Positions 1-64,000 of a stretch of DNA of 64,000 nucleotides are shown here, piece after piece. The notes under the pieces were generated by a model. The model saw only the letters and a program-made list of their open reading frames with translations, searched no databases and was not told where the DNA came from. Origin of the DNA: Paratinospora sagittata (Eukaryota; Streptophyta; Magnoliopsida; Ranunculales; Menispermaceae); the NCBI GenBank assembly GCA_035771175.1, contig CM069598.1, positions 8,091,413 through 8,155,412 on the forward strand, in the 5' to 3' direction. Made by a program: the position numbers and the translations under genes. Within the stretch, counting starts at the first letter, position 1. Every line of letters begins with the position of its first letter.

Positions 1-885
1 AGAGAGGGCGTCAGTTGAGTCGATTCAAGGTAAGCTGGCACTTGTGATTGAGAGTTTCCTTCTTCATTTTGTTAATTTTTGTGCAGTCAGCACAATGCAT
101 CTACTGATTCAATTTTCTGGCAGGTTCCAATTGAGGCTGAAAGGTTAATGAATGATGATCGTGTCTTGGAACAATATTTGTTACCAACATCACCTCAGCT
201 AGCTGGATTTCGCATTGATGCTTTCAGTGCGATTAGGCCTCGAGTTAGCCATGCACCTTTTTCAGAAGAGAATATCTGGGATAATTCTTTAACATGGTTG
301 GACGACAGACACATATATACAGCTGTTTTATACATCCAAGTATCTGCTCTTCAGGTACTTTGAAGTAAATCTGCATCTTTGAGTACATTTGCTACATGAT
401 CTCACTCTTCTGGTTATATATGGTTTTCCTGTCACCAAGCATTTTATTTCTATCTTAAAACTTTAAAAATACATACGGTATAGCTCTCTCCAGGTCAAGG
501 GAGTTGTACAACTGATATATGTTGTACAGAGTCTTCTAACTATTAAGCACTGTGAAAACATGTTTACTTATTATCATCAAATGGCAAAATGTTACATTTG
601 CAGGAACCGAACAACTTGGTTACTGTGGGAGAATACCGGCTGCCAGTGGCTCGAGCTGGAACGCCCATGTATTTTGATTTTCCAGGACCTATAGAGGCTC
701 GTCTGATCATTTTCAAACTTCTTGGTGATATTGCGGTCTTTTCTGACGATCCAGCTGAACAGGATGACTCTGATTTTAGAGCCCCACCTATGGCATCCGG
801 CTTGTCTCTTGCTAACAGAATCAAGTTATATTACTATGCGGATCCCTACGAACTAGGGAAATGGGCGAGCCTTTCTGTCGTTTGA
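1..885 (+). CDS. SAC9: SAC9 3' end, left copy (partial at window edge)
   Basis: These are the last coding exons of a SAC9-type phosphoinositide phosphatase, entering from the left edge: the end of exon 11 (1-29, donor at 30), exon 12 (124-354) and exon 13 (604-885, stop TGA at 883-885). Splice sites match the complete right copy at 37962-38846. The protein ends ...KWASLSVV, against ...KWASLSAV in the right copy, and one internal residue differs (LIIFKLL here, LITFKLL there). In the other copy this C-terminal region is far from the SAC and WW domains. Only the 3' end is visible, so whether the left copy is an intact gene cannot be judged. It is probably the other allele of the same locus. Confidence 0.93.
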
Positions 886-3104
886 GCAATATATACGTCA
901 TTTATTTATATGGTGGTCATTGAACAAGAGGTATGGCATTGTATTTGAATGTTGTTCTTTTTTGTGGCCATTAAATTGTATTTTTTTTTTTTCTGTGTAA
1001 AATAGAACAGAATTTTGAGTAGTGCATTAATATCAAATTCATCCATTGCTTCTGCTTGTCTTATTTGCCAAACTCAATGGAACTTGAAACATCTCCCCTT
1101 TTCTACCCTTTTAACAGCTTAAGATTGATTTTGAACTTATCTGTAAACATGGCAAGTGATCACTGCAATTGTAGTGCCGTTATTGTTATTAATGTGGTCA
1201 AGAAACAGGTTCATGTAGGCGAATCTATAAAATTGGAAAAAGACTTTGTTAAGTTGAGTTGAGCTTATCTAGTGTTAATTTTAATTAAGCTGTTCCTATG
1301 TTTTTAGCTCTGAGTGCTTGTACTTTGACACCACTCTTGTCATAATTATAACCCACCTTACCCTTTTGAAAATTGTAGTTTCACATTTGAGGCTTTTGAC
1401 TTATTATCACATAAAATTAAAAAAATTTTGCTTGACCAGTCAAAGCCTGGTCAGCTAATAATTTGGTGTTACGTGGATTTTAGATCTAATGAATGGGTGC
1501 CACAGAGGATTTTTTTTATTTTTAAATGAAGGCGTTTTTTAAGAAAATATAAGTATAAAAAAGCCTCGTTATTAATTGGTCAACTTATGATAAATGGGTC
1601 AATTTTAATGGTATTTGTAATTTTTTTTTAATTTTTTGTAGCAATCATGTCAAAAGTCCCTCACATTTATCCTAACATTACAAGAAAAAAAATAAAAATA
1701 AAAAAAGTTGTCATGAATGAAGCAATCTAAGTTATAAAATGTGCAATGAGTTTGCTTCTTTGGAGAGGCAATGTTGAAGAAAAATGAAAAATCAACATAT
1801 GCAAAGCTCATTTCTTATGTAAAATGTTAGTTTGGTATAGTTTAGCTCGTAATATATTTTCATACTTTTTACAGGGACAATCAGATAATTTATTTTGTTA
1901 CTATAATTAAAAAAAAAAAAACAATTAGGAAATGCAGAGGAGATGCCATGATGACTATTCTAAGCTATAATTCATCCATCTTATTAAAACTTTACACCAG
2001 ATAAAGTCATGGTAGTTCTTGGTTGCCCATTAATCTAGTCTCCCGAATTAAATTAATTATCCTTATTAGTGATCTTATACCTTGATTTTATTTACACAAG
2101 TTTTTGTTAATAATGTCTATTAAAATACTTAAAATGACCCCTTTAATCTCCTTTATAGTTTAAGCCGATTACTAGTCCACATGTTGATGAAGCCTTTACA
2201 TCCAAACCAAAGGACTATATACCAAATGTCAAATGGCAAATGCCCATAAAATTTGCAGAATTTAAAGCTAAGCTATATATAGCCTTGTCGGAGTGGAAAA
2301 CAGTGTATATCCCAAAATACAGGGCCCTACTCATTTTTCTCAAGCAATAAGAGCATCCTTAAAAGAGATGCTCTTACTATTATTATTATTTTTTAAGTTG
2401 CATGATCCACCAATAGGAGCCCCAATTCAGAATCAAAGTAACTTTTCTGACACAAGATGTCAAGACCCCAAGAGTGACCTGCATTAAATTGAACTGTAAA
2501 GGAGGAAAGAGTTACTTATACTTACTAGTCTTACCTGAAAAATAATCAAAAGAAGATGTAGTTAATAATTATTATTATTTTTACTTTTTTCAAAATGGTG
2601 GGATCTAATCAGCTGCATGCTTGCCATTTGGCAAAACTGAGGTAACTGTGTTCATCAATGATGGGAGTAGAGAAAGAAAGTGAAAAAGGATAATGGGGTC
2701 ATGGGTGGTGGTGATGCCATGCAGCCATGGTAGTTGGGTATGAAAAGAGAAGTGAAGCCACCTGCAGAAAGGTACTCTTAAGCTGCACCAAACAATATTA
2801 ATGGTGCAACCACCATTGCCCATGTGATATTTCTGCCCCACTAAGAGACTCAAATCTTGCAATTGTCAAGAAGCAAAGCAGCATATTTTTGTTAGTCAAG
2901 TCACTCAAGAAAAAAACTTGTGAAAATGTATCTGATCCAAGGCACATTACCTCCTCCTTTTATGTACATAGTCATTGTACAAGAGTTTTAGATTAATTAG
3001 GATGGGATTTCTGTTTTTTCTTATTTATTATTTGGTTGCTATTTAATTAAGATTTTAGATAATATTGAATGTTTGAGTTTTCTAATTGATTTATAAGTCA
3101 TAAA
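886..3104. other. SAC9 3' flank, left copy
   Basis: AT-rich sequence downstream of the SAC9 stop: 3' UTR, then non-coding DNA with several A/T homopolymers. No convincing gene is seen; the open frames are short and low in complexity. Up to about 2.15 kb this stretch carries most of the differences between the two arms, including a 30-bp unit near 1363-1393 that is single here and doubled at 37421-37480. Confidence 0.7.
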
Positions 3105-3241
3105 GACCCTGTTTGGAAGTGCATTTTTTCCAAACGTAGAAATAGAAGGAGAAAGCTACACGAAAATGCTCTTCCTTCTGTTTTTACATTTGGAAAAAAC
3201 CATTTATGAGTAGAAACGTCGATGCACTCCCAAACAGGGCC
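3105..3241. mobile_element. MITE with CCCTGTTTGG-type terminal inverted repeats (left copy)
   Basis: A 137-bp element bounded by near-perfect terminal inverted repeats: GACCCTGTTTGGAAGTGCAT at the left end, with its complement (ending CCAAACAGGGCC) at the right. The interior is also partly self-complementary, so the whole unit can fold into one hairpin. It has no coding capacity. The termini resemble those of short hAT or Harbinger-derived MITEs. I could not settle a target-site duplication, so the superfamily is open. Confidence 0.65.
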
Positions 3242-3428
3242 ATATGGGTATAAACAATTTAGTTTGTAATTTGAAAAACACCAATTCATGAAACTAGAAT
3301 TCTTGTTCTCACCTTCATCTCTCGGCTGTGCCATTAACATCAAATGGGTGCTTTAGATTTTGCATTGCAATTGCACCCACTCTCCCTAATCAACACTTTT
3401 GAGATTTTCTTGCACTTGCTTTTGGGTT

Positions 3429-3452
3429 TTTTTTTTTTTTTTTTTTTTTTTA
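3429..3452. repeat. Poly-T tract, length differs between arms
   Basis: A run of about 24 T. The mirrored poly-A near 35360-35383 is one base different in length, which shifts the mirror offset from 38811 to 38812. It is the only difference I found inward of 2.15 kb, and homopolymer length errors are common in sequencing. Confidence 0.8.
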
Positions 3453-3973
3453 AGACTTATTTGGCTATGGGGGAGCCAAGTGAAAGTCACAAAAGAACTA
3501 TAAGTCAGAAACTCCAACTGGGTCAAACTCATTTTTTTTCTTAACAAAGCATGTGTGATTTTGCAGATCCTCCAAAGGTTCTGTCTTTTAGCTTCATGGG
3601 ATGCCATGCCATAAACTATTTTCTTTCCAACATAGAGAGAATCCCAGGATCATTCATCAATAACCCCATCTTTTTAGTTGAAAAGTGAGAATAACTACTC
3701 TAAAAAAAAAAAGAAAAAAAGAAAAAAAAAGTCAAAATCCCACAACTACAATAACTTTTAATGGACCCACTTCAGTTGCTCAGCTGAATTCCCCGCTTTT
3801 AAGCCCTTATTACCATTAAGGAATACCACTAGGATTAAATAAAAGCTTCATTCATTTGGAGTTCTTTGAATGCTTTCTCTCATAACTTTTCATTTACGAT
3901 CTCCAACAACCCTTCTCATCTTCTTCTTTAATTTCTCTTTCTGGTTTTCTTAATTTGATGATCTTCTTTCCCC

Positions 3974-3982
3974 TTTAAATAA
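3974..3982 (+). promoter_or_regulatory. Possible TATA element of MIR171 (left copy)
   Basis: TTTAAATAA lies 270 bases upstream of the miR171 hairpin, just before a pyrimidine-rich leader. A start about 30 bases downstream would put the (TC)27 tract and two short ORFs in the primary transcript. Inferred from position and sequence only. Confidence 0.35.
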
Positions 3983-4077
3983 CCCAAGTTTTCAGGATAA
4001 AAAAACCCCACATGAATCTGTTAGAAAGGCAACTAGTTTTCCAATCTTTGGGCTGAAGAAACAATCGTCTTTCTAGT

Positions 4078-4081
<4 letters not shown>

Positions 4082-4135
<54 letters not shown>
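4082..4135 (+). repeat. (TC)27 microsatellite in the presumed pri-miR171 leader (left)
   Basis: An uninterrupted 54-bp TC dinucleotide run followed by more pyrimidines. It lies between the presumed promoter and the miR171 hairpin. CT-rich tracts are common in plant core promoters and 5' leaders. The mirror copy is (GA)27 at 34677-34730. Confidence 0.9.
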
Positions 4136-4140
<5 letters not shown>

Positions 4141-4166
4141 CTTTGTTTTTCTTTTTCTACCAAGTT

Positions 4167-4292
4167 ATGATGGAGAAGGAGCATATACATGAAGCACTTG
4201 GAGGGTGGTTCTATGGCTTTTCATCAGAAGAAGATGAATCTTTGATGGGTTTGATGATGAAGAGAGGGAGGTATTGGCGCGCCTCAATTTGA
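4167..4292 (+). other. Short ORF in the presumed pri-miR171, overlapping the 5' stem arm
   Basis: An ATG-initiated 41-codon frame starts MMEKEHIHEALGGWFYG and ends by reading through the star arm (...YWRASI, stop TGA 4290-4292). It lies just downstream of the TC tract. Some plant pri-miRNAs are reported to encode small regulatory peptides (miPEPs), including miR171 loci in Medicago. There is no direct evidence of translation here, and a random ORF is equally plausible. A second, shorter ORF (14 codons) sits upstream at 4012-4056. Confidence 0.25.
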
Positions 4293-4365
4293 AGACATGG
4301 TTAGATGGAATTATAGCCATGTAATCGAATTGAGCCGCGTCAATATCTCCAATCATCATCAAAAC
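4249..4365 (+). ncRNA. MIR171: MIR171 precursor hairpin, left copy
   Basis: Positions 4330-4350 hold a 21-nt miR171-type sequence, TTGAGCCGCGTCAATATC followed by TCC. The opposite arm, 4269-4289 (GGTATTGGCGCGCCTCAATT and one flanking base), pairs with it with only a few mismatches, giving a plausible star strand. The stem extends outward through GTTTGATGATGA (4249-4260) and TCATCATCAAAAC (4353-4365), and the loop is near 4300-4320. miR171 is a conserved plant miRNA that guides cleavage of GRAS-domain HAM/SCL6 transcripts and so affects shoot meristem and branching. The ...GCGTCAATATC form is a known family variant. Processing is inferred from the fold and from mature-sequence identity. Confidence 0.88.
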
Positions 4366-5261
4366 TCTCACTCTGATATCTCTCTTTCCTTCCCTCTTTC
4401 ACTTTAGTTTTGCCTTTCTAATTCAAAGGTACACATGCAATTCCTCTTTCTTTATCTGTTTTCTAATAGAATATTTTCTGAATTCTCTTTGCATAAATAT
4501 ATTAGATTATAGTCACTATCTAATTAATCTCAGTATAAAAAGATTCTAAAAGGGTTTATATATACCAGAATTCAGCTAGCTCACAGCTTTCATGGTAATC
4601 CTGTAAGGTATTTTTCACATGGATTTACTGTTATTAGTTGCACTGGTGTGTGTAGACACACACACACACATATGTATGGTTTCAATGAAGAACACTGATA
4701 TTGGCCTCATGCAAAGCAATCAGAGAGATGCCCAAGAAATAGTTAATTTTGACCAGTGAGATTCATGAAGTAATCTATTTATGTTTGGGAGCCTGTGGGG
4801 GAAGTGAGGAAACTGTAGTTTTTGTATCATTTTAAGCACAGAAGAATCTCCACTTTCCTTTCAGTGAAGATTTTAGTAATGGAGATGTTTAGGTGGATCA
4901 CTACCACAGCTTTTTGCAATGACCATTATATAAATTTGCTAAACTTTTTAGTACTTTTTTTTTTTGTCCAGGCCCATACGTCACTTTGTATCTATATAGT
5001 TCATGTTGAATAATAGGCGAAAATATGGGAAGTATTTTATTTTCTGTAAAGCTTAATCTACATATATTGAGTTATTTTTTAAGTGGAAAAAACTTCAAAA
5101 TTATCAAAATTATCTTCTTACTTAGCATTATTGTATGGATAAAATAACAGATTCTTAAATCTAAATAATTTGGCTTTGTCTGAATTTTAAGTCAATTCTG
5201 GTTTTAACATAGGTTTGATGTTCAGATTTAAGACTATATTATATGAGGCTACACTTAACAA

Positions 5262-5400
5262 AGACGCCTTGGCAAAGTGGTTGGGTAAAGAAGTCTCCTA
5301 ACCGAGAGGTTAGGAGTTTGAGCTCCGTGCCCCTTCCGATTAGTCAAAAATTATGATCAATTGATCTATAATAATTTCCTGCCTATGGACAAAATCATTA
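5262..5400 (+). mobile_element. SINE-like tRNA-derived element (left copy)
   Basis: The head reads CTTGGCAAAGTGGTTGGGTA and, about 40 bases on, GAGTTTGAGCTCC. These resemble the A and B boxes of an RNA polymerase III promoter at tRNA-like spacing. The body continues for a further 60 bases or so without coding potential. It is not an intact tRNA, as no acceptor stem forms. Ends are approximate. Mirror copy: 33412-33550 (-). Confidence 0.45.
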
Positions 5401-6052
5401 AATGGGTAGGGTACAAGAAAATTTTAATTGACACATAATCAAAATGGGCCCACTTTTTTCTTTTTCTTTTTTTTTCCTATGTATGATATTTTTTATGTGA
5501 AATAGTTCATATTTACATGGATTTAGCCCAGGATATAATAAAGTGGAGGAAACATATTTATGTATCTAATCTATGTAGCGAAAAGGAGCGAAAATGCTTA
5601 ATTGAGTTAAGTTGATATAGAGAACCTATTTAGTTAGACCAATAGGTAATTAATATAAGATTAATCAACTTTTTTTTTTTTGGTATAAAATACATGTTTA
5701 TAGCATGCACAATTAATTCATGCTTTGTAGTCTTTATAAAAGATACATTTTGGGGATTCCATTTCTTTGAAATTTTAATTTGTTTTAAATATAAATAGTT
5801 TATTAGATATTAAGTTTTGAAAGGGAACTGGAAGAGAAATGATTAGAGGAACATCAGCATCTGGGTATGCAAAATTGTTAAGGAATCAAGCATGGCAAGT
5901 GGTTTTGCAGCTTGCTGGTGAAAATGAAGACACGAGTACTGCAAGATAAGAAGGTCCACCATCCAATATATATTCTATCAATTTTGCCTAAAAATCAACA
6001 GGTATGCCCACTTCTTATATAAATATATATTTATACAGGTATGCTTACTTTT

Positions 6053-6225
6053 CTTTCTTTTTTTTGAACCTTTTGGATACGGGACTAGTCCTTGCTCTAA
6101 GCGAGAGCAGAATGATATACTTCTCTCAGCAAAGACGCTTTTAAGAATCGAATCTTATAACTTTTATACAGAGACGACCTTGAGACTTAGCTCACTTCCA
6201 CTGAGTTAATAATTCGTTGGTAGGT
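6053..6225 (-). mobile_element. SINE-like tRNA-derived element (left copy)
   Basis: Read on the minus strand, it starts with a tRNA-like head (CTCAGTGGAAGTGAGCTAAG, then AGATTCGATTC as a B-box-like motif about 40 bases later) and ends in an A-rich tail (poly-T at 6057-6065 on the plus strand). This architecture is typical of plant SINEs. Mirror copy: 32587-32759 (+). Boundaries are approximate. Confidence 0.5.
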
Positions 6226-7204
6226 ATGTTGATCACTTTTCACCGCCACTTGATTCTTCCTTATTCTTGGTAGATCCCTCTCTTTTTCTTTATTTTATCA
6301 ATGATATTTCCATTCACATCAAATATATTAGATTGCATTTTTTTTTTGTAGAACAAATTATTTCGAATATAAAATAATATTAAGTTTAGCATTGGCCTTG
6401 AGCTTTTTCTAACATGAGGAAAGGAGAATATATATCTTTCAATATTTTGGCTCCCAAGTACATACATTACCATTAAGTCTATCAGTTTGATGGCATTATT
6501 CACACTTACCTCCTCCAAAAGAAAAGCTATATATTTGAATATGTTAACTCAGTATTTTGACATTTTTTTCTTCACATTAGCAACCATATGTATAAATATA
6601 TATGCACACAAAAATCATATGATGGGAAATTTTTTGTTTGTTTGTTTTGATGTATTTTAAAAGTCTAGTTTTATATTTCTTTCTTTTTTTATATACAAGA
6701 CTATCATATTTACTAGAAGGTTATTTTTTGTTTTTTTATTTAAGTTTTTAATTGTGATGGAGATTTAATGAGTGTTACTGGCTGACTTTTAGGCCTATTC
6801 TTGTTGTGCTTTTCCTATTTTGTTGACAGTTTTTTCTTTCTTGATTTTGTTTGCTTCTTAGGCAAAGAATGAACACAGTATCTTAGGGCCTTCCATGTGT
6901 AGTAATCAAGCTTTGATTAAAATGAATTACATCAACTTTCGACAAATCTTTTAAAAGAGTTTTCATAGGGCAAAACCCTTCTAAACAAACAAGGAGAGCT
7001 TCTTCTTTTTTTATATGAATTTCTCACACAAACTCATTGATCGCTATAAGATGCTCATCAAAACCTCTCTTTATATAAAGATTAGGGTAGAAAAAGTTTG
7101 AGCCTAATTCAATTTAATTAAACCATCAATAGCCCATAGATAACCTAAATGTGAATATATTAGACAGATATATGGTAGAATTGACGTTCAAAGATATGTT
7201 ATAC

Positions 7205-7340
7205 AAGTATTCTATTAGTCGAGTAGCCTCGTTGGATAAGGGACGCTGTATAAGTCGTAATTGAATAACAAGGTCTCGATTTTCAGTTTGATGTCGTGTC
7301 CATATTTATTCGCCTACTTTAGAAGAATGTCCAACAGTCT
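7205..7340 (+). mobile_element. Possible SINE-like fragment (left copy)
   Basis: GTAGCCTCGTTGGATAAGGG followed about 40 bases later by AAGGTCTCGATTT resembles diverged A and B boxes of a tRNA-derived head. No tail or target-site duplication is evident. Weakly supported. Confidence 0.3.
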
Positions 7341-7477
7341 CTGTAGGCCAGAATAGTCTCGTCTGTGCACAAAGGTTAACGGGAACATTAGAGGGTTATA
7401 GATCAAAAAGAAGAAAGAGTAACCTTAATTAATTGAAAATAAAATGGGACAATCTTAATTAAAATGAAAAGCAAGCC

Positions 7478-7600
7478 TATTAGAGGTGATATGTTGTGAC
7501 CTAGAGGTTACAAATTTAAATTTATAAATAACCTCTGTAAAAGTAAGACAGCATACATAGAAACTACGTCATGGGATTGGGTAGTGACACGTAGTGATGA
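7478..7600 (+). mobile_element. SINE-like element, same family as 51392-51535 (left copy)
   Basis: Contains GACCTAGAGGTTACAAATTT as a B-box-like region, followed by ATAACCTCTGTAAAAGTAAG and CTACGTCATGGGATTGGG. These three blocks occur in the same order in the element at 51392-51535 and resemble the general layout of Au-type plant SINEs. Mirror copy: 31212-31334 (-). Confidence 0.45.
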
Positions 7601-8190
7601 TGCTGGTGGGCCTGGGATGTATGTGTACGTGGAGACTGATGGGGCCCATTGCATTTATGTTGGTGTTGTTGACGGGAGCACTGTATGCTAACGTCTATAC
7701 TTTGTTTGTTACTTTCCAACTTGTCCTCCTTCTCTTGTTAAATCAAAACTTGGGTGCCCCCACTTGGAGATTCACTTTGATTTTAATATATAAATATAAA
7801 TAAAAATAATATATAATATATTTTTATTTATTTATTTGATTTGATTTGATTGTTACCCTAAAATCCTCCTTTCTAAGGAAAGTGGCACTTTTTTTTTTGG
7901 GTCCTTCCATTGGAGCCACTTGAACCTTTCTAACCATAATCAAATCGTTGATTTTTGTGGGAGACATTTGACATTTTCTTTTTAATTATTTTATAAAGGT
8001 AATTTTAAATATATTCATAAAAAACACTCTTTATATCCATGTAATTTATAAATTTTCAATAGTGATACACCACAATATTTTTAGTAAGTACATTTGAGTT
8101 TTTTTTATTTTTTTTATTTTTTATTATGTCTTGGATTGGTATGTTTGAGTTACTTATTTTATAATTGTACTAATTGATTCAAGCTGCATT

Positions 8191-8655
8191 AAGTAGTACC
8201 TAAAAGAGGGACAATCATGATCAAATTATTGCAACTATGGCAAGTAGAGGAGAAGGAGTGAGATCAATTACTATTGCCGAGTTACTGGCCATCAGAGAAG
8301 GTGTAAAACTGCTTTAGAAGCTGGTATTCGCATGGATATTGTTGAGGGTGATACTTCAGTAGTCATGACTTCCATTAACTCAGCCGAGTACTTTCATTCT
8401 GAAGAAGGGAACTGGTTGAAGATTGTAAATGGTTATTGAGTGTCTGGCCAAATGTAAGAGTGATGTTCACTCCTAGGGAACAAAATATGGCTGCCCATAG
8501 GCTTAGCAATTTTGCTATCTATCTTGTTCACAGACTGGTTTGGTTAGAGGTCCCTCCTATTATCAGTGATGTGGTTTTTGAAGAGGCTGGTCCTCTCTCT
8601 TCTTTCCAGTGAAACGTCTTTATTGTCAAAAAAAAAAAAAAAAAAAAAGTAGTAC
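8191..8655 (+). pseudogene. Retrotransposed RNase H-like (RVT_3) fragment with poly-A and target-site duplication (left copy)
   Basis: Three reading-frame blocks join across frameshifts into an RNase H-like domain of the plant RVT_3 type: ITIAELLAIREGVK (about 8257-8300), then ALEAGIRMDIVEGDTSVVMT, then LVEDCKWLLSVWPNVRVMFT through PREQNMAAHRLSNFA to a natural stop near 8610. A 19-20 base poly-A follows (8629-8648). The insertion lies between direct repeats AAGTAGTAC (8191-8199 and 8647-8655), so it arrived by LINE-type retrotransposition. This domain occurs at the C-terminus of plant LINE proteins and as stand-alone genes, so it may be a 5'-truncated LINE or a retrocopied host mRNA. Frameshifts make it non-functional. 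Confidence 0.8.
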
Positions 8656-8847
8656 TAATGAATATTTGTTTTAGTATGCAATGGTTGTAGAGTATATAAT
8701 ATGCTTAGTTTGCATATACACAGTAGACTAATCTATTTATTTCATTAAGTAAAATCTAGTTAGGATATTTACGGGGAATTAACTTAACAGAGTTAAACAT
8801 ATCAACTTGTCAACTAAGCTAACTCAATGTAAGAGTACTTGTTTACC

Positions 8848-8990
8848 AATAAGTGGTAGCTTAGTTGGTTAAAAAATTAAATATAAGTGAAATTAAGATT
8901 CAGGTCTCAAGTTCAAATCTATTAGGAGGGCCAACTCAAATTTTTCTGCAATGCTCGAGCCTGAAAGAATTTGTCTAGTCTAAAGAAAAA
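8848..8990 (+). mobile_element. SINE-like element (left copy)
   Basis: Starts GTGGTAGCTTAGTTGGTTAA, a clear A-box-like tRNA head, with GGTCTCAAGTTCAAATC as the B box about 45 bases downstream, and ends in an A-rich tail (AAAGAAAAAAAAA near 8981-8994). Mirror copy: 29822-29964 (-). No clean target-site duplication was seen. Confidence 0.6.
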
Positions 8991-10144
8991 AAAATACTTT
9001 CTGAGTGTCGAAAAATAGGTAATTAAAAAAAAAAATTAGATTCTTGTGGCTCATATTTGATTTTGAAAAGAGCAATATTGAAAGTGATTTATAAATAATT
9101 ACAAAAGGAAAAGGTTAGTAAAATTCATTTAATGGTAATTAAAGTGGTAGTGCTGGTAGCTGTAGCAAATTAAGCAACATGTGGGGATGAAGGAAGGAGT
9201 GGTCATTTGGGTGGTAGTGGTTAGAGCTTTGATGGAGTAGTAGTTGGGGGTGGGGGGTTTGATAAGCAATGATTGAATTTATATTACTTTCTACCTTTTA
9301 TATTTTACTTATATGCCACTTTTTGAAAGTTAGCTTGAGCAATTAATATCATTTTATAATCTATAATATACAAAGTAGTGGTGGCCCAAGAGGAAATAAT
9401 AAGGTTTTAATGATTAAGAGGGTTGATTAATATGGAGGAGTAGTTGAGTGCTGGATATAATGGTGAATTGAATTTGTTGTAATATTTGTATATAATTTTT
9501 TTTTTAAATCTAAGAAAAAGACAAATTCAAATAAATGAAGAAAAAATATTCTTTTGGGATCTACAGATTTGTGGCAGACATTAATCTTCCTCTGCAGGAT
9601 AAAAAAAAAAAAAAAAAAAGAGTTTGCAGATGATTATCTATCATTAATTTGGGCAAGCTAACTTTAGCTGTTTAATTTTCTGCTTTGTCATTTTATGTGG
9701 TACTTTGCACAGCTTTGATGGTTTATGTTTGTTCCTTGCATACACTTTTCTCATTATTTTTTTAATCTTAATCAACAGTTTTTTTTTTTCAGTATAATTG
9801 ACATTGATGTAGATAAGTCAATAATAGACATATTAGTGCTATTGAATAATATTATCAAAGTTTTGTCAAAACCAAAACTTGATTTTTTTTTAATGCTTAA
9901 AATGGAAACAAATTCCAAATTGACACTTAAAACTTTGTTTATTTATATATATATATTAAAATTAACAATGATCTTAATCAAAGATGAGTGCATTTTTCGT
10001 GAATTAAGTTCATAACTTAAGAGTTTGAAGCTTAGAAAAATAAATCAAATAAATAAATAAACTTGTGCTTGTGATTTTGATATAATATTTTGTACATAAA
10101 AAATAGAAAACACAAAAGAAAGTGGTGTCAATAGAATCCAAAAT

Positions 10145-10364
10145 TAGCTTTTCACTATTTTTTTTGGTTTCCCACAAGTGGTCCAGACTTTCAAGTGAGA
10201 TTAATCCGCGTTCGATTACTTTAGGAGTATTAAGCGGCTCTTTCCAAGTGAACGTGACTAAGGTCGGTACAAGTTTTGATCTTAAGACATGCATCTCTCA
10301 ACCAACTTTCGCTCGGACCCTGACTATCTTTGCTGCACCACCTTGAATAGCTTTTCACTATTTT
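10145..10364 (-). mobile_element. SINE-like insertion with 17-bp target-site duplication (left copy)
   Basis: A 183-bp insertion lies between two perfect copies of TAGCTTTTCACTATTTT (10145-10161 and 10348-10364). On the minus strand it begins AAGGTGGTGCAGCAAAGATA, continues through GTTGGTTGAGAGATGCATGT and ends in a short A-tract next to the duplication. A long target-site duplication, an A-tail and the absence of coding sequence mark LINE-mobilised retroposition. The 94-codon frame here is incidental. Mirror copy: 28448-28667 (+). Confidence 0.75.
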
Positions 10365-10554
10365 ATTAAAATGATAAAATTACTTTCCCAAATTGCAATT
10401 TTTTTAATTTTAATTAACTCAGTTTTCAAGTCACGAAATCCAATTGCAACAGTATAATATTGTTTGAGATATTTGATGCAAATTATGGAGTGATAAGTTT
10501 GAACTATGAATTTATCTTGGGGGAGGGGCAAGATGATTGAGAAACTTAAATAGT

Positions 10555-10665
10555 GGCTAACATGGGAGTTGGTGAAATAAAGAGATGGTTTTGAAACTCA
10601 AAGATTTCAGGTTCAATTCTCACAACTTCTTCGCCTTAGGGATGTGAACAATTAATGAATCAAAA
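10555..10665 (+). mobile_element. Possible SINE-like fragment (left copy)
   Basis: GGGAGTTGGTGAAATAAAGA followed about 40 bases later by TCAGGTTCAATTC resembles the spaced A and B boxes of a tRNA-derived head. Low sequence information and no clear ends. Confidence 0.3.
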
Positions 10666-11479
10666 ACATGCCTGATACTTTTCTAATAATATCATCTGAT
10701 AATGAAGCTAATTATACAACTAACTATTAATATTGTACTTATCAAAAATAAAAATAAAAAATAGTCTATTATTGGAGAAGACTGGTAGACCAATATATAT
10801 ATATATGGTTTGGAATACCCTTTCCTTTTCAAGCTGTACTCGCTAACACGCAACCCAAAATATAAAGGCTCCCTATCACAAAAATTGAAATGAAGTGACT
10901 ACAATGCTTACTTGGATCCATATTAATTAAGCACTCTGTTCATAATTAGAAGAATAGAAGGATCCGTTCATACATGATTTGGTGAACCAAATGGATATAA
11001 AGATGTGTTGACCATATACCTAGCAAGAAATATTGCACCCTTTTACTACATACATTAAAAGAATATGCCTACTACATCTTTGTTGGGGTTTAAGTTTAAG
11101 ATACCTTTACAGATGGAGCCTCGGGACGTAGATATGTCATCTTGTCAAAGGCCATCAAAGTGACTCAAACTCTAATTATTGTCAAAGTATTGGTTACTCA
11201 ATGAGCTTAGTCCAAAGACATTAGTACGAGAATTCAAAGCTATGTTATAACGACAAAGGCTCTTATTTTGTATTGAAGCATCCATCTAGCATCACTTACA
11301 CAACTTATTTCCATACATATGTTGATTAGGCATCACTTACACAATTTATCTTCATACACATGTTAATTATGCATCACTGCACATTTTATTCAAGTAATTG
11401 TCAATTGCCCTTTTTTCGAATTTATGTATTTTTTTCTTTTTTTTAAAAAAAAAAGTATAAAAATTAAGAACCTATGCGC

Positions 11480-11650
11480 AAGGTGTATTGTGAGTCTCAT
11501 GCTTTGATGTTTATGAGATTTCAGGTCTATAAAAAGCTCATATGCCTGTATCATATTGCAAATAATATTTATTTTACTTGTATAAAGATTCAATCTCTAG
11601 CCATCAACATGATAAGAAATGTTCTTAACCAATTCACCAAGTAGTTATTT
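11480..11650 (-). mobile_element. Possible SINE-like element (left copy)
   Basis: On the minus strand it reads CTTGGTGAATTGGTTAAGAA and, about 30 bases later, CTAGAGATTGAATC, a tRNA-like A/B box pair. Mirror copy: 27162-27332 (+). Ends uncertain. Confidence 0.4.
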
Positions 11651-13005
11651 GTCAAATTTCTACTCAATTTAATGCTTCTCCTTTTGGTTGGAGTGTTTTC
11701 AAAGAATTTTAAAACCATTTTTTAATTCAATTTTAAAATTTGTGAAGAAAACAAGAAATTTATTTTATTTTATTTTTTTGAAATCAAACTCTAAAAACAA
11801 TTTTTTTAAAACACAATTTTAAAAACAGTTTTAAAATATTTTACATCTAAGTTAAAAGGTGGTCGAGTAGTGAGTACAACAAATATATGTACTTAAAACA
11901 TAAATAATCTGTAATTAAATGATGTAATGGGCCAGATTGCGGGGCTTGCTACTGTCTATCTCTTGGGCTCAAAAGGAGGCGTCGCATGTTAGCTGAAGAA
12001 GACTGGCTTTGCCACAAGGATGCCTATTGGATTACCTTCTAACTTTTGAGCTTGGATTGGACCTTTCTTATTAATAGGGTCTAAGTAGAATGTTTAGCGT
12101 TATATTGAGCAAATGACACTTCCCAAGTAGTTCTCTTCTGCCTTTATGCAGCAACATTAAAGGGATTTATTTTAAGATTTGCATTTGAATGGATGAAGGT
12201 TATTGCAGTTTACTTCACAATCTAAATCAACCTAAAATATTTTTGGAAAATTCCAAAATTATAATCACCTGGGTTCAAGGAGTGCTATTCAATACACATT
12301 TTTAGCACCTATTTTTAGTAAAAAAATATTAATTTAATTACAAAAATATAACTTTAAGTCTCTAAGTGTAACTACACATTCACAATCATTAGATGAATGT
12401 GTGTTGCTCATCTTAAGGTTACATGATCCAATAGTTGTATATATATAGCTGCACTTTAAGTTTATAATTACCATAGTCAAAATAACATTTTCCTATTTAG
12501 TAAATAGTTATTGAAACATACATCAATATATGATTCAAGAGCATCCAACATATATTACAAGGGTATGTGCTAAAATTATGTATTAAAATCATGTACACTA
12601 ATTATTTTCCTCTTTATTTATAAATCTATTTAATATAAAAGAAGTCAGATTTTCAATTAATTTCTATATAGATGAAATAATAATATTTTTATCCCTTTTT
12701 GTTTTTAACAAATATTTTCTTCACCAAATGTTCACGAACCTCTTCATTTCTCATTGTTGAAAGGCGCCCAGCATCAATTAATCCCAAATCTTGTAAAGCT
12801 GTCTCATGGATTAGTTGGGGAAAAAAAAGAAATAAAAGAACAAAGAATTAAGAGGAGAAAATAAGACATAAACAATACTTCTTCTCCACATAACCAAAAT
12901 TATGAATTTTATCCAAAACTATATTCTATCCTCTGTACCTCTCCTTTGCCAGCAGCAGCTCCTCTTCTCTTATCCCTCCATTTCCCCATATTCTAACAAG
13001 AAACC

Positions 13006-14367
13006 ATGATCATAAATCTCTCAAATTCTCCCTTAACTTCATCAAAATCTACTTCCTCTCTCACCAGACTACTAACATCAAAATCCCCCAAAACCCACTT
13101 CTCCAAATCTCTCCTTTCTTCTTCTTCTTCTCCACCCTCTTCTTATCCTTCCTCATATCTCAACACCCATTACTCAAATCAATTTTTCTATCAAAAAACA
13201 AGATACCCACATGGAAAAAGAGACTCCTTTCGATCATGGGCCTTCCCTGAATTTGAGCTGGGCAGCTTGGAAAGCGCTCAATCTGTTCTAGAAGCAGCTG
13301 GAGTGCTTGCTGCCATTATCACGGTGCATGAAAGTGGCCATTTTCTTGCTGCTTATCTCCAAGGAATACATGTAAGTAAATTTGCAGTTGGGTTTGGTCC
13401 AATTTTAGCTAAATTCAATGCAAAAAACGTAGAGTATTCAATTAGAGCTTTTCCTCTTGGTGGGTTTGTGGCGTTTCCCGATAATGATCCAGATAGTGAT
13501 ATTCCTGTAGATGATGAAAATTTGCTTAAGAACAGACCCATTTTTGATAGGGCTCTTGTGATATCAGCTGGAGTGATTGCTAATGTGATTTTTGCTTATT
13601 TGATCATATTTGTTCAAGTTTTATCTATTGGGTTGCCTGTTCAAGAGGCCTTTCCTGGGGTTCTTGTGCCAGAGGTTAGAGCTTCATCAGCTGCTGCCCG
13701 TGATGGTTTGCTTCCTGGTGATGTGATTCTTTCAGTTAATGGGTATGAATTGCCGAAAAATGGGGTGACTTCGGTTCCTCAGATTGTTGATATTATTAAG
13801 AAAAATCCCAAGAAAAATGTGTCTCTGAAGGTAGATAGAACGGGGCAAAATTTAGAAATTGGTGTTACTCCAGATGAGAGTGGGGATGGAACAGGAAGGA
13901 TTGGGGTTCAATTGTCTCCGAATGTTAGGATTACGAAGGCTAAGCCGAAGAATCTTTTGGAGGCTATAAATTTTTCAGGGAAGGAGTTCTGGGGTTTAAC
14001 TTCTAATGTTTTGGAAGGCTTGAAACAAACTTTTCTCAACTTTTCCCAATCAGCTAGCAAAGTTTCGGGTCCGGTCGCCATTATTGCTGTTGGTGCCGAG
14101 GTTGCTAGATCGAGTAGTGAAGGACTTTACCAATTTGCTGCGGCACTTAATCTTAATCTTGCTGTGATAAATCTTCTTCCTTTGCCTGCTCTTGATGGGG
14201 GTTCATTGGCTTTGATATTGATAGAGGCTGCTAGGGGTGGAAGAAAGCTCCCTCAAGAAATTGAACAGCGAATTATGTCATCAGGGATCATGTTTGTTCT
14301 TCTTCTTGGGCTTTTCCTGATTGTACGTGACACACTTAATCTTGACTTTGTTAGGGAGTTATTGTGA
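13006..14367 (+). CDS. ARASP: Chloroplast site-2 (RseP-like) membrane metalloprotease, left copy
   Basis: Intronless 453-residue protein of the S2P/RseP family, closest to plant ARASP, a zinc metalloprotease of the plastid inner envelope needed for chloroplast development. Residues 1-75 are Ser/Thr-rich and basic with almost no acidic residues, as in a plastid transit peptide. The zinc-binding motif HESGH is at 108-112, in the first membrane segment. Further membrane segments lie near 182-212 and 425-445. A PDZ-like domain covers about 215-290 (RDGLLPGDVILSVNGYELP). The second active-site motif, NLLPLPALDGG, is at 389-399 and supplies the third zinc ligand. All catalytic elements are intact and the length is typical. 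An identical copy lies at 24445-25806. Confidence 0.95.
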   Translation: MIINLSNSPLTSSKSTSSLTRLLTSKSPKTHFSKSLLSSSSSPPSSYPSSYLNTHYSNQFFYQKTRYPHGKRDSFRSWAFPEFELGSLESAQSVLEAAGVLAAIITVHESGHFLAAYLQGIHVSKFAVGFGPILAKFNAKNVEYSIRAFPLGGFVAFPDNDPDSDIPVDDENLLKNRPIFDRALVISAGVIANVIFAYLIIFVQVLSIGLPVQEAFPGVLVPEVRASSAAARDGLLPGDVILSVNGYELPKNGVTSVPQIVDIIKKNPKKNVSLKVDRTGQNLEIGVTPDESGDGTGRIGVQLSPNVRITKAKPKNLLEAINFSGKEFWGLTSNVLEGLKQTFLNFSQSASKVSGPVAIIAVGAEVARSSSEGLYQFAAALNLNLAVINLLPLPALDGGSLALILIEAARGGRKLPQEIEQRIMSSGIMFVLLLGLFLIVRDTLNLDFVRELL

Positions 14368-17300
14368 TGGGCAATGGACTCTTTAATTTGGATAATTGCT
14401 GGCTGATTCAAAAAGCTTTTAAGGGAGCTGCTGCTGATTGGAATCGGATTCTATAATGGACTTTCCACTTGGATACTTGGCATGAAACAACTTCATCTGA
14501 GATGCTCTGAGGAGGATAGAATGTAGCTCTGAGTTTTTTCGTTCATTATCTTGTATGGATCTTAACTCATTACCTTGTTTAGGATACATGAAATATTTTC
14601 AAGCTTGTCAGCGCTCCACAGTGTATTATCAATGTGTGCTTATATATGTTAGAAATTTTGAATCGCATTTGATTATAATCCCTGGCTATGAAGGAAAGCT
14701 TGGGATATAATTAGTTGGAAAAATTATTCTTTCTTTCAAGATAATATTTTGGTAGAGGAAATCTTGATTTTTGTATGACATCTCCGTTTCGTGCAAAATG
14801 TACCTGTAGTCTTCGTCTTATAAAAATATGACAATGGAGTGGATGGACTCTAGCCTTCTGAAGTAGTTAGTAGAATATGGTGACCATGAGGTATTTGAGC
14901 CCTAGTACTATTTGACTGGAGTGCTATTACTTGTGTTAGAAACCACAAAACTCAAAAGCTATAGCTGATAAGTAGAGGCCAACCATGTACATCAAGCAAG
15001 CGTAGATATTAACAACTTGTATGAATGTTTTTGCATCATGTTGAGTTTATTGTTTCATATTTGGGACTCATTTACTAGTGGTGAGACGACTCTACTCAAT
15101 ATTGTGGTTCAGTGGTACAGTAATGATATTATAAAATTTTATCTGACATGAATAATGTTCTAAGTGTCTAACTTTATACTCTTCTTCTAGGGCCAATTTT
15201 TTATTAAATCAATCTGTTTCTTACTACTTCAGCCAAAGTCAAAATTTTCTTCTGACTCTTGTAGTTCTTAGTTCTCACCATTCATATAACCATAATGGCA
15301 TTATTCCTAAGCACTAGCAACTGAGAACTTCAGTTTTGATTCTGTTTTTTCTACTCTTATCACTCATCCAATGAATAAGTCAAAATTATCAATATCATTA
15401 TTTCTTTGATGGTTTTGTTTATGTAGATTCATTCAACTATAAAACGTTAAATATTGTTTCCAGAATTTGTGAAAAATGGATGACATGAAGATTTGAGTAT
15501 CTATAGTTTATTGGTTAGGCTCCTTCTCATTCATTCAAAGCCTGGTATTAGTGAATCGGTTCCTTCTTTGGCAGTCTTACAGAAAATTGTAGGAAGCCTT
15601 GTCTATTATTCATTGCATTTTTGCAGCATTTTGTTTTGAGAGTAATCCTTGTCCACTGTCTGGAAGTAGAACACCCATACGCATATGAGTGAGTTTAATC
15701 CATTACAAATATTTTTTTGAATCTGGCAATGCAGACCTGTGTTTACACTTGCTCAATTTGTAGTGAATTTCATCAAGGTGTCCTCTTTTGCTAGGTACGT
15801 TTCACTGTAATAGAAGCAAAAACATGAACATTCATCTTCATGATTATCAAAACATATAAGTAGAATGAGGGAATATCGGAAGCTTCGTATAGGTAATTAT
15901 GATTGAGATTATGGGCCCTTGTTTGAAGTGCTGAAAAGTAAGTTATTTTCTTCAAGTGCCTTCTCGACAAAAGTGTCTATTGGTAAGGTCCTGGACAATT
16001 ATTTCTGGTGGTGGTACTGTAGACAAAATTATCTTTACAATGCATCTTGGTGACAAGAAGCTTCTCTATCTGCCTCTTGTAGAAGAATTTCCAAACTAGG
16101 TGCCTAGAAGCAAAAGTTTTAGATGACAGGGCTTTTGCGTCAATCTGTAACAAGAAGGGCATGCCTAGTACATGTCGTTCCTACCATTGTTGGGTCTGAG
16201 GAGAGGTTGTAGCCTTAACCCTGCACTGTGGAGAGACTGTTTCTGAAAATCTCGCCAGTCAATCTTATACTCTGAGCTTCACATTTTATAAGGATTGAGC
16301 CAAGAGAATTGAAGCTTGGGTGTACTTATAGCTTCTTGAGACCATTATTCAATGCGTAGGGGATTCTTAGAAGGAAACAAAGAAACTTCTCTCCTTAAAA
16401 TTGTCCTACAGGTCTTTCTCTACCTCTGTACTTGATATGACTGCATGCATGTTCTCTACTTAATTGAAGGTAATTGTATAGTCTAGAGCTGTTTTTCTGC
16501 TTAAGTGACAACTCAAGTGATTCCATCAAATGATTAACCCTGCCTCCATGAAAATCTTGCCTTATTTTTATCTACAATTGGGTATATAGAAGTCAATATC
16601 ATTTAGTCCCTATTACAAGGAGACAGTTCCATGGATGACTCATCTTTTAATTGGTTTCATCCTTCATCATTTTTTGGCGTTGTCTTTGTTATCTTTATGC
16701 TCAATCAAGGTGACTATTCTAAACAAATTCACTTGAAACAAAATTTCTTGTATGACTTTAATTCTCTTCTTTTATGTCTTTTAACTATAATCTGTCATGA
16801 TATACAGCTACGTAAAAAAACCCGAGTTTTGATCATACTTGAAGGTTTCATACTGTCAACTCTTATTTCCATGAAATTATGATCTTACTGCTTAATCAGA
16901 TAGAAAAATCGTCGGTTCCACCGTTCCATTTTATCCACAACTCTTTAAGTGCAGCAAGAGGTGTCCTTTGGTCATGACCCTTTTTTTGACAAATTTCTCT
17001 TAAGATTTTGTGCAATAAAGAACACTGGGGCCTATCTCTCATGTACTTATATTCCTTCCTGTCTTGGCTCAGTTATGCTTGGAGTGAGCAGAACACCTGA
17101 TTTCTTGTCTGGAGGCAACAGGGTACTCCTTTGTCTTGCTTCCCTACTACTTGCTACTAGTTTTGGCTATTAGTTTCTTCTGTTCTTCTTCAAACCCCTT
17201 CTTCAATAGCATATAAAGGGAAGTAACTTTGTTAAATTATATCAACCTATTGTACAATATATATTAAAGGTCACACAAGTTGATGAAGTGAGATTAGAAA

Positions 17301-18060
17301 GTGGTAAAGTAATATATATTTCTAGTCAGATAATAGTCTTAGTCAAAAAAATCTGTTAGATTTTAAAAAATTAATTAAGATGGTTAAAAGTTCAACCCTA
17401 CTTTGACCCAAGTAACTCATGATCTTCTTATTGCACATCATTACTTGAATTTTTATTCTAATGACTTAAATTTTGTGGAAATGAGGCCTACCTTATTCTC
17501 CCTGGTCTTGTTTGGAGTAATTTTTTTAAAAGTGTTTTTTCGAGAAGTATTTATAAAAAAAGTTAGTCTTCTCATACTTCTTTCGAAAGTAAAAAATTAT
17601 TTTTTTTAGCATAATTTGACTAAAAGCAAGTATTTATCAAATACCTTCAAAAATATTTTTACTCCAAAAATATTTTAGAAAAACTCCTTCAAACGGGTAA
17701 GATCTCTCAAACATGTGTTAAAAAAATAAATTTTCTATTGTTTTGAACCCTAATTATATTTTACATTATATAATAATTAAAAAAATTAACATTAGGGTAT
17801 ATAATATAGTAAAATTGAAATTTAAGGCGGGCACGCAAACATGTAGAGGATTTAATTCCTGCGACAGGGAGCACTATAGCAGGAGCTTGGGGATCCTATG
17901 CGAGGGCCAGGTGTAAGGATTTCAACAGCTACACTGCTCAGCATCTTAACTCACAGGATTCGCATTAAAGCTGAGTTTGGGCCCACACCCCCTATTAGTA
18001 AATCAATTCCTTCTGTCGCGTCACCATTTTTCTTATCAGAATATGATGATAAACGGTCCA
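14368..18060. other. ARASP-BRD intergenic region (left copy)
   Basis: ARASP 3' UTR and AT-rich non-coding DNA. Open frames at 15977-16162 (-), 16631-16882 and 16949-17173 (+) have no recognisable domain, and I do not call them genes. A MITE-like repeat lies at 17504-17700. The mirror in the right arm is 20752-24444. Confidence 0.65.
17504..17700. mobile_element. MITE-like AT-rich element (left copy)
   Basis: About 195 bp bounded by imperfect terminal inverted repeats: GGTCTTGTTTGGAGTAATTT on the left, and on the right a sequence whose complement reads ACCCGTTTGAAGGAGTTTTT. The interior is very AT-rich and non-coding. The ends are diverged, so the superfamily is uncertain. Mirror copy: 21112-21308. 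Confidence 0.45.
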
Positions 18061-18642
18061 CATTCTCTCACCCTCATTCTCACCTACGCTTGGGCTTACC
18101 AAATCACAACCCCTAATCTGATTGATTGATACTGGTGGTTTGCCCTGTATTGGTTAGATTCAAAGTCCCAAGATATCCGAAAAAAAACAAAAACAAAAAT
18201 AAAAATAAAAATTGCGTTTATATAATAAGTCAGAGAGCTGTCCAATGGCGCTAAACTAAATTTAGTGTTCCAGTGCTACCCGCAGCTATTTCTTAAAAAG
18301 AGTCCAAAACAAAAAAAGAATCAAAAACACGGGCAGCACGCAACGAGACGCGCGAAAAAATCCAGGGCAAATCGGGCAGCGGGCATCGTGCTGGAGATAA
18401 CGCCGTTAACGTGCCGTAACATGGATAGATAGACAGAGGGAGTAAACGGGCATTTCGATTTCGTTGGTACCGCAAGAGACGGGGAGGCCGAGGCTGAGGT
18501 TCGGAGCTAGGTTCGGACACAAAAGTCACTTGGGAAAGGAAAAGCGAAACAGAGAGAGAGAGAGAAAAAAAATCGGAGAGAGAGAGAGTGAGAAGGAGAA
18601 AGTTTTGGGTTCGGTTCGGGAGCGAGAAAGAGGGTGAGAGAA
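18061..18642 (+). promoter_or_regulatory. Upstream region of the bromodomain gene
   Basis: Unique sequence between the inner end of the left arm and the BRD start codon. The last 250 bases are GC-richer and carry GA microsatellites (near 18550-18595), which suit a 5' leader or core promoter. I did not identify a clear TATA box. On the complementary strand the same low-complexity DNA opens a 232-codon frame that I regard as spurious. Confidence 0.5.
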
Positions 18643-20395
18643 ATGGGAAAGATGGTGAAGAAGAGGAAGAAGGGGAGGCCACCGAAATCGGATCTCGCGA
18701 GAAGGAACGGAGGACACCGGGATCCGCGGCCGGATCCGCTGCCGGAGTCGGAGCGGCTGCGGCGGAGCAGTCGGCGCCGGAATCTGAACTTTGTCGGAAG
18801 CTTTGATGAGTTCGAGGAGGAAGATGCTGATGAGGAAGATGAAGAAGAAGAAGAAGAAGAAGAAGAAGAGGAGAGGAGAAGAGAGAAGAAGCTGAAGTTA
18901 GTGCTGAAATTGCACCATCATCAACAACAACAGGACAGTAATAATAATAAAGGAGGAGAAGGTGGAAGAGGAGAACGAGTTGTTGACTCATTGAGTCGAG
19001 GGTCGGTGGGCCACGTGTGTGCTCCGGATTCTCGTGGAGCTGTCTCTGCTTCGTCCTCGGAGTACGGAGAGGAGAAGAAGCCGTTTAAGAAGCGGAAAAT
19101 CAATGATGATAATGATAATGATGATGGTGTTAATGTTGATGAAGATGATGATGGTCAAGATAATGATGTTGTTGACGATGATGATTGTGGTGGCGATGGT
19201 GATGTGCATTCGATCGGATCTGTTGGTGATCAGAAGAAGGTAAATTTTGTGAGCTTCTCTTCTCTGTTCTAAAATAGTAAGAGAGAGAGAGAGAGAGAGA
19301 GATGCAAAATTTGCTGAAAATTGGGGATTTCTTTATCAGATATATAGAGAGAGAGAGAGTCCCAGTCCAGGTCAGCTGATGATGAGCTCTTGTTGTTGTT
19401 GCCGCTGAGATTTTTATTTGTTGTAATTGGTCCATTTCTCACTCTCTCACTCTCTGTCTGCCTGTCTAGATTTTAACGGTCAGGTCAACTGTCACAACAA
19501 ACCCTACAACCGGAATCTTCTCTCTTACTTCACTCTCTCTCTTACTTCTTTCTCTCTCTAAATCTCTCTTCATTCTCCCTCTCTCTCTCTGTCTCTCTTC
19601 TTTCACCGTCTCCAACGCTTCATACTTACACTCAAGCTCTGTCGCTTTATATATTTGTTTTTCTATTCTTTATTTACTTTTTTTTTGTTTTTGGTTTTCT
19701 TTTTAATTTAATTTTTTTTTTGTTCATGCTGTTCTTCTTATGTTGCAGAAATGGGGAAGAAATGGCGGTGCAAAAGGGATGGATTCGGTTTCAGGTAGCT
19801 AGGTTTTGTTTGATTATCTGTTGCTATTTGTTAAAGTGATTGATTCTATGTTTTTTTTTTTTTAATATTAAAAAAGAGATCTTATCTTTGTTGTGTTTGA
19901 TTGGATCAGGGTCGCCATCTGATTCTCCAGCAGCAGCAGCAAGGGGGGTTCCATTACCAAACATTAAGCAGTTGGAATTGATTCTGGATAAGCTTCAGAA
20001 GTATGGGATTCGCACACACATACATACATACATACGTTCTTTATACTCTTTGTTGGCTTCCATTGTTTCTTCTTCTTGATGCATGATGTGTTGTTGGGTA
20101 AGAGCTTAAGTGGCGGTTCTCTGTGTTTGTGTTTGAGTCTGGCAGGAAGGACACGTATGGGGTTTATGCCGAGTCAGTGGATCTTGAAGAGGTATTTTGT
20201 TTGAGAATTTTTTAATGTTGGGGGAACTTTTGTGGAAAATCTATTGTAGTTTGTAATTCACTTTTTTTGTTTTTATTTTAATCTTTGTCTTTTCAGCTTC
20301 CGGACTATCTTGATGTAATAGAGCATCCAATGGATTTTGGAACTATAAGGAAGAAGCTTGCAAGTGGGGCATATCCCAACTTGGAACAATTTGAG
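18643..20395 (+). CDS. Bromodomain protein, BRD1/2/13-like, truncated by the assembly gap
   Basis: Five coding exons: 18643-19239, 19749-19794, 19910-20000, 20146-20191 and 20297-20395. All use GT/AG sites and keep frame, giving 293 residues before the gap. The N-terminus has a basic AT-hook-like patch (MVKKRKKGRPPKSDLARR), then an RRSRRR-type basic stretch, a long Asp/Glu run (residues 61-80) and a second acidic low-complexity region. The bromodomain begins with IKQLELILDKLQKKDTYGVY and runs to HPMDFGTIRKKL and YPNLEQFE. The part with the conserved acetyl-lysine-binding Asn is missing. Plant proteins of this layout are bromodomain subunits of SWI/SNF chromatin remodellers; that role is inferred. 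An in-frame ATG at 18634 is an alternative start. I chose 18643 (MGK) because family members begin that way. Confidence 0.85.
18838..18882 (+). repeat. GAA/GAG-rich microsatellite encoding a poly-Glu run
   Basis: A nearly pure GAA repeat inside BRD exon 1 encodes about 13 consecutive acidic residues. A second trinucleotide tract (GAT/AAT, 19099-19200) encodes Asp/Asn-rich sequence. Such tracts vary in length between alleles. Confidence 0.8.
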
Positions 20396-20651
20396 GTGTG
20401 TACTCATACACGATTTGTTGTTTAGTTGTAATGGCTTTATTCATGTGTGTTCTCTGGCAATCGGATGAGTGGGGAAGGGGTTCATGTAGACCCAATTTTT
20501 CAAAGAAGTTTCTTTGGCCGATTACTATTGCATCCTAGCATCCAAATGCATTTGTGGGCATTTACTGTAGCGGCAGTGGTGATGATTCCCATGACGTTTC
20601 AAGTAGGTTTTCTATTTTCTTGTGTGTGGGTAATAATTTTTTTCCCATCTT
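20396..20651 (+). other. BRD intron 5, incomplete
   Basis: Begins with donor GTGTGT at 20396 and runs to the gap with no acceptor or bromodomain-like exon. The next exon must lie in sequence absent from this window. Confidence 0.7.
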
Positions 20652-20751
20652 NNNNNNNNNNNNNNNNNNNNNNNNNNNNNNNNNNNNNNNNNNNNNNNNN
20701 NNNNNNNNNNNNNNNNNNNNNNNNNNNNNNNNNNNNNNNNNNNNNNNNNNN
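20652..20751. other. Assembly gap of 100 N
   Basis: Exactly 100 N, the conventional length for a scaffold join of unknown size. It interrupts the bromodomain gene after its fifth coding exon. The sequence after it is the reverse complement of the region upstream of that gene, so the two sides are not contiguous pieces of one gene. Confidence 0.99.
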
Positions 20752-23700
20752 TGGACCGTTTATCATCATATTCTGATAAGAAAAATGGTGACGCGACAGA
20801 AGGAATTGATTTACTAATAGGGGGTGTGGGCCCAAACTCAGCTTTAATGCGAATCCTGTGAGTTAAGATGCTGAGCAGTGTAGCTGTTGAAATCCTTACA
20901 CCTGGCCCTCGCATAGGATCCCCAAGCTCCTGCTATAGTGCTCCCTGTCGCAGGAATTAAATCCTCTACATGTTTGCGTGCCCGCCTTAAATTTCAATTT
21001 TACTATATTATATACCCTAATGTTAATTTTTTTAATTATTATATAATGTAAAATATAATTAGGGTTCAAAACAATAGAAAATTTATTTTTTTAACACATG
21101 TTTGAGAGATCTTACCCGTTTGAAGGAGTTTTTCTAAAATATTTTTGGAGTAAAAATATTTTTGAAGGTATTTGATAAATACTTGCTTTTAGTCAAATTA
21201 TGCTAAAAAAAATAATTTTTTACTTTCGAAAGAAGTATGAGAAGACTAACTTTTTTTATAAATACTTCTCGAAAAAACACTTTTAAAAAAATTACTCCAA
21301 ACAAGACCAGGGAGAATAAGGTAGGCCTCATTTCCACAAAATTTAAGTCATTAGAATAAAAATTCAAGTAATGATGTGCAATAAGAAGATCATGAGTTAC
21401 TTGGGTCAAAGTAGGGTTGAACTTTTAACCATCTTAATTAATTTTTTAAAATCTAACAGATTTTTTTGACTAAGACTATTATCTGACTAGAAATATATAT
21501 TACTTTACCACTTTCTAATCTCACTTCATCAACTTGTGTGACCTTTAATATATATTGTACAATAGGTTGATATAATTTAACAAAGTTACTTCCCTTTATA
21601 TGCTATTGAAGAAGGGGTTTGAAGAAGAACAGAAGAAACTAATAGCCAAAACTAGTAGCAAGTAGTAGGGAAGCAAGACAAAGGAGTACCCTGTTGCCTC
21701 CAGACAAGAAATCAGGTGTTCTGCTCACTCCAAGCATAACTGAGCCAAGACAGGAAGGAATATAAGTACATGAGAGATAGGCCCCAGTGTTCTTTATTGC
21801 ACAAAATCTTAAGAGAAATTTGTCAAAAAAAGGGTCATGACCAAAGGACACCTCTTGCTGCACTTAAAGAGTTGTGGATAAAATGGAACGGTGGAACCGA
21901 CGATTTTTCTATCTGATTAAGCAGTAAGATCATAATTTCATGGAAATAAGAGTTGACAGTATGAAACCTTCAAGTATGATCAAAACTCGGGTTTTTTTAC
22001 GTAGCTGTATATCATGACAGATTATAGTTAAAAGACATAAAAGAAGAGAATTAAAGTCATACAAGAAATTTTGTTTCAAGTGAATTTGTTTAGAATAGTC
22101 ACCTTGATTGAGCATAAAGATAACAAAGACAACGCCAAAAAATGATGAAGGATGAAACCAATTAAAAGATGAGTCATCCATGGAACTGTCTCCTTGTAAT
22201 AGGGACTAAATGATATTGACTTCTATATACCCAATTGTAGATAAAAATAAGGCAAGATTTTCATGGAGGCAGGGTTAATCATTTGATGGAATCACTTGAG
22301 TTGTCACTTAAGCAGAAAAACAGCTCTAGACTATACAATTACCTTCAATTAAGTAGAGAACATGCATGCAGTCATATCAAGTACAGAGGTAGAGAAAGAC
22401 CTGTAGGACAATTTTAAGGAGAGAAGTTTCTTTGTTTCCTTCTAAGAATCCCCTACGCATTGAATAATGGTCTCAAGAAGCTATAAGTACACCCAAGCTT
22501 CAATTCTCTTGGCTCAATCCTTATAAAATGTGAAGCTCAGAGTATAAGATTGACTGGCGAGATTTTCAGAAACAGTCTCTCCACAGTGCAGGGTTAAGGC
22601 TACAACCTCTCCTCAGACCCAACAATGGTAGGAACGACATGTACTAGGCATGCCCTTCTTGTTACAGATTGACGCAAAAGCCCTGTCATCTAAAACTTTT
22701 GCTTCTAGGCACCTAGTTTGGAAATTCTTCTACAAGAGGCAGATAGAGAAGCTTCTTGTCACCAAGATGCATTGTAAAGATAATTTTGTCTACAGTACCA
22801 CCACCAGAAATAATTGTCCAGGACCTTACCAATAGACACTTTTGTCGAGAAGGCACTTGAAGAAAATAACTTACTTTTCAGCACTTCAAACAAGGGCCCA
22901 TAATCTCAATCATAATTACCTATACGAAGCTTCCGATATTCCCTCATTCTACTTATATGTTTTGATAATCATGAAGATGAATGTTCATGTTTTTGCTTCT
23001 ATTACAGTGAAACGTACCTAGCAAAAGAGGACACCTTGATGAAATTCACTACAAATTGAGCAAGTGTAAACACAGGTCTGCATTGCCAGATTCAAAAAAA
23101 TATTTGTAATGGATTAAACTCACTCATATGCGTATGGGTGTTCTACTTCCAGACAGTGGACAAGGATTACTCTCAAAACAAAATGCTGCAAAAATGCAAT
23201 GAATAATAGACAAGGCTTCCTACAATTTTCTGTAAGACTGCCAAAGAAGGAACCGATTCACTAATACCAGGCTTTGAATGAATGAGAAGGAGCCTAACCA
23301 ATAAACTATAGATACTCAAATCTTCATGTCATCCATTTTTCACAAATTCTGGAAACAATATTTAACGTTTTATAGTTGAATGAATCTACATAAACAAAAC
23401 CATCAAAGAAATAATGATATTGATAATTTTGACTTATTCATTGGATGAGTGATAAGAGTAGAAAAAACAGAATCAAAACTGAAGTTCTCAGTTGCTAGTG
23501 CTTAGGAATAATGCCATTATGGTTATATGAATGGTGAGAACTAAGAACTACAAGAGTCAGAAGAAAATTTTGACTTTGGCTGAAGTAGTAAGAAACAGAT
23601 TGATTTAATAAAAAATTGGCCCTAGAAGAAGAGTATAAAGTTAGACACTTAGAACATTATTCATGTCAGATAAAATTTTATAATATCATTACTGTACCAC

Positions 23701-24444
23701 TGAACCACAATATTGAGTAGAGTCGTCTCACCACTAGTAAATGAGTCCCAAATATGAAACAATAAACTCAACATGATGCAAAAACATTCATACAAGTTGT
23801 TAATATCTACGCTTGCTTGATGTACATGGTTGGCCTCTACTTATCAGCTATAGCTTTTGAGTTTTGTGGTTTCTAACACAAGTAATAGCACTCCAGTCAA
23901 ATAGTACTAGGGCTCAAATACCTCATGGTCACCATATTCTACTAACTACTTCAGAAGGCTAGAGTCCATCCACTCCATTGTCATATTTTTATAAGACGAA
24001 GACTACAGGTACATTTTGCACGAAACGGAGATGTCATACAAAAATCAAGATTTCCTCTACCAAAATATTATCTTGAAAGAAAGAATAATTTTTCCAACTA
24101 ATTATATCCCAAGCTTTCCTTCATAGCCAGGGATTATAATCAAATGCGATTCAAAATTTCTAACATATATAAGCACACATTGATAATACACTGTGGAGCG
24201 CTGACAAGCTTGAAAATATTTCATGTATCCTAAACAAGGTAATGAGTTAAGATCCATACAAGATAATGAACGAAAAAACTCAGAGCTACATTCTATCCTC
24301 CTCAGAGCATCTCAGATGAAGTTGTTTCATGCCAAGTATCCAAGTGGAAAGTCCATTATAGAATCCGATTCCAATCAGCAGCAGCTCCCTTAAAAGCTTT
24401 TTGAATCAGCCAGCAATTATCCAAATTAAAGAGTCCATTGCCCA

Positions 24445-25806
24445 TCACAATAACTCCCTAACAAAGTCAAGATTAAGTGTGTCACGTACAATCAGGAAAA
24501 GCCCAAGAAGAAGAACAAACATGATCCCTGATGACATAATTCGCTGTTCAATTTCTTGAGGGAGCTTTCTTCCACCCCTAGCAGCCTCTATCAATATCAA
24601 AGCCAATGAACCCCCATCAAGAGCAGGCAAAGGAAGAAGATTTATCACAGCAAGATTAAGATTAAGTGCCGCAGCAAATTGGTAAAGTCCTTCACTACTC
24701 GATCTAGCAACCTCGGCACCAACAGCAATAATGGCGACCGGACCCGAAACTTTGCTAGCTGATTGGGAAAAGTTGAGAAAAGTTTGTTTCAAGCCTTCCA
24801 AAACATTAGAAGTTAAACCCCAGAACTCCTTCCCTGAAAAATTTATAGCCTCCAAAAGATTCTTCGGCTTAGCCTTCGTAATCCTAACATTCGGAGACAA
24901 TTGAACCCCAATCCTTCCTGTTCCATCCCCACTCTCATCTGGAGTAACACCAATTTCTAAATTTTGCCCCGTTCTATCTACCTTCAGAGACACATTTTTC
25001 TTGGGATTTTTCTTAATAATATCAACAATCTGAGGAACCGAAGTCACCCCATTTTTCGGCAATTCATACCCATTAACTGAAAGAATCACATCACCAGGAA
25101 GCAAACCATCACGGGCAGCAGCTGATGAAGCTCTAACCTCTGGCACAAGAACCCCAGGAAAGGCCTCTTGAACAGGCAACCCAATAGATAAAACTTGAAC
25201 AAATATGATCAAATAAGCAAAAATCACATTAGCAATCACTCCAGCTGATATCACAAGAGCCCTATCAAAAATGGGTCTGTTCTTAAGCAAATTTTCATCA
25301 TCTACAGGAATATCACTATCTGGATCATTATCGGGAAACGCCACAAACCCACCAAGAGGAAAAGCTCTAATTGAATACTCTACGTTTTTTGCATTGAATT
25401 TAGCTAAAATTGGACCAAACCCAACTGCAAATTTACTTACATGTATTCCTTGGAGATAAGCAGCAAGAAAATGGCCACTTTCATGCACCGTGATAATGGC
25501 AGCAAGCACTCCAGCTGCTTCTAGAACAGATTGAGCGCTTTCCAAGCTGCCCAGCTCAAATTCAGGGAAGGCCCATGATCGAAAGGAGTCTCTTTTTCCA
25601 TGTGGGTATCTTGTTTTTTGATAGAAAAATTGATTTGAGTAATGGGTGTTGAGATATGAGGAAGGATAAGAAGAGGGTGGAGAAGAAGAAGAAGAAAGGA
25701 GAGATTTGGAGAAGTGGGTTTTGGGGGATTTTGATGTTAGTAGTCTGGTGAGAGAGGAAGTAGATTTTGATGAAGTTAAGGGAGAATTTGAGAGATTTAT
25801 GATCAT
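24445..25806 (-). CDS. ARASP: Chloroplast site-2 (RseP-like) membrane metalloprotease, right copy
   Basis: Encodes the same 453-residue protein as 13006-14367, on the opposite strand. Upstream and downstream DNA is also mirrored. The HESGH and NLLPLPALDGG motifs, PDZ domain and Ser-rich transit peptide are all present. Identity extends through non-coding flanks, so this is the same locus assembled twice or an extremely recent duplication, not an ordinary paralogue. Confidence 0.95.
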   Translation of the reverse strand: MIINLSNSPLTSSKSTSSLTRLLTSKSPKTHFSKSLLSSSSSPPSSYPSSYLNTHYSNQFFYQKTRYPHGKRDSFRSWAFPEFELGSLESAQSVLEAAGVLAAIITVHESGHFLAAYLQGIHVSKFAVGFGPILAKFNAKNVEYSIRAFPLGGFVAFPDNDPDSDIPVDDENLLKNRPIFDRALVISAGVIANVIFAYLIIFVQVLSIGLPVQEAFPGVLVPEVRASSAAARDGLLPGDVILSVNGYELPKNGVTSVPQIVDIIKKNPKKNVSLKVDRTGQNLEIGVTPDESGDGTGRIGVQLSPNVRITKAKPKNLLEAINFSGKEFWGLTSNVLEGLKQTFLNFSQSASKVSGPVAIIAVGAEVARSSSEGLYQFAAALNLNLAVINLLPLPALDGGSLALILIEAARGGRKLPQEIEQRIMSSGIMFVLLLGLFLIVRDTLNLDFVRELL

Positions 25807-28447
25807 GGTTTCTTGTTAGAATATGGGGAAATGGAGGGATAAGAGAAGAGGAGCTGCTGCTGGCAAAGGAGAGGTACAGAGGATAGAATATAGTTTTGGA
25901 TAAAATTCATAATTTTGGTTATGTGGAGAAGAAGTATTGTTTATGTCTTATTTTCTCCTCTTAATTCTTTGTTCTTTTATTTCTTTTTTTTCCCCAACTA
26001 ATCCATGAGACAGCTTTACAAGATTTGGGATTAATTGATGCTGGGCGCCTTTCAACAATGAGAAATGAAGAGGTTCGTGAACATTTGGTGAAGAAAATAT
26101 TTGTTAAAAACAAAAAGGGATAAAAATATTATTATTTCATCTATATAGAAATTAATTGAAAATCTGACTTCTTTTATATTAAATAGATTTATAAATAAAG
26201 AGGAAAATAATTAGTGTACATGATTTTAATACATAATTTTAGCACATACCCTTGTAATATATGTTGGATGCTCTTGAATCATATATTGATGTATGTTTCA
26301 ATAACTATTTACTAAATAGGAAAATGTTATTTTGACTATGGTAATTATAAACTTAAAGTGCAGCTATATATATACAACTATTGGATCATGTAACCTTAAG
26401 ATGAGCAACACACATTCATCTAATGATTGTGAATGTGTAGTTACACTTAGAGACTTAAAGTTATATTTTTGTAATTAAATTAATATTTTTTTACTAAAAA
26501 TAGGTGCTAAAAATGTGTATTGAATAGCACTCCTTGAACCCAGGTGATTATAATTTTGGAATTTTCCAAAAATATTTTAGGTTGATTTAGATTGTGAAGT
26601 AAACTGCAATAACCTTCATCCATTCAAATGCAAATCTTAAAATAAATCCCTTTAATGTTGCTGCATAAAGGCAGAAGAGAACTACTTGGGAAGTGTCATT
26701 TGCTCAATATAACGCTAAACATTCTACTTAGACCCTATTAATAAGAAAGGTCCAATCCAAGCTCAAAAGTTAGAAGGTAATCCAATAGGCATCCTTGTGG
26801 CAAAGCCAGTCTTCTTCAGCTAACATGCGACGCCTCCTTTTGAGCCCAAGAGATAGACAGTAGCAAGCCCCGCAATCTGGCCCATTACATCATTTAATTA
26901 CAGATTATTTATGTTTTAAGTACATATATTTGTTGTACTCACTACTCGACCACCTTTTAACTTAGATGTAAAATATTTTAAAACTGTTTTTAAAATTGTG
27001 TTTTAAAAAAATTGTTTTTAGAGTTTGATTTCAAAAAAATAAAATAAAATAAATTTCTTGTTTTCTTCACAAATTTTAAAATTGAATTAAAAAATGGTTT
27101 TAAAATTCTTTGAAAACACTCCAACCAAAAGGAGAAGCATTAAATTGAGTAGAAATTTGACAAATAACTACTTGGTGAATTGGTTAAGAACATTTCTTAT
27201 CATGTTGATGGCTAGAGATTGAATCTTTATACAAGTAAAATAAATATTATTTGCAATATGATACAGGCATATGAGCTTTTTATAGACCTGAAATCTCATA
27301 AACATCAAAGCATGAGACTCACAATACACCTTGCGCATAGGTTCTTAATTTTTATACTTTTTTTTTTAAAAAAAAGAAAAAAATACATAAATTCGAAAAA
27401 AGGGCAATTGACAATTACTTGAATAAAATGTGCAGTGATGCATAATTAACATGTGTATGAAGATAAATTGTGTAAGTGATGCCTAATCAACATATGTATG
27501 GAAATAAGTTGTGTAAGTGATGCTAGATGGATGCTTCAATACAAAATAAGAGCCTTTGTCGTTATAACATAGCTTTGAATTCTCGTACTAATGTCTTTGG
27601 ACTAAGCTCATTGAGTAACCAATACTTTGACAATAATTAGAGTTTGAGTCACTTTGATGGCCTTTGACAAGATGACATATCTACGTCCCGAGGCTCCATC
27701 TGTAAAGGTATCTTAAACTTAAACCCCAACAAAGATGTAGTAGGCATATTCTTTTAATGTATGTAGTAAAAGGGTGCAATATTTCTTGCTAGGTATATGG
27801 TCAACACATCTTTATATCCATTTGGTTCACCAAATCATGTATGAACGGATCCTTCTATTCTTCTAATTATGAACAGAGTGCTTAATTAATATGGATCCAA
27901 GTAAGCATTGTAGTCACTTCATTTCAATTTTTGTGATAGGGAGCCTTTATATTTTGGGTTGCGTGTTAGCGAGTACAGCTTGAAAAGGAAAGGGTATTCC
28001 AAACCATATATATATATATTGGTCTACCAGTCTTCTCCAATAATAGACTATTTTTTATTTTTATTTTTGATAAGTACAATATTAATAGTTAGTTGTATAA
28101 TTAGCTTCATTATCAGATGATATTATTAGAAAAGTATCAGGCATGTTTTTGATTCATTAATTGTTCACATCCCTAAGGCGAAGAAGTTGTGAGAATTGAA
28201 CCTGAAATCTTTGAGTTTCAAAACCATCTCTTTATTTCACCAACTCCCATGTTAGCCACTATTTAAGTTTCTCAATCATCTTGCCCCTCCCCCAAGATAA
28301 ATTCATAGTTCAAACTTATCACTCCATAATTTGCATCAAATATCTCAAACAATATTATACTGTTGCAATTGGATTTCGTGACTTGAAAACTGAGTTAATT
28401 AAAATTAAAAAAATTGCAATTTGGGAAAGTAATTTTATCATTTTAAT

Positions 28448-28667
28448 AAAATAGTGAAAAGCTATTCAAGGTGGTGCAGCAAAGATAGTCAGGGTCCGAG
28501 CGAAAGTTGGTTGAGAGATGCATGTCTTAAGATCAAAACTTGTACCGACCTTAGTCACGTTCACTTGGAAAGAGCCGCTTAATACTCCTAAAGTAATCGA
28601 ACGCGGATTAATCTCACTTGAAAGTCTGGACCACTTGTGGGAAACCAAAAAAAATAGTGAAAAGCTA
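28448..28667 (+). mobile_element. SINE-like insertion with 17-bp target-site duplication (right copy)
   Basis: Mirror of 10145-10364. The element lies in plus orientation here, between two copies of AAAATAGTGAAAAGCTA. Same insertion as in the left arm. Confidence 0.75.
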
Positions 28668-30156
28668 ATTTTGGATTCTATTGACACCACTTTCTTTTGT
28701 GTTTTCTATTTTTTATGTACAAAATATTATATCAAAATCACAAGCACAAGTTTATTTATTTATTTGATTTATTTTTCTAAGCTTCAAACTCTTAAGTTAT
28801 GAACTTAATTCACGAAAAATGCACTCATCTTTGATTAAGATCATTGTTAATTTTAATATATATATATAAATAAACAAAGTTTTAAGTGTCAATTTGGAAT
28901 TTGTTTCCATTTTAAGCATTAAAAAAAAATCAAGTTTTGGTTTTGACAAAACTTTGATAATATTATTCAATAGCACTAATATGTCTATTATTGACTTATC
29001 TACATCAATGTCAATTATACTGAAAAAAAAAAACTGTTGATTAAGATTAAAAAAATAATGAGAAAAGTGTATGCAAGGAACAAACATAAACCATCAAAGC
29101 TGTGCAAAGTACCACATAAAATGACAAAGCAGAAAATTAAACAGCTAAAGTTAGCTTGCCCAAATTAATGATAGATAATCATCTGCAAACTCTTTTTTTT
29201 TTTTTTTTTTTATCCTGCAGAGGAAGATTAATGTCTGCCACAAATCTGTAGATCCCAAAAGAATATTTTTTCTTCATTTATTTGAATTTGTCTTTTTCTT
29301 AGATTTAAAAAAAAAATTATATACAAATATTACAACAAATTCAATTCACCATTATATCCAGCACTCAACTACTCCTCCATATTAATCAACCCTCTTAATC
29401 ATTAAAACCTTATTATTTCCTCTTGGGCCACCACTACTTTGTATATTATAGATTATAAAATGATATTAATTGCTCAAGCTAACTTTCAAAAAGTGGCATA
29501 TAAGTAAAATATAAAAGGTAGAAAGTAATATAAATTCAATCATTGCTTATCAAACCCCCCACCCCCAACTACTACTCCATCAAAGCTCTAACCACTACCA
29601 CCCAAATGACCACTCCTTCCTTCATCCCCACATGTTGCTTAATTTGCTACAGCTACCAGCACTACCACTTTAATTACCATTAAATGAATTTTACTAACCT
29701 TTTCCTTTTGTAATTATTTATAAATCACTTTCAATATTGCTCTTTTCAAAATCAAATATGAGCCACAAGAATCTAATTTTTTTTTTTAATTACCTATTTT
29801 TCGACACTCAGAAAGTATTTTTTTTTCTTTAGACTAGACAAATTCTTTCAGGCTCGAGCATTGCAGAAAAATTTGAGTTGGCCCTCCTAATAGATTTGAA
29901 CTTGAGACCTGAATCTTAATTTCACTTATATTTAATTTTTTAACCAACTAAGCTACCACTTATTGGTAAACAAGTACTCTTACATTGAGTTAGCTTAGTT
30001 GACAAGTTGATATGTTTAACTCTGTTAAGTTAATTCCCCGTAAATATCCTAACTAGATTTTACTTAATGAAATAAATAGATTAGTCTACTGTGTATATGC
30101 AAACTAAGCATATTATATACTCTACAACCATTGCATACTAAAACAAATATTCATTA

Positions 30157-30621
30157 GTACTACTTTTTTTTTTTTTTTTTTTTTGACAATAAAGACGTTT
30201 CACTGGAAAGAAGAGAGAGGACCAGCCTCTTCAAAAACCACATCACTGATAATAGGAGGGACCTCTAACCAAACCAGTCTGTGAACAAGATAGATAGCAA
30301 AATTGCTAAGCCTATGGGCAGCCATATTTTGTTCCCTAGGAGTGAACATCACTCTTACATTTGGCCAGACACTCAATAACCATTTACAATCTTCAACCAG
30401 TTCCCTTCTTCAGAATGAAAGTACTCGGCTGAGTTAATGGAAGTCATGACTACTGAAGTATCACCCTCAACAATATCCATGCGAATACCAGCTTCTAAAG
30501 CAGTTTTACACCTTCTCTGATGGCCAGTAACTCGGCAATAGTAATTGATCTCACTCCTTCTCCTCTACTTGCCATAGTTGCAATAATTTGATCATGATTG
30601 TCCCTCTTTTAGGTACTACTT
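30157..30621 (-). pseudogene. Retrotransposed RNase H-like fragment (right copy)
   Basis: Mirror of 8191-8655 in the right arm, with the same frameshifts, poly-A (poly-T at about 30164-30183) and flanking AAGTAGTAC repeats. It is the same insertion represented twice. Confidence 0.8.
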
Positions 30622-33600
30622 AATGCAGCTTGAATCAATTAGTACAATTATAAAATAAGTAACTCAAACATACCAATCCAAGACATAATAAAAAATAAAA
30701 AAAATAAAAAAAACTCAAATGTACTTACTAAAAATATTGTGGTGTATCACTATTGAAAATTTATAAATTACATGGATATAAAGAGTGTTTTTTATGAATA
30801 TATTTAAAATTACCTTTATAAAATAATTAAAAAGAAAATGTCAAATGTCTCCCACAAAAATCAACGATTTGATTATGGTTAGAAAGGTTCAAGTGGCTCC
30901 AATGGAAGGACCCAAAAAAAAAAGTGCCACTTTCCTTAGAAAGGAGGATTTTAGGGTAACAATCAAATCAAATCAAATAAATAAATAAAAATATATTATA
31001 TATTATTTTTATTTATATTTATATATTAAAATCAAAGTGAATCTCCAAGTGGGGGCACCCAAGTTTTGATTTAACAAGAGAAGGAGGACAAGTTGGAAAG
31101 TAACAAACAAAGTATAGACGTTAGCATACAGTGCTCCCGTCAACAACACCAACATAAATGCAATGGGCCCCATCAGTCTCCACGTACACATACATCCCAG
31201 GCCCACCAGCATCATCACTACGTGTCACTACCCAATCCCATGACGTAGTTTCTATGTATGCTGTCTTACTTTTACAGAGGTTATTTATAAATTTAAATTT
31301 GTAACCTCTAGGTCACAACATATCACCTCTAATAGGCTTGCTTTTCATTTTAATTAAGATTGTCCCATTTTATTTTCAATTAATTAAGGTTACTCTTTCT
31401 TCTTTTTGATCTATAACCCTCTAATGTTCCCGTTAACCTTTGTGCACAGACGAGACTATTCTGGCCTACAGAGACTGTTGGACATTCTTCTAAAGTAGGC
31501 GAATAAATATGGACACGACATCAAACTGAAAATCGAGACCTTGTTATTCAATTACGACTTATACAGCGTCCCTTATCCAACGAGGCTACTCGACTAATAG
31601 AATACTTGTATAACATATCTTTGAACGTCAATTCTACCATATATCTGTCTAATATATTCACATTTAGGTTATCTATGGGCTATTGATGGTTTAATTAAAT
31701 TGAATTAGGCTCAAACTTTTTCTACCCTAATCTTTATATAAAGAGAGGTTTTGATGAGCATCTTATAGCGATCAATGAGTTTGTGTGAGAAATTCATATA
31801 AAAAAAGAAGAAGCTCTCCTTGTTTGTTTAGAAGGGTTTTGCCCTATGAAAACTCTTTTAAAAGATTTGTCGAAAGTTGATGTAATTCATTTTAATCAAA
31901 GCTTGATTACTACACATGGAAGGCCCTAAGATACTGTGTTCATTCTTTGCCTAAGAAGCAAACAAAATCAAGAAAGAAAAAACTGTCAACAAAATAGGAA
32001 AAGCACAACAAGAATAGGCCTAAAAGTCAGCCAGTAACACTCATTAAATCTCCATCACAATTAAAAACTTAAATAAAAAAACAAAAAATAACCTTCTAGT
32101 AAATATGATAGTCTTGTATATAAAAAAAGAAAGAAATATAAAACTAGACTTTTAAAATACATCAAAACAAACAAACAAAAAATTTCCCATCATATGATTT
32201 TTGTGTGCATATATATTTATACATATGGTTGCTAATGTGAAGAAAAAAATGTCAAAATACTGAGTTAACATATTCAAATATATAGCTTTTCTTTTGGAGG
32301 AGGTAAGTGTGAATAATGCCATCAAACTGATAGACTTAATGGTAATGTATGTACTTGGGAGCCAAAATATTGAAAGATATATATTCTCCTTTCCTCATGT
32401 TAGAAAAAGCTCAAGGCCAATGCTAAACTTAATATTATTTTATATTCGAAATAATTTGTTCTACAAAAAAAAAATGCAATCTAATATATTTGATGTGAAT
32501 GGAAATATCATTGATAAAATAAAGAAAAAGAGAGGGATCTACCAAGAATAAGGAAGAATCAAGTGGCGGTGAAAAGTGATCAACATACCTACCAACGAAT
32601 TATTAACTCAGTGGAAGTGAGCTAAGTCTCAAGGTCGTCTCTGTATAAAAGTTATAAGATTCGATTCTTAAAAGCGTCTTTGCTGAGAGAAGTATATCAT
32701 TCTGCTCTCGCTTAGAGCAAGGACTAGTCCCGTATCCAAAAGGTTCAAAAAAAAGAAAGAAAAGTAAGCATACCTGTATAAATATATATTTATATAAGAA
32801 GTGGGCATACCTGTTGATTTTTAGGCAAAATTGATAGAATATATATTGGATGGTGGACCTTCTTATCTTGCAGTACTCGTGTCTTCATTTTCACCAGCAA
32901 GCTGCAAAACCACTTGCCATGCTTGATTCCTTAACAATTTTGCATACCCAGATGCTGATGTTCCTCTAATCATTTCTCTTCCAGTTCCCTTTCAAAACTT
33001 AATATCTAATAAACTATTTATATTTAAAACAAATTAAAATTTCAAAGAAATGGAATCCCCAAAATGTATCTTTTATAAAGACTACAAAGCATGAATTAAT
33101 TGTGCATGCTATAAACATGTATTTTATACCAAAAAAAAAAAAGTTGATTAATCTTATATTAATTACCTATTGGTCTAACTAAATAGGTTCTCTATATCAA
33201 CTTAACTCAATTAAGCATTTTCGCTCCTTTTCGCTACATAGATTAGATACATAAATATGTTTCCTCCACTTTATTATATCCTGGGCTAAATCCATGTAAA
33301 TATGAACTATTTCACATAAAAAATATCATACATAGGAAAAAAAAAGAAAAAGAAAAAAGTGGGCCCATTTTGATTATGTGTCAATTAAAATTTTCTTGTA
33401 CCCTACCCATTTAATGATTTTGTCCATAGGCAGGAAATTATTATAGATCAATTGATCATAATTTTTGACTAATCGGAAGGGGCACGGAGCTCAAACTCCT
33501 AACCTCTCGGTTAGGAGACTTCTTTACCCAACCACTTTGCCAAGGCGTCTTTGTTAAGTGTAGCCTCATATAATATAGTCTTAAATCTGAACATCAAACC

Positions 33601-34446
33601 TATGTTAAAACCAGAATTGACTTAAAATTCAGACAAAGCCAAATTATTTAGATTTAAGAATCTGTTATTTTATCCATACAATAATGCTAAGTAAGAAGAT
33701 AATTTTGATAATTTTGAAGTTTTTTCCACTTAAAAAATAACTCAATATATGTAGATTAAGCTTTACAGAAAATAAAATACTTCCCATATTTTCGCCTATT
33801 ATTCAACATGAACTATATAGATACAAAGTGACGTATGGGCCTGGACAAAAAAAAAAAGTACTAAAAAGTTTAGCAAATTTATATAATGGTCATTGCAAAA
33901 AGCTGTGGTAGTGATCCACCTAAACATCTCCATTACTAAAATCTTCACTGAAAGGAAAGTGGAGATTCTTCTGTGCTTAAAATGATACAAAAACTACAGT
34001 TTCCTCACTTCCCCCACAGGCTCCCAAACATAAATAGATTACTTCATGAATCTCACTGGTCAAAATTAACTATTTCTTGGGCATCTCTCTGATTGCTTTG
34101 CATGAGGCCAATATCAGTGTTCTTCATTGAAACCATACATATGTGTGTGTGTGTGTCTACACACACCAGTGCAACTAATAACAGTAAATCCATGTGAAAA
34201 ATACCTTACAGGATTACCATGAAAGCTGTGAGCTAGCTGAATTCTGGTATATATAAACCCTTTTAGAATCTTTTTATACTGAGATTAATTAGATAGTGAC
34301 TATAATCTAATATATTTATGCAAAGAGAATTCAGAAAATATTCTATTAGAAAACAGATAAAGAAAGAGGAATTGCATGTGTACCTTTGAATTAGAAAGGC
34401 AAAACTAAAGTGAAAGAGGGAAGGAAAGAGAGATATCAGAGTGAGA

Positions 34447-34563
34447 GTTTTGATGATGATTGGAGATATTGACGCGGCTCAATTCGATTACATGGCTATA
34501 ATTCCATCTAACCATGTCTTCAAATTGAGGCGCGCCAATACCTCCCTCTCTTCATCATCAAAC
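34447..34563 (-). ncRNA. MIR171: MIR171 precursor hairpin, right copy
   Basis: Mirror copy of the 4249-4365 hairpin, transcribed on the minus strand. The mature miR171 sequence is at 34462-34482, read as reverse complement. Precursor, leader (GA/TC tract at 34677-34730) and promoter region match the left copy. If the duplication is an assembly artefact this is the same gene. Confidence 0.88.
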
Positions 34564-34671
34564 CCATCAAAGATTCATCTTCTTCTGATGAAAAGCCATA
34601 GAACCACCCTCCAAGTGCTTCATGTATATGCTCCTTCTCCATCATAACTTGGTAGAAAAAGAAAAACAAAG

Positions 34672-34734
<63 letters not shown>

Positions 34735-35569
34735 ACTAGAAAGACGATTGTTTCTTCAGCCCAAAGATTGGAAAACTAGTTGCCTTTCTAACAGATTCAT
34801 GTGGGGTTTTTTTATCCTGAAAACTTGGGTTATTTAAAGGGGAAAGAAGATCATCAAATTAAGAAAACCAGAAAGAGAAATTAAAGAAGAAGATGAGAAG
34901 GGTTGTTGGAGATCGTAAATGAAAAGTTATGAGAGAAAGCATTCAAAGAACTCCAAATGAATGAAGCTTTTATTTAATCCTAGTGGTATTCCTTAATGGT
35001 AATAAGGGCTTAAAAGCGGGGAATTCAGCTGAGCAACTGAAGTGGGTCCATTAAAAGTTATTGTAGTTGTGGGATTTTGACTTTTTTTTTCTTTTTTTCT
35101 TTTTTTTTTTAGAGTAGTTATTCTCACTTTTCAACTAAAAAGATGGGGTTATTGATGAATGATCCTGGGATTCTCTCTATGTTGGAAAGAAAATAGTTTA
35201 TGGCATGGCATCCCATGAAGCTAAAAGACAGAACCTTTGGAGGATCTGCAAAATCACACATGCTTTGTTAAGAAAAAAAATGAGTTTGACCCAGTTGGAG
35301 TTTCTGACTTATAGTTCTTTTGTGACTTTCACTTGGCTCCCCCATAGCCAAATAAGTCTTAAAAAAAAAAAAAAAAAAAAAAAACCCAAAAGCAAGTGCA
35401 AGAAAATCTCAAAAGTGTTGATTAGGGAGAGTGGGTGCAATTGCAATGCAAAATCTAAAGCACCCATTTGATGTTAATGGCACAGCCGAGAGATGAAGGT
35501 GAGAACAAGAATTCTAGTTTCATGAATTGGTGTTTTTCAAATTACAAACTAAATTGTTTATACCCATAT

Positions 35570-35706
35570 GGCCCTGTTTGGGAGTGCATCGACGTTTCTA
35601 CTCATAAATGGTTTTTTCCAAATGTAAAAACAGAAGGAAGAGCATTTTCGTGTAGCTTTCTCCTTCTATTTCTACGTTTGGAAAAAATGCACTTCCAAAC
35701 AGGGTC
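35570..35706. mobile_element. MITE with CCCTGTTTGG-type terminal inverted repeats (right copy)
   Basis: Mirror copy of the element at 3105-3241 within the right arm, with the same termini and interior. It is one insertion seen twice because of the inverted duplication, not an independent transposition. Confidence 0.65.
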
Positions 35707-37420
35707 TTTATGACTTATAAATCAATTAGAAAACTCAAACATTCAATATTATCTAAAATCTTAATTAAATAGCAACCAAATAATAAATAAGAAAAAACAG
35801 AAATCCCATCCTAATTAATCTAAAACTCTTGTACAATGACTATGTACATAAAAGGAGGAGGTAATGTGCCTTGGATCAGATACATTTTCACAAGTTTTTT
35901 TCTTGAGTGACTTGACTAACAAAAATATGCTGCTTTGCTTCTTGACAATTGCAAGATTTGAGTCTCTTAGTGGGGCAGAAATATCACATGGGCAATGGTG
36001 GTTGCACCATTAATATTGTTTGGTGCAGCTTAAGAGTACCTTTCTGCAGGTGGCTTCACTTCTCTTTTCATACCCAACTACCATGGCTGCATGGCATCAC
36101 CACCACCCATGACCCCATTATCCTTTTTCACTTTCTTTCTCTACTCCCATCATTGATGAACACAGTTACCTCAGTTTTGCCAAATGGCAAGCATGCAGCT
36201 GATTAGATCCCACCATTTTGAAAAAAGTAAAAATAATAATAATTATTAACTACATCTTCTTTTGATTATTTTTCAGGTAAGACTAGTAAGTATAAGTAAC
36301 TCTTTCCTCCTTTACAGTTCAATTTAATGCAGGTCACTCTTGGGGTCTTGACATCTTGTGTCAGAAAAGTTACTTTGATTCTGAATTGGGGCTCCTATTG
36401 GTGGATCATGCAACTTAAAAAATAATAATAATAGTAAGAGCATCTCTTTTAAGGATGCTCTTATTGCTTGAGAAAAATGAGTAGGGCCCTGTATTTTGGG
36501 ATATACACTGTTTTCCACTCCGACAAGGCTATATATAGCTTAGCTTTAAATTCTGCAAATTTTATGGGCATTTGCCATTTGACATTTGGTATATAGTCCT
36601 TTGGTTTGGATGTAAAGGCTTCATCAACATGTGGACTAGTAATCGGCTTAAACTATAAAGGAGATTAAAGGGCTCATTTTAAGTATTTTAATAGACATTA
36701 TTAACAAAAACTTGTGTAAATAAAATCAACGTATAAGATCACTAATAAGGATAATTAATTTAATTCGGGAGACTAGATTAATGGGCAACCAAGAACTACC
36801 ATGACTTTATCTGGTGTAAAGTTTTAATAAGATGGATGAATTATAGCTTAGAATAGTCATCATGGCATCTCCTCTGCATTTCCTAATTGTTTTTTTTTTC
36901 TTAATTATAGTAACAAAATAAATTATCTGATTGTCCCTGTAAAAAGTATGAAAATATATTACGAGCTAAACTATACCAAACTAACATTTTACATAAGCAA
37001 TGAGCTTTGCTTATGTTGATTTTTCATTTTTCTTCAACATTACCTCTCCAAAGAAGCAAACTCATTGCACATTTTATAACTTAGATTGCTTCATTCATGA
37101 CAACTTTTTCTTTTTTTCATTTTTTTTCTTCTAATGTTAGGGCAAATGTGAGGGGCTTTTGACATGATTGTCACAAAAAATTTTTAAAAAAATTACAAAT
37201 GCCATTAAAATTGACTCATTTGTCATGAGTTGACCAATTAATAATGGAGCTTTTTTATACTTATATTTTCTTAAAAGATGCCTTCATTTAAAAATAAAAA
37301 AAATCCTGTGTGGCACCCATTCATTAGATCTAAAATCCACGTAACACCAAATTATTAGCTGACCAGGCTTTGACTGGTCAAGCAAAATTTTTTTAATTTT
37401 ATGTGATAATAAGTCAAAAG

Positions 37421-37480
37421 CCTCAAATGTGAAACTACAATTTTCAAAAGCCTCAAATGTGAAACTACAATTTTCAAAAG
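37421..37480. repeat. 30-bp tandem duplication present only in the right arm
   Basis: CCTCAAATGTGAAACTACAA plus TTTTCAAAAG is present twice in tandem (37421-37450, 37451-37480). The left arm has a single copy near 1363-1393. It accounts for most of the length difference between the arms. Confidence 0.92.
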
Positions 37481-37961
37481 GGTAAGGTGGGTTATAATTA
37501 TGACAAGAGTGGTGTCAAAGTACAAGCACTCAGAGCTAAAAACATAGGAACAGCTTAATTAAAATTAACACTAGATAAGCTCAACTCAACTTAACAAAGT
37601 CTTTTTCCAATTTTATAGATTCGCCTACATGAACCTGTTTCTTGACCACATTAATAACAATAACGGCACTACAATTGCAGTGATCACTTGCCATGTTTAC
37701 AGATAAGTTCAAAATCAATCTTAAGCTGTTAAAAGGGTAGAAAAGGGGAGATGTTTCAAGTTCCATTGAGTTTGGCTAATAAGACAAGCAGAAGCAATGG
37801 ATGAATTTGATTGATATTAATGCACTACTCAAAATTCTGTTCTATTTTACACACAGAAAAAAAAAATACAATTTAATGGCCACAAAAAAGAACAACATTC
37901 AAATACAATGCCATACCTCTTGTTCAATGACCACCATATAAATAAATGACGTATATATTGC

Positions 37962-40900
37962 TCAAACGGCAGAAAGGCTCGCCCATTTCCCTAGTTCGTA
38001 GGGATCCGCATAGTAATATAACTTGATTCTGTTAGCAAGAGACAAGCCGGATGCCATAGGTGGGGCTCTAAAATCAGAGTCATCCTGTTCAGCTGGATCG
38101 TCAGAAAAGACCGCAATATCACCAAGAAGTTTGAAAGTGATCAGACGAGCCTCTATAGGTCCTGGAAAATCAAAATACATGGGCGTTCCAGCTCGAGCCA
38201 CTGGCAACCGGTATTCTCCCACAGTAACCAAGTTGTTCGGTTCCTGCAAATGTAACATTTTGCCATTTGATGATAATAAGTAAACATGTTTTCACAGTGC
38301 TTAATAGTTAGAAGACTCTGTACAACATATATCAGTTGTACAACTCCCTTGACCTGGAGAGAGCTATACCGTATGTATTTTAAAGTTTTAAGATAGAAAT
38401 AAAATGCTTGGTGACAGGAAAACCATATATAACCAGAAGAGTGAGATCATGTAGCAAATGTACTCAAAGATGCAGATTTACTTCAAAGTACCTGAAGAGC
38501 AGATACTTGGATGTATAAAACAGCTGTATATATGTGTCTGTCGTCCAACCATGTTAAAGAATTATCCCAGATATTCTCTTCTGAAAAAGGTGCATGGCTA
38601 ACTCGAGGCCTAATCGCACTGAAAGCATCAATGCGAAATCCAGCTAGCTGAGGTGATGTTGGTAACAAATATTGTTCCAAGACACGATCATCATTCATTA
38701 ACCTTTCAGCCTCAATTGGAACCTGCCAGAAAATTGAATCAGTAGATGCATTGTGCTGACTGCACAAAAATTAACAAAATGAAGAAGGAAACTCTCAATC
38801 ACAAGTGCCAGCTTACCTTGAATCGACTCAACTGACGCCCTCTCTCCAACCATGATTTTACATCTATTTGATCAGATCTTTGGTTTGGTCCAAGTCCTAA
38901 ATCTGTTCTCACAGGGCTTCCAATAACTAATAGCCTCTTGGCATGTAGAAATGGCTCACTTTCAGCTGTCCCCCCAAAAGAGGCACGCCGACTAACTTCT
39001 GAGAAGGGATTCTCATCTAGAGAAAGCAGATTGTACTCTTTCTCCAAACTAACAGAACTTGAGACAGACCCTCGAAGGCACATAGTCACCCAAATGATAC
39101 GACACCGAACAGGATTTTGGAAAGTGAATTCCACATGCCTTGGAACCTGATTTGACCTACCAGACTTTTCATGCCCATAAAAATCAGTAGAGGGTGAGAT
39201 GAGGGATTGAACAGACCATTTTCCCATGCATGATCGCTCTTCCTTATTTATCTTATTGCTGGCCCATATTTGCACCTGTACTAACAGTAAAGAGTAAGAT
39301 TTGTGAGACGGTCATAACAGAACAGAAATCAAAAAAATATTAGAAGAGATAGCATCCTCAAAAGTGAATGGAGGTGAACAATGCAACAAAAGTAGCAAGA
39401 AATGAGAAATACTAAAAAACTGCAGTGGAGAAGCAAGATAGCATTAGAGAAAGAACAAAACTCAAGCCAGATGTCCAAATCATTTAGCCACCATTGAAGT
39501 TGTAAGTAGAGGAAATTTTCCACTTAAAACTGCAAGACAAGCTCATCCAAGCTCCACGTGCAGTCCAAGGTGGTTTCCTTGAAGAAAAACACAACAGCAG
39601 GCAGCAGCAGGCTACCAGAGGAATTTCTTGAGTCAAACACCTCACTATATCACCATGTACAACAATCGGTTGACCAGAAGTGTCAGTGAGTTTACTATTG
39701 AAAAGGCATAACCAGAACTAAATATTGAAGGAATGAATAATCTCTAAGAATGACCTATGCGATAAAAAATGAGCATTAGAACAAAGCCAACATGACTTCT
39801 ATATAAAATCATCCACTTTAAATGACCTATGGCCCTTTCAAAAGTTGACAGAGAAACTAACTTAAAAAAAAGGTGATCACAAGACTAGCATGAAACAATC
39901 CGAGACAGAAAATAATAAAAGTTAGTCCAAATGATAGTTTGATTCTACAAGTATGAACTCACAAAGGTTTATGGTTACCTATACTTCTGTTCTCAATACC
40001 AAACAAAGAAAGCTTATATTGAAAGTTGGAAGCAGTGTTGTATGGGTAACAACTAGGGCATACTGAAGTTAGCAATGGAAGGAGAGTAAACTTGACAATA
40101 CAGGTTGATGCCTTGACATCAACCCTTGAATTGAGCACGTGATATGAAGCAGTCACAACGTTGGATGGAGAGTAAGCTGAAATTTTTGATGCATAATTTG
40201 GATATCGGGGTGGGTAAAGTATTCAATTTTTTTTTCCTTTTTTTTATTTTGCTTTGTTTACTTCAATTGAGCATGTGATAAGAACTACGAAGTCAAACTA
40301 GTGTCTTCTTCCTGTTCATTTAACATGATGGCGAAGTAACCATAAAATAAAATAAAAAAAACAGCAAGGTGCTTACTGTAGGACAATCTGATGTCGAATA
40401 GCCACATGGACTAATAAGTAAGACAACCCCAGAGACATCTGAGAGATTGCCAAGGACAATAGCAAATTCAATACTGAAGACACTAGAGGGAGCTCTCCAA
40501 TATGAGTGTTGTGATCCAGAATTCAGTGGGGCAAGCAATGAAATGGCTGGAGCCGAGCCTACTGCTGTCTCAACCTGCAAGAAGACTAATCTAGTTAGAT
40601 TTTCAAGACAATCATGTAAATAAGTTGAATAATGAAGCAATGCTCACAACAATAGCTGGCAAATCTTCCAAGTGCAATATTTTGGCCACCAAGTGAACAA
40701 TAATTAATTGATTAAGCATGCTCTTTCAGTAAGTGATAGAAAATTAGTAATACACGGACAACAACCAGCTTTCCATGTTAGAACTTAGAAGTAGAAATAG
40801 CCTCTTCAAAAACACATCAACACAATAGGCTGTTATACCGAGTGTAGAAGGCTGGCAAATGGATATTCAGCTAATGATTCTTCCCCATCAAGTACTTTTT

Positions 40901-43900
40901 TCAAGGCCTCAACAGCTGTCTGATTATCAGAGATTCTGCTTCTTTCAGGTGAAGAATTCCATGATGAAAGTCCAATAATTTGGTCTAGAGCATTATGTGC
41001 GGCTCTGTCTGCACGTGAAGTTCTCCTCATGCTAATCAAGACTCTGACATAGTCCAACATCAAGGCATCAAGGACAACCTCGTTGCAGCATGACTTACAG
41101 ATAACCCCATCCATTATAGACGAGTGATTAGTAGAAACTCCATCAGTTTGGCCACTCTGGCTTGGAAAGCCACCGTAGCTTGTCACATCCCTCGAGTTAA
41201 AACTTGACAGCAGTAGAGCTCCTTTACCAGCACAGCAAGATTTACAAACTTTTTTTTCACAATTTGAACATATCATGATGGATGGCGAAGCTCCTCCAGA
41301 CACGACCATAGAAGGTACTTGTGCACACGACCCTTTTACATGCTGGACCTCACAGGTGGCACCAGAACAGGCCTCTCCAATTCCAGTAATATTCCAGAAA
41401 TCTATGGCACCATCATCAACTTTCTCAAGGCCGATTGCAGCAGTAACTTTGTCTTCTAGTGCTGCTTGCCCCAGCAATGCTAGGGTGCTTGCGACTTTGC
41501 ATAATCTTCCCATGTATGAATCTTCAAGTAATCCATTTGGATCTAAACTAGCAGGATCTATACCAATTGCCAGCAAAGCTCTATCCCTTTCAGCAGCAGA
41601 GAGATTCATTCGTAAGCGTTCAATTTCAAGTTTCATGGCTTCTTCAAAGTCTATCCCTCTTGGCTGTAATGCAAAATACATGGCACATTTGGTATAAAGT
41701 TAATTAGAACCAGTTCTATTATCATTCCTAAATCATCATATATTCTTTCAAGATAGGTGAAACTGAACACAGTGAAAAACAATTGAGTTGCAAAATACAG
41801 AAAGATTAGAATAGAAGTTTGCATTAAATTACAACAAATAGAAATCCCCAGATTCCAGGCACTATTTCAAGTGCTTAACAAAATAATTGCAAGAATTAAA
41901 AGATTATATTTTCCAAGTGCAGTGTCACTGAATATGGAAACTAGTGTCAACTGCCAAGTCAGAAGTGCTTGCAAACAACAATGCTAACAAACGTAAGCCA
42001 GCGAACTAATGTTGAAGCCAACTAGAATTCATGTGTTACTAACCAAGGCTTACTTTAGAAGGGTATGCCATTTTTTTTTATTTTTTGCAGATCATCAACC
42101 ATTTTGGGTTTCTATCTACAATATCCAATGCAAATAAGAAAGCAGTAAACCTACTCTCAAAATTATAGATATGACTGCAATTGTTCTACAATCCACACTA
42201 AAGCAAACTACTTCTAGTATAAGTCAGTCATCCAGTAATAAGGGAGCATCAACTAGCAGAAGAAAATGATGAAAATACAAAATAGTTTAGTTAACCCAAC
42301 TACTACAAATTACCCTCAAATCACAAGTATAGCCCATTCAATCATCTCTTTGCAGGCACCCACAGCAGCATTCAAATAATATCCATCAATTTCACATGTT
42401 TAAGCCTCCGACTTATAAATCACTTCCGTAAAAGATAGGAAACTGTCTCTCCAATACATAAATGGCTGGAACTGGGATTTCACATTCTCACCATCAAGGT
42501 TAAGTATTAATAATTATGCTATCAAGGCTCAAAACTAGCAACTAATAGTTGGGGATGACCACAGCATGAGTGGAAGCATGTTATAACCTTCAGAACGAAA
42601 CAAAAATGGCTAACAGCAATAGAAATACATTATTTCCTTAAAGGAACTGAAGCACTGTGTGTACCACGCATGTTGGTGACAATCAAATCTGACGACAAAT
42701 ATGAAGTTCTATAAGATTATTGAGCTAAGTTTTTTCAGAAGCACTGAATCAAGATAAAACACCATGATAAGAGTTTAACACATACCGTATGAGAACCTAT
42801 CAGGGCCTTGACACAATTTATGTAGTGCTGGGTACCTCTCTCTCTTCCATCTTGTGGAGAAACAGCCGACTTCAAATCTGCTTCATGATTATTGTAATCT
42901 ATAACAGCATTATCTAAGAAATCAAGCACATCCCCACCACCAGACCCAACAACTCCTGTTGAACTTGATAGCTCTGGTTGAGAGACCACTTCAGAAAACC
43001 CAAAATCTCCAGTCAAGAGGTCAACATTAAGACTAAGAGGTGCACTAGGTTGAGCTGATGAAAGAACATTCTTGCTGGATGAAGCACAAGTAAATGGATT
43101 GGTATCTGAATCACATAAGAAGGAGTTGCTCTCCTCCTGATTCTTATTGAGAAGATCAGTAAATTTCAGGCCACGGCCTCCCTTAGCAAATATGCTCCTC
43201 CAAGGAAGAGAAACACCAAGCACCTCAATCTGAAACAATATTCAGTATTAGGATAATAGGATCAGGAAGCAGCCCAATTTTGATCACCAACGTGGCAACC
43301 GAAAACCAAAAAAAGGAGAAAGAGCTGAGTCTTCAGACATCAAAAGTTGTTACAGTTGATAGACCCTCTTCTCTCTTCTATTTGAAGAACAGACACTAGG
43401 TATATTCCTCAAAGACTAAAATATCCCTGGCCCACATAGTAATAACAAATTATTTGGTTCTAGCCTCCAACAACTCAAACCACGACATAACCATGTATGA
43501 TTTGATATACTTAAAACATCAAGAAACATATACAATCAAGTAAAACATGTTTCAAGGAAAAAGCATTAAGCATTATACAAAGTTATAGTTGACTAGATTT
43601 TGCAGATATTATGTACCCATAGTCATTGTTGGGAATTGGGAGAGCCATTTATTTTTCATCTTCTCAACTTATTAACTATTAACGGTTTCGATAGAGGAAG
43701 ACAAAGAACAAATATATGTATATAGATAACTACGAAAAATATAATATAACAGAAAGCTTCCCCCTTGATAGAGGGGAGTAGAGGAAGTAGATTCATATTC
43801 ATGCATCCAATTTTTGCAGTTGGGAAAAAAGACTGCCGAGTCAAATACTAATGACTCGTCATACTGCACACAATAAAGTATTTTGCCAAGTTGCGCTATA

Positions 43901-46900
43901 CTAGTGACTCGCCATGAAAAAGATTTGTCGACTGTTGAGTTGAGTAATACTTGCTATACTCGATTCAATGAAGCTTTTTTTGCAATTAAATTTTCCAATT
44001 AAATGGGGTCAGCTATCCCAGTGACTCCCAATGAATTTCAAAAACTTTATAAATTTGAATAAGATAGTTATCCTACAAGGTTCAGCTCTATATCTCATCT
44101 TGAAAGGGAAATTCATCAGGAAGTTGACCGTGTAGAGACTGACAAGGATAATCCACTTTCTAAAATTTAATGGTAGGAAAATGTCTGAGGCTCATGATCA
44201 GATGCTTCCTGAGATGCTCTACACTGGCCCATGCGTCTAAAAGTAAGTGTTTATGTCAGACAACAAAGTACCAAAAACAAGTTCATGCCTTTGATACATA
44301 TGCTAACAATGAATTCGAGAAATTGGACAGCTTGTGCAGGATGGTTATCCCTTAATATAACTGCCCTAATGCAACACATCAAGCATTTTAATCAAATTCC
44401 ACTACTGTCATTGGCAGAAATTTTATCTGTGCAAAAGTAATAGTAACTGAATTACTTACCAGTTACCAAGGAAACATGCATCATACTGCTGAAAGAAACA
44501 GAAGTCAATAGCTGAAAATAAGGAGCATTAACATATACTAAAAGATCCTATTTGTACCTCACCAAGAGTAATAGGTGTTTTTCCAGTAACAGCAGGATAA
44601 AAAGTAAGTGCAACCACACGGGCAAGAAAATCCAGCTCTCCCTCCAATTCTTCAAAATCATACAATGGTGAAAAGCCGGGGGTTTCTTGAGTATGACGGC
44701 GTGCACCCGCACCAGTGATCGCTGTATCCTCTGGGCTAACTGGGCCAGTTAATGGTATCAAGAGTTTTGTCCCATTTGAACACTGAGGAATAAAAGCTCC
44801 CTGCAGAGGCCAGTCAATAAGTGTAGTCGGTTAAATTTTACAATATGGATTTAATAACGCATCATGATGTTTGTTTTAATGTCCTAAAGGAAAGAAAAAG
44901 AAGTATTCAAATAGGACGATCTGTTGGACACAAACTCGCCTCACGAAGCAGGAACCCTGAGTTCGAATCCCACCCCAAGGGGACTATAGAATTTCAGATG
45001 TGCAAGAATAGAGAGGTTCATTTCCATCTGGAGAGATTACTTGAATGCTCTATGAAGCCTAAAAAACTTAGTAAAAGAAGAAGAGATTAAAGAAACACAA
45101 AAAAGTTATTTAGAAAAGTTATTAAAATAAAAAACATTAGAAAAATAAAGTGTGGAAGAACACATAATAATTAAGGGAAACAAATGAAAATATATGCTCA
45201 AGTAGAATTAGTACACTTGAGGTTAAAAAACATTTAAGTAAAATGAAAATTTTCGAATGAACGATATTCTTATTTAGGTCTGGTCTGAAAGATTTTAGAG
45301 TTATTGATGAAATCACAATTTTGTATATTTTTACCCCTAAACATGACAATGAGGATGCATTTTCAACTTCAAAAGTTGACAAAACATGGCAACCTAGCGA
45401 CGCAGGAAAACCCATGAAGGTAAAGTTGACGAACAATATATTAGTTATATGAGAGATAAAGTCAACCAACTTAGAATTGGTGTAATAGCCAGGAACCTGC
45501 TTCATGAGGCAGGAGTCATAAGCTTGAATCCCACCCCATGTGGGCCACTCCCAGTACAATTCCCAGTGTGTGAGGATAGGGAGGTTCATGCACATCTTCA
45601 AGGCTAGTCGAGAATAATAAGAGGCACAAATACCCTTCAATTAAAAAGATTTAAAAAAAAATGAAAAACAAAGTGATAAAAAAACAGACCTCCAAGACCA
45701 AATTAAGTCCATCTAGAGTGTGCCCTGTCCGTACATCAACTGTAGCAGGAAAAGTTGAATCATCTGCACCATGTGAAACTGTGAGAAGAAGTTGACAAAC
45801 ACGGCAAGGCTCATTAAGATAAATATAAACTTCAACCACATCGGCAGCCTGTGGACAAACCTGTCAAAACAATAGTTCATGAACTTAAATAAGTACAAAA
45901 GTAAGGAAGCTCTTGAGATTTAAGTTAAAAACTCCAACAACAAGAAGACTTCATTTTTCTAACAGCGGATCATGCCCATTCAAGTTTATTATCTCTAAAA
46001 AGGTACAAGGATTTCAAAATGTTTTGCAGTTCTAATGGAAATTTCGAAATTGCAAATTATGGTTTATCCCTTTACCCAACCCTGGAATGCTTATGCAATG
46101 AGTATGTCTTCTTTCCTATAGGCCTTTCCTCTTTTTCATATTTTCACAGATAAAAAGTATGCTAGTATTTAAGAATAATTTCCCACTATAAATGATTGAC
46201 TGAACTAAATAGATGAAACATTACAACTATTAACTATCCAATGTGATCTTTGCAATTGAAAGTTGAAACTGAACTTACTCGGGAAAAGTGAAGGGATAAA
46301 AGACACAGAAATAGATTGGTTATGTCGACGAATCAAGGAGAAAAGATGGAAGGCTTCGTGTTTATATATGCCATGGAACAAAGTGCTAATTGTTGAGGAC
46401 CTCACTCCAAATATTTTGATAATCACGAAAAATGTCATATGTTTAATGAGGTTTGCAAGTTTTTCAGTTTATTCATATTGATGATAAGGTAACATACTTC
46501 AAGCATCGAAGCTACGGCAAAAGTTGAAGACTTAAGATTAAGACCCAAGATTAAATTTTCGAACTTAATGTTTTAGTGGAATACTAGAATCTAGGGTTGT
46601 AATTGATCCATCTTAGTTTTCAGCACATATCATACATATCACGGTTTTGAAAATGATATTCAAAAGAGCTTAATTGATTTTTGAAATCCATGGTTATTGA
46701 TGATTTTAAGTGTTTAAGTTCATTTATACTTTGAAAAGTGTTTTTGAAGTTAAAAAATGAAAATACTTTGATACTTCAAAAACACAAAAATGAGAAAATT
46801 TGGTCAGGAAAGTCAACTATGTAATCAGACAACCGGCTATACAGGCATTGTACATAAACTAACAGATTCTGCCTTAAATGACCAGTACACTCAACTATCA

Positions 46901-49900
46901 TTTGAAACAGTCAATTGTATAGACTACCTATTGACTGGAAGCTCTTTGCGGTCAACCGCATGCTGTGAATTCTGCAACCCAAACTTTTGGGTATTCCCCA
47001 ATTGATTGTGTTGAGTTTGCAGCAGACTGAGCAAGGAGAGTTAGTCAACTAGACAGATTATAGTCGACTGTAAAAGCAAGATTCCAAGCATGCTCATACG
47101 AGATTTGAATATATCGTACAATTTGACACTTTAACAGTCTAGCCGCCACTAGAGGACTATATACTGAATGCCCCTAAGCCAATGGAATAGTAACACTGAT
47201 GAATTTAGAGATATTTCAAATCAGTCTCTTGAGCACCAACTTTCAAATTTTTGAATTTCATAGAACTTGTGCAGACGTTTCTGAGTTGTTGTAATTCTGC
47301 GAACTCTCAGGCTTTGTTGAAGCACTCAAATTGTTTTCAAAAATATCAAGCATCCTCAATCATTAAGCATTAATTTAATAAATATTCTGGGCTAAGAATA
47401 CAAGAGGGATTCATGCTTTACTCTAACTATTTCTTAATTTGTTTCGTAAGAACAAGCTCAACCTCACTCATTGTATTCAAGTAGCTAGTTATCTACTAAG
47501 AAGTTCCTAGTGAAGGAACGGTGATTGTAATGATTTGATCCTCAACTGTTGAGCAGGATAAAGTTAGTGGATCTGGTGAAAATCTTGGACAGGGAGTCCA
47601 AGTTGTGGATGTAGGCAGGGGGTTGATTCTGCTCATTTGATTTTGGCACTTGCACAACATATTAGAGTGATTTTGGGAAGCAAAAAAAATCTTACAAAAA
47701 AAGCAATTCACCAACCTCTCAGATTTTCACCCGGGCCATCACAAAGATAATATATGGGTCAATTTCTAACACTGATATGGTGTTTAATATTCCAACCACT
47801 ATGTACTCGAGGCACAAGCATACAACATTGTATTGTCATAAGTCAAATTTTATGGATAAATGGATTGCTAATCAAGAAAGGAAGCGTCTAATATGTTTTT
47901 GTAGTCAACATACATGCCTGCATCAAGATATATTTCATATTTTCACATAAAAAGCACACATCCTCATTTCTCACATCATCTGTTAGGTCTTAGGTGTGAG
48001 GTGGAGAGCAGTGTGAGGACTCACACACATGCAGCATCATGCAACAAAGGATTTGTTTGACTGCTTTCTGGGAGGAAATTTAAAAAACAATTGCAAATAA
48101 CTCAAAAACAAAATCATATAAAATTGTAAATTTTGAGCCAAGTAGAAAGTGCTACATCTTTAAAGGTTGACTAGAATATCAGAAAATTCGGTGCTGACAA
48201 TGAAGACAATACTCAAGGATGTATCAACTGGAGTTCAGGATTGATTACAACAAGCAGAAAAAAGTATAAAGCCTTATCACAACTATTTGGAGTCCCTACA
48301 AATATTTCATTAAACTATCTGTGTAGGATTTAGGGTCTAATTTTCTGTTAGATTTAGAGAATGTCTTTTCTCATTAATGCAATCCAAGAGTAAGCATTTA
48401 AATTTCACAAAATTAATTTGCTTGATATTCTTATGTTTAAAATTGTCAAAGGATTAAATTTGGTTCATACATTACCATACATCTCATATAAATTATAAAA
48501 CAAAAGATATTATTTTCTTTTAATTAATATCATAGAGCAAGGATACCACCATAATATCACCAATTAAATGAATCCTTGTAAGTAAATATTAGTTAAAAAG
48601 TAAAACTAATAGGTTAGTTTAAATAACAGTGTGATCACAATATTGAGTTCTATTTATCCTGCTCAAATAGACCCATTATGTCCCCCATGATAACTTGAAA
48701 ACCATTACATTTGTTTCATCTAGTGCAGATCAAGGAAGAAGATTACCCATGTCAAATCTTTTCCTTTGAAACTCAGAAGATCAGCTCCCCCATTAAAACT
48801 CGGAAACATGTTTCCAACTGTCTTCAAGAAGCATGCAGGTGGTCGGGACAAAACCTGCATCATTCAGCAATCCATCGAAAAAACAAAAGAATATTGCCAT
48901 TAAAATACATCAATTAGGTCATACTATGAATTATAAAAAAGAACTTTTAAGTTCAACAAATGGGTGCAAGAATAACAGGATAAACGCTACAATAAAGCCA
49001 TTGGTAAGTCATACCTCTAAAGGATGCACTGAAATTGACGGAAGATGCTTAAACAACCTCATTCCAAGAAACATTTCTAGTTGCTTCTGGCGAGAACTGT
49101 CAACAACTGCATTTTTGTATCTTCTCTGCAAAGTGATCTTCATATTCTGTGCAGCAGAAAACTGTTTAAACTTGCCAGTTTCTTCATTAAATATACTGAG
49201 GATTTGACTATGCATGGCTTTTGAACCAGTATAGAGTGTTGCATGAATATCACCAGCAAGAAGAAACAAATCAGCAAGTTGAGATATTGGTGACAATATT
49301 GTTGATCTTTTGAATTCATCAAATGTCATATCAAATCTCTTCCAGGGTTTATCTGGACATGGATGCACCCAAGTAGTGGTCCTAGTGTTGTGGTCAATGT
49401 AATATGTCTTCCCTGTCACTGCATCTGAACGCTTTTCCCAGCCTGGTGGCAGTGGAGCAGTATATCCACCATGGCTATTCAAGGAAGAATAACCGAAAGC
49501 TAAGTCGCTATCAAGAGACACTCCTAATCTTCTACATTGCTCAACAAAAACTTGGAGGGATCCAAAATAACTAGCAGCATTGGTTCTATCCAAAGAATCT
49601 GCACAGTTGAATCGTATAACCCCATTTTGATGTGATCTTAAGCAAAATGCACCTTCAAAGTCAGTAGTGCAGATTATTTCTCCTTTGCAATCCTCAAGCC
49701 GCTGCCGCGAGAACAGATAATCCCCTTCACACATGCCTACTGTTACTGTTGGTGCTTTTAGGAGTTTCCACAGTCCCTCAATTGTTTGCTGCTCACCTTT
49801 TAATCTTACACTGGCATGCCAGTCATAATTTATCAAATGAATCCGCGTGTTTGGAAGTTTTCTCGTAGATCTGATGAAGTTAATGGATTCCACAAAATGT

Positions 49901-52900
49901 TGGACTAGAATGGATTCAGATTTTCCCTCCCCATTTCTGAGTAAATTGATACAAACAATAGGAATTAGTGGATTCTTCTTCTGACCAACTCCACTTACAT
50001 CTACATTGCAGGTTCCATATCTCTTGCTTAGTCTCTGGTAGTACTCTGGACTTCCTTTATAGGGATCACGAGATGAAACATAAATTTCAGCTTCTGCAGC
50101 AGTGATCTTTAATTCCGCTCCCCACCAGATTGGTATGGTGCCCCGTCGCCAGATGTACGAGTTGAATGGAACACTTTGACCGGTCTTCCTTGGAATCCAC
50201 ACCAATTGCTCACACTCCACTTCATTTCCTGTCGTTTGCACGTATTTTTTTTTAGATTATGAATTCATTCTTACCATAATCAACTGGAAAAATGAACAGA
50301 TAAGAATTCAATGCCAAAGACACTTCTTAATGATAATTATGCATCGATTTATCAAAGAGCACTTCAAGCTAAATAACCATATAAACCAAAATTGAAGTAG
50401 AAATTGAATCTCTAACACATCAAATTTCAAAAGATCAACACATTTCAGTACTACCATTAAAATGAACACTATATGTTATCCAAAGATACAGAATGAAAAT
50501 ACACACACACACACACACACATATTAATAAAAAATATGTTACCTGTGCTATAACACGCATTCAACCCTCTCGCCAAGTAGCGAGTACCAGGATGAAGTCT
50601 ACTGCGACGAGCAGTTAGAGCAACTATCCCTTCTTGCTGACCCAAGCTTCCAAATATCCGATATTCTGCGAACCCCTGTAAAGAAAATCATAAGGTGGAA
50701 ATGTTATAAGCCTATTGATTTTATCTTAGCTAAATTAACATGACAAACTGCACACTTGTTAAGCAGGTTGATCAGAGTATTACGCAAACCAAACAGGAAA
50801 TTATAATAAAAGAAAATCAGTACAGTGTAGGTAGTCTCAACTGTCAATTCCAAGAGAATACCGAAAGCAAAAATCAACAAAAGGAAAAAACAATATCCAA
50901 GTTCTAAAACTCAATTTTAAAAAGAACTATTTTCACTTCACATTGGGACCACAACTTTGAGTGATTGGAACTTCTTTCAGCTTGTTTTAAAGCAATAACT
51001 GGCAGAAACCCATTTGGCATATCTGACTTATGCCGGCTTGCCACAGAAGTTGGGTTTTTTTTTTTCAGTTGTTGGAGAAGCTAGTCCAAACCAGCTTTTT
51101 TCAGCATCTACAATTGAACATTCCGTACCCATAGCATCCTCATTTTTAATGACAATATTGCCCCCAATTTTCATCTCAAATTCCTAACAGTAACTCTCAC
51201 TCTTCTTTAAATGATAGGAGGATAAAATTATAATTTTAATTGAAAATGATTCTTTAAGTACTCTCCAATTGTTCCATAATCACTTGTGGCGTTAAAAGCA
51301 CTTTCTTTACAAACAACTTTTTAGTAGCTTCTATATGAGCACTTCTGCTTTAATCACTTACGAATAAGCTATAGAAAGGCGAACCTCAATGCATTGGTAA
51401 AGATTGCTCCATTGCAACCTAGAGGTCACAAGTTTGAATTTGGAAACAACCGCTCTGCAATGCATGAATAAGCATACATTCACCCCCTTCCCAAACCACG
51501 CAATGGGAGGAAACTTGCATATTATGTACACCTATCCTTTTGACTTAGCTATACGCTTCAAGTAGAAGTCATGCAAAACTCAGCCATCTTAATACAATAT
51601 GTCAATTGTTGTTTTAAAAGGCATTCCTCATAGCAAGGTGCCCTAAACCACATTTAGGCTCAAACCTCAAGGTCACATTGTGAGGCTTTAGCCTCACTTT
51701 TTGTGTAGTAAAATTTAATTTTCTCATTTTTTTAAATAAAATATACGATTATATTTTTCTAGTCAATCACAACCAATTTATTTAGTTTTTAAGATTAGTT
51801 CTCTTTCGTTTAGGAAAAATTAAGGCTTTTGTTCCTAAAGAGGAAACTTTTTGCCATAGGGGTGTTGCTCTCAAACCCCTACCTACACAGCTCCCTTAAC
51901 ACTCCAAAAAGGCCCCCTACTAGTAATGTAAAGTCTATTAACAATAATACAAATATTGACTGACTTGACAATTTCGACAAATGATTATAATTAAAACTTG
52001 CATTGACTTATAGTTAAATGTTGCTAAAATGGTGAGAAGTGGCAAAGATCTAATATTTTCCCAATGTATTCGCTGAGTTTATAATTCTTTATGCTTTTAA
52101 TAGTTTAAAACCTAAAATTTGGAAAGCTTGGCATGTGCTTTGTTCTCATTTAGTTCTTTATGCGGTAAATGAGGTTGATAAATCAACAACTAGTAAGAAG
52201 CGCTTTCAAGGGAACAAATCCTAGATAAAAGATGAAAATGAAAATATTAGTAAAAATAGAACTACAAAGTATTACAATTAATAAAAAGTAAACCAATCAA
52301 ACTTGTAACACGCGTATAGGAAAAACTAGAAGAGAATTGCCAAAGCCATAAAAGTATTAAGAATGATCCAAACATTGAGGTAACCTGCAAAAGAATGACG
52401 CAATGTTGTGGAAGTCCGATTTCTTTGAAAGGCCTTGAAAACCACCCATTCCAAACAAATTCCTCATCTGGCTCTTGCAATGGCATACGACTTGGGAAAG
52501 GATGAGTAATATCCCTTGTTTCACAAAAATAATGTTTTCCATCAATGTCTAGTTCAGCCAGTTCTTGAATATTCTTTAGCTCTCCTTTACCCTGGGGTTG
52601 AGGATTTTGAAGCGGAATCTTGATCCATAGGCTCTCAGCCACTGTGTATACACACCCTCCACCAGGCAAATTGGGAATTGTAGCAGTCAACCTAGTAGCA
52701 ACTAGAAGTAACCCAAAGCTCCCCAAGGATGAATAACCCAGAATAGCTTTGGCGTAAGTTGTATTCTTACACGGCCACCTTGATCCATTCGTAACATAAT
52801 TCAAAGCTTCATCTTCAGATGTAAAAATGTCATGTCCTATCTTGCCCTTGTAACATAGTCCTCCAGTTGTTGGATCAACATAAATTACCTGAGTATCAAT

Positions 52901-55900
52901 TCTAGTAGACAAGCTTACAATAATATATACCTCACTTGTATCCAATGTAACAACCACCACAGATGTTTCCCTGAGACAACAAACTGCACAAAGGGGGAAA
53001 AGGGGAGAGGAGTCCAAAAAAGCACAAAGCAAATCAATTCTCATATTTGTTTAAATAGAGGTAAAGAATATATTAATAAAAATGACAAGACTAACAAGCC
53101 CGTTCCATATAAAACATCACATCAGTTTATAATAAAAGCACTACTAAATGTTGATAAATGAGGAGTATGGCCCTGACCAAAAATAGCAACTAAGTAGATA
53201 TTAACTCAGATGTAAAAGATAAATAAATAAAATATTAGTGATCTACTTATGAAGCTCTAGATATTATCCAACTACAACAAAAAAGTGTTAGATTGACAAT
53301 TTCATAAGAAAAAGTAAAACCCAAAAAGGAAAAAGGAAAAAATTGGAAGAGGAACCATTAGATCAAAGACCAAGATAAGATCAAACTTCTTTTTATAGGA
53401 AATGAAAATTATTGAACAAGAAAGCTGGAAAATAGAGTCAAAGTCTAGAGAGGGCAAGAAGTTTTCCTACAACTCTAAGAGGGAGCGGGAGCAAGATCAA
53501 GGCAGCGTAGACCTATGATCATATCCAAATTTAATTCATGTGAAACTTCCAAATTTTCACACCAATTTCAATGGTTCTCACTTAAGGAACAAATATAAAT
53601 GGGTAAAGAAAGGTCCAATTCTCAAGTTGTACCTTTAATATTGATGCCTTGGCAGCCCAAGAGGATAAGAGAATCAAGAGTCTGAAGTAAGCCTCCACGA
53701 GGAGGAGGAGGGCGGGAGGAAGATAAAAACTTCGTCACTTTACAAAGTAACCATATCATGGTTCTGTTTCTTGTAAGAAAAGAGAGAGAGAGAGAGAGGA
53801 AAAAGTAACTGTCAATTAATAGAATCTCTTCGCAAGATCATCTGCTTTTTAGCTTTACTAACTTCCAATAAGTTATGACTATTTCAGTTTGTTCATCTGT
53901 AGTTTTTCATGGTATAATCCATCAAGTAGTTTGTGTGAGTTGTTATTCCAAAATTGTACCCTTTGACAAGTGCATCTCCTTTTTGTTCTCAACAAAAATG
54001 AGAAAGATAAAGAAAAGGAGATGGATGTATCAAGCAACACACATTTGCTAACTCGCATCTTAGACACAAATTCCTTAAGAACATAATACGTGATTGAAGT
54101 CATTCAAACCAAGAAATCCAGAAGACATTTGAAATAATAACATAAGGTTCTTGAACCTTCCAACAAATTATCCTTTTACAAAACGAGTCTTTAAGACCCT
54201 AGAAAACTTTGAGAACTTAACAAGTTACCAACTAGCTTTGGGTTAGTTCAATGGCTAGAAGAGAGAATCCAGATTTGAATTGAATTCCACCCCATGTAGA
54301 CCACTCTTTCAACAGTTTTATTAAAGAATACATCACAAATATAATATATTGTACTGTTCCTTTTTATGTATGTGTAATATTTTCTTTTTCATATTGTAAT
54401 TTTCAATACATAAAGCACACCCACTACTCTTTGGGCCACACATTATTACCATCCATTGTTCTGAAAATCATTTAAGACATGCCTTAAGGCACGCCTCAAG
54501 GCAAGGTGCCCAAAAAATGTCTCGAGGCTGAAGCCTCAAGGTCACAGTTAGACTTACGCCTCAGTTTTTCCATACAAAAATTAAATTTTTTATTTAAAAA
54601 ATAAATAAATTTATCATTATGAGTTGTGGATTATTATCACCAATCATTTTAGTTTTTAAGAATTAATTTTCTTTCATTTAAGAGAAATTAAAGCTTTTAT
54701 TCTTAAATAGGTTGACGCCATTGTCATAAAGGCTCTCTAATAGGCTAATAGCAATATATCTTTGAGTTTATTATGAACAATTATATAATACTAATCTAGC
54801 AATTTTAAAAACTTTTGACAAATTATTCTATGCGCAACTTGCGTAACTAAAAAATGGTGAAGTGGCAAAGCTCTAATATTTTTATAATGTATTTGCTCAC
54901 TTCTTATTTGTTTATGCTTAAATAATTTGAACTTGTAATTTGGAAAGCTCAACATATGTTATGTATTTATTTAGTTCTTAGTAAATACAACTGATATATT
55001 AAGAGAGATCACTTAAGTTCTCCGCACATATATAAAACTAGTTCATTTTTCTTCTTACTTTAGAGTTTCTTCTTTTACCATTGATATTTGTATTTTCACA
55101 TTTTTCTAAATTATTGTGTATATATCTTTAAAAAATCTGAGGCTTACATCTCATATCGCCTCAAGGCTTATGCCTCGCCTTCTAAAAGGAAACCACCTAA
55201 ATTACGCCTCACACTTTTTTAAACTTTGTTACCATCAATCACATTTTCTAATTTTAAATAATAAAATTGAAATCCTAGTAAATAAAACTAGCAGACTTCA
55301 AATAGAAATAAAATAATGCTAAAAATAAATAACAATAATTAAAATTCTAAAATTAAATATCTAAAAATTTTATTTAATTCATTTTCTATTATCATGTTGC
55401 ATCACAAGCAAATTGCAATGCAAGATTACACGGAAACCTTTAGCCAGGTGGTTTCATACACTACTATTCAAGTTATCTTAGTTGTTGGCCTGTGTATTAA
55501 ATGGATGTAACAATACATTCCTCAGTAGTGATCTAATAGAGAAGGTCTATCTTCAAGTCCAATCTTGCTTATCAAGTCAGTAACTCTTTGTGGTCTCAAA
55601 ACATCTCCCTTGGTGTGGTTCTCAAATTTGTTCGACTCACCTCAATGTATTTGATACACCCAAAGCTCATATAAAGCATCCATGTTTATCCGCACTTGAA
55701 ATGAAGGAATATCAATCATTCTCATATGTGTTGATGACTTGGCGTCGACAGGCAAAGATGCAGAGTTTTTTTCTTTTTTGAGGGAATGATGCAGAGTTTC
55801 TATACCATACAAAAAACAACTTGGGTCACAGGTTTGATATGAAAAACTTGGGAACATTCACCTATATTTTGGGATGAGAAGTTCACCATTCTTTTAAAAA

Positions 55901-56633
55901 ACATTGCCTCTCTCAATGTCGATATGTTTAGATCTCATTTAGCATGCATGCGGTCTCTCTGACATTATAACATCAACACTATTGGATCATAAAGTTCTTT
56001 TTTTTTCTTTTTCTTTTTTGCATCCATTAAAGATCCTTTACCAAAACCAACTGAATTTCACAAACTAGTTGGTGGTTTATTGTACTTAATATGCTTCTTT
56101 CACTTCGCTTTATACAAGGCTTAAGTTGACATTTAAATTGCAAATAGTCGATCTTTCTAAGTGTATTTGTAACGAATTATTAATTACATCAAATGAACCA
56201 AGAAACAGTCTTTTCTTCTTGGTGCAAACTCCTAGCACCATTACTACATATAGAGATAAATCACCTCCGATCCTCACCAAACAAAATGTCTCTTCGAGCC
56301 AGATGCATTCAGAATCAGCAAAGTTTTTAAACCACTACAACAAGCTCTATTCCTAGAGTCAAAACTAAAGAAAAAAAAAAGTCCAGAATGATCCAAACCA
56401 CAAAACCATAATCCCAAACAAAGCACTAAATCCGATGCAACCAAGGCAATCCAGATTGGCGCTCGAAAAGCACGAAACTTTTGAGAAAGATCAGAACAAT
56501 TGAACGGATTTCTCCGTAATTTGAATCAAGTAATGATCATGAGCAATCAAAATCACGACATTTATATATGTAATTGTTATTGAATTTAGCGAAGGTCGAC
56601 GAAACCCTAACCTGATTGTGGTTGAGATTCCAT
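37962..56633 (-). CDS. SAC9: SAC9 phosphoinositide phosphatase, complete gene
   Basis: Thirteen coding exons on the minus strand: 56612-56633, 52385-52983, 50543-50675, 49015-50228, 48747-48854, 45690-45860, 44558-44800, 42786-43229, 40839-41663, 40377-40574, 38817-39275, 38492-38722 and 37962-38243. They join with GT/AG sites into one open frame of 1642 residues (Arabidopsis SAC9 is about 1630). The SAC domain fills the N-terminal third, with the CX5R catalytic loop CADSLDR at 460-466 inside [15 protein letters not shown] domain follows at about 511-547 (LPPGWEKR...[13 protein letters not shown]). A long C-terminal region includes Cys-rich segments. SAC9 removes phosphate from PI(4,5)P2-type phosphoinositides and limits their level in membrane trafficking and stress signalling. 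The start is the conserved MES... in a 22-nt first coding exon that needs the acceptor before TTTGTTGTC to stay in frame. Exon 5 encodes only 36 residues. Confidence 0.93.
39276..40376 (-). other. SAC9 intron 10
   Basis: 1.1 kb intron between the exons ending ...DCPT and starting VQIWAS. AT-rich and non-coding. I see nothing recognisable in it. Confidence 0.7.
41664..42785 (-). other. SAC9 intron 8
   Basis: 1.1 kb AT-rich intron with no identifiable repeat or ORF of interest. Confidence 0.7.
43230..44557 (-). other. SAC9 intron 7
   Basis: 1.3 kb intron. Short open frames on both strands show no domain or conserved motif. Nothing recognised. Confidence 0.7.
44915..45080 (+). mobile_element. 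SINE-like element A in a SAC9 intron
   Basis: Shares CACGAAGCAGGAACC, the B-box-like GAGTTCGAATCCCACCCCA and GAATAGAGAGGTTCAT, in order, with the element at 45475-45655. It ends in an A/G-rich tail. It is not a functional tRNA gene because no cloverleaf closes around the TTCGAATCC motif. Confidence 0.55.
45475..45655 (+). mobile_element. SINE-like element B in a SAC9 intron
   Basis: Same family as 44915-45080: CATGAGGCAGGAGTC, GCTTGAATCCCACCCCATGT and GGATAGGGAGGTTCAT, followed by an A-rich end (45640-45665). A third, shorter relative is at 54235-54310 (TTGAATTCCACCCCATGTAG). Confidence 0.55.
45861..48746 (-). other. SAC9 intron 5, 2.9 kb
   Basis: Large AT-rich intron upstream of the exon starting [10 protein letters not shown]. 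It contains several AT-rich decayed stretches but no domain-bearing frame. The 36-residue exon at 48747-48854 is easily missed next to it. Confidence 0.65.
50503..50521. repeat. (CA)n microsatellite in a SAC9 intron
   Basis: An uninterrupted run of about nine CA units in intron 3, just beyond the donor side of exon 3. Confidence 0.85.
51392..51535 (+). mobile_element. SINE-like element in SAC9 intron 2
   Basis: A-box-like TGCATTGGTAAAGATTGC, B-box-like CTAGAGGTCACAAGTTTGAA, then GAAACAACCGCTCTGCAATG and a terminal CCACGCAATGGGAGG. The block order matches Au-type plant SINEs and the element at 7478-7600. Confidence 0.55.
51615..52190. mobile_element. Non-coding transposon-like repeat, copy 1 (SAC9 intron 2)
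   Basis: About 575 bp that aligns in the same orientation with 54470-55240. Shared blocks include AGCAAGGTGCCC, CCTCAAGGTCACA, TTTAGTTTTTAAGA, AGTGGCAAAG followed by CTAATATTTT, and AATTTGGAAAGCT. The ends are rich in GCCTC/AAGGC. No protein is encoded, so it is probably a non-autonomous element of unknown superfamily. Confidence 0.6.
52984..56611 (-). other. SAC9 intron 1, 3.6 kb
   Basis: Separates the 22-nt first coding exon (MESQPQS) from exon 2. It contains the non-coding repeat at 54470-55240, a SINE fragment at 54235-54310 and a GA microsatellite near 53780-53800. Small frames in it show no recognisable domain. Confidence 0.65.
54470..55240. mobile_element. Non-coding transposon-like repeat, copy 2 (SAC9 intron 1)
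   Basis: Diverged relative of 51615-52190. It begins ATGCCTTAAGGCACGCCTCA, continues AAGGCAAGGTGCCC, and ends with a cluster of GCCTCAAGGCTTATGCCTCG. The two ends are partly complementary to each other (GCCTTGAGGC type), suggesting terminal inverted repeats. Confidence 0.6.
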
Positions 56634-57739
56634 GGGAGATCAGCTGAGGAGAAGAATAAGAGAAGAAAAAGAAGAAGTTGAGAAGAACGAGGTCCGAAAC
56701 TCCTTGGATTCGGATCTCAGCCCCGCAGCGAAGCGTGTGATTTTCCTCTTTGTTCTTTGTGTTCACTGGTTCGTAATAACCATTTCTTCAGTTTGTTCGT
56801 TCCGTCCCGGGTGGCATGGCATGGCATAATTGTTTGTTTTCACTTCTATAATAAAATAATTTATGTAGAGAATAAAATAAAATTATTAAATACGTCATTA
56901 ACTATTATGTCCAAATATGTACCAATTACTGGGGAAAGCCCACGTTGGCGCTTTCGTGGAGGTGTTGAGCCATTACATTGTTTAACTTTCATGGATATAT
57001 ACTTAGATAAAACCAGTAAACAATTATGTGTAAGAAATGCTCTAGTTTGATAAAATTGTGTTAAGTCAACTACTATTTCACATCCAGCCTCACAAGGGAG
57101 TATAGGAACAGAAGCAATCAATACAAACATCAAAATATAAGAAAAAAGTGAATACTTAGACAACAAGTGACGCTAATAAACCATACAACCTACAAGCGAG
57201 AGTATGCTTGCAGCAAATGGCTCATAGGGCCGCACCACGCTGCAAATAACATTTATTTTATTTTATAAGGATTTAATTTCTGATCACTAATTAAAATTAG
57301 GAATACTCTTTGACCATCACACCAAGTAATTATTTGCAAACAAAACATAATGGAAGCAATGAAAGAAAAGAAATTTGAAAATCTTATTTGCAAAATAAAT
57401 AAATCAGACAGTAGACGAAACAAAAACACAGTTAGGTAAAGGTAAAAGTTTGAAACAAGATCCTTGAACTTGTCACTTGCATTCTAAGATTCTTGACTAA
57501 GACCAATGGTTAATTGGATAGGCTTGTTATAGATATCACCTTTGATGACCTTCGTCATTTCCAAGAACTCTACTAATGGATGACTTCTAACCTTGAACGT
57601 ATATCTTCATACGAGGATTCATAAAGATGACTTCCAAATGTCATCTTTATGAACCCTCTAAGTTGATCCGTCCAGCAAAAGATGTCATGAAATTTGATTG
57701 ATATCTAATGTCGCAGGCTTCAGCAATTCCACCGTCAAC
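56634..57739. other. SAC9 promoter and upstream intergenic region
   Basis: SAC9 5' UTR and promoter on the minus strand, then AT-rich DNA with no recognisable gene. The open frames at 56757-57050 (+) and 56861-57166 (-) overlap each other and show no conserved motif. Confidence 0.55.
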
Positions 57740-58374
57740 CTACTCCAACAAATACTTCGATTCATGTGTTTTCAAATTCCATATAAGAATTTGTGTCCTA
57801 GATCCATTCTCATTAAATCGCCCAAACCTCTCACATATGAAAGCCTTGTTGAATGGTGATATGTTATCGATGACATAAGTTGTGTAAGCTTCATCTTGGA
57901 AATGTAGATGCATTATTATATTGTTATGCATTCATTTTTACAATATGTTGCAATCGGGATTTTCAAATTAAGTTTTTCATTACTGAAAGATTGTGAGAGA
58001 AAAGCTATGGATCTAGAGTCGAGAGTTTTGAGCGAGTACAATTGCGTCGCCTCCAAGGATCATTGCTCCATGCAGAAAATCCTAACCCACTCCTTCCAAG
58101 ATTATATGGATCATCACCACGGATTGGCTTGCCACCCTTGTTTACCATTCTCACAATATCATCTTGCGACATCCCTTTACCATCATCAACTACTGACAAG
58201 AAGGGAATCTCTTTGCCACCTATACTTGAAAACACTTCCTCAATCAAGATTTCCAATTTGTTCTTGCACATCTCTTGAATTGTCAACAAACTCTACTATT
58301 CCACCAAAAACCCAACGTGAATGAGCGTCAGCACAGGCATAATTGGTCCATATCACATTAAATGGTTCCACACT
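57740..58374 (-). pseudogene. Decayed MORC-type GHKL ATPase fragment
   Basis: Read on the minus strand, a frame gives HSRWVFGGIVEFVDNSRD, the ATP-binding N box of MORC/GHKL ATPases (58270-58293). A frameshift immediately after it leads into KLEILIEEVFSSIGG and the second motif, VVDDGKGMSQDDIVRMVNKG (DxGxG at 58173-58187), then GRSGLGF (58077-58097). Further down, SPFNKAFICERFGRFNENGS and TQILIWNLKTHESKYLLE match a later MORC segment. The roughly 100 residues that normally separate these parts are lost, and a stop follows. Intact MORC ATPases act in gene silencing and chromatin compaction. The order of motifs is conserved but frameshift, deletion and stop make this a relic. Confidence 0.72.
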
Positions 58375-59256
58375 GGAGGATGATCATCTCTACGCGGAGC
58401 ATTCAACTTCATAAAAATGCTCGTCGTTGTTGTTTCTCGTAGTTGCATCTGGAGGTAGTATGTAATATCTCGCGGACTTGAAACTCACAGTCGCATACTG
58501 GTTATTATTTTTATTGTAAAAATGGATGCATCATTTGTGAATTCAAAACTTTTATGTGTGCAAGATGTTGGAGGGCTCGAAGATAAAATTAAAATGAAGT
58601 ATAAGGTAGCCTTCTGCTTGAACTTGGTACAATTAACAATACCCTTCATGGTTATCATCATATTATTCAATGTACGTTGGCCTTACTAAGAACAACTTTT
58701 CTCACACAAAAACTGCATTATATATCATCGCACGAGGAAAAGGTAAATGCTAAAGTGGTATTGACAGTAATAGAAATAATATTGTCATCAATGCACTATT
58801 AAATTGTAACAAAATCATATTTTAATGCATAATTCAAAGCATGTATCATTGAAGTAGATGTTTCTCATACTTACTATTAATGTCGTCGATATAACACTGC
58901 TTAAACGAAAAATAATACTAATAAGTTTAAAATGTATATATATTTTAAAATATAATTTAAGACACCAATAATTAAACACCATTAAACTTTTTTAGAAAGA
59001 GCACATGTTTGTTGGCCTACTTGCTGTTATTATTATTACTTTAAGTAGAAAGGAAATGTTAATCTAGTAAAAAATTATAAACCACATGTGCAACTACACA
59101 TGTTTATTAATTGAATCATTTATTACACACGATGAAAGACGTACGTAAAATATTCATATCCAATAGACATGTATATATAATTGCGCTTGAAGTTGCAAAA
59201 TTTGCCCTTAAGATTAACATTTAGGAATCCCAAAACCTTATTTGTGAGTGAAGATG
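58375..59256. other. Intergenic region downstream of the proline-rich gene
   Basis: AT-rich sequence between the MORC relic and the stop codon of the proline-rich gene. It presumably contains the latter's 3' UTR. Nothing else recognised. Confidence 0.6.
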
Positions 59257-60864
59257 CTAAGGGAACACGAGCATTTGCGTGGGAATTGCAGAGTAGACCA
59301 CGGCCTCTTCTTCTTTTGCTGCGTAACTTCCATTTCCAGTGTTCGGACTAGCAGGCTTTCTAACGCGAGACAAGTGAACCCCTGGATCAGCGTGAGCGCA
59401 AGAGCTGTTGAACATAATCGAATTGTTCACTCCTTGCACATTACTGTTAACGTAAGTAGACGTCGGAACTCCACCGTTACTTTCTCTGCTTCTCCCATTG
59501 CCACTACCACTTCTTGCAGCTTTCTGGCCATTCTTCTTCACATCATCATTCGACGAGTAATCATAAATCTGACGATGATGCTGATGCTGATGCTTATAAT
59601 TTCCGTTCTCCTCCTGCTTCGCCGATTGCCCTAGCTCCATATACGCTCCTCTGTTCTCACCGGCAATGGTGATCACTCGCAATCCCGCTTTCTCCTCACG
59701 CTCGCGCGCCGCCTTTTCCTTTCCACGAAGCAGCTGCTGCTGCTGCTGGCCATTAATGTTGATCCTTTCCTTGACACCTGCGTTCTTCGGTCCAGTCGTC
59801 ATCGCTGCTGCTGCTGCTACCATCGGCTTATTGCTTTCGACCTCCGGCACCGGGTCGAGCTGAGAAGGCGGCAGCGAGAGCGGAGACAGAGGCGGCGCCG
59901 GCGGCTTTGACACGGTGTGTTGGGGCACCGCACTTGATCTAATTATCTTAGGAGATAGTGGATCTGATGTTGATTTCGGCACAGGACTGATAACTTTTTG
60001 ATCGGTGCGCGCCGGTGAGCTCGGAAGCGACGCAGGTGGGGGCGATTTTGATTGTGGAACCGAAGGAGATCTTGTCACTGGCGCTGGTGCGACCGCTGGC
60101 TCCGGCTCTTTGGGACGTATTGTTGAGCTTGGAACCGAAGCAGGTGGAGGCGATTTTGTTTGTGGAACCGAAGGAGATCTTGTCCCTGTCGCAGGTGCGA
60201 CCGCTGGCTCCGGCGCTTTGGGACGTACTGTTGAGCTTGGAAGCGAAGCAAGGGGAGGCGATTTTGATTGTGGAACCGAAGGAGATCTTGTCACTGTCGC
60301 AGGTGCGACAGCTGGCTCCGGCGCTTTGGGACGTACTGTTGAGCTTGGAAGCGAAGCAGGTGGAGGCGATTTTGATTGTGGAACCGAAGGAGATGTCGTC
60401 GCCGGCGCTACAACTGGTACTGTAACTTTGGTGCGTACCGGTGAGCTTGGAAGCGAGACAGGGGGAGGAGGAGATTTTGATTGTGGAGATGAAGGCAATG
60501 AAGGAACGGATACCGCCGGAGCTGGCACCGTCGCCGGCACTGGAACCATCACCGGCACTGGTTCTGGTGCTTTGGTGCGAGCTGGTGAGCTTGCAATTGA
60601 GGCAGGAACTGGAGATTTTGATCGCACCGGAGACGAAGGTAAGGAAGAAGGTGCTGGTTTGGGTGGTTCCGGCAATTGAATCGCCGGTGCAGTAGTAATG
60701 GCGGCATTTTCCGGCCGAGGTTGAGGCTGTAATGGAGCTACCGTCGGAGGCCTAAGTGACGCCGGACCGACGGTACCGGGGCGGATGGAGGCCTGCCGGA
60801 GTTGGGCAGGATCGATTCTCGAGGCCAATCGGAACCAAGGACGAGGAGGAGGCTGGTTTTCCAT
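59257..60864 (-). CDS. Proline-rich (hydroxyproline-rich glycoprotein-like) protein with internal 36-residue repeats
   Basis: Uninterrupted 535-residue frame. The only ATG consistent with a plant start is at 60862-60864 (MENQPPPRPW). An upstream TTG codon opens the frame slightly further but is not a credible start. Residues 20-320 are Pro/Ser/Ala/Lys-rich, with a 36-residue unit (PSVPQSKSPPPASLPSS plus VRPKAPEPAVAPA) repeated about four times. The C-terminal third is not repetitive: it has a Gln run, a charged KEKAAREREEK patch, then RVITIAGENRGAYMELG, a His/Gln stretch, and YVNSNVQGVNNSIMFNSSC followed by HADPGVHL. I recall the last two blocks as conserved in a plant family of unknown function annotated as hydroxyproline-rich or gp1-like. 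There is no signal peptide, so a cell-wall role is doubtful. Confidence 0.82.
   Translation of the reverse strand: MENQPPPRPWFRLASRIDPAQLRQASIRPGTVGPASLRPPTVAPLQPQPRPENAAITTAPAIQLPEPPKPAPSSLPSSPVRSKSPVPASIASSPARTKAPEPVPVMVPVPATVPAPAVSVPSLPSSPQSKSPPPPVSLPSSPVRTKVTVPVVAPATTSPSVPQSKSPPPASLPSSTVRPKAPEPAVAPATVTRSPSVPQSKSPPLASLPSSTVRPKAPEPAVAPATGTRSPSVPQTKSPPPASVPSSTIRPKEPEPAVAPAPVTRSPSVPQSKSPPPASLPSSPARTDQKVISPVPKSTSDPLSPKIIRSSAVPQHTVSKPPAPPLSPLSLPPSQLDPVPEVESNKPMVAAAAAMTTGPKNAGVKERININGQQQQQLLRGKEKAAREREEKAGLRVITIAGENRGAYMELGQSAKQEENGNYKHQHQHHRQIYDYSSNDDVKKNGQKAARSGSGNGRSRESNGGVPTSTYVNSNVQGVNNSIMFNSSCAHADPGVHLSRVRKPASPNTGNGSYAAKEEEAVVYSAIPTQMLVFP
60005..60436 (-). repeat. 108-bp coding minisatellite, about four units
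   Basis: The sequence GGCGATTTT recurs at 60041, 60149, 60257 and 60365, an exact 108-bp (36-codon) period. Neighbouring units differ at only a few bases. A more degenerate relative continues toward 60480. The period is a multiple of three, so unit number can vary without breaking the frame. Confidence 0.93.
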
Positions 60865-60940
60865 GATCAAACTGAACTGAATTTAGAAGAAATGGAGATG
60901 GAAGTGAGCACGAGAATGAGAAGATCTCGGTAGGGTTGTT

Positions 60941-60949
60941 ATTTATATA
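60941..60949 (-). promoter_or_regulatory. TATA box of the proline-rich gene
   Basis: TATATAAAT on the minus strand, 77 bases upstream of the start codon at 60864. The spacing allows a leader of roughly 45 bases. Confidence 0.6.
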
Positions 60950-62140
60950 GGATTAACGAGAGGTAAGTGAAGTGAGGGAGAAAAGACATGGACGAAGGAG
61001 AAAGTGTGGTGTGAGAAGCACACTTGAGAAAAAGAAGTATGTAAGTTGTTTTTGTAAGAAGCACGTTTGAGATAAAATTAACGGAAGAAAAATGAAGGGG
61101 GAAGGGATTGGATTCTATGGAAGGGGACAGGGAGGACCTTACAGCTGGTAAAGTGAGAATGGTGAAGTGGAAGCAGAGAATATTTGTTTCGTTGATTATG
61201 AAATGTTGTTTTTAGTGGATACGGCCGATGAGCCAGTGGCTAAAACAGTTAGGGTAGTTAGTTATTTTTTAAATAGTTTAGTTGACTCATGGTGATTTGA
61301 CAATTGTTGAGAACTCATTACTTTGATTTGAGTAATGGCGTTTTCTATGAGTGAGATTGCAAGAGCTAATCAAATTTTGTAGTTGAGAACTCTAAATAAT
61401 GTACGTTAACATGCTAGATTTACCAATTTTTATTTTTCTTTTTATGCTAATGTCATATATCTAGTGGACGGTGGATTCATGATAATACGTACATGATGAG
61501 CTCATGGCAAAGTTCTTTTAAAATGAAAAAGATAAAGGAATCAAGAACAATATGCGGTAAAAAGACAAGCTCTACTTTGGCAATTGTCGAATCATTAGCA
61601 TTTATGTGTATTGTGCAAGCTTCAATTCGATGATCCAATGACCGCAAGAGTATTCATATTTATACCATGTGTAGCACCTAAATTTTCCAAGCACTAGTCT
61701 TTTTAAATAAAAATGATCTTTCGTCACCCTTCAATAGAATAGAAACAACTTCAATGACTCTAAGAGCTTAACACAAAATTTATTGCGTTACTTTCTTCTG
61801 TGTGTTGATAGCTTGATATACATTATTGAGTCTTTATCTAATAGTTATAATTTTTGAGTTTAATAATTTTTAACATGATATTAAAGCTTTATTTTTTATA
61901 TTTATATATTTTTTATTTATATAATTAATATTTCTCTTATCTTATCTCTTCAATAAGAGTGTTCACGAGAAAATCTTTATCCTTCGTCGATGACAGATGC
62001 CTACCCATGCGTATTTGATTCGAACGAACTTTTATTATACTCCATACAAAAAAAAATCAATTGATTCGAACGAGCAAACCCAAAATCCCCACAAAAGCTT
62101 TAACCAAATCGACCTTCCCGAAGATTCAACTGTAGCAAAA
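60950..62140. promoter_or_regulatory. Shared upstream region of the proline-rich gene and LpxK
   Basis: 1.2 kb between two divergently transcribed genes, containing both promoters. The half next to LpxK is very AT-rich. I see no intact gene or clear repeat. Confidence 0.55.
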
Positions 62141-63403
62141 ATGGAAAACTTGAGAAATCTGGTGAACGAAATCGCTTATACTAAACACCAGAACATCTCC
62201 AACCTCTCATCTCTGCAGCGTTCTCTCATTCCTCTTCTATCCTTCGCTTCTTCTCTCTACAAGCTCGCTCTCTTCGCTCGCTACCGTCTCTACCACTTGG
62301 GTTTCTTCCGCAGGCACAGGTACCATTCTCTCCGCATTTCTTCTTCTCCCAAAAACAGCTTTCATTAAAACAAAAAAAAACAAAAAATTTCTTTTTTGTT
62401 TTGTTTTTGCAATGTTTTTGTTGATGCAGATTGCCGGTTCCGGTGATTAGCGTCGGAAATTTGACGTGGGGCGGAAATGGGAAGACGCCCATGGTTGAAT
62501 TCCTCGCTCTCTGGTTCGCTGAAGCTCGAATTTCTCCTCTCATTCTTACAAGAGTTAGGTTTATTTATTTTTATTTTTTTTATTTTTTGTTTTTTTTGGT
62601 ATTATGTATAGAAGTTCGTGAAATTCTTCTCGGTGGATTGTTCCGAGGGTTTTAAAGGATTTGATGAAACTAAATCAATCCATTTGTTTTTTTTTTTCAC
62701 TTTGGTTCTTTAATTTTTGACTTAAGAAGAGCAAAATGAATTACGGAAAGAGTAATGCTACATTGATACCCAAAATGTACGTTCGAAAGTACACATCACC
62801 CTTATACACTATTGAATTGCCTCCAATCATATGTTGATACATGATTCGAGGCGATTCAACAGTGTTTAATGACGATGTACACTTTGAGTGTCACTTTAGC
62901 ATTTTCCTTACTGAAACCAGCAATGGACTAATGGAGAAGGGAAATTTGAAGGTTTGACCAAATTAACCTTATTGAAATTAATTTATGAAGTGGACTCATT
63001 AAGCTGAACTAAATTTTGGGAATTTTCTGTAGTGTTCATACCTTTTATTTTATTTGAAGGAGATTTTAGTATACAAATGATATATATATATATATATATA
63101 TTCTGCTTTGTGTTGGTCTTCACTTGGTAATATACAATTGGAGTACTATTTTCATCTTTGTTTTCATTGCAGGGATATGCTGGCGGGGATGAAGCTAAAA
63201 TGCTTCAACGGCATCACGATGGAACATTGGTGAAAATTGGCGTGGGTGCTGATCGTGCTGCTACTGCTGCTTGCTTTTTTCAAAGACATGGCTATCTGGA
63301 TATCTGTAATACATGTTTTGAAAGACTTTTCCCTGAACGGAAACTAAATATGAGCTCTAATGTGGATAAAATTGGTGTGGTCATCCTTGATGATGGAATG
63401 CAG
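62141..63403 (+). CDS. LPXK: Tetraacyldisaccharide 4'-kinase (LpxK), 5' exons, runs off window
   Basis: Three coding exons, 62141-62319, 62430-62553 and 63173-63403, all in frame with GT/AG sites, giving 178 residues. LpxK phosphorylates the 4' position of the lipid A disaccharide; plants keep lipid A pathway genes whose products are mitochondrial. The Walker A loop GNLTWGGNGKTP is at 69-80, followed by ISPLILTRGYAGGDEAKML (the LTRGY..GDE region typical of LpxK) and VVILDDGMQ at the end of exon 3. About half of the enzyme is missing because the gene continues beyond 64000. An in-frame ATG lies 144 bases upstream (61997). I chose 62141 (MENLRNLVNEIAY) because plant relatives start with a similar sequence. 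Confidence 0.9.
62554..63172 (+). other. LpxK intron 2 with a MITE-like insertion
   Basis: 0.6 kb intron containing a short inverted-repeat element (62751-62906) and a (TA)n run (about 63080-63101). Confidence 0.75.
62751..62906. mobile_element. MITE-like element in LpxK intron 2
   Basis: Starts AGTAATGCTACATTGATACC plus CAAAATGTAC. The complement of its far end reads GGAAAATGCTAAAGTGACAC plus TCAAAGTGTAC, giving terminal inverted repeats of about 30 bp with some mismatches. The centre is also partly palindromic (CCTCCAATCATATG / CATGATTCGAGG). Non-coding; target-site duplication not resolved. Confidence 0.6.
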
Positions 63404-64000
63404 GTAATGTTACTGTTAATTTTATTTTTCTTTTGATTGTGTTTTCGTGATGTTTCTCTGTTATTCTTTTATTCCTTATGTGAACATTCTGTTTCTCCAG
63501 ATAAGTTGTCTCCAAAACCACTGTACATGAACTCTCCATGAATTGCTCCCACAAATGGAATTGCAATTACTCAATTGGCGATATTGTTATCCTTTCCTCT
63601 ATGAGGACGTAATTCCAACCTCCTCGTTCTCTTTTTTGTTAAAATCTATTTTTGGTGATAACCATAGATATCCCATAGGTATTAGACTAGTCTCACGAGG
63701 AGCACGCAGTCCCCACATACGTTTGTTGGCTAAGTGATGAACTTGTTATTTTTACATTGAGGTTCGAACAAACTCAATCAACACTTGTGGGCTCTAACCT
63801 CCATACTTATTCCTTCCTTGGGTGTATTTACAGACATTGCATCTATTCTTCCTTATAGCCACATTTTATGGATCCCAACTCCCCAGCTTCTTTTGCCAGA
63901 TAATCCTTAAACTTGTAGGAAAGATGCTGGCATGAATGCCATAATTCTTGAAGATGGATTGCATTTTGGAATCGTCTTGCGGCATTTGCTTTGCATTGAT
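63404..64000 (+). other. LpxK intron 3, incomplete
   Basis: Starts with donor GTAATG at 63404. No acceptor followed by the expected LpxK continuation is visible before the window ends. A 64-codon open frame at 63543-63737 has no recognised domain and is treated as intronic. Confidence 0.6.

What the first reader, a model, noticed from the sequence alone, without database searches (positions are those of the whole stretch)
1..38846. 18 kb near-identical inverted duplication around a 100-N gap: probable scaffolding artefact
Seen directly: 1-18060 equals the reverse complement of 20752-38846, the right arm starts at the first base after 100 N, and both genic and non-coding DNA match. A real palindrome would normally have its arms joined through real sequence. 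Here the turn coincides with a contig end. Inference: the left contig is the same locus (or the other allele) placed in reverse. If so, the second ARASP, MIR171 and SAC9 3' end are not extra genes and should not be counted as recent duplications.
Basis: partly seen in the sequence, partly recalled or inferred. Interest (0 to 1): 0.85.

Follow-up and report, generated by a model that had tools for sequence, protein, structure and literature searches.

The report
Two allele contigs joined head-to-head
The apparent giant mirror-image duplication is most likely an assembly mistake: two near-identical versions of one plant locus were set head-to-head across a gap, so its genes should not be counted as new duplicates.

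Summary
The mirror-image duplication is in the letters but very probably not in the plant. Window 1-18060 matches the reverse complement of 20752-38846 at 99.2-99.8%. It does not end at 38846, which only mirrors the window's edge; the arms run at least 63 kb.

The same sequence also begins right after another 100-N gap 2.49 Mb away (C10:10605539), again at the turn of an inverted duplication. The contig ends at both gaps lie in one 34.3-kb tract, identical between versions where compared apart from one poly-T length. Three ends stop 14.8-18.5 kb inside it; two overlap the fourth by 17,384 and 14,792 bp.

Two gap-free copies (C10:7.5 Mb, C22:2.9 Mb) run through the turn. A bromodomain gene is cut by the window's gap; its probable last exon lies at the second gap.

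Best reading: allelic contigs ended at a shared identical node, and the segment between the gaps was scaffolded backwards. Four distinct versions exist, so the plant may be tetraploid, or the locus truly duplicated as well. Depth and Hi-C were not testable.

The parts
1..18060 (+). Left arm (end of the left contig), cut by the window edge; the arm continues left of the window to at least C10:8048933
   Evidence: Self-BLAST 99.2-99.8% to 38845-20752; continuation outside the window
3268..20651 (+). Terminal 17,384 bp of the left contig, letter-identical to the first 17,384 bp after the second gap (C10:10605539-10622922): dovetail contig overlap
2139..18060 (+). Part of the left arm identical to the right arm apart from one poly-T length difference; left of 2139 single-base differences begin
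18061..20651 (+). 2,591 bp of left contig end with no partner in the right arm; holds the 5' part of the bromodomain gene
20652..20751 (.). 100-N scaffold gap at the turn
20752..64000 (-). Right arm (start of the right contig), mirror of the left arm and of sequence left of the window; it does not end at 38846 but continues to at least C10:8172212
20752..35543 (-). First 14,792 bp of the right contig, equal (one poly-T indel) to the first bases after the second gap in inverse orientation: second dovetail onto the same contig
13006..14367 (+). ARASP-like M50 metalloprotease with PDZ domain, left-arm copy, 453 aa
   Evidence: protein identical in both arms and at C10:10615277
24445..25806 (-). 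ARASP-like M50 metalloprotease, right-arm copy, identical protein
4260..4359 (+). MIR171 precursor, left arm
   Evidence: Rfam RF00643, 64.7 bits; the opposite strand also matches at 54.3 bits
34453..34552 (-). MIR171 precursor, right arm
   Evidence: Rfam RF00643, 64.7 bits; the opposite strand also matches at 54.3 bits
18643..20651 (+). 5' part of a bromodomain gene cut by the gap (MGKM motif at 18643; bromodomain exon motif at 20300-20341); the probable last exon is not in the window but lies at C10:10603241-10601668 beside the second gap
   Evidence: gene model by position and strand, no transcript
40833..53041 (-). SAC9-like phosphoinositide phosphatase exons (SacI, WW, SAC9_C8D) in the right arm; partner region left of the window
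   Evidence: arm continuation

Best explanation
The mirror-image structure is an assembly artefact. Two versions (most likely alleles) of one locus are identical over about 34 kb and differ on both sides. An overlap assembler could not decide which left flank goes with which right flank across that tract, so contigs stopped there (inferred from the ends). Three end 14.8-18.5 kb inside it and the fourth spans nearly all of it, so ends overlap (shown). A scaffolder then laid the 2.49-Mb segment between the two gaps backwards with 100-N joins, so ends of allelic contigs face each other at both gaps (inferred; inverting that segment restores collinearity and a split gene). ARASP, MIR171, SAC9 and the rest of the window are therefore alleles plus shared contig-end overlaps, not a new palindromic gene duplication.
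For: (a) Both N runs found in the stretches scanned (C10:8112064-8112163 and 10605439-10605538; none in C10:7465001-7530000 or C22:2890001-2915000) sit exactly at the turn of an inverted duplication. (b) Left contig suffix = prefix of the contig right of the second gap, 17,384 bp exact. Right contig (inverted) suffix = the same prefix, 14,792 bp with one poly-T indel. The contig left of the second gap (inverted) starts 983 bp after the left contig's end and is exact to the spanning contig for 14,807 bp. From the first arm difference on one side to the first difference on the other is 34,303 bp. (c) Outside the tract single-base differences, transitions mostly above transversions, begin: 31 in the 2-kb bin holding the left boundary, and 2.6-7.2% per kb on the far side. 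(d) Two gap-free copies run through the turn; the left contig's end and the second-gap contig's start lie 981 (C10:7.5), 984 (C22) and 983 (spanning contig) bases apart. (e) The bromodomain gene is cut by the window's gap; a 524-aa frame taken as its last exon is absent from the 124 kb around the window and present on the minus strand beside the second gap. (f) Passages of PMC8081667 and PMC9516828 describe false heterotype duplications and read-length homotype overlaps at contig ends, with gaps between.
Against: No reads, depth, Hi-C map or assembly graph were available. Just left of the tract the two arms differ little: 0.05-0.65% per 2-kb bin for about 20 kb, rising to 0.5-2.6% farther out, so that boundary is less sharp than the far one. 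About 3.6 kb in the middle of the tract is not covered by two independent versions, so its identity there is inferred. The 524-aa 'last exon' has no Pfam match and is assigned by position and strand only. Four distinct versions are more than a diploid's two alleles, so the plant is polyploid or part of the copy number is real. Whether such duplicates are general in this assembly could not be tested: of 36 genome searches sent, 3 were answered. Read type and length are unknown. It is not shown that the 2.49-Mb segment is one contig.
Confidence: 0.9

Rival explanations
1. The turn is an artefact, but the assembled versions are real paralogues: a recent direct segmental duplication about 2.5 Mb apart (and perhaps another at 7.5 Mb) with a 34-kb tract homogenised by gene conversion, so the extra genes are real although their orientation is not.
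For: Four distinct versions (C10:7.5, C10:8.10, C10:8.12, C22:2.9) occur, more than two alleles; the ARASP-like frame is open in each copy examined, 452-453 aa; the two arms differ only 0.05-0.65% per 2 kb for about 20 kb beside the tract.
Against: Which version is closest to which changes along the locus, as in recombining alleles: C10:7.5 nearest C22 at the outer 2-kb probe; the arms nearest each other, against C10:7.5 only, at 8079-8092 kb; C22 nearest the arms in the inner half of the tract. Differences are allele-sized and include presence/absence of small insertions. Four alleles fit a tetraploid equally well.
Confidence: 0.08
2. A real palindrome or a real 2.49-Mb inversion with duplicated breakpoints.
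For: The inverted match is long (at least 63 kb) and most similar at the centre, as in a palindrome kept alike by gene conversion.
Against: Both breakpoints fall on the same locus, which is contiguous in two other gap-free copies; both coincide with 100-N gaps; the overlaps are dovetails of contig ends; a bromodomain gene appears split and is restored by one inversion.
Confidence: 0.02

Closest known systems
False heterotype duplication (Vertebrate Genomes Project term; PMC8081667, passages seen)
   Same: Separate haplotype contigs of one locus placed in the same scaffold, with a gap between and single-base divergence.
   Different: Here the two are head-to-head (inverted), at two gaps 2.49 Mb apart, and more than two versions are present.
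False homotype duplication at contig boundaries (PMC8081667, passages)
   Same: Identical overlap at contig ends, dovetailing onto another path, of a length plausible for one read, gap between.
   Different: That paper's legend describes a tandem result; here scaffolding gave an inverted one.
Scaffold inversion error
   Same: One inversion of the segment between two joins restores collinearity and a split gene.
   Different: Both joins are at the same locus because versions of it occur at both ends of the segment.
Real large palindromes with gene conversion (recalled: primate Y chromosome)
   Same: Long inverted arms with high identity.
   Different: No sequenced spacer; the turn coincides with contig ends, and the sequence at the turn is contiguous in other copies.

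Membership tests
False heterotype duplication | Gap between the duplicated pair on the same scaffold | tested here: met
   100 N at window 20652-20751 and at C10:10605439-10605538
False heterotype duplication | Allele-type differences between the copies | tested here: met
   Mostly transition-biased single-base differences and small indels outside the tract; low (0.05-0.65% per 2 kb) for about 20 kb beside it on the arm side, 2.6-7.2% per kb on the other
False heterotype duplication | Each copy at haploid read depth, single-copy k-mers | not testable with these tools
   No reads available
False homotype duplication at contig boundary | Identical dovetail overlap at contig ends of about a read length | tested here: met
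   17,384 bp exact; 14,792 bp with one poly-T indel; the overlap is tested, the actual read length is unknown
Scaffold inversion error | One inversion restores collinearity with independent contiguous sequence | tested here: met
   Left contig end and second-gap contig start lie 981 and 984 bases apart on C10:7.5 and C22:2.9; bromodomain gene parts brought together
Scaffold inversion error | Hi-C map improves when the segment is flipped | not testable with these tools
   No contact data
Real palindrome | Arms joined through real sequence | tested here: not met
   Turn is at a 100-N gap; the copies at C10:7.5 and C22:2.9 read straight through
Tetraploid allele set | Four distinct haplotypes at loci genome-wide | tested here: inconclusive
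   Four versions at this locus; the searches for other loci did not complete

The most novel reading that the evidence does not exclude
Some of the copies are real: a recent multi-copy segmental duplication of a 60-kb-plus block (ARASP, MIR171, SAC9, bromodomain gene) on one plant chromosome, homogenised over 34 kb by gene conversion, hidden inside an otherwise false palindrome.
Probability: 0.08. Interest if true: 0.35.

Novelty: not a real feature. Interest (0 to 1): 0.12.

Why it matters
Taken at face value, this stretch would give false recent duplications of ARASP, MIR171 and SAC9, a false palindrome, a probably false orientation of 2.49 Mb and a broken bromodomain gene. A probe from the arm is present five times in the assembly (C10:7.5, both C10:8.1 arms, the contig-end overlap at C10:10.6, C22:2.9), so copy-number statements from this assembly need allele-aware filtering. 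The anatomy (shared identical tract, dovetails, split gene, collinear third copy) is a usable way to recognise such joins without reads.

Tried and rejected
The best named ARASP hit is Stephania japonica, 82% (best 120 of 2,334 listed), which points to Ranunculales, perhaps near Menispermaceae. Two published Menispermum assemblies do not fit 1.29 Gb: M. canadense, about 970 Mb draft (PMC12346261, passages), and M. dauricum, 675.68 Mb (PMC11109638, passages). A further search (listing only) did not identify it. The species stays unidentified.

C22 as a homeologue: the first 92% hit suggested this. Not favoured, because only about 6 of the 25 kb is 92% alike and the rest is 96.5-99.8% to one or another C10 copy.

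'Left arm simply the other allele of a diploid': not sufficient, because four distinct versions exist.

Genome-wide control with random probes (L041-L045): fetched; searches were sent for three of the five (L041, L042, L043) and none was answered. In one search, short-repeat rows pair by near-equal score between chromosomes 12 or 13 numbers apart, some twice on one of them. PMC11604747 (passages) had no match for inversion terms. Searches were seen as listings with abstract openings only, apart from the papers named here.
Full report
What was given. The window is C10:8091413-8155412 of an unnamed 1.29-Gb genome with 4,049 contigs. The best named hit of its ARASP-like protein is Stephania japonica at 82%; the species is not identified.

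The observation. Self-comparison confirms it: 99.826% over 16,700 columns and 99.216% over 1,403 columns, with the right arm beginning at the first base after the N run 20652-20751. The innermost 14,633 bp are letter-identical. The stated end, 38846, only mirrors the window's first base. With flanking DNA the arms are collinear from C10:8051413 to 8169733 in blocks of 96.3-99.8%. A probe at C10:8171412-8172212 has its mirror at 8048933-8049733, so the arms are at least 63 kb. The left contig carries 2,591 bp next to the gap that the right arm lacks.

A second gap tells the story. A 601-bp probe from the arm has five full or nearly full-length matches: C10:8101412 and 8119624 (the two arms), C10:10612271 (100%), C10:7496189 (97%) and C22:2898585 (92%); the other 35 of 40 scored are short pieces at 70-78% (40 of 177 candidates were scored). 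The piece around 10.61 Mb begins one base after another 100-N gap at C10:10605439-10605538, and that gap is itself the turn of an inverted duplication. No N run occurs in C10:7465001-7530000 or C22:2890001-2915000.

Contig-end anatomy. The last 17,384 bp of the left contig are identical to the first 17,384 bp after the second gap. The right contig, inverted, ends in 14,792 bp equal to the same beginning apart from one poly-T length. The contig left of the second gap, inverted, starts 983 bp after the left contig's end and stays exact to the spanning contig for 14,807 bp. From the first difference between the arms to the first difference between the second pair is 34,303 bp. Three contigs stop 14.8-18.5 kb inside it and the fourth covers all but 1,129 bp. 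About 3.6 kb in the middle is not covered by two independent versions, so identity there is inferred. On the far side differences rise at once to 2.6-7.2% per kb. On the arm side there are 31 in the 2-kb bin holding the boundary, then only 0.05-0.65% per bin for about 20 kb, then 0.5-2.6% farther out. This is what an overlap assembler is expected to leave when two alleles share an identical tract longer than its reads (inference; PMC8081667, passages, describes read-length dovetail overlaps at contig boundaries and misplaced haplotype contigs).

Independent copies decide the order. On C10:7.5 Mb the left contig ends at 7507050 and the contig left of the second gap starts at 7508031. On C22 the same points are 2909112 and 2910096. 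Both copies are gap-free there, so the left contig should continue into the inverse of the contig left of the second gap. A gene says the same. Its start (window 18643) and a bromodomain exon (motif at 20300-20341; Pfam PF00439, E 3.5e-10, on the 7.5-Mb copy) lie before the window's gap. A 524-aa frame on the same strand downstream in the 7.5-Mb copy, without a Pfam match and taken as the last exon by position, is absent from the 124 kb around the window. It is present at C10:10603241-10601668 (minus strand) and 10626103-10627676, at 99.5%. Inverting C10:8112164-10605438 brings the gene parts together and removes the inverted arrangement at both gaps.

How many versions. Site patterns over 1,799 columns at an outer 2-kb probe and 1,104 columns next to the tract separate four versions: C10:7.5, C22:2.9, left arm, right arm. 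An 801-bp probe near the arm end has four full-length matches among 49 listed (40 of 320 candidates scored). Nearest neighbours change along the locus (C22 was not compared), as in recombining alleles. Insertion differences include a 3.3-kb segment in the 7.5-Mb copy but neither arm, a 0.22-kb one in the 7.5-Mb copy but neither the arms nor C22, and a ~100-bp one in the right arm and, by coordinates, the 7.5-Mb copy but not the left arm. More than two alleles means a tetraploid plant or an additional real duplication. I prefer the former but could not test it: of 36 genome searches sent, 3 were answered.

Verdict. The ARASP-like protein is an identical 453 aa in both arms and at 10.6 Mb, differs by one residue on C22 and has 452 aa in the 7.5-Mb copy. 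ARASP, MIR171 and SAC9 should not be counted as recent duplications on this evidence. On re-checking I corrected the search count, the divergence figures, the untested middle of the tract and the status of the last exon; none changes the odds. Interest is low, except as a clean worked example.

Noticed in passing
C10:10605439-10605538 (loci L015-L022): A second inverted duplication around a 100-N gap, built partly from the same sequence as the window's turn.
   Followed up: yes
C10:7473497-7476783 (locus L023): A 3.3-kb segment present in the 7.5-Mb version and absent from both arms, with a short repeat at its ends in the BLAST overlap; possibly a transposon insertion polymorphism. No clear terminal inverted repeat was seen.
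   Followed up: partly
C10:7503892-7504114 (locus L026): A 223-bp insertion in the 7.5-Mb version, absent from the window arms and from C22.
   Followed up: partly
window 60016-60408: A 108-bp tandem repeat, 3.6 copies, inside a long proline/serine-rich reading frame on the minus strand (59257-60870) without a Pfam match.
   Followed up: no
table: Short-repeat rows pair by near-equal score between chromosomes 12-13 numbers apart (C1/C14, C2/C15, C3/C16, C7/C19, C8/C20, C10/C22, C11/C23, C13/C25), some twice on one chromosome 0.25-2.9 Mb apart: perhaps 13 chromosome pairs with retained alternate contigs. Untested.
   Followed up: partly
C22:2893883-2915000 versus C10:10607624-10628808: The C22 version is 92% alike over about 6 kb and then 99.3% over 15 kb, a haplotype-mosaic pattern.
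   Followed up: partly
C10:7516850-7519197 (locus L027): A MYB-domain gene (two Myb_DNA-binding stretches), resembling GAMYB by recall, lies downstream of the bromodomain gene in the gap-free copy.
   Followed up: no
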